The translations under genes and the position numbers were made by a program. This document shows, one piece after another, positions 1 through 41,622 of a DNA stretch of 41,622 nucleotides; the first letter of the stretch is position 1; every line of letters begins with the position of its first letter. The DNA lies in the IMG/VR virus record IMGVR_UViG_3300032080_000011, positions 1 through 41,622 of that record, one strand, 5' to 3'. The stretch comes from a virus. Below the pieces are notes generated by a model. The model did not search any database. It saw only the letters and a list, made by a program, of their open reading frames with translations, and had not been told where the DNA came from.

Positions 1-1
1 T

Positions 2-127
2 CATGAACAGCCAGTCGGCGCCGGTGGCCAGGAACTTGCGGGCCACCTCGGAGCGGCCGGCAGCCACGCCCATCGTGCCGGCCACCTCACGCAGGTACAT
101 GCCGCCGGGGCGCACAATGTGGCCGGG
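2..127. repeat. Left copy of 126-bp terminal direct repeat
   Basis: Bases 2-127 are identical to 41497-41622; base 1 (t) does not match 41496 (c). The repeat lies inside one open gene, and joining the ends restores that gene in frame. It is best read as the overlap of a circular assembly rather than a biological terminal repeat. Unit length would be about 41,496 bp. Confidence 0.9.
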
Positions 128-232
128 ACCGGCCTGGTCGGCCAGCATCAGGTCGGTCCAGGACAGCCCGAAACAGGCCGACCACTGGTGATTGTCCAGG
201 AACGCGGGGATCACGCTGGCGGTGTCGGTCAT
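2..232 (-). CDS. Glycosyltransferase, N-terminal part (gene crosses the circle junction)
   Basis: This is the 5' part of the gene that continues at 41622-40921. It starts at ATG 232. Reading leftward gives MTDTASVIPAFLDNHQWSAC and then the same residues as the right-hand end of the window, in the same frame, because bases 2-127 duplicate 41497-41622. The joined protein is 268 residues. It resembles family 2-like GT-A glycosyltransferases of actinophages, which may modify virion surface proteins. No strong Shine-Dalgarno is visible before ATG 232. See the 40921-41622 entry for motifs. Confidence 0.8.
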   Translation of the reverse strand, partial: MTDTASVIPAFLDNHQWSACFGLSWTDLMLADQAGPGHIVRPGGMYLREVAGTMGVAAGRSEVARKFLATGADWLFM

Positions 233-267
233 CGGTGCTCACTCTCGGCAAGGGGTGCGGCAAGGTT

Positions 268-308
268 GGGGCACCCGGTGAGCCCTTGCCAAACCCCTCG
301 GGTGCCCC
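268..308. terminator. Inverted repeat between capsid-side genes and glycosyltransferase
   Basis: GGGGCACCCG at 268-277 pairs perfectly with CGGGTGCCCC at 299-308 around a 21-nt loop, in the 83-base gap between the minus-strand genes ending at 316 and starting at 232. There is no T tract on the minus strand. It may lower read-through after the abundant capsid message rather than act as a full terminator. Confidence 0.4.
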
Positions 309-315
309 GGTCCAT

Positions 316-624
316 CTAGTCGCGCCCTGTGCGGGTGGCCTTGGCCTTGGTGGCCTTGGCCGGCGCGACGTCATCACGGTCGTACGTCTGCACGTCGGAC
401 GCCTCGGCGGCCACGCCGCCGGGCGCCGGGCGGTTGTCGCCCTCACCGGCCGGGGCCGCGTCGAGGTTGACGTGCTGCCCGGTCGCCGCGTCCACCGGGC
501 CGGTGGCCTCGGTGATGATGGCCTCCCGGCCGTCCGGCGCGGTCACGGTCTTGCCCATGTGCTGCTCGGCGGGCACCTTGTCGTCGTAGTCCGGGTCGCC
601 GCTCTTCGCCTTGTCGTAGACCAT
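316..624 (-). CDS. Small acidic protein downstream of capsid, unknown function
   Basis: A 102-residue hydrophilic protein immediately after the major capsid gene. A good ribosome site (AGGAAAGGA) lies about 8 nt before ATG 624. The N-terminus is charged (MVYDKAKSGDPDYDDKVPAE) and the C-terminus is low-complexity, with alternating Lys/Ala/Thr (AKATKAKATRTGRD). Position directly behind the capsid gene is typical of head decoration or head-completion proteins, but no family is recognised and that role is inferred from place only. Nothing suggests membrane or catalytic function. Confidence 0.65.
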   Translation of the reverse strand: MVYDKAKSGDPDYDDKVPAEQHMGKTVTAPDGREAIITEATGPVDAATGQHVNLDAAPAGEGDNRPAPGGVAAEASDVQTYDRDDVAPAKATKAKATRTGRD

Positions 625-686
625 GAGTCGTTCCTTTCCTGGTGGGGCGGGGTGGCAATTCGCCTAGTTCCCGCCCCACTGTCCGA

Positions 687-2141
687 CTATGCGGTGGTCT
701 TGTCCTGCAGCAGGCGGAAGGCCAGGTCGTTGACCGAGTCCGAGCCGTTGCGGAAGTGCATGTACCAGGCCCGGCGACCATCCGGCAGGTTGTTGCTGGT
801 GTTGAACAGGTGCGGGATGAACTCCACCGAGGTGGAACCCGGCTTGTCCACGATGACGAAGTTGGAGAAGTCGCCGTACACCAGCAGGTTGTCCACCGTG
901 GTGGTCTGGCTGGTCGCCGGCATGTCGTCGGAGACGGTGACCGGGCGGCCCAGAATCCGGTCGGTGTAGCCCTCGGCCAGGTTGGTCGAGTAGCTGGCCG
1001 ACAGGGCGGTGCCCAGGGCCTGGATCTCGCCGAGGAACAGCGGGTTCATCAACCACTCGGACTTGCCGCGCCAGCGCACCGGCACCGAGCGCCACACGTT
1101 CTGAATGTCCGCCAGGGTCCAGGTGTGCCCGGTCGTCAGGCTGATCTCGACGTTGGTGTTGGCGTCCAGCGCCGTGACGATACCGGTCGGCGCGGTGGTG
1201 CCGTTACCGGTCGCGTGCGCGGCGCCCTCGAGCCGGTCCTTGGAGTCGGCGAGCAGCATCAACACATCGCTGCCGAGGCCCGAGATGTCCTCGAAGCTCT
1301 CGATCGAGGCCTGGATGAGGCTCTTCGCGCTGAACACCGGGATCTGCGCGGGCGCGACCGGCGGGGTGTCGTCGGAGACCTCGGTGAGCTCGGCGTCCCA
1401 GCTGGCCGTCGAGCCGGCGGTGGTGACACCGTTCCACTTGTTCGCGCCGCCGGTCAGCGTGACCACCCGGGACATTCCGCGGATGACGTTGGACGTGCCC
1501 GAGTTGGTGAGGATCAGCGTCGGGTCCAGGTGCGTGGGCACCAGGTAGCCACCGGCGGTGTTGGTACCGACCGCCATGGCGGCCCGCTCGATGTCCGAGA
1601 GGTGCAGGTCGCGGCCGGTCATCACCTTCTCCCAGCCGTCCACGTACTCGGGGCGCATCCGGGAGAGCAGGTTGGTGGCCCAGGAGGTGTCCCGGGCGTG
1701 CCGCTTGAGGAACGTCTCCAGGCTGCCCTCGTAGCCCTGCGGGAGCTCGAACGCCTCGAGCGCCTTGAGGTTCGAGTCGATCATCGCGCGGGTGATTTCC
1801 CGCTTGTCCATGTGGCGGGTGTCGGCGCGCAGCACCTCGAACGGGTCGACGCGGCGCATCACCTCGGGGCCGCGGCGGGCGCGGGTCACCTCGGTCTCGC
1901 GCTGGTCGCCGGGCTCGACGTTGGCGGCGGCGAGGCTGGCGTTGCGGACCACCTCGATGCGGTCCTCGTACTCGACGGCCTCGGCGCGCAGCACCTCGAG
2001 CTCTTCGAACTCGGCCAGCGCCGCGTCCGAGCGGGTCAGGTCGGCATCGGTGGGTTCCTCGAGGTCCTGGACCTCGAAGATGGTGTTACGGCAGATCTCC
2101 TGGGCGGACTCGATCTCCGCCACGGTCCGGCGCTTGGGCAC
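687..2141 (-). CDS. Major capsid protein, HK97 fold
   Basis: A 484-residue protein that builds the icosahedral head. Residues 1-110 form a charged, predicted helical segment that looks like the delta/scaffold domain removed by the neighbouring protease. From about residue 175 the sequence (AVGTNTAGGYLVPTHLDPT) enters the HK97-type capsid core, and the C-terminal part contains the usual E-loop/P-domain pattern (IQASIESFEDISGLGSDVLM). GTG 2141 is chosen because GGAG lies 6 nt upstream; in-frame GTG 2153 is possible and would add four residues. The start overlaps the end of the protease gene. Protease and capsid in this order are the standard HK97 head arrangement. Confidence 0.93.
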   Translation of the reverse strand: MPKRRTVAEIESAQEICRNTIFEVQDLEEPTDADLTRSDAALAEFEELEVLRAEAVEYEDRIEVVRNASLAAANVEPGDQRETEVTRARRGPEVMRRVDPFEVLRADTRHMDKREITRAMIDSNLKALEAFELPQGYEGSLETFLKRHARDTSWATNLLSRMRPEYVDGWEKVMTGRDLHLSDIERAAMAVGTNTAGGYLVPTHLDPTLILTNSGTSNVIRGMSRVVTLTGGANKWNGVTTAGSTASWDAELTEVSDDTPPVAPAQIPVFSAKSLIQASIESFEDISGLGSDVLMLLADSKDRLEGAAHATGNGTTAPTGIVTALDANTNVEISLTTGHTWTLADIQNVWRSVPVRWRGKSEWLMNPLFLGEIQALGTALSASYSTNLAEGYTDRILGRPVTVSDDMPATSQTTTVDNLLVYGDFSNFVIVDKPGSTSVEFIPHLFNTSNNLPDGRRAWYMHFRNGSDSVNDLAFRLLQDKTTA

Positions 2142-2877
2142 TGATTGCTCCACTCAGAATCGAGCGCACGCGCAGCGAGTTGCGCCGGGCGTGCAAGCGT
2201 CCCGAGTGGCCAGCGGCCGGCTCTGACGTGACCGGCCCCACGGTGGGGTGGCCGTCCTGGGCGGCGCTGGCAAGCGACGTGCCCAGTTGTTCGGTGATCA
2301 GTGTACGGACCAACTCGCGCAGCTCGGAGTGGTCCGGCTGGGAGCGCACGGCCACGATGCCGGCATCCTCGTAGGCGGGGCTCGCGGTGGGTCCGTACTC
2401 GCTCAGGCCCAGCTCGGTGCGCGAGACGATCGGCAGGCCGCCGCGCCGGCCGCGTTCCTTGGACTGGTACACCCGGCCCCGGAAGCTCTGCCCGGTGATC
2501 TGCCCGCCCTTGATGGCGGCCAGGACCGCATCAGCCATCGGCGAGTCGTTGTACCGGGACACCGTGAGCAGGCCCCGGCCGTCGACCCGGGCCTCGAGGG
2601 CGGTCGCGATCGGCACACTGCCCACCATGTTGGGCTGCCCGTCGGCGTCGTAGCCGTGGTTGTAGAGCACCTTGACCTTGCCGGGGCGCCACTCGGCGAG
2701 CGTCTTGTTGAACGCGCCGCGGTGGATGTCCTCGAAATAGTGGCCGTGCTGGTCCCGGATTTCCACCTCGCGGTCAAACACCGCGGCGTACGCGGTCACG
2801 GTCCGGCCGTCCCCGCCGCGCTGGATCTCGATGTCATCCAGGGGGAAGATCCGCTCGTATCGGATGATCTCCGGCAT
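2086..2877 (-). CDS. HK97-family prohead protease
   Basis: A 263-residue serine protease that trims capsid and scaffold during head maturation. The N-terminal strand pattern (TVTAYAAVFDREVEI) and the HRGAF motif near 52 are typical of the family. The likely catalytic His is H74 in VLYNHGYD and the Ser is S131 in GQSFRGRV. The last 60 or so residues are basic and low-complexity and overlap the start of the capsid gene in another frame. ATG 2877 is preceded by GACGGGGAG. It sits between the portal-side genes and the capsid, as expected. Confidence 0.93.
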   Translation of the reverse strand: MPEIIRYERIFPLDDIEIQRGGDGRTVTAYAAVFDREVEIRDQHGHYFEDIHRGAFNKTLAEWRPGKVKVLYNHGYDADGQPNMVGSVPIATALEARVDGRGLLTVSRYNDSPMADAVLAAIKGGQITGQSFRGRVYQSKERGRRGGLPIVSRTELGLSEYGPTASPAYEDAGIVAVRSQPDHSELRELVRTLITEQLGTSLASAAQDGHPTVGPVTSEPAAGHSGRLHARRNSLRVRSILSGAISAQAPDRGGDRVRPGDLP

Positions 2878-2889
2878 GGGTGCTCCCCG

Positions 2890-3432
2890 TCAGACTCGCT
2901 GCAGTAGGGCATGGGACTGCTCAGCCGCGGTCAGCTTGCGGGCCGGCGGCGGTTTCGGTGCGGCCTTCTTCGGCGCCGGCTTGTGGTGCGCGGCGGGCCG
3001 GTGATGGGCCGGGGCCTTGTGGTGGGTCGCCGGCTTGTGGTGCGCAGCGGGCCGGCGGGCGCCGGCCTTGTGCGTGCCGGCCTTGTGCTTGGCGCTGATC
3101 TCCCGGATCTGCTTGAGCAGCGCCGGGGACACCTTGCCGTCGGCGGGCAGGCCGAGCCGGCGTTGCGCCCGCTTGATCGCGGCGGTGGTCCGCGGGCCCA
3201 GCTTGCCGTCCACCTTCAACGGGTTACCGGCCGAGTCCTTGAGGCCGAGCTCATTCAGCGCGGTCTGCAGTTGCTTGACCCGCTTGTCGCCGCCCTTGGC
3301 CCCGTAGCCGGCGCCGGTGCCGTGCTTGGCGTCGTAGCCGACCGTGTCGTTCTCGCTGGACGCGCCCTTGCTCACGAACTGGCCGCCCTGGGCGCCCTTG
3401 CCGCGGGCGTGCTTACTCTCGTCGAAAACCAC
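2890..3432 (-). CDS. Peptidoglycan-binding-domain protein in the head operon
   Basis: A 180-residue protein between portal and protease. Residues 1-22 carry a KHARGKGAQGGQF segment, the Gly/Gln-rich tag often seen in phage head-associated proteins. Residues about 50-108 form a PG_binding_1-like repeat (LQTALNELGLK, VDGKLGPRTTAAIKRAQRRL). Residues about 120-165 are a His/Ala/Pro/Lys-rich tract built from repeats such as PAAHHKP. GTG 3432 is chosen because it follows the portal stop by two bases and the family-like N-terminus begins there; a longer reading frame upstream overlaps portal. No catalytic domain is visible. A head-packaged or portal-linked cell-wall-binding protein is possible; function is uncertain. 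Confidence 0.75.
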   Translation of the reverse strand: MVFDESKHARGKGAQGGQFVSKGASSENDTVGYDAKHGTGAGYGAKGGDKRVKQLQTALNELGLKDSAGNPLKVDGKLGPRTTAAIKRAQRRLGLPADGKVSPALLKQIREISAKHKAGTHKAGARRPAAHHKPATHHKAPAHHRPAAHHKPAPKKAAPKPPPARKLTAAEQSHALLQRV

Positions 3433-3434
3433 GG

Positions 3435-4874
3435 TCAGGCCCCAATCTGGTCGAGCGCATCGGCGGTTGCCTGATCGGAGGCCGGGTCCGGGGCGTTCGG
3501 GTCGGCGTTCGGGTCGACCGCGGCCGGGTCGGCGCCGGCCGGCACCCCCGGTTCCTGCAGCTGCACGCTGAGCATGCCCGAATGCTTGAGCTGCGAGAGA
3601 TCCTCGGCCAGGACCGCCTTGACCGCCGAGTCGGGCACGAACCCACCCGCGATCAGCGCGTTGATGGTGGCCGCGGTGGTGGAGATGGTCTGCGCCAGGT
3701 CCATCGCGTCCTCGCGCAGGAACGCCACGTCGGACGCGTCGTACCAGAGCTCGGCGCCGTCCGGCACCGCCACCAGCGGCGCGACCGCCCCGACAAAGGA
3801 GCGCCACTGCGAGCGCAGGAACAGGTCCCCGTACGCGCGTTTGGCCTGCCCGTAGTTGGAGTACGTGGCCGCCTGCAGACCCTCGGAGAGCCCGACCACG
3901 ATCGGCGGCACGCCACCGGCGGCGGCCACCCGGGTCTCGCCGTGGCCCTGGGTGACCGCGAAGTCGAGCTGGCGCAGGTCGGTGCCGATCGGGGTGACGT
4001 CGGCGCCGCCGCCCAGGTACATGGTCTTGTAGGCATTGCCGATGCCCTCGGTGGACGCCTTGGCGGCGGCCACGAACTCCCGGAACTGCTCCACGGTCAC
4101 GGTGTCCTTGAGCGAGACCGCCAGGTTTGGCGTGGCCGCGTTCGAGAAGAACTGCAGCTTGTGCTGGGTGGAGGCCTGGTCCGCGAGGAATTCCTTGACC
4201 ACCGGGGTGATCCAGGACATCCCCCGGTACTGGCTCTCCGGATCCGGGATCGGTGCCCAGTGCACGCAGTCGTCCAGCGTGTACAGCGCTACCGGGCCGC
4301 GCGAGAGGGGCCCCCCGGCGGTGTATTTGTAGCCGAGAATGTCTGATTCGGTGGCCAGGTCCGGCGGGGCGGACAGGATGAACTCCATCCAGTCCGGCCG
4401 GCGGCGCAACAGCCGCGATCCGTCGCGGGATCGGGCCAAAAAGAAGGTGCCACCAGCGGTGATGTCCTGCTCGGCGCGCAACAGCATCTGTTGGGTGGTG
4501 CCGCCGGGCCAGGGACGCTCCAGCGCCTCGAGATCGGTGTTGCCGAACAGGTCGTTGCCGCCGCCGGACTGCCCGTGCCGGCGGAATTTGAATCGGACCT
4601 CGGAAAACGGCCGGGCGCGGGCCATCGACACCGCGAAAATGACCCCGTTGGCCTTGTAGCAGGCCTGTACGTAGCCGGCGAAGGTGTCCGACGGGGGTTC
4701 CACCCGGCTGCCGGGCATCGTGGTGGTGAACGCGCCGCCGCCGTACGCGCTGCCCTGGAACGTGAACATGGATTCACGCCATTGCACGTACTGATCCCAG
4801 GCCGGGTTATACGAACGGGCCAGGTCGGTGGTTTGCGGGGTCGTCCAGCGGGTCAATTCCTGCAGGAAGCTCAC
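3435..4874 (-). CDS. Portal protein
   Basis: A 479-residue portal, the dodecameric ring at the capsid vertex through which DNA is packaged. The sequence has the SPP1/HK97-like portal pattern: an N-terminal wing region (QACYKANGVIFAVSMARARP), a central segment around FSNAATPNLAVSLKD, and ending with a Pro/Asp/Ala-rich tail. GTG 4874 overlaps the TerL stop as GTGA, so the two are translationally coupled; the frame is open further upstream but only into TerL. Placement after TerL and before protease and capsid supports the call. Confidence 0.92.
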   Translation of the reverse strand: MSFLQELTRWTTPQTTDLARSYNPAWDQYVQWRESMFTFQGSAYGGGAFTTTMPGSRVEPPSDTFAGYVQACYKANGVIFAVSMARARPFSEVRFKFRRHGQSGGGNDLFGNTDLEALERPWPGGTTQQMLLRAEQDITAGGTFFLARSRDGSRLLRRRPDWMEFILSAPPDLATESDILGYKYTAGGPLSRGPVALYTLDDCVHWAPIPDPESQYRGMSWITPVVKEFLADQASTQHKLQFFSNAATPNLAVSLKDTVTVEQFREFVAAAKASTEGIGNAYKTMYLGGGADVTPIGTDLRQLDFAVTQGHGETRVAAAGGVPPIVVGLSEGLQAATYSNYGQAKRAYGDLFLRSQWRSFVGAVAPLVAVPDGAELWYDASDVAFLREDAMDLAQTISTTAATINALIAGGFVPDSAVKAVLAEDLSQLKHSGMLSVQLQEPGVPAGADPAAVDPNADPNAPDPASDQATADALDQIGA

Positions 4875-6331
4875 GCGAACGCTACCCAGGGCAGGACCGC
4901 AGCCTCTTTGCCGTGCGTGACCTGGCCCCACAGGGCATGCGTGACGGCCACCAAGGGGGTGGCGTCCACCGTGGCGTTGCGCCGGTCCCAGGCGTGACCA
5001 TCGCCGACGGGCCGCTTCACTGCGCCCGCCACGGCGGCGGCGAGTTCGTGCTGGCCCAGGTGAGCAATTCGCTGATCCCCGCTGTCTTCCGTGGCCGCGT
5101 CATAGATCATGCCGAAGGCAGATGCTACATCCCTAGTTGTCATCGTTAGGACGTTGACACCTGCTTCCGTCAGTTCTGGTATCAACGATCCGGCCGGGCT
5201 ACCGGGATCGACCACGGTCCCGACCGCGTTGTGAGCCTTATTCAGCCGCGCCAGCTCGGCCACGCACCACGACGTGCCGGCCCCGCCCAGGATGTGTTCG
5301 AGGTGGATCGCGTCGTCGGCGCGGCGCTGCGCCAGGCCGACGGAGGCCCGGACCAGCCCGCCCGAGCGGCTGGTGACATCCAGCGCGAACACCGGGCGCC
5401 CGACCAGCGTGGGCACCGGTCCGGCGTGCGCGTCCCACTGCGCCTTGCTGATCACGCCGTGGCCGAGCGAGAGATCCGGCGGCCAGATGCCGAGGCGCTC
5501 CCGGGCGAAGCCGACCGGATCCATCACGGCCCGCTCCCGGGCGATGGCTTCCTCACTGATCAGCACCGGGAAGGACGGATTGCAGCGCGCCCACAGCGCC
5601 CGGTCGTCCAGGTCGACCGTGGCCAGCGCGTCCAGGCAGCCTTCGGCGCCGTAGTCCAGGTACACCTGGCCGGCGGCGCCGGCTATCGCCTGACGGCGGG
5701 CCCGAAACAGCGCCTCGCCGGTGGCCACGTCCAGCGGTGGACTGCTGCCCAGCCACAACTGTGGGTTCGGCCGGGCGCTCATGGTCGGCAGCACCGCGTC
5801 CACCTGCGGGCCGGTCAGCGCGTACGCCTCATTCCAGATGACCTTGTCGAAGGAGAAGCCTCGGCCGGCGCCCTTGGACCGGGCCAGGAACCGCATCCGG
5901 CCGCCGCCGGCCGCCGGAGTCAGCTCGATGCCCTCTTCGCCGTTCGTGTTGATGATCTTTTTGACCCGCTTGCGCAGGCTATCGGTATTTTCGATTAGCC
6001 CGATCAGCCGGCGGAACGCTTCCATGGCCGTCTTGTACTCGTGTGCCGAGTGCCCGATCAGGCGCTCGCGGGTGACGAACAGCCAGAACAGCCCGAGCGC
6101 CTCAAAGATCGCGTCCTTGCCGTTCTGCCGTGGCGCCACCACCGACACCTGAAACGCGGCCCACTTGCCGTCCGCGGTCTCGCCGAGGCCCAGCTCGAGC
6201 GCGTCGCGCTGCCAGGGGAACAGGTTCAGACCGGCGCTGGCGGCCAGCTCGGCGGCCTCGGCGCCGCTGGAGTAGGCGTACGCCGGGGCGTGGCAGATCC
6301 GGGGCCGGGGCGCGGCAAGTAGCTGGGACAT
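4871..6331 (-). CDS. Terminase large subunit
   Basis: A 486-residue packaging motor with an N-terminal ATPase and a C-terminal RNase H-like nuclease. The Walker A-like motif VVAPRQNGKD is at residues 64-73. The Walker B position reads KVIWNEAYAL (about 163-172), with Asn where most terminases have Asp before the catalytic Glu. Nuclease-type acidic residues occur in VFALDVTSRSGG (about 317), TVVDPGSPAG and a C-terminal GDGHAWDRRN. A hairpin terminator separates it from the upstream gene at 6430. It ends in a GTGA overlap with portal. Confidence 0.95.
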   Translation of the reverse strand: MSQLLAAPRPRICHAPAYAYSSGAEAAELAASAGLNLFPWQRDALELGLGETADGKWAAFQVSVVAPRQNGKDAIFEALGLFWLFVTRERLIGHSAHEYKTAMEAFRRLIGLIENTDSLRKRVKKIINTNGEEGIELTPAAGGGRMRFLARSKGAGRGFSFDKVIWNEAYALTGPQVDAVLPTMSARPNPQLWLGSSPPLDVATGEALFRARRQAIAGAAGQVYLDYGAEGCLDALATVDLDDRALWARCNPSFPVLISEEAIARERAVMDPVGFARERLGIWPPDLSLGHGVISKAQWDAHAGPVPTLVGRPVFALDVTSRSGGLVRASVGLAQRRADDAIHLEHILGGAGTSWCVAELARLNKAHNAVGTVVDPGSPAGSLIPELTEAGVNVLTMTTRDVASAFGMIYDAATEDSGDQRIAHLGQHELAAAVAGAVKRPVGDGHAWDRRNATVDATPLVAVTHALWGQVTHGKEAAVLPWVAFA

Positions 6332-6359
6332 GGCGCCATGGTAGGGACATAGGACGCGA

Positions 6360-6388
6360 AAACGGGCCCCGGTGATCGAGGCCCGTTT
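6360..6388 (-). terminator. Hairpin terminator upstream of TerL
   Basis: AAACGGGCC (6360-6368) pairs with GGCCCGTTT (6380-6388). On the minus strand the stem is followed by TTTT, which fits an intrinsic terminator or attenuator between the putative small terminase gene and TerL. A separate promoter, or read-through, would then be needed for TerL. Confidence 0.7.
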
Positions 6389-6429
6389 CCCTTCCCAGCA
6401 GCATCACCGCGTCAGATGATGCGATCAGC

Positions 6430-6771
6430 CTACGTGCTGGCCGCCGCCCGCTTGGCGGCACGCGCCGCCGCCAGCTCATCCGCCGGATCAGCGGCAGCCG
6501 GCGGCGGCGCGTCCTTGACCCCCTGAAAGGCGCGCAGCTCGGCGAGGACCGCGCGCAAAGCCAGTGCCTGCTGCCGGGCCTCGGCCAGCGGCCGGTTGAC
6601 GACCACCTCGAGCTCGCCGGCCCTCTCCTGGACGTTCAGCCACGAATCGTCGCCGCCGGTGATGATGGCCTCGAGCTTGTCGAGCCGAGCCTTGATCCGG
6701 CAGGCTTCCTCGGCCAGGGCATGTGCGCCGCCGTTCAGCGCCTCGAGGTTGAGGTCTTCGGCGAGGGTCAC
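6430..6771 (-). CDS. Putative terminase small subunit
   Basis: A 113-residue protein just upstream of TerL. It is almost entirely helical and Ala/Leu/Glu-rich (EEACRIKARLDKLEAIITGG, NRPLAEARQQALALRAVL), with a basic Ala-rich C-terminus (AAARAAKRAAAST). GTG 6771 overlaps the stop of the preceding small gene as GTGA, which fixes the start; the longer frame upstream is shadow sequence. Helical character, size and place before TerL fit a DNA-recognising small terminase, but no clear helix-turn-helix is visible. The assignment rests mainly on position. Confidence 0.55.
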   Translation of the reverse strand: MTLAEDLNLEALNGGAHALAEEACRIKARLDKLEAIITGGDDSWLNVQERAGELEVVVNRPLAEARQQALALRAVLAELRAFQGVKDAPPPAAADPADELAAARAAKRAAAST

Positions 6772-6899
6772 GGGCGCGTCCAGACCAGTCGGCGGATCCG
6801 GAACCGCGGACAGCCGACCGTGCCGCAGTGCCCGCAGTGCGTGGAACGCCGGAAGTGCACGTGCACCGCGTAGGGATGCCGGCACCGGCACTCGACCAT
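6768..6899 (-). CDS. Small zinc-finger-like protein
   Basis: A 43-residue basic protein starting at ATG 6899. It carries a Cys/His-rich pattern: C4 and C6 near the start, then CGHCGTVGC, with several His residues between. This is a plausible single zinc site, with Arg-rich flanks suited to nucleic acid. It follows the membrane protein gene by 8 bases and overlaps the next gene's start by four, so it belongs to the same transcript. Function unknown; a packaging accessory role is possible from the location. Confidence 0.55.
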   Translation of the reverse strand: MVECRCRHPYAVHVHFRRSTHCGHCGTVGCPRFRIRRLVWTRP

Positions 6900-6907
6900 C
6901 GGCCAGA

Positions 6908-7069
6908 TCACAGCAGGGACACCAGCAGCATCGCGCCAATCACCACCATGATTCCTAGAACGATGCACAGCAGGATCAGTTCCTCGGCGTGGGGGACCGG
7001 CGCGGTCCGGCGCCGGGGTGTGGTGTCGAGCACGAAGGGTCCCATCCGGGGCCGGAAGCGGATGCGCAT
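6908..7069 (-). CDS. Small single-pass membrane protein with leaderless start
   Basis: A 53-residue protein: a basic N-terminal half (MRIRFRPRMGPF, TPRRR) and one strong C-terminal transmembrane segment (LILLCIVLGIMVVIGAMLLV). ATG 7069 lies 7 nt after a TATAGT promoter hexamer, so the transcript probably begins at or next to the start codon. It opens the cluster leading into the terminase genes. Function unknown; it is far from the lysis cassette, so a holin role is not favoured. Confidence 0.65.
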   Translation of the reverse strand: MRIRFRPRMGPFVLDTTPRRRTAPVPHAEELILLCIVLGIMVVIGAMLLVSLL

Positions 7070-7076
7070 GTCCTGG

Positions 7077-7085
7077 ACTATAGCA
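7077..7085 (-). promoter_or_regulatory. Extended -10 promoter TGCTATAGT before the 7069 gene
   Basis: On the minus strand TGC-TATAGT is followed by 7 nt and then ATG 7069. It is one of the recurrent extended -10 elements in this genome. It likely starts the packaging/head transcript. Confidence 0.75.
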
Positions 7086-7114
7086 AGTGATCGCCGGCCC
7101 CGCGCGAAGGCCAT

Positions 7115-7290
7115 CCTAGGACGCGCTGCACGCAGCGATCCTCATCACTGTTCTGAGGCCTGGACCTGCCATTTTGTGGGCCGCGCGGGGGGAAATGTGA
7201 CGACAAAGGACTTGGGGTCGGTAAGGAAAGGGTTCATGGCGCGAACCCACCCCCCTACCTGTGCATTTGCCATTCATTCATCAATGACTA
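7115..7290. other. Gene-free stretch between HNH nuclease and terminase cluster; possible cos region
   Basis: About 175 bases without a convincing gene on either strand and visibly less GC-rich than the flanks. It holds a G-run (GCGCGGGGGGAAATG near 7183-7198), an inverted repeat GGGTTC/GAACCC at 7230-7248, and a C-run. In cos-type phages an HNH gene and the small terminase often flank the packaging site, which makes this a candidate. No cohesive-end sequence can be recognised by eye. Confidence 0.35.
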
Positions 7291-7572
7291 TCACCAAGGG
7301 CGAGAGCGGATAGCGGGAATCGACACGCATTGAGCGTGCTTTCCTTTCTTGCTATTGCATGATCGGCATAGCACACCTAGTGGGCCATGCGGGGTACCAC
7401 CGCTGACCACCGATACCAGGTGGTCCGCGGTCAGGTCCGCTGCCGGATGGGGCGCCCGCTGATAGCCCGGACAGATCGCTCCATGGCTCTCCATGTGCTC
7501 CCGTACCACCCGCGCACGACGCCCCCGTTCCACCCGGTCGTTATGGAGATCTGCTCTGCCCCCTTGTGCCAT
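7291..7572 (-). CDS. HNH endonuclease near the terminase genes
   Basis: A 93-residue protein with an HNH signature: C34 and H42 near AICPGYQRAPHP, then the core LTADHLVSVVSGG and LCRSCNSKKG, which supply the His, Cys pair and Asn expected of the fold. HNH proteins encoded beside terminase genes are known in several siphoviruses to be needed for cos cleavage during packaging, and that is the likeliest role. ATG 7572 is used; an internal GTG after it is also possible. A strong hairpin lies just upstream, so it may have separate transcription. Confidence 0.75.
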   Translation of the reverse strand: MAQGGRADLHNDRVERGRRARVVREHMESHGAICPGYQRAPHPAADLTADHLVSVVSGGTPHGPLGVLCRSCNSKKGKHAQCVSIPAIRSRPW

Positions 7573-7586
7573 GGGCTCAACAATGG

Positions 7587-7638
7587 GCTAGGCCGCCCAG
7601 GAGACCAAGGACGGGAGGTCTCAACTGGGCGGCCTAGC
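7587..7638. terminator. Long two-stage hairpin between 7699 gene and HNH gene
   Basis: A 14-bp outer stem (GCTAGGCCGCCCAG, 7587-7600, with 7625-7638) directly continues into a 6-bp inner stem (GAGACC 7601-7606 with GGTCTC 7617-7622), separated only by a two-base AA bulge. It lies between two minus-strand genes and has no T tract. It probably terminates or processes the accessory transcript. Confidence 0.6.
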
Positions 7639-7698
7639 GATGATCACCACAGCGCACCGGCCTGGACACGTGGTGGATCGGATGGTGAGAGTACGGCA

Positions 7699-8079
7699 TT
7701 ACGCCTGGGTCGGAACCCAGCCCTTGGCCATCAGGAACGCCTTGCACTGCGCCATGGTGTAGAACTTCCACCACGTGTGGTGCGGTCTACCCAATGGCCG
7801 GGCGGCCGCCGAGCGCCATTTCCAGGCCTGCGCGCTGGCCGAGCCTTCCGGCTGGCGCTCCCACGTGGCGAACGCCCGGAACCCGTAGCCGTGCAGCCAC
7901 ACACCCGCGATCTCGGCGGTGACGTAGTTGTCCTTGCCGGTGGTGGGCACCGGTCCGCGGGTGATCCGGTGCCGCACCTCCCAGCCGTGGGAGGTGGCCT
8001 GGCGCACGAACGTTGCCGCACCCGCAGGCAAGGCCACCTCCACGGTGGGCAGCTCCATGAGCTTGGCCAGCGGTGTCAC
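7699..8079 (-). CDS. Conserved-looking small protein, unknown function
   Basis: A 126-residue protein starting at GTG 8079, which overlaps the previous stop as GTGA. It is rich in Trp, Tyr and His (SHGWEVRHRITRG, GVWLHGYGFRAFATWER, HHTWWKFYTMAQCKAFL), so it is likely a compact globular domain. The repeated aromatic/Arg pattern could suit nucleic-acid or protein binding. It is the last gene of the 9717-7699 cluster and precedes a hairpin. No family recognised. Confidence 0.65.
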   Translation of the reverse strand: MTPLAKLMELPTVEVALPAGAATFVRQATSHGWEVRHRITRGPVPTTGKDNYVTAEIAGVWLHGYGFRAFATWERQPEGSASAQAWKWRSAAARPLGRPHHTWWKFYTMAQCKAFLMAKGWVPTQA

Positions 8080-8387
8080 CGTGTCCACTCCGTCCGCCAG
8101 TCCTCGCGGCCCTCGTACTGCTGCGCCAGCCGGCACACCGCGATCTGCCAGACCTGCTCCGCACCCTGCAAGTCGCTGTCCATGCCGAACTCGTGCTCCA
8201 TCTCCAGTACCCACCGGATGGCCTCGATGCTGGCCATCCGGTGCCGCGCCCATTCGCGCACGGTGTCGGCATGGGCGCTCTTGTCGTAGTGGCCGGGCGG
8301 CGGGAATAGCACCGCGTCCGCCTCGGCCTCCTCGGAGTCCAGGCGCGCCCTCAGGTAGTCCAGCAACTCGGCGAAGTGGTCATCCAT
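8076..8387 (-). CDS. DUF6221-family protein
   Basis: A 103-residue protein beginning MDDHFAELLDYLRARLDSEE at ATG 8387, which overlaps the end of the endonuclease VII gene. The N-terminal acidic helix, the central HADTVREWARHRMASIEAIR segment and the C-terminal YEGREDWRTEW ending match the pattern of DUF6221 proteins, common in actinobacteria and their phages. Their function is not known. It forms a coupled pair with the genes on either side. Confidence 0.75.
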   Translation of the reverse strand: MDDHFAELLDYLRARLDSEEAEADAVLFPPPGHYDKSAHADTVREWARHRMASIEAIRWVLEMEHEFGMDSDLQGAEQVWQIAVCRLAQQYEGREDWRTEWTR

Positions 8388-8826
8388 GACGTCCCTCCAC
8401 GGTCTTGGCGTTCTCATCCAGGGTCCGGAACACGGCCTGTGCCGGCGGCGCGGTCAGGTAGCTCACCGCGCGGCCCAGCGCGTCCGGCCCGTACCGGGCG
8501 ATCAACCGGTTGCAGGTGTCCGCGGACACCGACCCGGAGCACAGCAGTCCCCGCACGGCCTCGCGCCGATTGCCGAGCAGGTGGTTGTGGTCCACGGCCA
8601 GCCGGCGCCCGCCGCGGCCTTTCGGGTCGTCCGGGTGCATGCCCTTGGCGGTCCGGCAGATATAGCACCGGCCAGCCTGGGCCAGGTACAGCGCCCGGTA
8701 GTCGGCGGGGCTCAGCCCGTACTGGTCACCGATCTTGGCGTAGAACGTGCGCCAGCCGGTGACCACCGTGGGCGTCATACCCTCCGGTGGCGTCCAGGTG
8801 GCGCGCGTGGCGACCATCAGAGCCAC
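8380..8826 (-). CDS. Recombination endonuclease VII-like HNH nuclease
   Basis: A 148-residue protein (145 if ATG 8817 is used instead of GTG 8826) of the phage T4 endonuclease VII type, which resolves branched DNA before or during packaging. The zinc and catalytic elements are visible: RCYICRTAKG supplies the first Cys pair, LAVDHNHLLGN the DHNH catalytic motif, and VRGLLCSGSVSADTCNRLI the second Cys region. The usual RGLLC...CN pattern is retained, but with an extra SGSVSAD insert between the cysteines. Clustered with DUF6221 and the winged-helix gene. Confidence 0.88.
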   Translation of the reverse strand: MALMVATRATWTPPEGMTPTVVTGWRTFYAKIGDQYGLSPADYRALYLAQAGRCYICRTAKGMHPDDPKGRGGRRLAVDHNHLLGNRREAVRGLLCSGSVSADTCNRLIARYGPDALGRAVSYLTAPPAQAVFRTLDENAKTVEGRHG

Positions 8827-8860
8827 TCGATGGAATGTCCGTACCTGCTGATCCCGGACA

Positions 8861-9181
8861 TCAGGACGATTCCTTGATGCGGTAGAACGATCGCGAGCGG
8901 GGGCCGCGGCCCGAGGGCACCTGCCGGTGCTGACGGTCGATCAGGTTCGCGGTGGCCATCCGGGTGAGTAGCTGCGTCACGGTGGCCGGCTTGAGCTCGA
9001 AATGGCTCGCGGCCTGCGCGGCGAGCTCGACCCCATCCTGCCAGTCGTGGCTGTTGTGCAACTGCTCCCAGCACCACGACCAGGCCGGTCCAAGCTTCGG
9101 CCCACGGCTCGGGTAGCCGGCGCGCCCCTGGCGCCAGCCCTCGGTCAGGTCGGGCGCTGGTGGAATGTCCCTTGTCATCAT
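8861..9181 (-). CDS. Winged helix-turn-helix protein, leaderless
   Basis: A 106-residue protein whose C-terminal two thirds look like a winged HTH: ELAAQAASHFELKPATVTQL then LLTRMATANLIDRQHRQVPS and a wing with PRSRSFYRI. It is the only clear regulator-type DNA-binding fold in the window. ATG 9181 is 6 nt after a TATAGT hexamer, so the mRNA is probably leaderless; ATG 9178 directly follows. It sits near the repeat-rich region at 9757-10190 and could control early genes, but this is inferred. Confidence 0.7.
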   Translation of the reverse strand: MMTRDIPPAPDLTEGWRQGRAGYPSRGPKLGPAWSWCWEQLHNSHDWQDGVELAAQAASHFELKPATVTQLLTRMATANLIDRQHRQVPSGRGPRSRSFYRIKESS

Positions 9182-9187
9182 TCGTGC

Positions 9188-9193
9188 ACTATA
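9188..9193 (-). promoter_or_regulatory. TATAGT -10 element of the 9181 gene
   Basis: TATAGT on the minus strand with 6 nt to ATG 9181. The preceding bases are AAGC rather than the TGC seen elsewhere, so this copy lacks the extended -10 TG. Confidence 0.65.
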
Positions 9194-9201
9194 GCTTATC
9201 A

Positions 9202-9717
9202 TTACGACAATGGGCCAGCCGGCCGGTCGGCTAATGCGAGACATTCTCGGCAGTCCACCAGGCTGACGTGTCCGGCCAGCCGTGCCCGCATCGGGCCCAG
9301 GTCCTCGCCGACGAACAGGCAGGCGCTCAGCCCGCCCGCGGCCAGGTGCACCGGTGCCGGCAACAGCACCCGCTCGCCGCTCGCCGGACTGCGGTAGTCG
9401 CGCACCAGCCCGGTCCGGGTCATCTCGGCGACCGCGATGCCGGCCCGACGCAGACCCAGCGGCAGCTTGACCCGACAGCGCCAGGCATTGACCCCGTACA
9501 CGAAGTCGTAGCCGGCCTCGATCGCGAACATCACCGTGACGCTCTCCACCTCGGTGACCGCGTTCTGGAAGTGCTGCGCCCGCCGGGTCAGCCTCTGCCG
9601 GCAGTGCGCGGCTGCCCGCTCGGCGAGGTCGGGCCGGGTGGCCGCGTGGGCGGCCAATGAGAGCCGGCTCGGCTCCAGGGGTCCGCCGGGGCGGTCGGTG
9701 GCGGTCAGGATGGTCAT
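9202..9717 (-). CDS. Protein of unknown function, leaderless
   Basis: A 171-residue protein starting MTILTATDRPGG at ATG 9717. The longer upstream frame is rejected because a TATAGT promoter ends 6 nt before this ATG. The middle part alternates strands and aromatic residues (VTVMFAIEAGYDFVYGVNAW), and a CREC motif occurs near the C-terminus. No family recognised. It is the first minus-strand gene beside the putative origin region and ends 21 bases before ATG 9181. Confidence 0.65.
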   Translation of the reverse strand: MTILTATDRPGGPLEPSRLSLAAHAATRPDLAERAAAHCRQRLTRRAQHFQNAVTEVESVTVMFAIEAGYDFVYGVNAWRCRVKLPLGLRRAGIAVAEMTRTGLVRDYRSPASGERVLLPAPVHLAAGGLSACLFVGEDLGPMRARLAGHVSLVDCRECLALADRPAGPLS

Positions 9718-9723
9718 AGCACG

Positions 9724-9732
9724 ACTATAGCA
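9724..9732 (-). promoter_or_regulatory. Extended -10 promoter TGCTATAGT of the 9717 gene
   Basis: Minus-strand TGCTATAGT followed by CGTGCT and ATG 9717, i.e. 6 nt from hexamer to start codon. No convincing -35 is visible. Confidence 0.75.
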
Positions 9733-9734
9733 CA

Positions 9735-9899
9735 GGAATAGTGGGCCGGATAGGCCTCGGTGGCCAGGCTCCTGTCCAGGCTGGGCCATCCTGGCCCGGG
9801 TCTTTTGAGTGACCCTGGCCAGGCCATCCGCCCTGGTCACGGCCATTATTGGCGCCGCCTGGCCAGGGTGGCCAGGGTTATGTGCCGCTGGCGCGCTCC
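9735..9899. repeat. Gene-free region rich in TGGCCA / CCTGGCCAGG repeats
   Basis: No gene is visible here. TGGCCA, mostly within CCTGGCC or GGCCAGG, occurs several times (for example near 9761, 9816, 9860 and 9869), and the same motif recurs at 10016-10065. Similar TGGCCA clustering is seen at 20339-20399. Together with the CTAG repeats to the right it forms the largest non-coding control region of the genome. Confidence 0.55.
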
Positions 9900-9931
9900 C
9901 TAGTAGTTAGCACTAGACGGCTAACTACTAG
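9900..9931. repeat. Perfect 11-bp inverted repeat with CTAG core
   Basis: CTAGTAGTTAG (9900-9910) and CTAACTACTAG (9921-9931) flank a 10-nt loop that itself contains CTAGACGG. The stretch from 9900 to about 9970 is AT-richer than the genome, which fits a DNA-unwinding or protein-binding site. Confidence 0.75.
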
Positions 9932-10012
9932 TCCTCTAATTACTACCCCTTAGACACTTCAATAGAGAAAGACCCTGGACACCCTGGACAACACCCCCTG
10001 ACCAGCGCAAAA

Positions 10013-10046
10013 AGGTGGCCAGGGTCCTCGAGGACCCTGGCCACCT
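10013..10046 (-). terminator. 34-bp perfect palindrome followed by T tract on minus strand
   Basis: The left half AGGTGGCCAGGGTCCTC (10013-10029) is the exact reverse complement of 10030-10046. On the minus strand the hairpin is followed by TTTTTGCG, the form of an intrinsic terminator for transcription leaving the primase gene. It also contains two TGGCCA sites. Confidence 0.7.
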
Positions 10047-10106
10047 GCCTGGCCACCCTGGCCAGGGTGTTGGCGCGTCAGTGCAGGTCAGAGCGTTTCC
10101 GTGTCA

Positions 10107-10185
10107 CAGCTAGACGGCTAGTGAGGGCTAGCCGTCTAGCTGTTAGTCGGCTAACCTAGTCGTCTAGCTCCAGTTAGTCGACTAG
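10107..10185. repeat. Five CTAG-based 12-bp quasi-palindromes, candidate origin/partition iterons
   Basis: Copies of YTAGNCGNCTAR start at 10110, 10128, 10143, 10156 and 10174; a sixth copy lies at 9913. The first two form a perfect 15-bp inverted repeat (CAGCTAGACGGCTAG, 10107-10121, with 10128-10142, loop TGAGGG). Start-to-start spacing is 18, 15, 13 and 18. They lie directly before the gene at 10201, so they could be an origin, a partition site or an autoregulatory operator. Confidence 0.75.
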
Positions 10186-10200
10186 CCCCAGGAGAGTGGC

Positions 10201-10434
10201 ATGGCAGCGTCTCGCACCTTGACCGCCGAACAACGCCAGGAACGCGCCCGCCGCGCCGGCCAGGCCGCGCAGTCCACCGACGCGCTGATCTCGCGCCTGG
10301 AACGAGTGATGGACCAGCTCACTCCGGCACAGGAGACAAGGCTTACGCGCCTGGTCTTGGGCGATGGTGACCGCGTTCCAGTCACGGCGCCGCCCGCGAG
10401 TCCGGAGGTGGATGACGACTCATTCTTTGACTGA
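10201..10434 (+). CDS. Small helical protein next to the repeat region
   Basis: A 77-residue protein with a clear ribosome site (AGGAG 6-7 nt before ATG). The first half is basic and helical (LTAEQRQERARRAGQAAQ), a central helix follows (ALISRLERVMDQLTPAQETR), and the C-terminus is acidic (PEVDDDSFFD), resembling the tail of proteins that dock on partner replication factors. It begins 15 bases after the last CTAG repeat and converges with the primase gene. A role in binding the repeats or assisting the primase is possible but unproven. Confidence 0.65.
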   Translation: MAASRTLTAEQRQERARRAGQAAQSTDALISRLERVMDQLTPAQETRLTRLVLGDGDRVPVTAPPASPEVDDDSFFD

Positions 10435-10444
10435 CCCCAGCACG

Positions 10445-10480
10445 ACCAGGGGGCCCGGACATCCGTCCAGGCCCCCTGGT
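10445..10480. terminator. Bidirectional terminator between 10201 gene and primase
   Basis: ACCAGGGGGCC (10445-10455) pairs with GGCCCCCTGGT (10470-10480) in the 57-base gap between two convergent genes. It fits termination in both directions, though T tracts are absent. Confidence 0.65.
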
Positions 10481-10491
10481 GTATCCGTGCG

Positions 10492-12774
10492 CTACACCAC
10501 CGTGCAGCCCACTCCGGTCAGTAGCTGCACGCGCTTGCCCTGCACGCGCACCCGTTCCGCTTTCAGGCCCGGAACTTTCTGCCGCAGGTCCCGGGCGAAC
10601 ACCTCGAGCGTGGTCCGGTCCAGGCTCCTGCCCTGGGTCTCGCACCAGCCCTGATACTTGGCGAACAGGTGGTCCAGCCCGATCGAGTGCTCGGCCCCGA
10701 CATAGCACCAGTCCTCGAGGAACGTCCCGATCGGGTCGGACAGCCGGCGCATGCTCTCGGCCTCGGCCGCCCCGGACTCGGGCACGGTGAACGACCCGCG
10801 CCCGTTCAGCCGCTCGAGGCCGTCCAGCGCCCAGTTGAGGATGCCGGGCAGTTCCTCGATCAGTTTCTCGGTCAGCGCGGTGTCTTCCCGGCCCAGGAAT
10901 GACCGTTCCAGCTTGAGCACGATCATTTTCTTGGCCAGCGCCCCGGACCGGTCGGAGAACGTCGGCGTCTCGTTGCTCATGAGCATCACCCGGGCGCCGA
11001 GCCGGCCGGTCCATGCCGCCCGGTTCTTGCGGTGCACCGTTGGCATGTCCTCGCCCACGATCTCCAGCAGCACCGGCACGGCGTCGCCGATGGTCCGGGT
11101 GTTCCACCGCACGTCTCCGCAGACCGCCAGCATCTTGCCGATCAGCGGCTCGAGGCCGAACGTGCCGCCGAGGTGGGACAGGTTCAGCCCGGCGGTGGCG
11201 TGCTGCCCGATCATGGCCGTGAGCACCCGGGCGATGGTGCCCTTGCCGGACCGCGGTGGGCCGATCAGGGCGGCCATGCGATGCAGGTGCATCCGCCCGG
11301 ACAGCACGTAGCCGAACCACTCGCCCAAAAAGTCGTGCGCCTGCCGGTCGCCGGGCAGGATCGCCTCGAGGAAGGCCAGCCAGGCTGGGCAGGCCGCGTC
11401 GGGCTGGTACGCGAACGGCAGGGCATGCAGGTTGAACCGCGAGGGCGCGTGCGGCTTCTCGGTACGCGTGGCCGAGTCCAGCACCCCGCTGGCGGTGGCG
11501 ATGCCGCCCACGTCCGGGTCGCCGAACCGGCTCAGCACGCCCCGGCTCAGCGCGTGCGCCAGGTCATTGATCTTCCGGGTGGTGGGCGCCCAGGGTTTCG
11601 GTACGACCTCGCCGTCCTTGTCCTCGGTCAGGAACACCGCGTCGGCGGTCTGCGTGTATAGCCAGCGCTGCAGGGCGGCCTCGGGCTCCACCGCCCAGTG
11701 CGTTCCGGTCCAGGCGTAGAAGTCGCCCTCCCACCAGGCCCGGTGCACCTCGCCCTCGGTGTGCTCCATACGGCCCACCAGCTCGCGCGCCACCGCCATG
11801 GGATGCCCGGGTGGGGGCAGGACGTCCTGGGCGCTCTCCGGCGATCCTGTGGCCGCCGCGGGGCCATCCCCGTTCACCTTGACCGCGGTCCAGGACCGCC
11901 CGGCCTCGGTCGCCGAGTAGGCCGAGTCGATGGTCTTGCGGTCGGCCTCGTCCGGTTCGGTCCAGCCGGTGGCCGGGCCCAGTGCCTTGATGACCAGTCG
12001 GGCGCACCGGCCACGGTCGACCAGCCACGGGAAGTGCGCGCACGCCATGGCGAAGGAGTTGATGGCACCGTTGTACCGCCCTGGCTGGGCCTCGCCGAGC
12101 TTGGCCAGGGCGTCCTTGATGAAGGCCATGGCCTGCGGGTCGGTGAACTCGCGGGCCGGCTCGTCGTAGAAGTCGTCCGCCTTACCGGTGGCCGCCGCCG
12201 GGACCGCGGCTGAGCTCGGCGCGGGGGCCCGCTTCGCGCGCATCCGCTCGATGACCACATCCGGCACGGTCGGCAGGTCGAGCCAGGGGAGCCGAACGGC
12301 CCACGTGTAGCCCGCGGTCGGTGGCGCGATGACGAACCCGCCGAGGCCGCGAACGTCCACCTGACCGGCCACCGTGCCGTCCTGATCGTTGCCAATCGGG
12401 TGCCGGTCGTGCTCGCGGAAGTAGTAGTGCTTCCCGCCGCTGACGGTGCGCGCCACCGCCGTTGACCCCCGATACAGCTCGGCCCAGTTGGTCATGCCCT
12501 CGGTGCCGTCGCAGTCGATCACCACGAGGTGGCTCTTGCCGCAGTCGATGCCGAGGCCGGCGCCGCGGTGCTCGCCGTCGGGGCCCCACCAGGCGGCGAT
12601 GTCCGCGGCGCTGGTGGTGGAGATCTGCCGCCATTTGCCGGCCGGCTGGACGTCCTTTTTGCCGTCCGCCTTCCGTTTCACATAGACGGGAAACACGTAA
12701 ATCCCCGCGTTTGCGTACGCGAGGGCAGACGTGAACGGTTCTTCGATGTCACGCTGGTCGGCGTGATCGCTCAT
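10492..12774 (-). CDS. Bifunctional prim-pol / SF3 (D5-like) primase-helicase
   Basis: A 760-residue replication protein. The N-terminal prim-pol domain has the metal-binding DCD in VVIDCDG (residues 87-89) and the SGGKHYYF motif (112-119). A linker with another helical region follows. The C-terminal D5_N/SF3 helicase has Walker A GPPRSGKGT near 500 and downstream sensor-like MLMSNETPTFSD. This architecture starts replication in many phages, plasmids and actinomycete integrative elements (RepPP type). ATG 12774 has a strong ribosome site (AAGGAGA). It is transcribed from a promoter near 12930 through a structured leader of about 140 nt. Confidence 0.92.
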   Translation of the reverse strand: MSDHADQRDIEEPFTSALAYANAGIYVFPVYVKRKADGKKDVQPAGKWRQISTTSAADIAAWWGPDGEHRGAGLGIDCGKSHLVVIDCDGTEGMTNWAELYRGSTAVARTVSGGKHYYFREHDRHPIGNDQDGTVAGQVDVRGLGGFVIAPPTAGYTWAVRLPWLDLPTVPDVVIERMRAKRAPAPSSAAVPAAATGKADDFYDEPAREFTDPQAMAFIKDALAKLGEAQPGRYNGAINSFAMACAHFPWLVDRGRCARLVIKALGPATGWTEPDEADRKTIDSAYSATEAGRSWTAVKVNGDGPAAATGSPESAQDVLPPPGHPMAVARELVGRMEHTEGEVHRAWWEGDFYAWTGTHWAVEPEAALQRWLYTQTADAVFLTEDKDGEVVPKPWAPTTRKINDLAHALSRGVLSRFGDPDVGGIATASGVLDSATRTEKPHAPSRFNLHALPFAYQPDAACPAWLAFLEAILPGDRQAHDFLGEWFGYVLSGRMHLHRMAALIGPPRSGKGTIARVLTAMIGQHATAGLNLSHLGGTFGLEPLIGKMLAVCGDVRWNTRTIGDAVPVLLEIVGEDMPTVHRKNRAAWTGRLGARVMLMSNETPTFSDRSGALAKKMIVLKLERSFLGREDTALTEKLIEELPGILNWALDGLERLNGRGSFTVPESGAAEAESMRRLSDPIGTFLEDWCYVGAEHSIGLDHLFAKYQGWCETQGRSLDRTTLEVFARDLRQKVPGLKAERVRVQGKRVQLLTGVGCTVV

Positions 12775-12807
12775 ATCCTGTAATCTCCTTGCCTGAGTCG
12801 ATCACTT

Positions 12808-12850
12808 GAGGCCGGTGCTCCTGTGGGGGAGCGCTGGCCTCACTGTTTTT
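12808..12850 (+). terminator. Hairpin in the primase leader; terminator-like on the plus strand
   Basis: GAGGCC (12808-12813) to GGCCTC (12836-12841) form a 14-position stem with two mismatches and a short loop, followed on the plus strand by ACTGTTTTT. On the minus strand the same stem sits in the 5' leader of the primase mRNA, about 34 nt before the start codon. It may block antisense transcription or regulate the leader. Confidence 0.55.
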
Positions 12851-12926
12851 CGGGTGAGTCCTCCCATGATTCGCGCGTAGCGCCGGGGTGTAGGGAGCAA
12901 CGCCGTAGGGCCGCTCCGGATAGCTG

Positions 12927-12935
12927 ACTATAACA
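12927..12935 (-). promoter_or_regulatory. Extended -10 promoter TGTTATAGT for the primase
   Basis: Minus-strand TGT-TATAGT with no start codon close by. The first good start is ATG 12774, giving a leader of about 140 nt that includes a stable hairpin and an AAGGAGA ribosome site. It diverges from the promoter at 13074. Confidence 0.65.
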
Positions 12936-13073
12936 GAGGATAACCCTGAGCACCCGACCTCGGCGGGCCGCGCCCGGTGGATCACCCCCGCTGGTCAGGC
13001 CGCGATCAACGTGCGCACCCGGGGTGCCCCGTGGGGGTCGCCCGTTCGGCCGAGACACCCCTCCCGGCTCATA

Positions 13074-13082
13074 TGCTATAGT
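13074..13082 (+). promoter_or_regulatory. Extended -10 promoter TGCTATAGT of the replication operon
   Basis: TGCTATAGT at 13074-13082, then CGTGGT, then ATG 13089: the start codon is 6 nt past the hexamer. It likely drives the overlapping genes from 13089 to 16814 and beyond. Confidence 0.8.
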
Positions 13083-13088
13083 CGTGGT

Positions 13089-13403
13089 ATGGAGATTACG
13101 GGAAACTCGGTCGCTGACGCGATCCTCTCGGTCTACGCGGCCAACGATGCAGGCGCCTGCCACGCGGTCACCGCGCCGGACAGCGCCACCAACCCCGACC
13201 CGGCCCGGCACGGCGCCTGTGAGTCGCAGGCCGCGCTGGGCTGTACCCGAATCGGTTCGTTGCGTGTCCTGCCCGAATCGCTGGCGCCGGGCGGCGAACC
13301 GGAAAGCATCCTTCAATGCATGCCCTGCTACAACTATTCGGCCCTCCGGCTCACGGCCACGATGGCGAGCCTCGCCGAGCTGGACGGGCAGGTCACGCGA
13401 TGA
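13089..13403 (+). CDS. Cys-containing small protein, first gene of the replication operon
   Basis: A 104-residue protein starting MEITGNSVADAILSVY, leaderless from the 13074 promoter. Five cysteines occur at spacings that could bind a metal (ACHAV, GACES, LGCTR, LQCMPCY). An N-terminal helix and a C-terminal helix (LRLTATMASLAELDG) flank them. Stop overlaps the next start (ATGA), so translation is coupled. No family recognised. Confidence 0.65.
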   Translation: MEITGNSVADAILSVYAANDAGACHAVTAPDSATNPDPARHGACESQAALGCTRIGSLRVLPESLAPGGEPESILQCMPCYNYSALRLTATMASLAELDGQVTR

Positions 13404-13699
13404 CCGAGCCGAGCGTGCTGGACCTGGCCACGGACATCGAGGCCTTGGGCGCCACCGTGGAAGCGGTGGTGACCACTCTGACTACCGAGTGCATCCACGG
13501 CACCCCCACCGAGCCGGACCGCTGCCTGGTCGCCAACTACTTGACCAAGCTCGGGTATGCCGACGTCGAGGTGTGGAAGGACACGAACAACCGCCTGCGG
13601 ATCTCCGCCGGTGATGACGAGATCCTGGCTCCCGACCAGATCGTCATGCTCGTGGACGCGTTCGACGCCGGGCAGTACCCCGGCCTGCAAGCCCGATGA
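13400..13699 (+). CDS. Small protein of unknown function
   Basis: A 99-residue acidic protein starting at ATG 13400 inside an ATGA overlap. It begins with a coiled helix (VLDLATDIEALGATVEAVVT), then ECIHGTPTEPDRC, and a strand-rich second half (LGYADVEVWKDTNNRLRISA, ILAPDQIVMLVDAF). No recognisable domain. Its end overlaps the XF1762-like gene. Confidence 0.6.
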   Translation: MTEPSVLDLATDIEALGATVEAVVTTLTTECIHGTPTEPDRCLVANYLTKLGYADVEVWKDTNNRLRISAGDDEILAPDQIVMLVDAFDAGQYPGLQAR

Positions 13700-14172
13700 G
13701 CATGGTTCTGGTCCCGGTCACCTTCCGGCAGGCGTGCGAGTTCGTGACCAAGACCCATCGTCATCACCCGGCCCCGCGGGGTTGGCGGTTCGGCGTCGGG
13801 GTGACGGACGCGAGCGGGCAACTGCGTGGCGTCGCCATGGCGGGCCGGCCGGTGGCTCGGGCCCTGGATGACGGGCGCACGGTCGAGGTGAACCGGACCT
13901 GCACAGACGGAATGGCTAACGCGAACTCGATGCTGTACGGCGCCGTCTGGCGCGCCGCCAAGGCGCTCGGCTACGTCCGGGCCATCACGTACACGCAGGA
14001 AGGCGAGTCGGGCGCCAGCTTGCGCGCAGCCGGGTGGGTACTGGACTCCGTACTCGACCCCCGGCCGACGTGGGCCGAGTCCAGCGTGAAGCTGCGGCAC
14101 ATCCGAGATGGCGACAGTCAGGCCGGTGGCGTGACTCGGATGCGCTGGCGCATCACGGCCGGCAGCCCGTGA
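13696..14172 (+). CDS. XF1762-family, GNAT-like protein
   Basis: A 158-residue protein with the pattern of the XF1762 family, which is related to GNAT acetyltransferases: an N-terminal HRHHPAPRGWRFGVGV segment, GVAMAGRPVARALDDGRTVE, VNRTCTDGMANANSMLYGA and a C-terminal AITYTQEGESGASLRAAGW. Such proteins are common in actinophages and mobile elements. Their substrate is unknown. Start ATG 13696 overlaps the previous stop. Confidence 0.82.
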   Translation: MSMVLVPVTFRQACEFVTKTHRHHPAPRGWRFGVGVTDASGQLRGVAMAGRPVARALDDGRTVEVNRTCTDGMANANSMLYGAVWRAAKALGYVRAITYTQEGESGASLRAAGWVLDSVLDPRPTWAESSVKLRHIRDGDSQAGGVTRMRWRITAGSP

Positions 14173-14372
14173 TCCACCGGGCCGCTGTGGCGGTCTTCTA
14201 CCTCGCCGCCGCCTGCTGGTCGGGCCTGGCCATGCATCTGTCCGACGCGCGCCTGCTGGTCCCGGCCGGCGGCTGCGCCCTCACCGCCGTGGTGGTCGAG
14301 TGGATCACCATCCGGGAGCTTCACCTACAACACCAGATCAGGCAGCACTCGAAAGGACGGACCCGCAAGTGA
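14169..14372 (+). CDS. Small membrane protein
   Basis: A 67-residue protein beginning at GTG 14169 in a GTGA overlap. Two hydrophobic segments are evident (AAVAVFYLAAACWSGLAM and LLVPAGGCALTAVVVEW), followed by a basic cytoplasmic-type tail (HQIRQHSKGRTRK). Its end overlaps the following gene's GTG start. Function unknown. Confidence 0.6.
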   Translation: MIHRAAVAVFYLAAACWSGLAMHLSDARLLVPAGGCALTAVVVEWITIRELHLQHQIRQHSKGRTRK

Positions 14373-14770
14373 CCACACAAACCGAGCACCTGGTGCTCAA
14401 CATCGTTCTCAACTGGCGCGCCGACACCCGGCACACCGACGAGCTCATCGCCGCCGCGGACCTGCTGGCCGCCGAGCGGGACAACCGGTACGCCGAGCTG
14501 GAGCTGACCTTCGGCCAACTGGTCACCGGCGACTCCGTCCAGTCGATCAACGGACGCTGGTACGAGGTGGACCGGATGGTCGTGGAGCAGGACCAGACCG
14601 GCGTGAAGGTGTGGCTCAAGGGCGTGGCCAAGCCCTTGGAGAAGTACACCGGTCAGTCGGTGCTGGTGCGCCGCTCCGAGATGGGCAAGGCGGCGGACGT
14701 GCTGGCCTCGGTGCTGTGGTCCGGCCCGGCGGCGCCCCCGGCGCGGGTCCGCGTGGATGATGCAGCATGA
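14369..14770 (+). CDS. Small protein of unknown function
   Basis: A 133-residue protein starting at GTG 14369. It has an N-terminal helical region (DTRHTDELIAAADLLAAERD), then a strand-rich barrel-like section (ELTFGQLVTGDSVQSINGRW, YEVDRMVVEQDQTGVKVWL) and a basic segment ending near residue 113. The middle part could be an SH3-like or OB-like fold, which would suit nucleic-acid binding, but this is a guess from pattern only. Coupled to its neighbours by overlaps on both sides. Confidence 0.6.
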   Translation: MTTQTEHLVLNIVLNWRADTRHTDELIAAADLLAAERDNRYAELELTFGQLVTGDSVQSINGRWYEVDRMVVEQDQTGVKVWLKGVAKPLEKYTGQSVLVRRSEMGKAADVLASVLWSGPAAPPARVRVDDAA

Positions 14771-15030
14771 GCGAGTACGACGAGCTCATCAATGAGCTAC
14801 TCTCCGGCGCGCCCGAGTCCTGGGATGGTGACGAAGCCGCGTCGCTGACATCACTAGAGCAATCCCATAGCGCCCCGGGTAACCGGGAGGCCGGCCCCGC
14901 CACAACCGCGGGGGTGACCCCGCCCGAACCGGCGGCCACCCGGCGCAAGGGTGGGGGTGGCCCCGGCCAGGACCTGATGGCGGCGCTCAAGGAATCCCTT
15001 GACCGGGCGCGTCGGCGGCGCGAGTCATGA
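14767..15030 (+). CDS. Small linker-like acidic/basic protein before the helicase
   Basis: An 87-residue protein. The first 30 residues are acidic (MSEYDELINELLSGAPESWD), the middle is low-complexity (TTAGVTPPEPAATRRKGGGG), and the end is a basic helix (AALKESLDRARRRRES). It overlaps the helicase start by four bases. It may be an adaptor for the helicase, judged only from position. Confidence 0.6.
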   Translation: MSEYDELINELLSGAPESWDGDEAASLTSLEQSHSAPGNREAGPATTAGVTPPEPAATRRKGGGGPGQDLMAALKESLDRARRRRES

Positions 15031-16814
15031 GCATCCACCTGCGCGAGTACCAGCGCGCCGCCATCGATGCGTGCTGGGAGGCCCTGTCCCCGGACGTCAA
15101 CCGTGTAGCTACGGAGATGGCTACGGGCCTCGGTAAGACGATCACATTCGCGGCGGCCATCGATGAGTGGCTGGAGCGCCAGTACCCGCAGGGCCGCGCC
15201 GAGCAATGGCAAGGCGGATGCGCCCTGGTGCTCGTGCACACCGATGAGCTGGTACGCCAGGCCGTGGACAAGATCCGCCTGGTGACCCGGGGGCGCTGGT
15301 CGATCGGCGTAGTTAAGGCGGCCGAGGACGAGACGGACGCGGACATCGTGGTGGCCAGCGTGCCGACCCTGGCGAACTTCGAGCGCCGGTGCCGGATCCA
15401 GGGTGTCGGCCTGATCGTGGTGGACGAGTGCCACCACGCCGTGGCCCCGTCGTACCGGGCCATCCTGGAGCACTTCGGGGCCCTGTGCGCCCACGCGGCC
15501 ACCGGCTCGTGCTCGGGCTGGCCGTACTGCGAGGCCGCCCGCACCCCCGTGCTCGGCTTCACGGCCACCCTGGTGCGCTCCGATGGTCAGGGCCTGGGCC
15601 GGGTGTGGCAGGACTTGGCGTACTCCCGGGGCATCTCCTGGGCCATCCGCAAGGGCTACCTGGTGGACCTGGCCGCGTACCGCATCGAGGTGCCGGACAT
15701 CGACGCCGGGGCCTCGGATGCGGCGCTGGACGCGATGCTGTGCGACTCGATCGCGCCCGAGGCGGTGGTCGATGCCTGGATGCGCAACGCGGCCGAGATG
15801 GATCTGACGGCCAAGGTGTGGACGAAGTACCCATCCACGGTTCTGTTTGCCCCGCTGGTCAAGAGCGCTCAGACGTTCGCCGACGCGTTCAACCAGGCCG
15901 GCATCAAGGCCGAGGTGGTGCACGGCGCGCTGCCCGGCGCCGAGCGCAAGGCCATCCTCGAGCGCTACGAGGCCGGGGTGACCACCGTGGTGTGCAACGC
16001 CATGGTGCTGACCGAGGGGTGGGACTCGCCGCGGACCAAGTGCGTGATCGTGGCCCGGCCCACCAAGAGCGTCCCGCTGTTCGTGCAGATGGTCGGTCGC
16101 GGACTGCGGCCCTGGCTCGGCCCGGACGCGCCGCCGCGCGAGGACCAGCGCTGCGTGCTGCTGTGTGTAGCCGACTCGACTACCACCCTGGCCACCATCG
16201 CCGATCTGTCCGACAAGCGGATCGAGGCGGTGGACGGCGCGTCGCTGATCGCGCTCGAGGATGAGTGGGACATCGGCGCGGACCTGATCGCCGAGACCGA
16301 TCGGGCGTACGCCGGCCCGGTGGTGGCGCGCGAGTTCGATCCGCTGGTGGCCCGCTCTTCCAAGGTGTGGGCGTTTACCGACGCCGGCATCCCGTTCCTG
16401 CCGATCGGCAAGGCCCCGGACTACGTGTTCCTGGTGCTCGAGGGCGACCGGTGGTCGGTGTTCCACTACGCCGGTGGCACCGGTGCTCGGCGCATCCTGC
16501 CCGGCATCCCGGACCTCGAGCTGGCGATGGCACTGGCCGAGGACGAAGCCAACGACCGTGGCGGTGACGTCGGCCGGCTGTTGGCGGACAAGAACCGTCC
16601 GTGGCGCCGGGAGCGGCCCTCGATGAATCAGATGGAGATGGCGGTCGCGGTCGGGATTCCGGTCCGCTACGTGGAGCAGATCTTGAACTCGCCGCGCGGC
16701 GGGAAGGCCGGCCGGCTCGCCGACATGATCACCAAGGCGAAGGCGTCGCGCCGGTTGGACCCGATGGTGGAACGCATCCACGCGCGGGCTGAAAGTGTCG
16801 TAGGTCAGTCGTAG
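15027..16814 (+). CDS. SF2 DNA helicase
   Basis: A 595-residue superfamily 2 helicase of the type III restriction/UvrB-like class, used in phage replication or recombination. Motif I is ATGLGKT (residues 32-38), motif II DECH (133-136), motif III-like FTATLVRSDG (about 175), and motif VI QMVGRGLRPW (about 352). A Cys-containing insert (SCSGWPYCEAAR) sits before motif III. The last 150 residues extend past the helicase core and end in a basic helical region. ATG 15027 overlaps the previous stop. Confidence 0.9.
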   Translation: MSIHLREYQRAAIDACWEALSPDVNRVATEMATGLGKTITFAAAIDEWLERQYPQGRAEQWQGGCALVLVHTDELVRQAVDKIRLVTRGRWSIGVVKAAEDETDADIVVASVPTLANFERRCRIQGVGLIVVDECHHAVAPSYRAILEHFGALCAHAATGSCSGWPYCEAARTPVLGFTATLVRSDGQGLGRVWQDLAYSRGISWAIRKGYLVDLAAYRIEVPDIDAGASDAALDAMLCDSIAPEAVVDAWMRNAAEMDLTAKVWTKYPSTVLFAPLVKSAQTFADAFNQAGIKAEVVHGALPGAERKAILERYEAGVTTVVCNAMVLTEGWDSPRTKCVIVARPTKSVPLFVQMVGRGLRPWLGPDAPPREDQRCVLLCVADSTTTLATIADLSDKRIEAVDGASLIALEDEWDIGADLIAETDRAYAGPVVAREFDPLVARSSKVWAFTDAGIPFLPIGKAPDYVFLVLEGDRWSVFHYAGGTGARRILPGIPDLELAMALAEDEANDRGGDVGRLLADKNRPWRRERPSMNQMEMAVAVGIPVRYVEQILNSPRGGKAGRLADMITKAKASRRLDPMVERIHARAESVVGQS

Positions 16815-16844
16815 CGTGCAAGTCGTAGAAAGGACGGATAGATC

Positions 16845-17186
16845 ATGACAGCAGCGGAATTCACGGAGACGATTGTCGAGGCCGATGACGCTGGCTTCCG
16901 GGTCCTCGACGCCATGTCGCACGGTGGGCCGTGGGTCTTCCTGGCGGCCAAGAATCGCGGGGATGACGGCCTCGCCATTGAGGCCCAGGCCGGCGGCGGC
17001 ATCACCAGCACGGGAATGGTCCGCAACATGCTCCGCAAGGCGCTGGACGCACTCCCGGCCGAGGTAGACCTTGACCTCGACGCGGTCGACGTCGCCGTCA
17101 CCGCGACCGGCATGTTGTACTGCCTGAGCTGCACGCCCCCGTCCCCGTCGTGCACCAACGATCACCACCAGGGAGCCCGGTCGTGA
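16845..17186 (+). CDS. Small protein of unknown function
   Basis: A 113-residue protein with a good ribosome site (GAAAGGACGG) before ATG 16845. The sequence alternates strands and helices (AGFRVLDAMSHGGPWVFLAA, VRNMLRKALDAL, DLDAVDVAVTATG) and ends in a Cys/His-rich tail (CLSCTPPSPSCTNDHH). No family recognised. It begins a second coupled run of genes that leads to the exonuclease. Confidence 0.6.
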   Translation: MTAAEFTETIVEADDAGFRVLDAMSHGGPWVFLAAKNRGDDGLAIEAQAGGGITSTGMVRNMLRKALDALPAEVDLDLDAVDVAVTATGMLYCLSCTPPSPSCTNDHHQGARS

Positions 17187-17434
17187 GATCCAGCGACGTG
17201 AAGCTGGCGCAGGTCCTGCTCGACCTCGACCGGTGCCAGCACGGCCGGCACTCGAAAGACCCGTGCCTGTCGTGCCCGGGCGGGCAGTCGCAGGGCAACA
17301 CCCTTTCGCGGCCCGGACAGCAGATCGGGTTCGGCCTCGACGGTACCCTCATCGTCGTCCCGGAGCCCGGCGACCGGTACGACGCCGACGCGTGGCGGCG
17401 ACCCCGACCGGCCGCCGGCGGTGAACCGCGGTGA
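17183..17434 (+). CDS. Small protein with Cys/His motif
   Basis: An 83-residue protein from GTG 17183 (GTGA overlap). It carries a compact motif, CQHGRHSKDPCLSCPGG, that could hold one zinc ion, followed by a strand pair (QIGFGLDGTLIVVPEPGD) and a basic Pro/Arg-rich end. Function unknown. Confidence 0.6.
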   Translation: MRSSDVKLAQVLLDLDRCQHGRHSKDPCLSCPGGQSQGNTLSRPGQQIGFGLDGTLIVVPEPGDRYDADAWRRPRPAAGGEPR

Positions 17435-17649
17435 GGCTGCACCCGCGCACGCAGCACGTCAGCGGCGCCGCCGCGACGATCCGGTTGGCGCTGCTGGATC
17501 TGCAGGGCGAGCTCGGGCTCACCGACGTGGAGATGCTGCGGGTGCAACTCGAGTGGGATGACATGCGCCGGGTCGTGGCGGCCGCAGTCGCCGAGGCCAA
17601 GGCCGGCGAGGACATTCCCCAGCGCCCGGACGCCGAGGGGGAATGGTGA
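17431..17649 (+). CDS. Small helical protein upstream of the exonuclease
   Basis: A 72-residue protein from GTG 17431, overlapping the previous stop. It is largely helical (AATIRLALLDLQGELGLTDV, MRRVVAAAVAEAKAGED). Its end overlaps the exonuclease start. No family recognised. Confidence 0.55.
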   Translation: MRLHPRTQHVSGAAATIRLALLDLQGELGLTDVEMLRVQLEWDDMRRVVAAAVAEAKAGEDIPQRPDAEGEW

Positions 17650-18605
17650 CTACCACCGACCTGCCCCCCGCCGAGCTCGACGACTGGTTCGATGACGCGC
17701 CGGCCGCGCCGGAGTTCGGCGTCCGTGCCGGCCGGTACCGCTTCCCGGCACCGCCCGGCACAAAGGACAATCCTCGAGGCTGGATGCGCGTCAGCAACCT
17801 GGCGGGTGCCTTCTCCGACCAGCGGGCCCTGCAGCTGTGGCTGGAACGGGAGACGCTCAAGGGCCTACGCGCCGCCGATGACCTGTACGACCTGCTGTGC
17901 GCGCAACCGCCCGAGGAATTGACCGATGATTTCCTCACGGCGGTCGCCGACCGGGCGCGGGAGCGGGTTGGCGCGAACGCGGCCAGCGTGCGCGGCACGG
18001 CCCGGCACACGATGCTGCAGGGCTACCTGGAGACCGGTGCCATCAACGGCACCGCCACCATGCGCTTGCAGCTGGTCGAGTTGCTGGACGTCCTGGAGGC
18101 CGCCCAGCTGGAACTGCTCACGCCGTACTCCGAGCGGTTCGTCTGGCACCCGATTGCTGGCGGCACGATGGGTCGTCTGGACGCCCGGGTGCGCTGCCGG
18201 CTCACCGGTCAGGTTGGTGTGATCGACCTCAAGACCAAGCGGAAGAAGTTCTGGACCATGCAGGAGGTGGCCGGGCAGCAGGCCGGCTATTCGGACGCGC
18301 CGTGGATGTGGGAGGGCCCCCCGGATAAGACCGGCCGGTGGGCGCCGGCACCGCGCAATACCTTGATCGGGACGTCGCCGCAGTGCCTGGGCAAGCGGGT
18401 GGCATTGATCGCGCACATGCCGCAGATCGCGTTGCCGGCGGACCACCCGGATCACGTGCCGGTGCATATCCGCGAGGTGGATATCGAATACGGTGCGCAG
18501 GTGCTGCAGTGCGCGGCGCGCAATGTGGAGTTGCGCTCGGTCGGCAAGGCCGCGTCCGAGAAACGCCAGGTCCACGGCTTGCGATCACCTGCTATAGTCA
18601 GGTAA
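17643..18605 (+). CDS. PD-(D/E)XK exonuclease, Cas4/RecB-like
   Basis: A 320-residue nuclease. Active-site residues are visible in order: D180 in MGRLDARV, then VIDLKTKR with D195 and K197, and Q213xxxY-like GQQAGYS (212-218) as in the RecB/Cas4 QxxxY motif. E164 upstream may complete the site. Such proteins act as 5'-3' exonucleases in phage recombination together with an ssDNA-binding or annealing protein, and the next gene fits that partner. ATG 17643 is used; GTG 17646 is an alternative. A promoter for the next gene lies within its last codons. Confidence 0.85.
   Translation: MVTTTDLPPAELDDWFDDAPAAPEFGVRAGRYRFPAPPGTKDNPRGWMRVSNLAGAFSDQRALQLWLERETLKGLRAADDLYDLLCAQPPEELTDDFLTAVADRARERVGANAASVRGTARHTMLQGYLETGAINGTATMRLQLVELLDVLEAAQLELLTPYSERFVWHPIAGGTMGRLDARVRCRLTGQVGVIDLKTKRKKFWTMQEVAGQQAGYSDAPWMWEGPPDKTGRWAPAPRNTLIGTSPQCLGKRVALIAHMPQIALPADHPDHVPVHIREVDIEYGAQVLQCAARNVELRSVGKAASEKRQVHGLRSPAIVR
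18590..18598 (+). promoter_or_regulatory. Extended -10 promoter TGCTATAGT inside the exonuclease end
   Basis: TGCTATAGT at 18590-18598, overlapping the last codons of the exonuclease. The next gene starts at 18669 with a normal ribosome site, so this promoter would give a leader of about 65 nt. Confidence 0.7.
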
Positions 18606-18668
18606 GGTAAAGAGCGCGCCACCCCACAATTCCCATTCCACGGACTCGGGCAAGGAGAAACCCAGACA

Positions 18669-19175
18669 ATGACCGATCACACCGACGACGACTTCTTCGA
18701 TGACGCGAAGAGCGAATTCCCGGACAAGGAAGACCTCAAGGACCGACTGGTCGCCATCTTCGCCATCGGCCCGGTCGGGCAGCGCAAGAGCGAGGCGTCC
18801 GGCAAGGCGTACGACTACGTGGAGACCGTGACCGTGGTCCTGGACAACGGCCCGGACGGCACCTCGCACTCCGAGCTGGTGCCCGAGGTGGAGGGTCTAC
18901 CGGTCGTGCTGCATGGCTTCCAGTGGTCCGCCTCGGGGGTCGTGGCCCGGACCAAGCCGCGGGTCGGCACCGAGCTGGCGTTGCGCCCGGTGGTTGGTCG
19001 AATCAACTCGATGCCGAACCGGCGCAAGGGATTCTCGGACGCCTGGTCGATCGCCGAGCCGACCGACGACGATCGTCGTATCGTCCGGGATTTCCGGGTC
19101 AGCCTGCTCAAGATCCGCGATGACATCGTGGCGGCGCGCGAGCGCAAGGACGACCTGGAACCCGAGTTCGCCTAA
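18669..19175 (+). CDS. Probable ssDNA-binding / recombination partner protein
   Basis: A 168-residue protein with AAGGAGA 14 nt before ATG. It has an acidic start (DDDFFDDAKSEFPDKEDLKD), a strand-rich core (RLVAIFAIGP, YVETVTVVLDNG, LPVVLHGFQWSASGVVAR) and a conserved-looking RRKGFSDAWSIAEPTDDD before a C-terminal helix. The pattern resembles actinophage proteins annotated as ssDNA-binding. Position directly after the exonuclease supports a role in recombination or replication. It has its own promoter and is followed by a terminator, which suggests strong expression. Confidence 0.65.
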   Translation: MTDHTDDDFFDDAKSEFPDKEDLKDRLVAIFAIGPVGQRKSEASGKAYDYVETVTVVLDNGPDGTSHSELVPEVEGLPVVLHGFQWSASGVVARTKPRVGTELALRPVVGRINSMPNRRKGFSDAWSIAEPTDDDRRIVRDFRVSLLKIRDDIVAARERKDDLEPEFA

Positions 19176-19186
19176 GATCACAATCC

Positions 19187-19232
19187 GAGGCCCCGCGCAC
19201 GCCCATCCCTAGCTGGGCAACCGCGGGGCCTC
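19187..19232 (+). terminator. Two-stage hairpin terminator
   Basis: GAGGCCCCGCG (19187-19197) pairs with CGCGGGGCCTC (19222-19232), with a smaller GCCCA/TGGGC stem nested inside. It begins 11 bases after the ssDNA-binding gene. There is no T tract. Confidence 0.65.
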
Positions 19233-19259
19233 ACCAGTTCGCGAGAAAGGGGCACCGGT

Positions 19260-19448
19260 ATGGACGACCACTGGATCCGTGGAACTACGGACCCTGCTAC
19301 CCACCCGGTGCCCGACCCGGCCGTCACGCCGGCCGTACAGGTGACCGTGACCATCCCGGGCCGTGAGCCGTTGGTGCTGCTAGCGCCGATGTGGTGCGAC
19401 GTGATGTCCGCGGACGGCGGTCTGCGGGTGGAGGTGTCCTGGCCGTGA
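19260..19448 (+). CDS. Small protein of unknown function
   Basis: A 62-residue protein with GAAAGGGG before ATG 19260. It is Pro/Thr/Val-rich and strand-like (AVTPAVQVTVTIPGREPLVL, GGLRVEVSWP). Its end overlaps the next gene's start by four bases. No family recognised. Confidence 0.55.
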   Translation: MDDHWIRGTTDPATHPVPDPAVTPAVQVTVTIPGREPLVLLAPMWCDVMSADGGLRVEVSWP

Positions 19449-19687
19449 TCACCGACCTGCAGGCGATGCAGTGGGAGGTTGCCGCGGCCATCGTGCTGAC
19501 GACCTTTGCGGTGGGTCTGGTCTTCTGGTGGGCGCTGCTGGAGTGGTGGGACCGGCGCACCGCCCGGCGCCTGGCCAAGCCGGTGGCCCGGCACTCCCGG
19601 CACGCGATGGGTCAGCGCACGCAGCACATCGATCCGGGCCGGTACCGCCGACCGGACTCGCTGGCGGACGTGGACAGGCAGTCGTAG
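19445..19687 (+). CDS. Small single-pass membrane protein
   Basis: An 80-residue protein from GTG 19445 (GTGA overlap). One transmembrane segment (AAAIVLTTFAVGLVFWWALL) is followed by a long basic tail (WDRRTARRLAKPVARHSRHA). Positive charge on the C-terminal side suggests the tail is cytoplasmic. Function unknown; it ends the plus-strand cluster just before a strong terminator. Confidence 0.6.
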   Translation: MITDLQAMQWEVAAAIVLTTFAVGLVFWWALLEWWDRRTARRLAKPVARHSRHAMGQRTQHIDPGRYRRPDSLADVDRQS

Positions 19688-19719
19688 GCTCGGCCGCAGC
19701 GCTCAACTCATGGATCACG

Positions 19720-19752
19720 GAAATGGCCCCGACCAGTGGTCGGGGCCATTTC
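19720..19752. terminator. Perfect 16-bp bidirectional terminator palindrome
   Basis: GAAATGGCCCCGACCA (19720-19735) is the exact reverse complement of 19737-19752 around a single base. It lies between a plus-strand gene ending at 19687 and a minus-strand gene ending at 19777, so it serves both. Confidence 0.8.
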
Positions 19753-19776
19753 GCGTGTCTCGGGTCTCGGAGGGAT

Positions 19777-19914
19777 CTAGCGGAACAGTTCCGCGTATTC
19801 GGCAGCCCGGCGCAGCAGTTCCCCGTTCTTGGCGCCGCCCTTGCCCTGTTCCTTGGCGCCGTCCTTGCCGCCGCCTTTGCCCTGTTCCTTGGTGGTGCCC
19901 TTGGCTGTGGCCAT
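19777..19914 (-). CDS. 45-residue Lys/Gly repeat peptide
   Basis: A short gene with its own promoter and ribosome site (GGGAGAGGGAC before ATG 19914). The product has a Lys/Gly/Gln tract with a tandem repeat, KEQGKGGGKDGA followed by KEQGKGGAKNG, and a short amphipathic C-terminal helix (ELLRRAAEYAELFR). It looks disordered and basic, so nucleic-acid or peptide binding is possible. Its leader resembles that of the neighbouring gene at 20297. Confidence 0.7.
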   Translation of the reverse strand: MATAKGTTKEQGKGGGKDGAKEQGKGGAKNGELLRRAAEYAELFR

Positions 19915-19940
19915 GTCCCTCTCCCGTCATCGGTACCTCA

Positions 19941-19949
19941 ACTATAACA
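19941..19949 (-). promoter_or_regulatory. Extended -10 promoter TGTTATAGT
   Basis: Minus-strand TGT-TATAGT ending 26 nt before ATG 19914. The short leader carries the purine-rich ribosome site GGGAGAGGGAC. Confidence 0.7.
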
Positions 19950-19967
19950 GGCATGCGCCGTCTGGGG

Positions 19968-20297
19968 CTACAGGTACGAGGCGGAACCGAGGATCATGCG
20001 CGCCAGCTCGGCGAGGTCGGCGTACTGGTTCTCGATCCCGGCCTCGTCATCGTCGCCCCATCTACCCTCGTACGCCTTCGCGTAGATGATCTCGTGCTGC
20101 TTCGCGGTCAGCTCGTACCCGTGCTTTTCGAACATCTGGTTGGAGTGCGCGGCGTACTCGTTGGTCCGCTTCTGCGCGGCCTCGGCAGCCTCGGCGGCGG
20201 CGGCCTGATCGGCGAGCGCGTCCGCCCGGTTCTGCGCCTCTTCGGCGGCTTGGATGGCGGCCTCGGCCTGCGCCCGGAGTTCCTTGGCTGTGAGCAT
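19968..20297 (-). CDS. Coiled-coil small protein
   Basis: A 109-residue protein starting MLTAKELRAQ at ATG 20297, with GGACGGGAGAGGGAC upstream. In-frame ATG 20321 is only 2 nt from the promoter hexamer and is less likely. Residues 1-50 are an Ala/Glu/Arg coiled coil (AEAAIQAAEEAQNRADALAD). The second half (GYELTAKQHEIIYAKAYEGR, ADLAELARMIL) is helical. No family recognised. Confidence 0.65.
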   Translation of the reverse strand: MLTAKELRAQAEAAIQAAEEAQNRADALADQAAAAEAAEAAQKRTNEYAAHSNQMFEKHGYELTAKQHEIIYAKAYEGRWGDDDEAGIENQYADLAELARMILGSASYL

Positions 20298-20323
20298 GTC
20301 CCTCTCCCGTCCTCGATACATTG

Positions 20324-20332
20324 ACTATAGCA
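20324..20332 (-). promoter_or_regulatory. Extended -10 promoter TGCTATAGT for the 20297 gene
   Basis: Minus-strand TGCTATAGT followed by a leader of roughly 20 nt carrying GAGGACGGGAGAGGGAC. It is back-to-back with the TGGCCA array and the plus-strand promoter at 20405. Confidence 0.75.
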
Positions 20333-20338
20333 GAGGTA

Positions 20339-20399
20339 TGGCCAGTGGCCAACCCTCGCTGGCCAACTTTCTGGCCACGCCTGGCCACACGTCTGGCCA
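20339..20399. repeat. Array of six TGGCCA sites upstream of the SpdB-like gene
   Basis: TGGCCA starts at 20339, 20346, 20360, 20372, 20382 and 20394: six copies in 61 bases, between two divergent promoters. TGGCCA continues at high density in the following coding region. It could be a binding site for a regulator or for the neighbouring FtsK/TraB-like translocase. Confidence 0.7.
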
Positions 20400-20404
20400 T
20401 CCTC

Positions 20405-20413
20405 TGCTATAGT
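20405..20413 (+). promoter_or_regulatory. Extended -10 promoter TGCTATAGT of the SpdB-like gene
   Basis: TGCTATAGT at 20405-20413, then 7 nt, then ATG 20421. A leaderless start is predicted. Confidence 0.8.
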
Positions 20414-20420
20414 CGTGGAC

Positions 20421-21359
20421 ATGACCGATACCTTGCCCACCACCCCGCCGGCCTGGCCACTGGCCAAGGCACTGGCCAACCTGTGGACCAACTCTGTGGC
20501 CTACGTGGCCCTGCTGGCCAGCGCCGGACTGTCCATGGCCGGCAACGTGGCCGATGTCCTGCGCACCCGTGGCCACGCGATCGACGGCCTGGACGTGGCC
20601 ATTGCCGTGGCCATGCCGGCGCTGGTCGTGCTGGCCGTGCACATGTTCGTGTCCCCGCGCTGGGACGGCCTGGCCTGGCCCATGCAGACGCTGCGCTGGG
20701 CCGGCTGTCTGGCCATCGGCGGGATGGCCATGTTCGTGTCCTGGTTCCACCTGCATGACCTGCTCGTGGCCAGGGATCAACCGACCGCGGCCACCATCCT
20801 CGAACCCCTCGCGCTGGATGCCATGGCCGTGATGGCCACCGCGCTGCTGCTGGCCGGTCGGCGCACCGTGGCCACCGCCGCGACCCTGGCCGAGCTCGGC
20901 GAGTTACAGGCCCGTGTCCTGGCCATGGACACGCAGGTGGCCACCCTGAGCAACACCCTGGCCAGCGAGCGGCGCCAGGCCACCCGGCGCAATGGCCAGT
21001 GGCCCGAGGACTGGCTGGCCGACCAACCAGTCCACCGCAACGAACGTGGCCAGTGGGTAGCCGATGACCTGGCCACGCCCACGGTGGCCAACGGCGTTGT
21101 CCACGAGGCCGAGACGATCCTGCGCCTGGCCGGTCTGCCCACGGCCGAGGACCTGGCCAACCGCCCGGATCGGCTCGGCCGACTGGTCAGTGGCCCGGAC
21201 AAGCCGGTGGCCATCCCGGAAGGCGTGGCCGAGCTGGTCGAGCGGATGACCAACGCCGGCGCCACGGTGGCCGAGCTGAATGAGGCCATCGCCGAGGCGT
21301 ACGAGGTGAGCCTGCGGACTGCGCGCCGGTGGCGTGGTCAACTCAAGGGCGGCGAGTAG
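20421..21359 (+). CDS. DUF2637/SpdB-like membrane protein with C-terminal HTH
   Basis: A 312-residue protein. The first half has four hydrophobic segments (VAYVALLASAGLSMAGNVAD, AIAVAMPALVVLAVHMFV, WAGCLAIGGMAMFVSWFHL, DAMAVMATALLLAGRR), the DUF2637 pattern found in actinomycete plasmid spread/transfer proteins. The soluble second half ends in a probable HTH (ATVAELNEAIAEAYEVSLRT, then ARRWRGQL). In mycelial actinomycetes such proteins act with a TraB translocase, and an FtsK/TraB-like gene lies next to it on the other strand. The coding sequence is strikingly rich in TGGCCA. ATG 20421 is preferred over GTG 20415 because of the promoter spacing. Confidence 0.75.
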   Translation: MTDTLPTTPPAWPLAKALANLWTNSVAYVALLASAGLSMAGNVADVLRTRGHAIDGLDVAIAVAMPALVVLAVHMFVSPRWDGLAWPMQTLRWAGCLAIGGMAMFVSWFHLHDLLVARDQPTAATILEPLALDAMAVMATALLLAGRRTVATAATLAELGELQARVLAMDTQVATLSNTLASERRQATRRNGQWPEDWLADQPVHRNERGQWVADDLATPTVANGVVHEAETILRLAGLPTAEDLANRPDRLGRLVSGPDKPVAIPEGVAELVERMTNAGATVAELNEAIAEAYEVSLRTARRWRGQLKGGE

Positions 21360-21371
21360 TCCCAGCACGGC

Positions 21372-21416
21372 AAACGGCCCCCTCTGTGAATGTGACTTCG
21401 CAGGTGGGGGCCGTTT
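21372..21416. terminator. Bidirectional terminator between SpdB-like and FtsK-like genes
   Basis: AAACGGCCCCC (21372-21382) pairs with GGGGGCCGTTT (21406-21416) between two convergent genes. On the plus strand the stem ends in GTTTCG. Confidence 0.75.
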
Positions 21417-21463
21417 CGCGCGCCCGCAGCGGGACGACTAGGAGCGCATTCGCCAGCGTAGCG

Positions 21464-23245
21464 TCAGGCGTCCGGATCGTCGCCCCGCTTGAGCGCCAGC
21501 CACTCGTATAGGTCATCCAGGCGGTACAGCTTCGCGCCTTTCTCGCCGGTGCCCATCTCGTCGGGGAAGTTCCGGCCGTCGCGCTGGGAGTGCAGCCGGA
21601 GCGCACTGAGGGTGTACGGCACTTCCTCGAGCTCGGAGAAGTCACGCAGGGTCACGTATTCCTCGGTGCTGTCCTGCGCCGATGCAGCGGCATCCCAACT
21701 GGGGAATGTAGGTACATCGTGCCGCTGCATCATCACCCTGACGTCCAGCAGTCGATCACCGCCGGTAGCGAACGCGATTAACCGTTCGGATTCCATCTTG
21801 AGGTCCGGGTAGGCGGCCTGGAACACCGTGGCGGCGCCGGCCACGACGTAGCCGAACCGGCCCGGCTTGCTACTGATGGCCGGCTTTTTCATCGCGGTGC
21901 CGCCGACCAGTCGCCATGCACCCACCGGCAGCCGTCCGGCCAGGGCGAACGCGCCGAAGTTGTTCCGGGAACCGATGTCTGCCTTGGTCACCTCCTGGGC
22001 GGCGAGCACCACGTTGATGCCGAACGACCGGCCCATGCTGGCCAGGCGGTCCAGGGCGGCCAGGGCCGGCGCCCGCATCGGCGCACCGGTGGGCCGGGTG
22101 GCCAGCCAGTGATCCCGGATGACCGTCTGCAGGCTGTTGCGTTCCTCGAGGACAACCACGATCCGGTCAAAGGTCGGCTCAGGTTCGCCCGCGTCGGCGC
22201 ACCGGGCGGCCTCGCCGCCGCGGCGGCGCAACTCCATGTCCAGCCACAGCACAGTGTCGTGGATCATCTGCGCCTCGCGGCAGTACAGCGTCTCCGGGAT
22301 CCGGGCTAGCCAGCCGTGGCTGACGTACTTGGGGTCGAGCACCACCGTGCCGGCGCCGCCGTTCATGAACTGCGCGACGATCCAGGCCATCAGTTCACTC
22401 TTGCCCGAGCCGGACCCCCCGCCGATACCGATGTGCGGGCTGTCATCGCCGAGGTCCCAGAACACCGGGCCAGCAGCGGCCATGCCCAGGAACGGCCGGG
22501 TAGTGCTGGCGTACTGCAGCATGGTGTGCCAGTCGACCAGGGCCGGCGGTTGCGGCGGGGTCCACAGCTCCATGTACGGCTTGGCGCCCTCCATGTTCCA
22601 CCGCGCGTCGAGCGCCTCGTGGCCGAGTCGTTCGCGCACGACGTCCAGCAGGCGGTCCCGGTCGCCCTCGTGGACCTGGTTGGGCGGCAGCCCGATACGG
22701 CCGGTGGCGGTGACGTCGGCGCCGCGGACCATGCCGCGGGGGATGTCCACGTAGATGCCGTCGCGGGTGCGCAGCACCGCCCAGGCGGCCTGCCGGATCG
22801 GCCTGAGGTAGTTGCGCTCGTGGGCGTAGTTCTGCACGTAGCGCACGCCGGCCAGCGCGCCGTAGCCGAGGATCGGCGTCCATGCCACGCCCGGCGCCCA
22901 GGTGTCCAGCCACCACGGGTCGCGCAGGCCGAGGTAGTCGGTGCCGGCGCACACTGCGGTCCAGGGCAGCAGGCCGAACGCGGGCAGCCGGGTCATCAGT
23001 AGACCGCGTTTCCAGCCGGGCCAGTAGTTGTACGCGGCAGTGTGGCCGCTGACGGTGAAGGCCTGGGTGCCGGCGTGCCAGAACGTGGCGTCGGTGCGGG
23101 CGTGGCCGTCCAGCGGGCGCCCGGTGAGGAACCGGTACGCGAACGCGGTCTTGGCGTAGCGGCCCAGCAGGACCGGGATCGGGTCCTCGGAGGTGGCCCG
23201 CCAGGCGGTATCGGGTGCGTCAACGTCGAGGAAGGTGCCGGTCAT
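21464..23245 (-). CDS. FtsK/SpoIIIE/TraB-like DNA translocase
   Basis: A 593-residue ATPase. Walker A is GGGSGSGKSEL at about 272-282 and the Walker B-like strand is RIVVVLEE at about 360, where Glu replaces the usual Asp. FASTMGRSFG-like LASMGRSFGINVVLAAQEVT further on is the usual FtsK/HerA sensor region. Two hydrophobic stretches near 80-130 may be membrane segments. The C-terminal 90 residues (LYRLDDLYEWLALKRGD) form an extra helical domain that could recognise DNA. Such ATPases pump double-stranded DNA; in actinomycete plasmids the relative TraB moves DNA between hyphae. ATG 23245 has AAGGGAC upstream. Confidence 0.85.
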   Translation of the reverse strand: MTGTFLDVDAPDTAWRATSEDPIPVLLGRYAKTAFAYRFLTGRPLDGHARTDATFWHAGTQAFTVSGHTAAYNYWPGWKRGLLMTRLPAFGLLPWTAVCAGTDYLGLRDPWWLDTWAPGVAWTPILGYGALAGVRYVQNYAHERNYLRPIRQAAWAVLRTRDGIYVDIPRGMVRGADVTATGRIGLPPNQVHEGDRDRLLDVVRERLGHEALDARWNMEGAKPYMELWTPPQPPALVDWHTMLQYASTTRPFLGMAAAGPVFWDLGDDSPHIGIGGGSGSGKSELMAWIVAQFMNGGAGTVVLDPKYVSHGWLARIPETLYCREAQMIHDTVLWLDMELRRRGGEAARCADAGEPEPTFDRIVVVLEERNSLQTVIRDHWLATRPTGAPMRAPALAALDRLASMGRSFGINVVLAAQEVTKADIGSRNNFGAFALAGRLPVGAWRLVGGTAMKKPAISSKPGRFGYVVAGAATVFQAAYPDLKMESERLIAFATGGDRLLDVRVMMQRHDVPTFPSWDAAASAQDSTEEYVTLRDFSELEEVPYTLSALRLHSQRDGRNFPDEMGTGEKGAKLYRLDDLYEWLALKRGDDPDA

Positions 23246-23313
23246 GTGCTGTCCCTTGGCAAGGTGTACGTCCCTACATCTACACGATAACGTATTTCGT
23301 TTACGATGTGGTG
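23246..23313. promoter_or_regulatory. Divergent control region between FtsK-like gene and 23314 gene
   Basis: A short AT-rich spacer. On the plus strand TACGAT (23302-23307) precedes ATG 23314 by exactly 6 nt, matching the leaderless spacing seen elsewhere. An inverted repeat AACG-TATTT-CGTT (23289-23301) at its centre could be an operator. The ribosome site of the translocase (AAGGGAC) is at its left edge. Confidence 0.5.
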
Positions 23314-23478
23314 ATGACGCAACGTTCCCGCGAAGAGCGCCAGGCCCAGACCGCGGCGGCCACCTACGCCCGGAGGGTGACCCGGTGGTCCCGGCTGACC
23401 CTGGAGCTGCAGGCCGAGGGGTTCCAGGTGACCGCCCCGCCCGAGGTTCGCGCGCACCCGCGCTGGACGGCCGGGTAG
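23314..23478 (+). CDS. 54-residue basic protein
   Basis: A small protein, MTQRSREERQAQTAAATYAR at its start, highly basic and helical, ending in EVRAHPRWTAG. ATG 23314 is chosen by the 6-nt distance from a TACGAT hexamer; the longer upstream frame runs into the opposite-strand gene. It diverges from the translocase and may regulate it, given its basic helical character, but no DNA-binding motif is certain. Confidence 0.55.
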   Translation: MTQRSREERQAQTAAATYARRVTRWSRLTLELQAEGFQVTAPPEVRAHPRWTAG

Positions 23479-23483
23479 ACCTC

Positions 23484-23492
23484 TGCTATAGT
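23484..23492 (+). promoter_or_regulatory. Extended -10 promoter TGCTATAGT of the small-gene operon
   Basis: TGCTATAGT at 23484-23492, 6 bases after the previous stop. No start codon lies 6-7 nt downstream. The leader runs to GTG 23518 or, more likely, GTG 23584. Confidence 0.75.
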
Positions 23493-23583
23493 CGAGTTAT
23501 AAGGTGGGGCCGGGCACGTGGCAGAGATCCCCGTCCGGCTCTTCCCGCAAGACCCAGATTCCAGCGAGGACGGGAGCACGCAC

Positions 23584-23712
23584 GTGGCGAAGACCGAGGC
23601 CGACATCTACCAGAAGATGTCGGACATGTTCCGGCGACCGAAGCCGGTGACGAAAGCGGAGATGGACGCCTATAAGGCGAAGCACCCGGAGTGGTACGGC
23701 AAGAAGTCCTGA
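23584..23712 (+). CDS. Small basic protein
   Basis: A 42-residue protein, MAKTEADIYQKMSDMFRRPK at its start, ending HPEWYGKKS. GTG 23584 is chosen because GAGGACGGGAG lies 8-10 nt upstream, the same ribosome-site sequence used by the genes at 20297 and 23791. GTG 23518 would add 22 residues but has a weaker site. The stop is followed two bases later by a 52-bp repeat. Function unknown. Confidence 0.6.
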   Translation: MAKTEADIYQKMSDMFRRPKPVTKAEMDAYKAKHPEWYGKKS

Positions 23713-23713
23713 G

Positions 23714-23765
23714 GGTTTCTATCGGCGCTCGGCCTCACATTCGGGCGCCGGTGGTGACCGCCAGG
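23714..23765 (+). repeat. 52-bp intergenic repeat, copy 1
   Basis: Identical to 23885-23936 except for one base (C versus T at the eleventh to twelfth base). Each copy starts one or two bases after a stop codon and ends about 24 bases before a start codon. It contains GGTGG-TGA-CCGCC and GGCGC/GCGCC pairings, so a conserved RNA structure in the leader is likely. Confidence 0.8.
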
Positions 23766-23790
23766 GTGGCGGCGAGGACGGGAGTACGAA

Positions 23791-23883
23791 ATGGGCAAGG
23801 TCGCGAAGGCGTTCAAGCGAATCGCGTTGCGAATCAAGTGCGCGAAGTGCGGCAACTCCGTGGCGCATTGCAAGTGCGATTGA
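23791..23883 (+). CDS. 30-residue zinc-ribbon-like peptide
   Basis: A very short gene with ribosome site GAGGACGGGAG before ATG 23791. The product has a basic helix (MGKVAKAFKRIALRIK) followed by a compact Cys motif, C17-x2-C20, then C27 and C29 with H26 between (CAKCGNSVAHCKCD). This is a plausible one-zinc knuckle. The 52-bp repeats lie on both sides, which supports it as a real expressed unit. Confidence 0.65.
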   Translation: MGKVAKAFKRIALRIKCAKCGNSVAHCKCD

Positions 23884-23884
23884 C

Positions 23885-23936
23885 GGTTTCTATCGGTGCT
23901 CGGCCTCACATTCGGGCGCCGGTGGTGACCGCCAGG
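23885..23936 (+). repeat. 52-bp intergenic repeat, copy 2
   Basis: Second copy of the leader repeat, with a single base difference from 23714-23765. It precedes the ribosome site GAAAGGACGGAAC of the gene at 23960. Confidence 0.8.
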
Positions 23937-23959
23937 ACGGCGGCGGAAAGGACGGAACA

Positions 23960-24100
23960 ATGGCCAAGAAAATGGGCCAGGTAAACGAGAACACCGGCAA
24001 GGTGGAAACCCGCAAGGTGGGTCGAGCCAAGACCACGGCCATTCCGTGGACGGTGTACGACACCAGGGCGAAGCGCGCCTGGCGCAATCTGGTGGGCTGA
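23960..24100 (+). CDS. 46-residue basic protein
   Basis: A small basic protein starting MAKKMGQVNENTGKVETRKV and ending DTRAKRAWRNLVG. Ribosome site GAAAGGACGGA lies before ATG 23960. The next gene begins one base after its stop. Its N-terminus resembles the MAKT/MGKV starts of the two preceding small genes. Function unknown. Confidence 0.65.
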   Translation: MAKKMGQVNENTGKVETRKVGRAKTTAIPWTVYDTRAKRAWRNLVG

Positions 24101-24101
24101 C

Positions 24102-24656
24102 GTGAATCCGAAACGCTGGGCGCGCAAGGTCCGCCGCCGCAAGCCCGGCATCTACCTGGCCCGGACGGAGCAGCACGCCCGTCCGGGCCGGTACGAGAAC
24201 GGGTACGTGGGCCGGTCGGTCAACGTGCACATCCGCACCGACCAGCACCTGGGCCGGCTCGGCTACTCGGCCACGATCGGCCGGTCGCTGGCCGCCTCGG
24301 TCAAGGCCGGGCAGCCGCTCGTGGTGATGGCCGGTGGCAAGCCGTGGGCCGACCTGGCGCCGCGCTGGTTCTACCTGCGCCTGCCGTGGTGGCTCGGCTG
24401 GACCTGGATCCTGGCGCCGCTCGAGGCGCTGGCCATCCTGCTACTGGCCCCCCGCTACAACGACCGGCTCAATCGGTGCAACCCGCGCCGGGTGCCGATC
24501 TGGCAACAGCACGCACAGCGCCGCCAGCGCGACGCCGGCACCGTGGGCATGCGGATGCGCCGAGCCGGCGTCCGGTGGGCGTTCACCGCCACCCGGGTTG
24601 CAGGCCTGGCGCTCATCTTCACCGGCCTCACCGGCTGGTACCTGACCAGCCACTGA
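24102..24656 (+). CDS. GIY-YIG nuclease-like protein with C-terminal membrane anchor
   Basis: A 184-residue protein starting at GTG 24102. The GIY-YIG pattern is complete: G16-I-Y in KPGIYLAR, YVG at 35-37 in NGYVGRSV, R45 and H49 in HIRTDQH, a candidate catalytic Glu E108 in APLEALAIL, and N120 in APRYNDRL. The stretch before E108 is unusually rich in Trp and Leu (WFYLRLPWWLGWTWIL). A clear C-terminal transmembrane helix (VAGLALIFTGLTGWYLTS) suggests anchoring at the membrane. A membrane-bound nuclease beside SpdB- and TraB-like genes hints at DNA processing during transfer or entry exclusion. Confidence 0.7.
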   Translation: MNPKRWARKVRRRKPGIYLARTEQHARPGRYENGYVGRSVNVHIRTDQHLGRLGYSATIGRSLAASVKAGQPLVVMAGGKPWADLAPRWFYLRLPWWLGWTWILAPLEALAILLLAPRYNDRLNRCNPRRVPIWQQHAQRRQRDAGTVGMRMRRAGVRWAFTATRVAGLALIFTGLTGWYLTSH

Positions 24657-24676
24657 ACTCCACGTAAGGACGGGAC

Positions 24677-25132
24677 ATGAACCAGCCACACAACCTGCCG
24701 ACCCAGTACCGGCCGCGATCGCACCGGGCCAACACCGAGCTCGACCGGTTCCGGCCCCTGCCGCCGGCCCAGGTCACCATCACGCACCCCTCGGACCACC
24801 AGCTCATCGCTGAGGTCCGGGCCGGGCAGCGGCGCGGCGTGTACGGCGAGGACTCCGGCGTGCACCGCACCCCGAAGGGGTTGTACGCGGTCAAGGTGGT
24901 CCAGCTCAAGGCGCCGGCCCCGCGCTGGCGCAAGCCGGTCATCATCGCCGCAGTGGCGCTCGCCGCGTTCGCCGCGGCGGGCGCGCTGATCTGGGCCGCG
25001 GTGTCGGCGCTCGCCTCGGCCATCCCGCCGGCCGTGGTCGGCGGGGCGATCCTGGTTGGCATCCTGCTGACCGCCGGTACCGTCGGCGGCGGCCGGGTTG
25101 TGGACGTGTTGGTGCGGGTGAGGGTCAAGTAG
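24677..25132 (+). CDS. Two-pass membrane protein, possible spread protein
   Basis: A 151-residue protein with AAGGACGGGAC before ATG 24677. A polar N-terminal half (about 75 residues) is followed by two transmembrane segments (VIIAAVALAAFAAAGALIW and AVVGGAILVGILLTAGTV) and a short basic end. Small two-pass proteins of this build are typical of Spd (spread) genes in Streptomyces plasmids, but no specific homology can be claimed from sequence alone. It follows the GIY-YIG gene by 20 bases and is followed by a terminator. Confidence 0.6.
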   Translation: MNQPHNLPTQYRPRSHRANTELDRFRPLPPAQVTITHPSDHQLIAEVRAGQRRGVYGEDSGVHRTPKGLYAVKVVQLKAPAPRWRKPVIIAAVALAAFAAAGALIWAAVSALASAIPPAVVGGAILVGILLTAGTVGGGRVVDVLVRVRVK

Positions 25133-25177
25133 CCGAGCACCATAAGCGGCATTATGATGCCGTGCACAAAACGGGAC

Positions 25178-25208
25178 CAATGCCCCGGCCTCCACGGTCG
25201 GGGCATTG
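25178..25208 (+). terminator. Hairpin terminator after the membrane-protein operon
   Basis: CAATGCCCCG (25178-25187) pairs with CGGGGCATTG (25199-25208) with an 11-nt loop. It ends the transcript begun at 23484. Confidence 0.75.
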
Positions 25209-25221
25209 CCGTCCGGCCCCC

Positions 25222-25252
25222 TTGACGGCGGCGCCCATACGTCTGCTATAGT
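25222..25252 (+). promoter_or_regulatory. Promoter with TTGACG -35 and TGCTATAGT extended -10
   Basis: TTGACG at 25222-25227 and TATAGT at 25247-25252, with a 19-nt spacer; TGC precedes the hexamer. ATG 25259 follows after 6 nt. It is the only copy with a good -35. Confidence 0.78.
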
Positions 25253-25258
25253 CAGGGC

Positions 25259-25471
25259 ATGACAAAGACCGAGGCGGCCGAGATCCTGGTTTCCTTCATC
25301 GCCACCCGGGCCCGCCAGCTCGGCGTGCGAGTGGTGGACAAGGATTTCATCGAGGCCACCCGGTCCGAGGCCCGGCACCACGGGGCCGAGGGGTCTCGCC
25401 TCCGCGCGGCGGCCCTGCTTGCCCCGCACTGGACCACGATCCGCGCCGCAGCCCGCAACGCCGGCCGCTAA
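25259..25471 (+). CDS. Small helical protein, leaderless
   Basis: A 70-residue protein, basic and helical throughout (KTEAAEILVSFIATRARQLG, SEARHHGAEGSRLRAAALLA, TIRAAARNAGR). It starts 6 nt after the TATAGT hexamer. The next gene begins 9 bases after its stop. No family recognised. Confidence 0.65.
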   Translation: MTKTEAAEILVSFIATRARQLGVRVVDKDFIEATRSEARHHGAEGSRLRAAALLAPHWTTIRAAARNAGR

Positions 25472-25480
25472 GGACACGCG

Positions 25481-25717
25481 ATGAAGCTGACCCCCGCCAT
25501 GCGGCGCGCGATCGACACCGCCGCCGCCGCCGACGGAACCATCCGCGAAGCCGCCAGGACCACCGAGCGCGCCCTTGTCTCGCGCGGCCTGGCCGTCGCC
25601 GTGTACGGCAACGTGCAGCGCACCAACAAATTCAGTCGCGTCCCGCAGACCGTTTATGGCGCCTATCTCGGCGCCCGACTCACCGACGCCGGGAAGGCGC
25701 TGCACGCCGGTGACTGA
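25481..25717 (+). CDS. Small protein with HTH-like features
   Basis: A 78-residue protein starting MKLTPAMRRAIDTAAAADGT. The helical repeat pattern (MRRAIDTAAAADG, IREAARTTERALVSRGLAVA) followed by a strand pair and LTDAGKALHAG resembles a small winged-helix or MarR-type core. The match is to pattern only. It is the last plus-strand gene before the bidirectional terminator facing the lysis cassette. Confidence 0.6.
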   Translation: MKLTPAMRRAIDTAAAADGTIREAARTTERALVSRGLAVAVYGNVQRTNKFSRVPQTVYGAYLGARLTDAGKALHAGD

Positions 25718-25731
25718 AACTCCCCGGACAA

Positions 25732-25770
25732 CGAAAGGCCCGGAACCCTCCACAGGTTCCGGGCCTTTCG
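25732..25770. terminator. Strong bidirectional terminator between early and late regions
   Basis: A perfect 16-bp stem (CGAAAGGCCCGGAACC at 25732-25747 with 25755-25770) and a 7-nt loop. It separates the plus-strand early genes from the end of the minus-strand late operon. Confidence 0.85.
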
Positions 25771-25791
25771 CTGTTCGCACCGATCCGCCGG

Positions 25792-26037
25792 TCAGCCTAC
25801 GCGCTCGGGCCAGTGCCAGGTACCGCCCCTGTGGTCGTCTTCGGAGTGCGCCACATCCTTGCTGAAGAACAGGCCCTCCGGATTGAGCACACACAGACTG
25901 ACCGGCCGGTCGACTCCTGCGTCGCTGGTAACCGCACCGGTGACGACCGCCGCCCGGCAGGCGCTGGGGTACTCACCGCCCGGGGTGCCGAAACTGACGT
26001 AGTGCACGATCCGGCCGACGCTGGGCGTGCCGCTCAT
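25792..26037 (-). CDS. Small conserved-type phage protein, unknown function
   Basis: An 81-residue protein at the very end of the late operon. It has a strand-rich pattern (VGRIVHYVSFGTPGGEYPS, CRAAVVTGAVTSD, VSLCVLNPEGLFF) and ends in GGTWHWPERVG. This type, ending in a GTWHWPE-like motif, recurs in actinobacterial phages after the lysis genes; its function is not known. ATG 26037 overlaps the preceding holin-like gene. Confidence 0.75.
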   Translation of the reverse strand: MSGTPSVGRIVHYVSFGTPGGEYPSACRAAVVTGAVTSDAGVDRPVSLCVLNPEGLFFSKDVAHSEDDHRGGTWHWPERVG

Positions 26038-26270
26038 CGGTTGGCCTGCCGGTACGCGGCGGCCAGGCCGGTCAGCGCGGCCACGATGCCGACGCCGATC
26101 TCACCGAGGAAGCCCGACCAGTGCGAGGTGTCCAGGTTGGCCAGCCAGCCCAGCGCGCCGGTGATGACCAGGGTCATCACCATCTGGACCATGGTGGCCA
26201 CCTTGGATTCCTTGGCCAGACTCTGCGAGCCGTCGCCGTTAGGCCCGGCGGTGTTCGCGGGATTGGTCAT
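26034..26270 (-). CDS. Holin-like membrane protein
   Basis: A 78-residue protein with two hydrophobic segments (MVQMVMTLVITGALGWLANL and GEIGVGIVAALTGLAAAYRQ) and a polar N-terminus. Size, topology and place next to the endolysin fit a holin or antiholin that controls lysis timing. Ribosome site AAGGGG lies before ATG 26270. Its end overlaps the last late gene. Confidence 0.7.
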   Translation of the reverse strand: MTNPANTAGPNGDGSQSLAKESKVATMVQMVMTLVITGALGWLANLDTSHWSGFLGEIGVGIVAALTGLAAAYRQANR

Positions 26271-26314
26271 GGGGTACCCCTTGTACTAGAGCCAGTGGAA
26301 CAGGACCAGCAGGA

Positions 26315-26554
26315 TCAACGCGGCGAGGCCGATCGCCGACGCGACGAGTCGGACCCGGTGGTACCAGTCCGGTAGCGCGCGAGAGCCGTAGACGCGCCCG
26401 GCACCCCGATCAACGCGCCGGCCAGCCACAGGAACGCGGGGTTCGCCTGATCGGGGGGCACCAGCAGCGCCTGCTGGCCGATCAGCGCCCAGGCCAGCAC
26501 CCACGAGCCGATGTCCTTGATGACTGCGATACGCCTGCGGGTACGCGCGTTCAC
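26315..26554 (-). CDS. Holin-like membrane protein, second lysis membrane gene
   Basis: A 79-residue protein starting at GTG 26554. It has a basic N-terminus (NARTRRRIAVIKD), two hydrophobic segments (GSWVLAWALIGQQALLV, AFLWLAGALIGVPGAST) and a polar Ser/Arg-rich end, the classic actinophage holin build. In the -1 frame, overlapping its 3' end and running to 26286, an additional hydrophobic stretch (LVASAIGLAALILLVLFHWL) is encoded without a start codon of its own; see findings. Confidence 0.7.
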   Translation of the reverse strand: MNARTRRRIAVIKDIGSWVLAWALIGQQALLVPPDQANPAFLWLAGALIGVPGASTALARYRTGTTGSDSSRRRSASPR

Positions 26555-26623
26555 TCATGATCCGCCTATCCGGACCGGGCAAGGGCGGGCCATTGTCGTC
26601 GGTGATCGTATGCGGTCCGGCGG

Positions 26624-27352
26624 TCACCCCATCCGGGACAAGCCGTACAGCTTGACCCAGATATCCCGGTCGATGGTGCGCCCGTCGTTGAGACCGAGCG
26701 CCTTGACCGCCGCAGCTGTCTTGGGCCCGTAGGCCCCGTCCAGCTCGCCACTGTACTTACCCAGCCAGACCAGGATTCTCTGCGCACGCTCGATCCGATT
26801 GAATCCGTCGGACTCGTGGTCGTCGTCGCCGAGCTTGAGGATCGGCAGCGCGTAGCCGTCCAGGGCCTCGAGGGCTGGCGTGCGCCCGAGCGGTTCGAGC
26901 AGTCCCCACGAGCGGGTGTCGGCCTCCTGCGCGCTGGTGTAGACCGCGGAGAAGTGTGCGTGGCCGGTGTGCGGGTCGGTGCCGGTGTACTCCTTCCACG
27001 TCCAGCCCCACGAGGCCGAGGCGATCCGCTTGCGGTAGATGATGTTCTGTAGCCGGTTGTCGAACCCGCGCAGGTGCCGGCCGCGGATCGTCTCGGTGAT
27101 CCAGTCCAGGTCCTTGCCGGTCGGCCACGGCCCGGTCGAGTCCACGTCGAGGGCGTGTACCTCGGGGATGTGGTCGGCGTCGGTGTGCGGGGTCTTCACG
27201 CCCGGTGTGTCGTCCGGGTTGTGGTCGCTGGACTCTTTCTGGTGCGCCTTGTCACCGATCCAGCCGTCCGCGCCGCGGTCGCGGTTCGGGGCCAGCTTGT
27301 CCACCTCGGCCCGCAGCACCACCAGGCAGGGCACCAGGAGGGGAGCCACCAT
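26624..27352 (-). CDS. Endolysin: M15/VanY-like peptidase with peptidoglycan-binding domain
   Basis: A 242-residue lysis enzyme. The zinc-peptidase part shows SSDHNPDD (H44), HALDVD (H66, D69) and GHAHF (H131, H133), matching the His/Asp pattern of M15-type D,D- or L,D-peptidases. Residues about 178-238 form a PG_binding_1-like repeat (RAQRILVWLGKYSGELDGAY, KTAAAVKALG). ATG 27352 overlaps the previous stop by one base. It sits directly before the two holin-like genes. Confidence 0.88.
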   Translation of the reverse strand: MVAPLLVPCLVVLRAEVDKLAPNRDRGADGWIGDKAHQKESSDHNPDDTPGVKTPHTDADHIPEVHALDVDSTGPWPTGKDLDWITETIRGRHLRGFDNRLQNIIYRKRIASASWGWTWKEYTGTDPHTGHAHFSAVYTSAQEADTRSWGLLEPLGRTPALEALDGYALPILKLGDDDHESDGFNRIERAQRILVWLGKYSGELDGAYGPKTAAAVKALGLNDGRTIDRDIWVKLYGLSRMG

Positions 27353-27657
27353 TACGACACCACCGCTTTCACTCGTTCCGGCAACTGTTGCGTAAGCAGT
27401 TCCTGGATGCGCCGCTCCACCTCGGCGGCGATCACCTGCTCAATGTCCCCGGCCGGGCCGATCGACTCGATCCGGGCGTTGCGGAACACCCGCCACTGCC
27501 CGGTGAGCACGTCCAGGACCACCGTGTAGCCGGTCTCGGCGCCCATCGCCGCGAGCACCTCGGGCACCCCGATGTCCAGCCAGGTGGCCCCGTTGTCCGG
27601 CGAGTACTGCTCGCAGTCGATCGCGTCGCCGGCCGTGGTGTGGATCCGGATTCTCAT
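27352..27657 (-). CDS. Small minor tail or tail-associated protein
   Basis: A 101-residue protein starting MRIRIHTTAGDAIDCEQYSP at ATG 27657 (ATGA overlap with the preceding gene). A strand-rich half is followed by a C-terminal coiled helix (IEQVIAAEVERRIQELLTQQ). It lies between the last tail gene and the endolysin, where small tail-tip or chaperone proteins are usual. No family recognised. Confidence 0.65.
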   Translation of the reverse strand: MRIRIHTTAGDAIDCEQYSPDNGATWLDIGVPEVLAAMGAETGYTVVLDVLTGQWRVFRNARIESIGPAGDIEQVIAAEVERRIQELLTQQLPERVKAVVS

Positions 27658-28178
27658 GCCACCTGCCTGATCTCGACGTAACTGCCCTGCTTGACCGAGG
27701 TTGAGTTGGCGCTGGACGCGTTCTGCGCCCACTGCAGCGCCAGGGTGCCGGCCGCGGTGACCACCACCGACTTGCACCACTCCAGGACCAGCGTGAAGCC
27801 GGTGGAGGCGCCCAGGCCGTACACCGCGTCGGAGTTGCTGGGGATGCCGTTGAGCTGCATCGGGGTGATCGCGTCGCGCAGCGCGGTGTTGGTCGGGCCG
27901 GGCCCCAGGCAGAACCGGATCGGGGTACTCCAGGTGCCGGTGAACGACCACTGGGTCTTGAAGTCCTGTGTGTTGGTGGTGGCCGTGGCCACGAAAATGC
28001 CCATCTCCACCGACCAGGTGCCCACCCCCAGCGGAATGGCCACCAGGTCCAGGTCATTGGCCAGGGTGGTGGTGCTAACCCGGTCGGTGGTGGACGCCTT
28101 GAGGGTCACGTCGGGCACCATCGACTGCAGGGTGGCCACCGACAGCGGCCCGGCGGTCAGGGCGGGGTACTGGCTCAC
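27654..28178 (-). CDS. Minor tail protein, probable tail-tip or receptor-binding part
   Basis: A 174-residue protein from GTG 28178, with GAGAGG about 9 nt upstream. It is rich in Thr, Ser and aromatic strands (GTWSVEMGIFVATATTNTQD, FTLVLEWCKSVVVTAAGTLA), as in jelly-roll or beta-sandwich tail proteins. It follows the large minor tail gene. Its N-terminus before 28178 in the same frame is shadow sequence. Confidence 0.7.
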   Translation of the reverse strand: MSQYPALTAGPLSVATLQSMVPDVTLKASTTDRVSTTTLANDLDLVAIPLGVGTWSVEMGIFVATATTNTQDFKTQWSFTGTWSTPIRFCLGPGPTNTALRDAITPMQLNGIPSNSDAVYGLGASTGFTLVLEWCKSVVVTAAGTLALQWAQNASSANSTSVKQGSYVEIRQVA

Positions 28179-28191
28179 GGTCGGACACCTC

Positions 28192-30864
28192 TCACAGGGC
28201 GGCCACCAACGGCCGGTACACATGGACGGCGGCACCGGCGCTATGCGCCTTGACCACCCCGTTCACCGAGCGGGTCACGGTGAACGTCTGCGGACTGCTC
28301 GATCCCGAGATCGCCGTGCAGGTCATCCGCTCGCCGTCGACCACGATGTCGAAGTCGGTGCCCGAGGTGGACCAGATCGGCCCGGTCGTGGTGGTCACCG
28401 AGACGCTCGTGGCGCTACTGGTGATCGAGCTGGTCAGGGTTGACCCGGCGGTGTCGACCATCGTGGTGCCGAGCACCCCGACCTGCCAGGCCACCGCCGG
28501 GGAACAGGTCAGCGCCACCGTCCACGCGTCGGTGGACAGCCGCTCGGCGTAGCCCTCCACGATCAGGTCGATCTCTTCGCCCAGTAGCTGGTCGGGCTGG
28601 TTCGCCACGGTGATCCGGGCGCCGACCGTGGCGGCCAGCCAGTCATCGATCAGCGCGGCGTTACGGCCGAAGTTGAGTTCCAGCAGCGGCCACCGAAGGT
28701 CCGGCAGGGTGCCCAGGTAGGTGCGCCAGGAGGCCTGGTCGTCGCAGCGGGAGTCGGCCGACAGCGACAGCGAGACCTGCTCGGCGTAGCTGCCCACCGC
28801 CGTCACGCTGGTCGCGTCCACCGAGCGGGCCTGGCCGCCGCCGATCCGCTTGACCGTGACGTCGTTGCGGATCCGCTGGTCATCGTCGGTGGGTTCGGGG
28901 GCCTCGGCCAGGTGCCCGGAGTCAACGTCCAGGGCGATGTTTACCGCCGCGTTGTACCGGGCGGCCCGCGGCCGGTACGCCAGCCCGCCGCCACGCTCGT
29001 AGAGGATCCCCTGGTCGGTTTCCTCGACGCCCTGCAGCAGGTTGACGAAGCCGTCCACCGCCTGCACGCCCAGCGCCTCCGAGTCGGTGCTGGCCGGCTC
29101 GATCAGCACGGCGACGCCTTCCTCGTCGCACAGCCGCTCCACCCGGTCCGCGGCGGTCTCCCCGGCGTAGCCGGAGCTGACCAGCGAGAAGCCGGTGGTC
29201 ACAAAGGGCAGGTCGTTGTCGCCGGCCCAGATGTGTCCGTACCCGGTCCCGGCGATCGGGCTGGACACCCGGAAACCCCAGATCCGCTCGGCGGTCCCGG
29301 CGTAGCTGCCGGTGATCGACCAGAAGTCGGTAGAGCCGGCCTGGTTCCAGGTCAACGCCCAGTTGACCGTGCCGCCGCTCTCGTTGGTTTCCAACTGGAT
29401 GGCCGTCCAGGCGGTCGGGTCCACCACGAACAGCGCGGCCGTGCGCGCGACCACCACCGAGGCGTCGATGGCGTAGCCGGTGATCCCGAAGGACGTGCCG
29501 GTGGCGTCGATGACCCACTGGTAGACGGTGCCGGCGGCGAACCATTCCAGGACGTTGGTCTGCGCGCCGGGCAGCGACCCGAGCTTGACCATCGCCATGC
29601 CGGCGTAGCCGTCCGGGGTGTCGGGGTTGGCCACCAGGCTGCCGACGATCCGGGAACTGGAACTGTTCACCTTGAGCAAGGATTCCGAGCCGGCCAGGTC
29701 GGACTCGCTGGCGAAGCTCACGTCCACCACACTGGCCGAGTGCTGCGCGGTGACCGCCGAGCCGACGCTGGTCGCCTCGGTGGAGTCCTCGCACGGCCAG
29801 TACCCGGCCGGGCTCTGCGCGATCAGCTGCCGGTACAGCGGGGATCGCAGCGGCACCGAGCCCTGCTGCAGCCGGCGCAGCACCCCGTTGGCGACCACCG
29901 TGACGTACGAGTCGTTACCGGTCTTGTCCCAGCGCACCGGCCACTCGCTGACCAGCCCGTCGAACCGGACCGCCGAGGCGGTGTAGCTGTCCACCTTCAC
30001 GGCCAGGCTGCCGACGTTGGTGTTGCCGACCACCCGCCACTGATACATCCCGACGCCGGACCCGGTGAGGTCGGTGTCCTGGGTCTCGACGTTCCAGTCA
30101 CTGGGCTCGGTGGTGCCGTCCAGCCACGCTTTTACCTGCAGCCGGCCAGCGTTGGCCACTGCCCGGCACCGGATCTTGGTGTTGGCGCTGTAGCTGATCC
30201 CGGTGGCGGTGGCCGAGACCAGGGTAGTGAATGATCCGGCCACCACTTTGTGGATGCTCGCCTTGATCGTGTTGTCGGTGGCGAACTCGATGGCCAGCAC
30301 GTAGAAGTTGTTCACGTCGGTGTAGCGCAGGATGGCCGCCGATACCCAGTTCGCGCCGGTGGTCCGGGCGCCGATCGAGGCTACGTACTCCACGTCGCAG
30401 TCCAGCGCGCCGCCGGTCGTGCTAACCGCTACCGCCGTCAGGTTGGCGCTGGCGTGGGTGATGACTCCCTGGCTGCCGTCGGCCGTCCACGAGCTGGTGG
30501 AGGTGTGCGACCACACGAACCCGGAGTCGGAGGTGCCCCAGCCGGACGCCGAGACCCGGGTGAAGGTGTCGTTCATCCGGTCGACCCGCACCTGCAGCGG
30601 GGTGTTGCGGGCCAGCAGGCCGTAGTAGGTGCCCAGCGCGTTGCGGGTGGAGTAGGTGCCGGACCGGTTGTTGATGGTCAGGGTGCACTTGCTCGGGTCG
30701 GCGTGGGTGGCCTGGTCGCGCCGGCCGGTCTCGATGGTGACCCCGGACCGGTACCGAACATCGGAGGTGATCTCGGTCCAGGTCCACGAGCTCGGCGACA
30801 CCGGGTCGTAGCCGGGGGCGATGAACACGCGCACCGGCAGCGGCGCGGCGGGGAAGTAGCTCAC
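28192..30864 (-). CDS. Large minor tail protein
   Basis: An 890-residue protein from GTG 30864, overlapping the tape-measure stop as GTGA. The N-terminal third resembles the distal-tail/tail-hub proteins of actinophages (PVRVFIAPGYDPVSPSSWTW, then RFDGLVSEWPVRWDKTGNDS). The middle holds a concanavalin/LamG-like beta-sandwich region (WFAAGTVYQWVIDATGTSFG). The C-terminal part has a small domain typical of such proteins (DFDIVVDGERMTCTAISGSS). It probably forms the tail base and contacts the host. Confidence 0.85.
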   Translation of the reverse strand: MSYFPAAPLPVRVFIAPGYDPVSPSSWTWTEITSDVRYRSGVTIETGRRDQATHADPSKCTLTINNRSGTYSTRNALGTYYGLLARNTPLQVRVDRMNDTFTRVSASGWGTSDSGFVWSHTSTSSWTADGSQGVITHASANLTAVAVSTTGGALDCDVEYVASIGARTTGANWVSAAILRYTDVNNFYVLAIEFATDNTIKASIHKVVAGSFTTLVSATATGISYSANTKIRCRAVANAGRLQVKAWLDGTTEPSDWNVETQDTDLTGSGVGMYQWRVVGNTNVGSLAVKVDSYTASAVRFDGLVSEWPVRWDKTGNDSYVTVVANGVLRRLQQGSVPLRSPLYRQLIAQSPAGYWPCEDSTEATSVGSAVTAQHSASVVDVSFASESDLAGSESLLKVNSSSSRIVGSLVANPDTPDGYAGMAMVKLGSLPGAQTNVLEWFAAGTVYQWVIDATGTSFGITGYAIDASVVVARTAALFVVDPTAWTAIQLETNESGGTVNWALTWNQAGSTDFWSITGSYAGTAERIWGFRVSSPIAGTGYGHIWAGDNDLPFVTTGFSLVSSGYAGETAADRVERLCDEEGVAVLIEPASTDSEALGVQAVDGFVNLLQGVEETDQGILYERGGGLAYRPRAARYNAAVNIALDVDSGHLAEAPEPTDDDQRIRNDVTVKRIGGGQARSVDATSVTAVGSYAEQVSLSLSADSRCDDQASWRTYLGTLPDLRWPLLELNFGRNAALIDDWLAATVGARITVANQPDQLLGEEIDLIVEGYAERLSTDAWTVALTCSPAVAWQVGVLGTTMVDTAGSTLTSSITSSATSVSVTTTTGPIWSTSGTDFDIVVDGERMTCTAISGSSSPQTFTVTRSVNGVVKAHSAGAAVHVYRPLVAAL

Positions 30865-32759
30865 CCGAAACTCAGCTCCCCGTTATTGATCCATTTGCGG
30901 ATGAGCCGGATCATGTCGGAGTCGGCGCCGCGCACGTCCACCACCAGCCGGCCGCCCCCGCCGCCGAGCATCGCCCCGGGCCGAGTGCCCGAGCGGACCA
31001 GCCGCGCGGTTTGTTCGGCGGTCATGATGGTGCCGTTGACCGAGGGCATGAACAATTCCGGTCCGGCCTCACCGACCACGTACGGGGTGGCCTTGGCCAC
31101 CGGGCCGCCGACCGCGCGGCCCTGCAGTTTCTTGCCGATGGCCACGGCCGCCGAGCCGACGCTGGCGCCGACCTGACGGATCCGGATGGTGGCCGTGTAC
31201 GTTCCGGCGATCGCCCGCAACGACGAGTGGATCGCGTTGGCCTCGGCGATCCCGACGTCGATCCCGGACAGCTTGACGTTGGCCTTGTAGGTCTTGGCGA
31301 ACGCGTCGCCCTTGCGGTGCGCCGCCTCCATCTGCCGGCCCACCTCGGCGATCTCCGGGGCGGTCATGCCGGCGGCCTTGAGGGTGGAGCGCAGCGCCGG
31401 GGTCATCTTGCCGTCGCTGGTGGCGGCCACCTTGCCGGCGGCATCCTCGAGCATCAGGGCGGCCTGGGCCTCTTTGCGCACCGCGTCGCGGTACTGCGGC
31501 GACTTGCGGCCGTGCTCCTCGAGCGCCTTGGTGGCCGCCTGCTGGGCCTTTTTCATCTTGTCCTGCGCGTCGAGGAAGCCGAACGCCGGGTCGGTCTGCG
31601 CCTTGAGCGCGCTGGCCAGATCCGACAGGGCGTTCACCTCGCCGTGGATCACCCGGGCGGACGCCTTGCTGGCGTCGCTCATCACCGCGGTGGCGTCCGC
31701 GGTGCCCTGGGTGGCGGCGGTGGCGTTCTTGGCGGCGGCCTCAATCGCGGCGTACTGGATGGCAGCGTCCCGGCCGAACGCCCCGATCTTGACCAGGAAG
31801 CCGAACGTCTCGGTCAGCCCGACCAGCACCGTGTCCAGGCCCTTGATCGTGCCGATGACCAGGCCGAAGGCCATGTCCAGCGCGGTCGCTGCGGCGACCC
31901 CCTGCCCGGACAGGTCGGTGAACATCTGGCCCAGCGCCCCGCCGATGCCGGACAGCCCCACCTTGATCGAGTCGATGACCGGCCCGGCCTTGGCGATCAT
32001 GTCGGCCAGGCCGTGCACGATCTTGCTCATCATCTCGGAGACCCCGGCGGTCAGTGGCCCGACGAACTTCGCGGAACTGGAGAGGATCCGGTCCAGGTCC
32101 GGGCTCATCGCCTTGAAGGAGGCCCGCAACTCGCCCGCGGCGGCGACCAGCGGCCCGGCGAACGACTTGACCGCCTTGCCCTGCAGGGTCGTCTGCATGG
32201 TGGTGCCCAGGTCGGCGAACGCGGCCTTGACTCGCGGGTCGTTCTTGGCCAGCAGCGCGCCGCCGACCACCCCGCCGACGCCGGCCGCACCGATGATCGC
32301 ACCGGAGATGGTGGCCGCCAGGAACGGCGCGGCGGCCACCGCCATCCCGGCCAGCGCCGGCACCATCGGGCCGGTGTCGCCGAGCATGCTGTCCAGGCCG
32401 TTGTAGATCCGCTGGCCCAGGCTCTTGCCGACCTGCGCCGCCTCGGCCTCGCTGGGCAGCATCGCCTCGAGGATGCTCTTGCTCTTGCTGAGTTTCTTGA
32501 TCTCAGCCTCGGAGCTGCGCATCGCCTTGGACAGGTCCAGCCGGGTGGCCTTGTCGTCGGTCTCGGCGTACGCCTTGGCCAGGCCCTTGAGGTTCTCCTG
32601 GTGCTTGACGATCTCTTTGTCCAGGGTGCCGACCTGGCGCTTGGTGTCCTCGGCGGTGCGGCCAAGTTTGTCGAGGTTGCGGGCGAAAGAGTCGGTGGCC
32701 TGGCCACTCTTGTCCCGGGCCAGCAGATCCAGGATGATCTGCCGTTTCTCGTCAGCCAC
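30861..32759 (-). CDS. Tape measure protein
   Basis: A 632-residue protein from GTG 32759, which sets tail length and may enter the host envelope. The N-terminal 110 residues are coiled coil (LDKLGRTAEDTKRQVGTLDK). A long Gly/Ala-rich hydrophobic region follows (MVPALAGMAVAAAPFLAATI, AIIGAAGVGGVVGGALLAKN), and then further helical segments. At roughly 1.5 angstrom per residue this length implies a tail of about 95 nm. It starts inside the end of the frameshifted chaperone gene. Confidence 0.92.
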   Translation of the reverse strand: MADEKRQIILDLLARDKSGQATDSFARNLDKLGRTAEDTKRQVGTLDKEIVKHQENLKGLAKAYAETDDKATRLDLSKAMRSSEAEIKKLSKSKSILEAMLPSEAEAAQVGKSLGQRIYNGLDSMLGDTGPMVPALAGMAVAAAPFLAATISGAIIGAAGVGGVVGGALLAKNDPRVKAAFADLGTTMQTTLQGKAVKSFAGPLVAAAGELRASFKAMSPDLDRILSSSAKFVGPLTAGVSEMMSKIVHGLADMIAKAGPVIDSIKVGLSGIGGALGQMFTDLSGQGVAAATALDMAFGLVIGTIKGLDTVLVGLTETFGFLVKIGAFGRDAAIQYAAIEAAAKNATAATQGTADATAVMSDASKASARVIHGEVNALSDLASALKAQTDPAFGFLDAQDKMKKAQQAATKALEEHGRKSPQYRDAVRKEAQAALMLEDAAGKVAATSDGKMTPALRSTLKAAGMTAPEIAEVGRQMEAAHRKGDAFAKTYKANVKLSGIDVGIAEANAIHSSLRAIAGTYTATIRIRQVGASVGSAAVAIGKKLQGRAVGGPVAKATPYVVGEAGPELFMPSVNGTIMTAEQTARLVRSGTRPGAMLGGGGGRLVVDVRGADSDMIRLIRKWINNGELSFG

Positions 32760-33305
32760 GCTCGCTCGCCTCCCTCAGGTACTCGATGTGCTCGGCGATG
32801 CTCAGTACGGACAACTCCTGCAGGCGGTGCGGGGCGATGCCCATCCGCAGACTGAACAGCGGCCCCACCGCAGACAGCAGTTCGGCTACCCCGCCGCCGG
32901 CATAGTCACCAAAGCGACGGTAGGTGTCGGGTCCGTCGGACTCGTGTCCGGCGAGGACACGTCGTCTTTTCCCAGGTCATCCATCTTGGCCGCGCGCCAC
33001 TCGATGGCGAACGTCAGCGGGGTGAACGCGTCAAAGTCGCCGGCCAGCTCAGGTTTGACCAGCCACACCGCGGTCCAGGCGACCAGCAGGTCGCCGAGCA
33101 CGCTGTGCCGGCGCAGCTCGGCCATCATGGTGCGCACCGGATAGCCGCTGGTCTGTTCCAGCTCGACCAGCCGGTGTGCCGGCAGCCGGACAATGGCCGA
33201 CTCGTCGTAGAGGTACCAGTCCTCGCCGTACAGCGCGATGTCCGCGTCGTCGCGGAACCGGAGCTGCACGGGGTTGAGCATGTTGACATTGACTTGCACG
33301 GTCAC
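32752..33305 (-). CDS. Tail assembly chaperones, G and frameshifted GT products
   Basis: The zero-frame product (33305-32886, 139 residues) begins MTVQVNVNMLNPVQLRFRDD. A -1 shift on GGGAAAA at 32973-32967 joins its first 113 residues to a second frame ending at 32752, giving a 184-residue product with the extra part ending HIEYLREASERG. This is the lambda gpG/gpGT arrangement: both forms bind the tape measure during tail assembly. The longer product ends 8 bases inside the tape-measure gene. The heptamer phase (G GGA AAA) is exactly right for slippage. Confidence 0.9.
32967..32973 (-). other. Programmed -1 frameshift heptamer GGGAAAA
   Basis: On the minus strand the codons CTG-GGA-AAA place G-GGA-AAA in the X-XXY-YYZ phase. 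The -1 frame stays open from here to 32752, and the zero frame stops at 32886. Confidence 0.9.
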
Positions 33306-33772
33306 AGCAGCCTCTTGGCAAAGTTGTCGATCACGGTGAGCATTTTCTTCTCGGCCTCGTCGGCCGCGTCGGCGGTGCCCCGGTCAAAGAACCCGGCCCG
33401 GATCCGGGTGACGGTCCAGGCCTTGCGGCGGCGGCCGAACACCGGGTGGCGCAGTATCCCGGAGTTCAGCGCGCCGATATCGCGCCGCTCGGCCTTGCCC
33501 TCGGCGTAGGTGACCAGTCGCAGGCTGGCCGTCCGGGCGCCGGTGCGCAGCTGGGTGCGGAACCGCAGGCTCTCACTGAACAGCGCCCGGTAGCCACCGC
33601 CGGCCGGCATCACCCGGGCCGATTCCTCGCGCACCTTGTCCTGTACCGGCTCGGCGGTGGCCTTGAGCGCCTCGGCGAACTCGCGACCCAGCCCCTTGTC
33701 GCCGACGGCCCGGATCCGCGCGGCCAGCACGTGTAACTGCGCGCTGCCGGACACCTCGAATTCCAGGGCCAT
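33302..33772 (-). CDS. Tail terminator / HK97 gp10-like protein
   Basis: A 156-residue protein: an N-terminal strand and helices (MALEFEVSGSAQLHVLAARI, FAEALKATAEPVQDKVREES), a basic middle (LRFRTQLRTGARTASLRLVT) and a C-terminal IRHPVFGRRRKAW-like segment (GILRHPVFGRRRKAWTVTRI). The HPVFG motif is typical of HK97 gp10-like head-tail/tail completion proteins. It lies between the tail tube and chaperone genes. ATG 33772 is the start. Confidence 0.8.
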   Translation of the reverse strand: MALEFEVSGSAQLHVLAARIRAVGDKGLGREFAEALKATAEPVQDKVREESARVMPAGGGYRALFSESLRFRTQLRTGARTASLRLVTYAEGKAERRDIGALNSGILRHPVFGRRRKAWTVTRIRAGFFDRGTADAADEAEKKMLTVIDNFAKRLL

Positions 33773-33782
33773 CCGGGCGGGC

Positions 33783-34208
33783 CTAGTAGACGCCGACGGT
33801 GACGGCGCCGTCCACCTGGAAGCTCGCCGAGATCGGCACCTTCTCCTTCACGCTGGCGTCGATGGTGAAGCCGGTCATCCAGCACTCGCCGGTGAACTTC
33901 GGCTTGCCGGTGGTGGTGCCCTCCGGGCCGTAGACGAACGACGTGGTGGCGGTGGCCGTGCGGATACCGGAGAGCACCGTGTAGACGCCCGTGGTGGCCG
34001 TCGAGTCGTAGCTGCCCGCGATGGAGAAGGTGACGTTCTGCAGGCTGGGGATGCTCTTGGTGCCGGTGTCGCCGAAGGAGGTCACCTCGGACAGTCCGCG
34101 GCCACCCGGTAGCCCGGTCACCGTGTCCAGGTAGATCTTGATGGTACGCAGGGTGCCGCCGGAATCGTCCAGCTGGAAATCGATGTCCTTGCCGTGAACG
34201 AATGAAAT
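33783..34208 (-). CDS. Tail tube protein 2, apparently starting at ATT
   Basis: A protein of about 141 residues similar in pattern to the 241-residue tail protein at 34820: both share an F(A/G)DTG segment, a GPEGTT or CPEGTT loop, and (A/T)IDASVK. Reading back from the only canonical start (GTG 34121, 112 residues) the frame stays open and tail-like (ISFVHGKDIDFQLDDSGGTL), up to a strong Shine-Dalgarno (AGGAGG) that sits 8 nt before ATT 34208. An AUU start, or a single-base change from ATG, is therefore likely. The HNH gene on the opposite strand begins only 30 bases upstream. Confidence 0.7.
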   Translation of the reverse strand: MSFVHGKDIDFQLDDSGGTLRTIKIYLDTVTGLPGGRGLSEVTSFGDTGTKSIPSLQNVTFSIAGSYDSTATTGVYTVLSGIRTATATTSFVYGPEGTTTGKPKFTGECWMTGFTIDASVKEKVPISASFQVDGAVTVGVY

Positions 34209-34223
34209 CGGAATCGCCTCCTG

Positions 34224-34232
34224 TGTTACAGT
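34224..34232 (+). promoter_or_regulatory. Variant extended -10 promoter (TACAGT) of the HNH gene
   Basis: TGTTACAGT-like sequence with TACAGT at 34227-34232, preceded by TGT, and 6 nt (CTAAGA) to ATG 34239. It has the same geometry as the TATAGT leaderless promoters, so the opposite-strand HNH gene brings its own start signal. Confidence 0.65.
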
Positions 34233-34238
34233 CTAAGA

Positions 34239-34823
34239 ATGGAGTCTCAGACTGAGTACCGATGCCAGTGCGGCTGCAATGGCGTGATCGAGCCACTTGC
34301 GTGGCATCGGTACAACGCGCCCCGGGTGATCCCTGGGCATAATCCGAGGACGTCCGGGAAGCGGCGCGTTGAGGTCCCTGCCGACATTCAGGCGAGGACC
34401 GGTCTGTGTGAGTGCGGGTGTGGCCAGCAGGTTGAGCGGGCCCGATTCACCAGCGTGTTCAAGGGGCAGTACAAGGACTATCCGGTGCGATTCGTCCGGG
34501 GCCACTCCATGCGGATGCCCGGTCGAGCTACAGCCTCCCGCAAGACATCCGGCAGGGTCCTGGCGACTGACGGTTATGTCCGCATCCGGATGCCCGAACA
34601 TCCCAACGCCGACGTGACCGGATACATCTCTGAGCACCGCCTGGTCATGTCGGAGACTCTCGGCCGTCCGCTGGCGTCCGGTGAGAGCGTGCACCACATC
34701 AACGGTGACCGCGCCGACAACCGTCCGGAGAATCTCCAGCTCAGGCAGGGTCATCATGGCTACGGAGTCTCCTTTCGGTGTCGGTCGTGCGGGTCGCATG
34801 ACGTGGAGTCGGCACGGATCTAG
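34239..34823 (+). CDS. HNH homing endonuclease inserted between tail tube genes
   Basis: A 194-residue protein on the strand opposite to the whole late operon. The N-terminus has zinc-type Cys clusters (RCQCGCNG, LCECGCGQQ). The HNH core is SVHHINGDRADNRPENLQL (about residues 149-168), and the C-terminus has CRSCGSHDVESA. A GYVRIRMPEHPNA segment and EHRLVMSETLGRPL are typical of HNH_3/AP2-associated homing enzymes. Its TAG shares CTAG with the TAG of the facing tail gene. The insertion looks like a free-standing mobile gene. Confidence 0.88.
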   Translation: MESQTEYRCQCGCNGVIEPLAWHRYNAPRVIPGHNPRTSGKRRVEVPADIQARTGLCECGCGQQVERARFTSVFKGQYKDYPVRFVRGHSMRMPGRATASRKTSGRVLATDGYVRIRMPEHPNADVTGYISEHRLVMSETLGRPLASGESVHHINGDRADNRPENLQLRQGHHGYGVSFRCRSCGSHDVESARI

Positions 34824-35545
34824 CGCGGCGCCATGGCCACGAGGAACGTGACCGAGCCGGTGCCGGTCACATCGGTGACCACCCGGACGTAGCGGTTGAC
34901 GGTGGTGCCGTCGGCCACCAACTTGCGTTCGCTGCCGATCGCGGTCAGCGTGGTGAAACTGACCAGATCGGCCCACACCGAGTTGTCGGTGGAGTGCTGG
35001 ATCTTGATGGCGGCGCTGGTCAGCCCCGAGTAGGCGGTGGCCGAGATGGCCACCTCGGCGCCGTGGGTGCTGGGTGTGCCGACCGTGCCGCGGTCCACCG
35101 CGGTGCCGTTGCCGTCCACCGTTTCGGCGCCCAGCGCGTGCACGATGAAGCCGAGCGCCACGCTGTCATCGGCCTGGGCCTGCAGGCTGGCCGACACCGC
35201 GTCCTTGACGCTGGCGTCGATCGCCCAGTCGGTGAGGTCGCCGACCGCGAACAGGGCGGCCTTGCCGATCGTGGTGCCTTCCGGGCAGACGATGATCTGT
35301 AGGCCGTTGTCGGTGCCGACCGCGCTGGCCACCTCGCCGTAGAGGTCGGTGCCCACCGCGTCCTGCGGGCCCATGAGCTTGATGTTGCCGCCCATCAGGC
35401 CCGGCACGAACCGGCCGCCGGTGTCGGCGAAGGTGGACACCTCGGCGTAGGCACGTTGGTGGTCCACGGTGGCCGACGCGACGGTGTTGGTCACGACTTT
35501 CTCATTGGCCAGCACGACCACGGACGTGCCTGGTACGAACGTCAT
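34820..35545 (-). CDS. Major tail tube protein
   Basis: A 241-residue protein. The N-terminal 150 residues have a tail-tube pattern (VSTFADTGGRFVPGLMGGNI, VCPEGTTIGKAALFAVGD, WAIDASVKDAVSASLQAQAD). The last 80 residues form an added beta-sandwich domain (IQHSTDNSVWADLVSFTTL, NRYVRVVTDVTGTGSVTFLV) often displayed on the outside of actinophage tails. ATG 35545 overlaps the previous stop (ATGA). It is followed across the HNH gene by a shorter paralogue. Confidence 0.88.
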   Translation of the reverse strand: MTFVPGTSVVVLANEKVVTNTVASATVDHQRAYAEVSTFADTGGRFVPGLMGGNIKLMGPQDAVGTDLYGEVASAVGTDNGLQIIVCPEGTTIGKAALFAVGDLTDWAIDASVKDAVSASLQAQADDSVALGFIVHALGAETVDGNGTAVDRGTVGTPSTHGAEVAISATAYSGLTSAAIKIQHSTDNSVWADLVSFTTLTAIGSERKLVADGTTVNRYVRVVTDVTGTGSVTFLVAMAPR

Positions 35546-35988
35546 GACATCACCTCAAAGACAAGCTCGCAGCCAAGATAGTCGACACCGTTATAGGTGA
35601 TCTTCCCAACGCGCCGGGCGCCGGACAGCTGCACGTAGGAGACCAGGCCGCCCAGGCTCTTCTCGGCCTCGAGCGCCGCCTTGATCCGACCGGCGCCGCC
35701 GTCCGCGGACAGGAAGGACCGCAGCTTGCGCTGGGCGTTGGCCTGGTCGGCGAACGACACCAGCGCGGTGCCAACGATCGTCCAGGCGTCCGCGCCGCGG
35801 CCCATCGTGACGTCCCACGCCAGGTCGTCCAGCTCGAGCACCAGCGCCGGCACGGTCACCTGGCCGGGCACCTCCGAGTAGGCGGACAGGGTGAGCGCGG
35901 TGCCGCTGACCACATCGCCGGTGGCGATCCCGTCGAACACCGCGGCCAGCTCATCGAAAATGGCGTTGAGGTCGTAGTTGGCGGTCAC
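35542..35988 (-). CDS. Tail completion / neck protein
   Basis: A 148-residue protein from GTG 35988 in a GTGA overlap. It begins with an amphipathic helix (YDLNAIFDELAAVFDGIATG), then strands (VPALVLELDDLAWDVTMGRG, IVGTALVSFADQANAQRKL) and ends VDYLGCELVFEVMS. The pattern and place, between the adaptor and the major tail gene, match the tail-terminator or neck proteins of siphoviruses. Confidence 0.72.
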   Translation of the reverse strand: MTANYDLNAIFDELAAVFDGIATGDVVSGTALTLSAYSEVPGQVTVPALVLELDDLAWDVTMGRGADAWTIVGTALVSFADQANAQRKLRSFLSADGGAGRIKAALEAEKSLGGLVSYVQLSGARRVGKITYNGVDYLGCELVFEVMS

Positions 35989-36878
35989 GAGGCGACCAGC
36001 GCGGCGTGCCGGCGGTACGGGCGCAGCTTCGCCTCGGCGGCCGGGTTGTTGGTGATCCGCACCGCGTAGTCGCCGAACCCGGCGATGCCGAACGGCGCGT
36101 CCTTCAACTTGAGCTCGGCGGCGGCCAGGATCAGGCACGCCGACTGCACGTCCTTGGGCACCGCCGCCCACCCCCACTGGGCGGCCACCTTCACCCGGAA
36201 GCAGCCCAGCAGGTCCCGGCCCCAGGGCACGCCGGCGTAGGTGTAGTCCAGCCGGTTGTAGGGCCAGCCCGGCACCCCGTCCCGGATCCCGTTGACCGGG
36301 CCCACCCGGAACTCGGTGTCCAGCGTCCAGGCGGTCTGCGCGGTGTTCTCCGAGTACGGGGTGACCACCAGGCCGGTGGTGGTCCAGAAATCGTCGGTCT
36401 CGATGCCGTACGGTCCGATCGTGGCCCACCGGTCGGAGGCCACGACGTCGCGGGCGAAGGTGCGCCCGCAGTACCGGTCGATGGACAGGCTCACCGAGTC
36501 GAGTGCGTCCTGGATCAGCTCATCCTGGCTGGTGTTGCTGTCATCCAGGCCCAGGCGCGCCTTGAGCTGGGCGGCGCTGGCGTACGCCAGGCGGTCGGTG
36601 CCGCGCACGTCCCACATCACCGGCACGACGTCGGAGGCCGTCCCGGTGCCGGTCCACACCGCCTGCCAGCGTCCGGCCAGGGTGCACGCCACGTCCTTGG
36701 TGTATAGCCCGGCCGAGGTGCGGGTGATCGCGGCGGCGGCGTAGGTGTAGGTGGTGGACGTGCCGGCCGGGTCCACCACGGTCAGGGAGACGGTTGTCGG
36801 GTCGGTGGCAACCCCGTCCACCGTGAAGGTGTTGGACAGGGTGACCAGCTCGGCGCTGCCGGCGTACAGAACAGGCAT
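35985..36878 (-). CDS. Head-to-tail adaptor fused to an N-terminal beta domain
   Basis: A 297-residue protein. The first 100 residues form a beta-sandwich (VELTLSN-like SAELVTLSNTFTVDGVATDP, TYAAAAITRTSAGLYTKDVA). From about residue 103 it enters the adaptor type with ARLGLDDSNTSQDELIQDAL and SIDRYCGRTFARD, the helical pattern of HK97 gp6-like connectors, and ends with a basic segment. ATG 36878 follows AGGGAGAA. It is unusual that fibre-like genes separate it from the capsid gene. Confidence 0.82.
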   Translation of the reverse strand: MPVLYAGSAELVTLSNTFTVDGVATDPTTVSLTVVDPAGTSTTYTYAAAAITRTSAGLYTKDVACTLAGRWQAVWTGTGTASDVVPVMWDVRGTDRLAYASAAQLKARLGLDDSNTSQDELIQDALDSVSLSIDRYCGRTFARDVVASDRWATIGPYGIETDDFWTTTGLVVTPYSENTAQTAWTLDTEFRVGPVNGIRDGVPGWPYNRLDYTYAGVPWGRDLLGCFRVKVAAQWGWAAVPKDVQSACLILAAAELKLKDAPFGIAGFGDYAVRITNNPAAEAKLRPYRRHAALVAS

Positions 36879-36889
36879 TCACGTTCTCC

Positions 36890-39472
36890 CTAGTTCAAAC
36901 CGGGCGTACTGCGCGAGCCAAGGATATGGGGCGTGCTGCCGGTGGTGGCGAACGCGCCCGCGCTGATCCGCTGCGCCGCTACGGCGGGGGCGCCCGCGCG
37001 CCGGTTGGTGGCCAGCCCGGTGCCGGTCCGGCGGGTGGTCAGGGTCGCCGCGCCGGCCGCGCGCACGGTCGACAGGTGGGCCGCGTCCGCGTCCGCCACC
37101 GCCGTTACCAGCACCGCCAGGACGGCGCCCACCACCCGCAGCGGGACGATCCCCGCGGCCAGGGTGGTGGTCACCGCGAGCGCCGCGGCACCGGCGGTGC
37201 TCCGGTCGTCGGCCGCCGTCACGGTGGTGGTGACGGCGAGGGCGGCCGCCGCAGGGCGGGTGCCGGCGTCGGTGGCGGTCAGGGCGGTGGTGATGGCCAG
37301 GGCGGCGGTCGCGTCCCTACTACCGACTGCCGCCGCCGTCAGCGCGGCCACCAACGCCAGGTTGGCTACCGCGGGCCGGGACGCGACCGCGCCTGCCGTC
37401 ACCGTAGCGGTCAGCGCCAGTGTGGTGGTCGCGACCGCGGTGTACGCGGCACCGGCGGTCAGGGCGGTGGTGACCGCCAGGGCCGCGGCGGCCTGCGGGT
37501 TGCCACCGGTGGACGCGGTGACCGTGGTGGTGACCGCCAGGGCTGCAGCGGCGGGTCGGGTGCCGGTGTCGGCCGCGGTCAGGGTGGTGGTGACCGGCAG
37601 AGACGCGTCCGGTAGGGCGGTGTGCGCCAGCGCCGCGGTCAGGGTAGTGGTGACCGGCAGGCTGGCATCCTGCAGGGCGGTCCGGGAGTCGGCGGCGGTG
37701 ATGCTGGTCGTCACGGCCAGCGCCGTGTCCTGCAGCGCGGTCCGGGAGTCGGCCGCCGCCAGCGCGGTGGTGACCGCCAGGGACGCGTCGGCCGGGCGGG
37801 TGCCGGCCGCGCCGGCCGCCAGGCTGGTGGTCACCGGCAGGCTCGCCGCCGCCACATACGAGCCGGTATCCGCGGCGGTCAGGGTGGTGGTCACCGCCAG
37901 CGGCGCGGCGGCGACCGCGGCGAGCTGATCAGCAGCGGCCAGGGTCGTGGTGACGGCGAGGGTGGCGCCGCCCACGGCGGTCCGGGTGTCCCCGGCCGCC
38001 AGGGTCGAGGTCACCGCCAGGGTGGCGGCAGCGGGCCGGGTGCCGGCGTCGGCGGCGGTCAGGGTGGTGGTGACCACGAGCGGCGCGGCAGCGACCGCGC
38101 TGAGCTGGGCGCCGGCAGTCAGGGTGGTGGTCACCGCGAGGGTGGCAGTCGCGGTCTGGGTGACCGCCCCACCGCCGGGCAGGATCTCGACCGCCGCGAT
38201 CCGGTTGACCCCGGCGGCGGCGTTGGTGAAACCGAACGTGGTCGCGCCCGGGCTGGTCGTGTTGCCGGCCGAGCGGAACGCCGCGGCGGTGTCCCCGGAG
38301 CTGCCGTTGACCCGGCCCAGGCAGACGGTGCTGGCGTTCGGCACTACGGTCTGTGCGTCGGAGGCCCGGCCGAGCGCGCCGGCCACCAGGCTGCCGACCG
38401 TGGTCGTGGTGATCGAGACGGAGTACGCGGTGCCCCCGGCGTTCACCGCGGTCGCACCGGTCTGGCTGGCCACCGCGGCGGCGCCGGTGTACGCCTTGAC
38501 CACGATGCCCAACCCGGACGCCCCGGCGCCGCCGGGGTCGTAGGTGACCGTCATGGCCGCGCCGGTGCCGATGTCTCGGGCCCACACCTCAGCCACACCA
38601 CCGGTGGCCGACGCCTCCCCGGCCAGCCGGGTCCAGGTGCCGCCGAGCGAGTCGGTGACCGCCCCCAGCGAGCTCGCCGAGCCGGCGCCGTTACCCATCG
38701 AGCAGTAGGCCACCAGCAGGGAGCTGTTCGGCGGGGTGAGGCTGGCCGTGGTGACCGTGGTCGCGTTGGCGGTGGCATACGCGGTGGTACCGGCCTCGAT
38801 CACCCCGGTGATCGGCCGGACCGCGATGGACGCGCCGGAAGGGGCCGAGGACGTTCCGGAGGAGAACGTCACCGTGGCGGTCTTGGTGCCGGTGGCAGTG
38901 GCCGTGGTCAGCGGCAGCGAGGCCAGCTCCATGCCGACGGTGGTGCTCGCCGCGCTGGCGTTGTCGGACTCGGCCTCCTCGTTCATCCCCGACGGCGGCG
39001 CCCACGTCATGGTGGATGTGCCGGTGCCGTTGCGGGTGGCCAGGAAGCACAGCAGCAGGCAGTTCGTGCTGGTCGGGGTGATCGAGGGGGCCTGGACGTT
39101 GGGATAGACGATGCCGGTGTTGACGTCGCTGACCGCGGTGACGTCCTCCGGGGTGATCCCGTCCGCGCCGCTGACGGCGACCGCGATGGCCACCTTGCGC
39201 GCGGCCGTGGTGGTGATCGTCGGGCCGGTGTCGCCGGCCTGCAGCACCCGCCGGAACACCGCGGTCTTGCCGCTGGTCGAGCCGGCCGGGGTGAACGTGG
39301 GCACCACCGCGGACCAGCCGGTGGGTGTGGTGATGCTCGCGCTGGTTGCGGTGAGGGTGACCCCGATGTAGCAGACGTCCCCCGGCTGCCAGCCCGTGGG
39401 CAGCGCGGGGGCGATGGTGGTGAGCGCCGTGTCGGTGACGGCGGTGGCCGAGGACCGGACGGTGGCGGCCAC
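36890..39472 (-). CDS. Long surface/fibre-like protein with eighteen 20-residue repeats
   Basis: An 860-residue Thr/Ala/Val-rich protein from GTG 39472. Residues 1-215 and 225-440 are two beta-sandwich modules of the same design (GWQPGDVCYIGVTLTATSAS; NSSLLVAYCSMGNGAGSASS). Residues 444-803 are 18 consecutive repeats of exactly 20 residues, consensus xLAVTTTLTAADTGTRPAAA. The last 57 residues are basic and Arg/Thr-rich. There are no cysteine-rich or catalytic motifs. It probably forms an extended beta-structured fibre or head decoration. It lies between the glycosyltransferase and the adaptor. Confidence 0.8.
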   Translation of the reverse strand: MAATVRSSATAVTDTALTTIAPALPTGWQPGDVCYIGVTLTATSASITTPTGWSAVVPTFTPAGSTSGKTAVFRRVLQAGDTGPTITTTAARKVAIAVAVSGADGITPEDVTAVSDVNTGIVYPNVQAPSITPTSTNCLLLCFLATRNGTGTSTMTWAPPSGMNEEAESDNASAASTTVGMELASLPLTTATATGTKTATVTFSSGTSSAPSGASIAVRPITGVIEAGTTAYATANATTVTTASLTPPNSSLLVAYCSMGNGAGSASSLGAVTDSLGGTWTRLAGEASATGGVAEVWARDIGTGAAMTVTYDPGGAGASGLGIVVKAYTGAAAVASQTGATAVNAGGTAYSVSITTTTVGSLVAGALGRASDAQTVVPNASTVCLGRVNGSSGDTAAAFRSAGNTTSPGATTFGFTNAAAGVNRIAAVEILPGGGAVTQTATATLAVTTTLTAGAQLSAVAAAPLVVTTTLTAADAGTRPAAATLAVTSTLAAGDTRTAVGGATLAVTTTLAAADQLAAVAAAPLAVTTTLTAADTGSYVAAASLPVTTSLAAGAAGTRPADASLAVTTALAAADSRTALQDTALAVTTSITAADSRTALQDASLPVTTTLTAALAHTALPDASLPVTTTLTAADTGTRPAAAALAVTTTVTASTGGNPQAAAALAVTTALTAGAAYTAVATTTLALTATVTAGAVASRPAVANLALVAALTAAAVGSRDATAALAITTALTATDAGTRPAAAALAVTTTVTAADDRSTAGAAALAVTTTLAAGIVPLRVVGAVLAVLVTAVADADAAHLSTVRAAGAATLTTRRTGTGLATNRRAGAPAVAAQRISAGAFATTGSTPHILGSRSTPGLN
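37064..38143 (-). repeat. Eighteen tandem 60-bp coding repeats
   Basis: The repeats keep a strict 60-bp period with no insertion or deletion over 1,080 bases. Sequences within GGTCAGGGTGGTGGTGACCG (plus-strand view) recur in each unit with substitutions. The reading frame is the minus-strand fibre gene. Because of the GC-rich repeats, long open frames also appear on the plus strand; these are not genes. Confidence 0.9.
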
Positions 39473-39483
39473 CTATCCGCCGG

Positions 39484-39876
39484 TCAGGCCGCGATCGGCG
39501 ACTGGCTGATCGACATGGAGCTGAGCGTCAGGGTGTCGCCGGTCTGCACGGTCTTGGGGGCGGTCGCGGTGACCGAGAAGTAGAACGTGCCGGCCGAGCT
39601 GGCGGACCAGTCGGAGAAGTGCGTGACCGTCTCCGGGGAGGTGCCCGCCCAGGACGTCCAGCTCGGCGTGCCGCTGGCCGACTTGGAACCGGCGGACGCG
39701 GCGTTCCAGGTCTGCGAGGGCCGGGTGGTCACCGAGGACACGTTGGCGGTGCCGGACGCGCCCGGGTCGCCGGTGTGTAGCTGGATGAACGACCCGGCCG
39801 CCCCGGTGAAGGTGGTCCCGGAGATGACATTGAGCCACGCGTTGGCGGTGTTGACCGCCGAGAGCCCGACCGTCAC
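39484..39876 (-). CDS. Tail fibre-like / virion surface protein
   Basis: A 130-residue protein from GTG 39876. It matches a widespread actinophage type: an N-terminal helix (LSAVNTANAWLNVISGTTFT), then FIQLHTGDPGASGTANVSSV, then TWTSWAGTSPETVTHFSDWS-like (PSWTSWAGTSPETVTHFSDW) and a strand-rich end (KTVQTGDTLTLSSMSISQS). These proteins are generally annotated as tail fibre or minor structural proteins. Confidence 0.75.
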   Translation of the reverse strand: MTVGLSAVNTANAWLNVISGTTFTGAAGSFIQLHTGDPGASGTANVSSVTTRPSQTWNAASAGSKSASGTPSWTSWAGTSPETVTHFSDWSASSAGTFYFSVTATAPKTVQTGDTLTLSSMSISQSPIAA

Positions 39877-39877
39877 G

Positions 39878-40291
39878 TCAGACCGCCTTTACAACGTCGG
39901 GCCGGTCCGCGAACCGATCCTTGATGGACGTGAGGTGCTCGAGCATGGCCGCGCCGGTGCCGGGCGCGTCGACCACCTGCAGCCCACACGTGTTGGTGGG
40001 GCAGCCGGCAGCCGCGCAGCAGTCCAGGTGCCGATCGGAGGACGCGGTATCGACCAGCTCGGCGAGCAGCCGATCCTGCTCGGCCTCGGGCAGGTGCGCC
40101 GCGTTGGCCATCACCCGCCGCGCCATGGCACCGCTCGGGATCGGAAAGATGTTGGCCACGTTGCCCGAAAGGACATGCCGCGGGTGGTCGTCCACCCCGC
40201 CGCAGAGGTCACAGACGCGCAACGCCCGCCCGTCACCGATGTTGGTCGTCAATTCCGTCTCCTGTCGCCTGCCCTGGTCATTATCGGTCAT
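39878..40291 (-). CDS. Cys-rich zinc-binding protein in the structural operon
   Basis: A 137-residue protein. It carries CDLCGGVDDHPRHV (about residues 27-40) and LDCCAAAGCPTNTC (about 89-102), which together supply enough Cys/His for one or two zinc sites. A helical stretch lies between them. ATG 40291 lacks a strong ribosome site and is separated from the preceding gene by 15 bases. Function unknown; such proteins recur among actinophage structural genes. Confidence 0.7.
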   Translation of the reverse strand: MTDNDQGRRQETELTTNIGDGRALRVCDLCGGVDDHPRHVLSGNVANIFPIPSGAMARRVMANAAHLPEAEQDRLLAELVDTASSDRHLDCCAAAGCPTNTCGLQVVDAPGTGAAMLEHLTSIKDRFADRPDVVKAV

Positions 40292-40306
40292 CGTGGTGCG
40301 GGGCCG

Positions 40307-40924
40307 TTACGACAGGCCGACCCACCACGTGGTGGCGATCGCGGTCTGCGTACCGATGTTGGCCGGCATCGCCGTGGTCAGGCCGGTGTCCGCGGTGGCG
40401 TACTTGAAATTGGGTGCGGCCAGGCCCACGTTGCTGACCCCGGCCAGGGCGGTGCCGGCCCGGGAGAAGGTCGGCAGGGTGGTGCCGTTGGCGTAGAACC
40501 CGACGTACACCGAGCTGCCGGACACCGCCTGCGCGACGCTCAGCGGCATGGTTTTCAGCCCGGTAGAGGACCACGCGGTGGACTGGTCCGCGGTGACCGC
40601 TCCGGCGCCCAGCAGCGCACCGGCCGAGTTGAAAATCGCCGCCAGGTTGCGGTTGGCGGTCAGCGTGGCCCCGGCGGTGCTGACGTGCATCACGATGTTC
40701 GTGATCACGGTGCTGGTGATTTTCACCCGGACCACGTGCAACAGGCCCGCGGTGGGCAGGATCGTCCCGCCCTGGATCATCGCCGGGTTGAACGTCCAGC
40801 CCACCATGTTGTGGTCGGCCGACAGCCCCTCAGAGGTCAGCACCGTGTCCGGGTTGTAGGTGAACGCGTAGTCGGTGACCCGGCCACCGGAGTAGGCCGG
40901 GGTGACCCCGCTGGGCATCGTCAT
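40307..40924 (-). CDS. Virion surface or fibre-like protein
   Basis: A 205-residue protein from ATG 40924 (ATGA overlap with the glycosyltransferase). It is almost entirely strand-forming and Thr/Ala/Gly-rich (LLHVVRVKITSTVITNIVMH, VYVGFYANGTTLPTFSRAGT), and ends TAIATTWWVGLS. The pattern fits a beta-sandwich displayed on the virion. Its tight coupling to the glycosyltransferase makes it a candidate glycosylation target. No catalytic motif is visible. Confidence 0.7.
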   Translation of the reverse strand: MTMPSGVTPAYSGGRVTDYAFTYNPDTVLTSEGLSADHNMVGWTFNPAMIQGGTILPTAGLLHVVRVKITSTVITNIVMHVSTAGATLTANRNLAAIFNSAGALLGAGAVTADQSTAWSSTGLKTMPLSVAQAVSGSSVYVGFYANGTTLPTFSRAGTALAGVSNVGLAAPNFKYATADTGLTTAMPANIGTQTAIATTWWVGLS

Positions 40925-41622
40925 CGTGGTGCGCCTCCCATGGCCAGCCGTGCGGTACGAGCAATCTCCTGGCCCTTGGCCTGGATCAACGTCTCCTGCT
41001 GCATCGCGTACGCGGTCTCATCCAGGAACACCCCGCCCTTGTGGTGGGTGGTCTTGATCGAGGTGTCCACCGCCACGCTGGCGCCGGCCGCTGCCACCCG
41101 CACGCAGAACGACAGGTCTTCGCTGTAGGTGCGGTCGGTGCCGTTGCCACCGGCGCCCTTGATGGTCATCGGCGCGAACGGTTCCGGGCCCAGCTCGGCG
41201 AGGATGTCCCGGTGCACCAGTAGGCAGGCGGCGCCGGTGCCGGCTACCTCTTGCCAGGCATCGCGCTGGTATTTGCCGATCGAGCGGAAGCCCTTTTCGC
41301 CGGTCTCGGCCACCTCGTGGAAGGTGTACAGGGTGGGGATGATCCGGAACCGTTGGCCGTGGAACGGGGCCGGCGCCAAGTCGGTGTCCCGCTTGATCGC
41401 GAAGCAGAGTCCGCCCAGCACCAGCGACTCGTGTTCGGTGGCGCTGGCCACCAGCCGGGCCACCGTGTCCGGGGCGAACCCCATGTCGGTGTCGACCATG
41501 AACAGCCAGTCGGCGCCGGTGGCCAGGAACTTGCGGGCCACCTCGGAGCGGCCGGCAGCCACGCCCATCGTGCCGGCCACCTCACGCAGGTACATGCCGC
41601 CGGGGCGCACAATGTGGCCGGG
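40921..41622 (-). CDS. Glycosyltransferase, main part (5' end at 232 across the junction)
   Basis: The 3' part of a 268-residue GT-A-type glycosyltransferase. The nucleotide-sugar binding DxD-like motif is in LFMVDTDMGFAPD, and a SEDLSFCVRVAAAG segment further on matches the catalytic Glu/Asp region of family 2-like enzymes. A segment GTGAACLLVHRDIL links them. The 5' end runs off the window at 41622 and continues at 127-232 once the circle is closed. It is coupled by ATGA to the surface protein gene at 40924, a possible substrate. Confidence 0.85.
   Translation of the reverse strand, partial: PGHIVRPGGMYLREVAGTMGVAAGRSEVARKFLATGADWLFMVDTDMGFAPDTVARLVASATEHESLVLGGLCFAIKRDTDLAPAPFHGQRFRIIPTLYTFHEVAETGEKGFRSIGKYQRDAWQEVAGTGAACLLVHRDILAELGPEPFAPMTIKGAGGNGTDRTYSEDLSFCVRVAAAGASVAVDTSIKTTHHKGGVFLDETAYAMQQETLIQAKGQEIARTARLAMGGAPR
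41497..41622. repeat. Right copy of 126-bp terminal direct repeat
   Basis: Identical to 2-127. See the left copy; it marks the closure of a circular assembly. Confidence 0.9.

Follow-up and report, generated by a model that had tools for sequence, protein, structure and literature searches.

A conserved phage cassette of a DUF2637-like membrane protein, a plasmid-related DNA translocase and a GIY-YIG nuclease, with an array of TGGCCA sites

Introduction

What use would a phage have for a DNA pump of the kind found on plasmids? The question arises from a single virus record, IMGVR_UViG_3300032080_000011, whose 41,622 nt we analyzed at full length and refer to as the window. To our knowledge, the passage of phage genomes across the septa of a hyphal bacterium is little understood, and the three named genes and six-letter site described here make it possible to ask by experiment whether phages move DNA at the membrane in the manner of plasmids.

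An initial annotation of the window had joined a prim-pol, a DUF2637-like membrane protein, a TraB-like translocase, a GIY-YIG nuclease and a two-pass membrane protein into a replication and transfer module of actinomycete plasmid type. Open reading frames and family searches confirmed that all five genes are real and lie where they had been placed. The composition of the module did not hold up, as the prim-pol falls outside the conserved unit and the translocase is not TraB.

Among the plasmid systems that invite comparison, TraB recognizes 8-bp clt repeats and SpdB2 is a membrane protein that binds both DNA and TraB (PMC4170104; PMC12857230), while SpdA2 has a palindrome within its own gene and affects segregational stability (PMC4170104). 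Streptomyces plasmid-phages that carry transfer genes have been described before (pZL12, PMC3583192), and the general idea is not new. What appears to be new, within the sequence collections compared, is this cassette, the constancy with which it is kept and the array of sites that goes with it.

The genome, its host and its clade

A direct terminal repeat of 126 bp (positions 2-127, plus strand) is identical to positions 41497-41622, and the genome therefore closes on itself at ~41.5 kb; it is complete, and either circular or circularly assembled. It encodes a terminase, portal, maturation protease, HK97-type capsid, head-tail adaptor and tail proteins, in line with the HK97-type virion cassette that had been described for it. 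Only 37 isolated phages have a match to the large tail protein at 28192 (36 from Streptomyces, one from Thermobifida), and this restriction makes a filamentous actinomycete of the Streptomyces type the likely host.

A terminase scan supplied 80 relatives, and 46 related virus records were then searched. The translocase was present in 11/46 of these (the larger near-group records, G001 and G045), and a profile scan added two further carriers, G047 and G048. The clade set thus comprised 14 genomes, the window and 13 relatives, which are uncultured viruses, probably of thread-forming soil bacteria.

A three-gene cassette in constant order

The genes for the DUF2637-like protein, the translocase and the GIY-YIG nuclease stand in one order in 14/14 clade genomes, and because it is kept in every one of them this order is beyond chance. 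The DUF2637-like gene was found in 13/13 phage relatives, and the nuclease likewise. Wherever the contigs of the 14 genomes extend far enough, the wider order of helicase, exonuclease, DUF2637-like gene, translocase, GIY-YIG nuclease and tail genes is also constant, with the translocase on the strand opposite to its neighbors except in G001 and G047. Scanning with a nuclease profile brought in no new clade members; hold-out genomes came from a helicase scan, and the DUF2637-like profile was too divergent to serve as a query.

The prim-pol does not belong to this unit. The gene (10492-12774, minus strand) encodes a P4-family prim-pol/SF3 replicase with a Prim-Pol domain (E 8e-24), D5_N and a P4-family primase C-terminus (E 6e-48). 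Among the 46 related records it had two strong matches and one weak one, and only one of the 13 clade relatives (G014) carries it, others having a different primase or polymerase. It had been taken as a mark of an integrative conjugative element or plasmid module, a role not borne out by the distribution of its relatives, which occur in 413 plasmids and about 1,000 phage records. Judged by these relatives, it is an ordinary phage or plasmid primase, a replaceable replication gene outside the cassette.

The translocase and its plasmid relatives

The translocase (21464-23245, minus strand) is a putative FtsK/HerA-superfamily DNA translocase of pRL2-11/TcpA-like type, with an N-terminal motif, a membrane hairpin, an ATPase and a C-terminal winged helix. 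Family scores were low: DUF87 was matched at E 2e-5, and PF01580 at 16.3 bits, under the cut-off of 24, while pIJ101 Tra scored 38.8 against PF01580. The structural model comprises a helical membrane hairpin at residues 77-158, the ATPase core and the C-terminal winged helix. Residues G279, G281, K282, E367 and E368 are invariant in the motor, so that Walker A is intact and the acidic Walker B residues are present.

The window translocase matched none of 50,697 phage records, but it matched 52 actinomycete plasmids, 48 of them from Streptomyces. It therefore has the plasmid relatives that the initial annotation had predicted, and a confinement to ordinary lytic-phage families was not what we found. 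A profile built from the phage proteins alone aligned with the pRL2-11 plasmid proteins over almost their whole length (299-373 bits, profile positions of about 14-596), whereas pIJ101 Tra was not detected by it at E<=10. In profile-profile comparison (hhalign), TraB aligned to the translocase through the ATPase core only. We therefore rejected the identification with TraB; by these alignments the translocase belongs to the pRL2-11 plasmid family over its full length.

That family, annotated as "DUF87 domain-containing" on plasmids of Streptomyces and Pseudonocardia, shares with the phage proteins full-length homology at 27-33% identity, the N-terminal G-x-x-L-x-G...RTDATF motif, the hairpin, the ATPase and the winged helix. 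Our literature search found no function described for the plasmid pRL2-11 protein. In the tree, the plasmid translocases fall between two phage lineages, which argues that the genes have been exchanged. The plasmid proteins differ from those of the clade in their surroundings, as no DUF2637-like or GIY-YIG partner lies beside them in the four plasmids and three host genomes examined; other phage-clade genes were absent from the plasmid and host loci save for one weak match. One plasmid neighborhood holds a MobF relaxase and a replication-relaxation protein.

The nearest solved structure by both profile (E 4e-14) and fold (E 2e-15) is TcpA, the conjugation coupling protein of pCW3, with FtsK next. 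Unlike TcpA, the phage motor has the additional N-terminal motif and winged helix, and no type IV secretion genes or relaxase were recognized among the scanned phage proteins. The winged helix resembles lambda gpNu1 in a weak match (E 0.1), whereas that of pIJ101 Tra is MarR-like.

The membrane protein and the nuclease

The DUF2637-like gene (20415-21359, plus strand, with an ATG start at 20421) encodes four predicted membrane helices, a linker and a C-terminal helix-turn-helix (HTH) at about residues 265-314. Its match to DUF2637 (PF10935; E 2e-4) scores 21.5 bits, against a curated score of 22.8, and 7/11 relatives match the family at E<=0.1, the best at 1.8e-5. The model has four long helices, placed with moderate confidence in the membrane part, and a three-helix C-terminus with pLDDT >90. 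The plasmid kinship expected of this gene did not materialize, as tblastn returned no plasmid relatives; pIJ101 SpdB had no Pfam match.

The third cassette gene (24102-24656, plus strand) is kept in 14/14 clade genomes and encodes a GIY-YIG-type nuclease that ends in a hydrophobic tail, a predicted membrane helix. The window protein alone matched no family, and 4/12 nuclease relatives matched PF01541 weakly, the best at 0.0064. Across 12 aligned relatives, G16, Y18, Y35, G37, R45, H49, E108 and N120 are invariant, and conservation of G-x-Y, Y-x-G, R, H, E and N upholds its earlier description as a GIY-YIG nuclease. No solved structural relative was found. The two-pass membrane protein that follows (24677-25132, plus strand) has few and weak clade relatives and appears to be accessory.

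An array of TGGCCA sites

The hexamer TGGCCA was first noticed through a repeat search, recurring around the DUF2637-like gene. The window holds 88 TGGCCA sites (variant TGGACA), and 27 of them form an array at 20339-21213, 21 inside the gene and six just upstream. The upstream six lie in a 93-bp region between divergent genes (20322-20414), with the arms of a perfect 14-nt inverted repeat on either side (20323-20336 and 20401-20414). A second, non-coding cluster at 9847-10200 contains six TGGCCA and two TGGACA sites, with perfect palindromes of 34 bp (10013-10046) and 16 bp (10054-10069) that both bear sites; it is a candidate origin or packaging region.

Shuffling the synonymous codons of the DUF2637-like gene 200 times gave a mean of 5.7 sites and a maximum of 11, against the 21 observed (z 8.4). 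When all hexamers were counted in this gene versus the remaining genome, TGGCCA ranked in the top 20 in 12/12 discovery genomes and first in six of them, and TGGACA was often enriched too. In the hold-out genomes G048, L234, L236 and L237, TGGCCA ranked first or second (P 2e-16 in L234, 4e-27 in L236), and hold-out L230 has the TGGACA form of the array. The translocase gene, too, is rich in sites in several relatives.

Genomes of the cassette clade have about 1-4 sites per kb, versus 0.29-0.55 in the controls, namely plasmids, host contigs, isolated Streptomyces phages and terminase relatives without the cassette. Plasmids bearing a pRL2-11-type motor showed no TGGCCA excess. Measured against an order-4 Markov model, the excess over whole genomes is modest for all but the window, which is also the only one with a strong excess in non-coding DNA (18 sites versus 1 expected); the argument is carried by the local clustering and by the codon shuffling. 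For the cassette genes, the signal withstood the synonymous-codon, Markov and local-versus-rest nulls, the controls and the hold-outs, and we rejected an artefact of codon usage or base composition.

Two clade genomes, G001 and G047, lack the array. Their DUF2637-like proteins are sisters in the DUF2637 tree and bear another C-terminal HTH, and their translocases group with that of the window (85% support). The presence of sites thus seems to go with the membrane protein, or with the remainder of the genome, rather than with the motor. The winged helix of the translocase is disfavored as the site reader, as the window and G047 have sister translocases and of the two only the window has the array. 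The two exceptions form one lineage in the DUF2637 tree with divergent virion genes, so ancestry could explain the link between site and HTH. We infer that the DUF2637-like protein is the TGG(C/A)CA binder, and the site/HTH pair could represent a previously unknown kind of dispersed site for membrane docking.

The same observations could be read as gene control, with the DUF2637-like protein acting mainly as a membrane-bound transcription regulator that silences early phage genes from a TGG(C/A)CA operator, the task of the motor being unrelated. The six sites between divergent genes, with the perfect inverted repeat on their flanks, would suit an operator, and phage repressors can use many dispersed sites. 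Most of the sites, however, are inside coding sequence, where operators are unusual, and in several relatives this includes the translocase gene; moreover, in no genome are the three genes separated. We regard this reading as unlikely.

A proposed docking and pumping system

We favor a tentative reading, to which we give a probability of roughly 45%, in which the cassette is a phage-borne system for docking DNA at the membrane and pumping it, so that genomes are moved or distributed in the hypha. The computation gave the gene families, the conserved order, the motor's plasmid kinship, the site array and its link with HTH type; from these we infer the binder, the translocation, the cutting and the purpose. 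The DUF2637-like protein would sit in the membrane by its four helices and hold its HTH out on a long linker, and the HTH would bind TGG(C/A)CA within and upstream of its own gene and at dispersed positions, tying the phage genome to the membrane. With its membrane hairpin as anchor and a winged helix of its own, the pRL2-11/TcpA-like translocase would assemble into a ring and pump the phage genome, as double-stranded DNA, across the membrane or along it. At the docking place the DNA may be cut or resolved by the GIY-YIG nuclease with its membrane tail.

The purpose would most likely be to move phage genomes between hyphal compartments, or to keep them distributed, during infection. Of the two uses that the initial annotation had offered, we accordingly prefer an adaptation for moving phage genomes along hyphae. 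That a widespread clade of actinomycete phages should own a full conjugation-like machine, made of a membrane protein that reads dozens of TGG(C/A)CA sites, a plasmid-related pump for double-stranded DNA and a membrane nuclease, and should spread across the compartments of the mycelium free of virions beside lysis, we consider doubtful.

The other use was life as a phage-plasmid. The cassette would then maintain or spread an extrachromosomal prophage, partitioning it by membrane tethering in place of ParAB. The terminal repeat or circular genome would fit such a life, as would a motor common to plasmids, and an element of this kind, the plasmid-phage pZL12, has been described in Streptomyces (PMC3583192, PMC4487206). 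No tyrosine or serine integrase or resolvase was found in the window or in its 13 relatives, which bears out and extends the earlier statement that an integrase is missing, and ParA was absent from all 14 records; lytic phages, however, lack integrases too. Neither a repressor nor a plasmid replicon was recognized. A search of 395 actinomycete genomes for lysogens or plasmids carrying the cassette nuclease gave no relative (0/395), although the same query recovers the window. We judge the phage-plasmid reading quite unlikely.

It is very unlikely that the cassette acts at entry or exclusion, with the motor drawing the infecting genome in and the nuclease cutting competitors' DNA that lacks or bears the sites: two membrane-bound DNA enzymes do stand side by side, and a membrane nuclease would presumably meet incoming DNA, but the motor is synthesized after entry and could serve a late entry step at most, and no homologs of known exclusion systems turned up.

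As a docking and pumping system, the cassette would most resemble TraB/SpdB2/clt, and we propose that the two may be functionally alike while being built from other proteins. Both have a membrane FtsK-like motor with a DNA-binding end, a membrane DNA-binding partner and repeated short sites (PMC4170104, PMC12857230), DNA binding being a predicted property of the phage proteins. They differ in the motor subfamily, in the sites and apparently in the membrane protein, and the phage cassette adds a nuclease. The SpdA2/sps system of pIJ101 also pairs a DNA-binding protein with a palindromic site in its own gene (PMC4170104), but it has no described membrane anchor and one to three sites, as opposed to a membrane protein and tens of sites in the phage. 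The plasmid-phages pZL12 and pSLE1, likened here by description only, are Streptomyces elements that combine phage genes with transfer functions (PMC3583192, PMC4487206). Unlike the window, they are larger (pSLE1 is 86 kb) and have ParAB. We take pZL12 to be about 90 kb.

Results

A non-coding region of the window (9847-10200) contained palindromes carrying TGGCCA together with several CTAGACGGCTA-type inverted units, and is a candidate replication origin or packaging site. We also observed secondary clusters of TGGMCA (TGGCCA and its variant TGGACA) among the head-tail genes of several relatives, at 35251-36250 in virus record G045 and at about 40200 in G007, 23100 in G008 and 12600 in G002. 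In the relative G001, the gene for the DUF2637-like protein (3750-4562) had no excess of TGGCCA and was enriched for GGAGAC/CGGGAGAC instead; this is possibly another sign, for the different C-terminal HTH that the G001 protein carries.

The translocase was made up of two overlapping open reading frames in two relatives, G001 (locus L102, 4600-6450) and G002 (locus L105, 24650-26650). The N-terminal motif and first membrane stretch were encoded in one frame and the remainder in another, with the start codon of the second open reading frame overlapping the stop of the first. Either the gene has naturally undergone fission inside the membrane hairpin, or the split reflects a frameshift. At plasmid and host loci with a pRL2-11 motor, to which the translocase is related, a shorter second homologue, and sometimes a third, was often found just downstream of the motor (L133, L145, L154 and L184).

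Elsewhere in the window, an XF1762/Mom-like DNA modification gene (13696-14172, plus strand, E = 3e-57) had no relative among the other clade genomes compared. Degenerate tandem repeats of 60, 120 and 180 bp (37455-38142) lay inside an 860-aa open reading frame (36890-39472) without a family match. A glycosyltransferase-like protein, encoded on the minus strand across the record ends (40921-41622 with 1-232), was kept across the clade, with capsid and connector genes on either side.

Follow-up and report, generated by a model that had tools for sequence, protein, structure and literature searches.

A TGGCCA array within and beside a phage SpdB-like gene as a possible private docking site

A tailed-phage genome record carries 27 copies of TGGCCA within 875 bp, six of them between two divergent promoters and 21 inside the adjoining SpdB-like gene. 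We analysed positions 1 to 41,622 of IMG/VR record IMGVR_UViG_3300032080_000011 (hereafter the window, 41,622 nucleotides), which contains terminase, portal, protease, capsid and tail genes. The array is a real feature and, judged from sequence, appears to be under selection at the DNA level. We see an about even chance that it is a private, multi-copy protein docking site belonging to a phage-borne SpdB/TraB module. Similar arrays, each with an element-specific motif, occupy DUF2637-HTH genes of related phages, plasmids and phage-plasmids.

The SpdB-like protein shares its layout, a predicted membrane domain followed by a C-terminal HTH, with Streptomyces SpdB proteins (Table 1). Its match to DUF2637 (PF10935) falls just under the cut-off of 22.8 (21.5 bits, E=2.4e-4), and the same profile scores over the cut-off for two other elements described below (L009, 38.0 bits; L107, 24.8 bits). 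The C terminus matches HTH_23 (E=0.028), and an AlphaFold model built from two sequences consists of helices only, with a mean pLDDT of 47; we drew no conclusion on the fold from it. Adjoining this gene downstream, on the opposite strand, is a translocase gene whose motor has a Walker A motif and is of the FtsK-like RecA type, with a PF01580 match below cut-off. The motor model comes closest to TcpA, a conjugation coupling protein (Z 17.2), followed by FtsK (Z about 14.8); this comparison covers mainly the motor (residues 152-514) and is therefore uninformative on the winged helix. Both proteins have predicted DNA-binding C termini. Neither found a match among GenBank phages by tblastn, nor did the SpdB-like protein on its own in an IMG/VR search. 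Of the window genes that were searched, none was recognised as an integrase. A Mom-like DNA modification protein is encoded at 13696-14172 (phrog_1384, E 1.3e-34).

Table 1 Coordinates of the array, its neighbouring features and separate arrays in other elements
Feature	Sequence	Position	Strand	Remarks
Divergent 117-aa alanine-rich ORF	Window	19968..20321	-	Small gene
TATAGT -10 box of divergent small gene	Window	20324..20329	-	Conserved in L011
Six TGGCCA sites between divergent promoters	Window	20339..20399		Homologous cluster between same promoters in L011
TATAGT -10 box of SpdB-like gene	Window	20408..20413	+	7 nt before ATG; TTATAGT in L011
SpdB-like gene	Window	20421..21359	+	Membrane domain with weak DUF2637 match, linker, C-terminal HTH
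21 further TGGCCA sites in SpdB-like ORF	Window	20454..21213		Above synonymous-codon nulls
SpdB-like C-terminal HTH	Window	21267..21347	+	Helix 283-309 in low-confidence model; TARRWRGQL identical in L011
TraB/FtsK/DUF87-like translocase, 593 aa	Window	21464..23245	-	DUF87 25.3 bits, cut-off 23.2
C-terminal winged helix of translocase	Window	21488..21658	-	Residues 530-586, pLDDT about 75-87 in model
Second non-coding TGGCCA cluster, 8 copies, mostly CCTGGCCA	Window	9761..10064		Near primase gene
pRL2-11-family array	L102	4101-4700		
pRL2-11-family array	L110	1249-1623		
pRL2-11-family array	L114	about 2665-4429		
pRL2-11-family array	L116	2801-3300		
pRL2-11-family array	L119	2601-3200		

A preliminary description had reported six TGGCCA sites in 61 bases between divergent promoters, where about one per 3 kb would be expected. 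The count proved exact (starts at 20339, 20346, 20360, 20372, 20382 and 20394), a TATAGT box flanks the cluster on each side, and dinucleotide shuffles gave a close expectation of about one per 2.7 kb. What had been missed was the continuation of the array through the plus-strand gene. In none of 200 Markov-1 simulations of the window did a 61-bp stretch exceed two copies or an 875-bp stretch five, against the observed 6 and 27. The whole-window count (88 copies versus 15.5 +/- 3.5 in the shuffles) exaggerates the anomaly, because most other long genes contain roughly the number of TGGCCA predicted from their own codons. Synonymous-codon permutation of the SpdB-like gene, the strictest null, predicted 10.9 copies, and none of 20,000 permutations reached the observed 21; draws from the phage's own codon usage predicted 6.2, with a maximum of 14 in 1,000. 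The excess is about two-fold under the strictest null because the gene is rich in LA and VA dipeptides and GCC codons, a richness that makes the null conservative if the motif shaped the protein. The claimed density above composition thus stood up to dinucleotide shuffles, Markov-1 copies and synonymous-codon nulls. The motif is a 6-bp palindrome with variable flanks, none of them constant, and its in-gene copies span codons 12-263.

These biases open a different route to the array, in which an LA/VA-rich protein with a preference for GCC, CTG and GTG codons yields TGGCC by itself, with duplication carrying copies into the intergenic region. The protein has 15 LA, 13 VA and 4 MA dipeptides, GCC provides 46 of its 55 alanine codons, and 17 of the 21 in-gene sites lie in one frame, as NTG-GCC-A. 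The permutations, however, kept both the protein and its codon usage, and further sites fall in the other two frames (3 and 1) and in non-coding DNA. In unrelated elements, genes of this type carry motifs that are independent and different, at a much larger excess, and positions turn over in a relative while density is kept. We consider such an artefact very unlikely indeed.

That relative, a Streptomyces MAG contig (L011), encodes a translocase 82% identical to the window's. Its SpdB gene holds 26 TGGCCA, with a further cluster between the same divergent promoters. The two genes have 71% nucleotide identity and share 9 in-gene TGGCCA positions, with 11 and 15 aligned ones unshared; because density was kept though so few positions are shared, selection appears to act on density. 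L009, with a translocase 67% identical to the window's, has a different SpdB gene with TGTCCC packed into its linker (11 sense copies versus 1.4 expected; 14 counting both orientations), and L002, at about 50% identity, has GTCTCC (7 versus 1.0). The L002 translocase gene is split into two frames (4708-6428), and GTCTCC/GGGAGA motifs run on into it. Relatives with the same translocase and no array had been named beforehand as evidence against the array's significance. L098 (translocase 59% identical) goes part of the way towards this, having no array; L011 kept it.

The six intergenic copies could instead be a repressor operator of the divergent promoters, the in-gene copies being incidental. 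Their clean position between two conserved -10 boxes, an arrangement that L011 retains, is what an operator would predict. It leaves unaccounted for, however, 21 in-gene copies that exceed the codon nulls and turn over in position at kept density, as well as the arrays of L009, pRL2, L107, L109 and LukeCage, which lie mainly in the coding linker. This phage's other GCTATAGTC promoters also lack a cluster: the promoter-like element occurs at eight places in the window (7076, 9723, 13075, 18591, 20323, 20406, 23485 and 25245), and a TGGCCA cluster accompanies the 20.3-kb pair alone, the others having 0 or 1 copy nearby. An operator alone is therefore very unlikely in our estimate, and the earlier suggestion of an operator for the SpdB-like HTH can explain the intergenic copies only, most of the array being in the gene. 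The same distribution over the eight places led us to reject TGGCCA as a general promoter element. The element at 20406 is only 7 nt before the ATG, which suggests leaderless transcripts.

We surveyed DUF2637 genes for arrays with a uniform test. A z of at least 6 was reached by 12 of 22 genes of phages and other mobile elements, a set gathered by homology that includes near-identical phages, so that its statistics are not independent. The same score was reached by 3 of 54 genes in the chromosomal DUF2637 survey, which had few arrays and served as a negative control, and by 1 of 126 control genes. The window gene itself scored only 4.6. The motifs are private to their elements: GGCGGACA in pRL2 (GGCGGAC(A), 11 versus 3.1 expected), CGGAAC in L109 (21 versus 5.3), CGCTCA in L107 (32 versus 6.3), GAGACC in L108 (28 versus 16.1), CGAGACG/CGTCTCG in the genomic element L042 (CGAGAC, 16 versus 4.7) and CGTGACA in the isolated Streptomyces phages LukeCage, Yaboi and Enygma (14-15 versus 3-4). 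A Streptomyces goshikiensis linear plasmid has a GGTTCCG array that extends into the intergenic stretch preceding its translocase gene. Arrays are absent from pPR2, pFRL3, pFRL6 and L113, as from L098, and from most chromosomal DUF2637 genes. In the papers searched we met no description of arrays embedded in DUF2637 genes, though an earlier one may exist.

Two of these elements, L108/L125 (NZ_CP107756) and L107/L124 (NZ_CP108353), are circular 93-kb Streptomyces 'plasmids', and NZ_CP107756 has terminase, portal and scaffold genes and so looks like a phage-plasmid. In both, the neighbour of the DUF2637 array is a large gene whose product ends in a winged-helix-like domain, and no second array was seen elsewhere in either plasmid.

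A satellite phage bears on which protein reads the array. MulchRoom (L130) has its own DUF2637 gene at 11331-12287 with a private CACGACA array (CGACA, 25 versus 10.9 expected; TGACA, only 2), while its helper MulchMansion has TGACA 17 times, GGACA 16 times and CGACA once. A translocase gene is missing from MulchRoom, so the motif goes with the DUF2637 protein, and this case favours the SpdB-like protein over the translocase as reader.

The array could also be a clt/TRS locus proper, read by the winged-helix C terminus of the translocase, which would load there, with the SpdB gene merely its host. The winged helix is modelled with confidence, and in Streptomyces the clt repeats specific to a plasmid are bound by TraB/TraA proteins (PMC3583192; PMC12857230). 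LukeCage (L129) has a second, non-coding array, dense in TGTCAC(G)/CGTGACA, at 78.6-78.75 kb (L129 about 6119-6260); it is located about 2.3 kb downstream from a gene annotated as FtsK-like, which ties the motif to the translocase as well. In L009 both the translocase winged helix and the motif are unlike those of the window, as this reading would predict, but the SpdB-like protein changes too. Against this reading stand MulchRoom, the first LukeCage array, housed in the DUF2637 gene with the FtsK-like gene about 60 kb away, and motifs that are palindromic or mixed in orientation. We regard it as possible but doubtful. The preliminary proposal of a clt/TRS-like site thus fared well in that element-specific clustered repeats recur in relatives' SpdB/TraB modules, and less well in making the translocase their reader.

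If the array is a docking site for the SpdB-like protein, that protein would most likely bind TGGCCA in its own gene and in the adjacent intergenic region, and so tether or collect phage DNA at the membrane or septum. Together with the neighbouring FtsK/TraB-type translocase, it could then anchor phage DNA or pump it between compartments, in a clt- or centromere-like role. The setting would be a filamentous actinobacterial host, a type we infer, in which DNA moves between hyphal compartments. The intergenic copies are probably also autoregulatory, and would let the SpdB-like protein control its own divergent promoters.

An iteron-like replication site or partition centromere, unrelated to translocation and shared with the cluster at 9.76-10.06 kb, would give the array another role. 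That second non-coding cluster lies near the primase gene, and spdB2 loss is reported, in work cited in PMC4170104, to destabilise SLP2. On the other side, the window genes searched included none recognised as of ParA/ParB type, and the array-bearing BE-cluster helper phages are described as virulent (PMC10690885), with no obvious need for stable maintenance. We judge this reading improbable. The second cluster itself is a candidate origin or second docking site on its sequence features. It contains a strong hairpin, GGTGGCCAGGGTCCTCGAGGACCCTGGCCACC, and several CTAGNCGNCTAG-type palindromes follow just after it, near the primase gene.

KOPS are polar and dispersed. The KOPS/SRS motifs of FtsK/SpoIIIE resemble the present array in that a short motif is associated with an FtsK-like motor. 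TGGCCA, by contrast with a polar motif dispersed along the replicon, is palindromic and forms clusters, and relatives whose motifs are not palindromic carry them in both orientations; the suggested likeness to FtsK-type short oriented motifs was therefore given up. The Streptomyces clt/TRS loci of pSVH1, pJV1, pIJ101 and pWTY27 come closer, being plasmid-specific clusters of short repeats beside traB-type genes that are bound by TraB/TraA (PMC3583192; PMC12857230). The window likewise has clustered, element-specific short repeats in a tra/spd region. TraB loading sites are needed in cis for transfer and are contacted by TraB through its C-terminal winged helix, a domain that the model of the window translocase also has. 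Unlike the direct repeats of about 8 bp in clt/TRS, the arrays here are embedded through a phage DUF2637 gene as 10-30 copies of 5-8 bp that are palindromic or mixed in orientation. By analogy, we are evenly divided on whether the array works like a clt or centromere, and kinship to the TRS family would be putative only.

The pIJ101 sps/SpdA2 system also has a DNA-binding Spd protein with sites inside its own coding region (PMC4170104). Its sps site, of which there are 2-3 copies, is a conserved palindrome of 12 bp, common to many plasmids and read by a zinc-finger-type protein (PMC4170104), whereas the arrays here are private, many-copy motifs (6 bp in the window) paired with a DUF2637-HTH membrane protein. 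Work cited in PMC4170104 describes SpdB2 of pSVH1 as a DNA-binding membrane protein that is oligomeric and a partner of TraB, and its DNA binding is reported to be non-specific (PMC4170104). BE-cluster Streptomyces phages such as LukeCage resemble the window in combining a DUF2637-HTH gene and its private array (CGTGACA) with an FtsK-like translocase; they differ in that the two genes are about 60 kb apart, and the window proteins have no tblastn match to theirs.

A broader and more speculative reading, which we think unlikely as a whole, is a self-addressed DNA-spreading system shared by phages, satellites and phage-plasmids. A DUF2637 protein would read the array in its own gene and a motor would cross hyphal cross-walls, giving mycelial spread without lysis. 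If so, private motifs would keep one element's machinery off another's DNA. Recognition sequences specific to each element and written into the coding DNA of DUF2637 genes, a widespread family found in at least 106 phage records, would assign that family a function. They would also provide a rule for spotting clt-like sites from sequence, and make testable the way in which DNA of phages and plasmids passes the septa of mycelial bacteria. The helper and satellite pair, with its different motifs, is a ready natural experiment.

Streptomyces elements of the pRL2-11 family carry a separate kind of array, of CGCACC (L102, L110 and L114) or CGGTCA + GCTTGCCC (L116 and L119). They have no DUF2637 gene; the arrays lie upstream of a replication-relaxation family gene, and their motifs differ while the TraB C termini are near-identical. 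We did not count these arrays as support, since they seem to be a feature of their own whose reader is probably a different protein.
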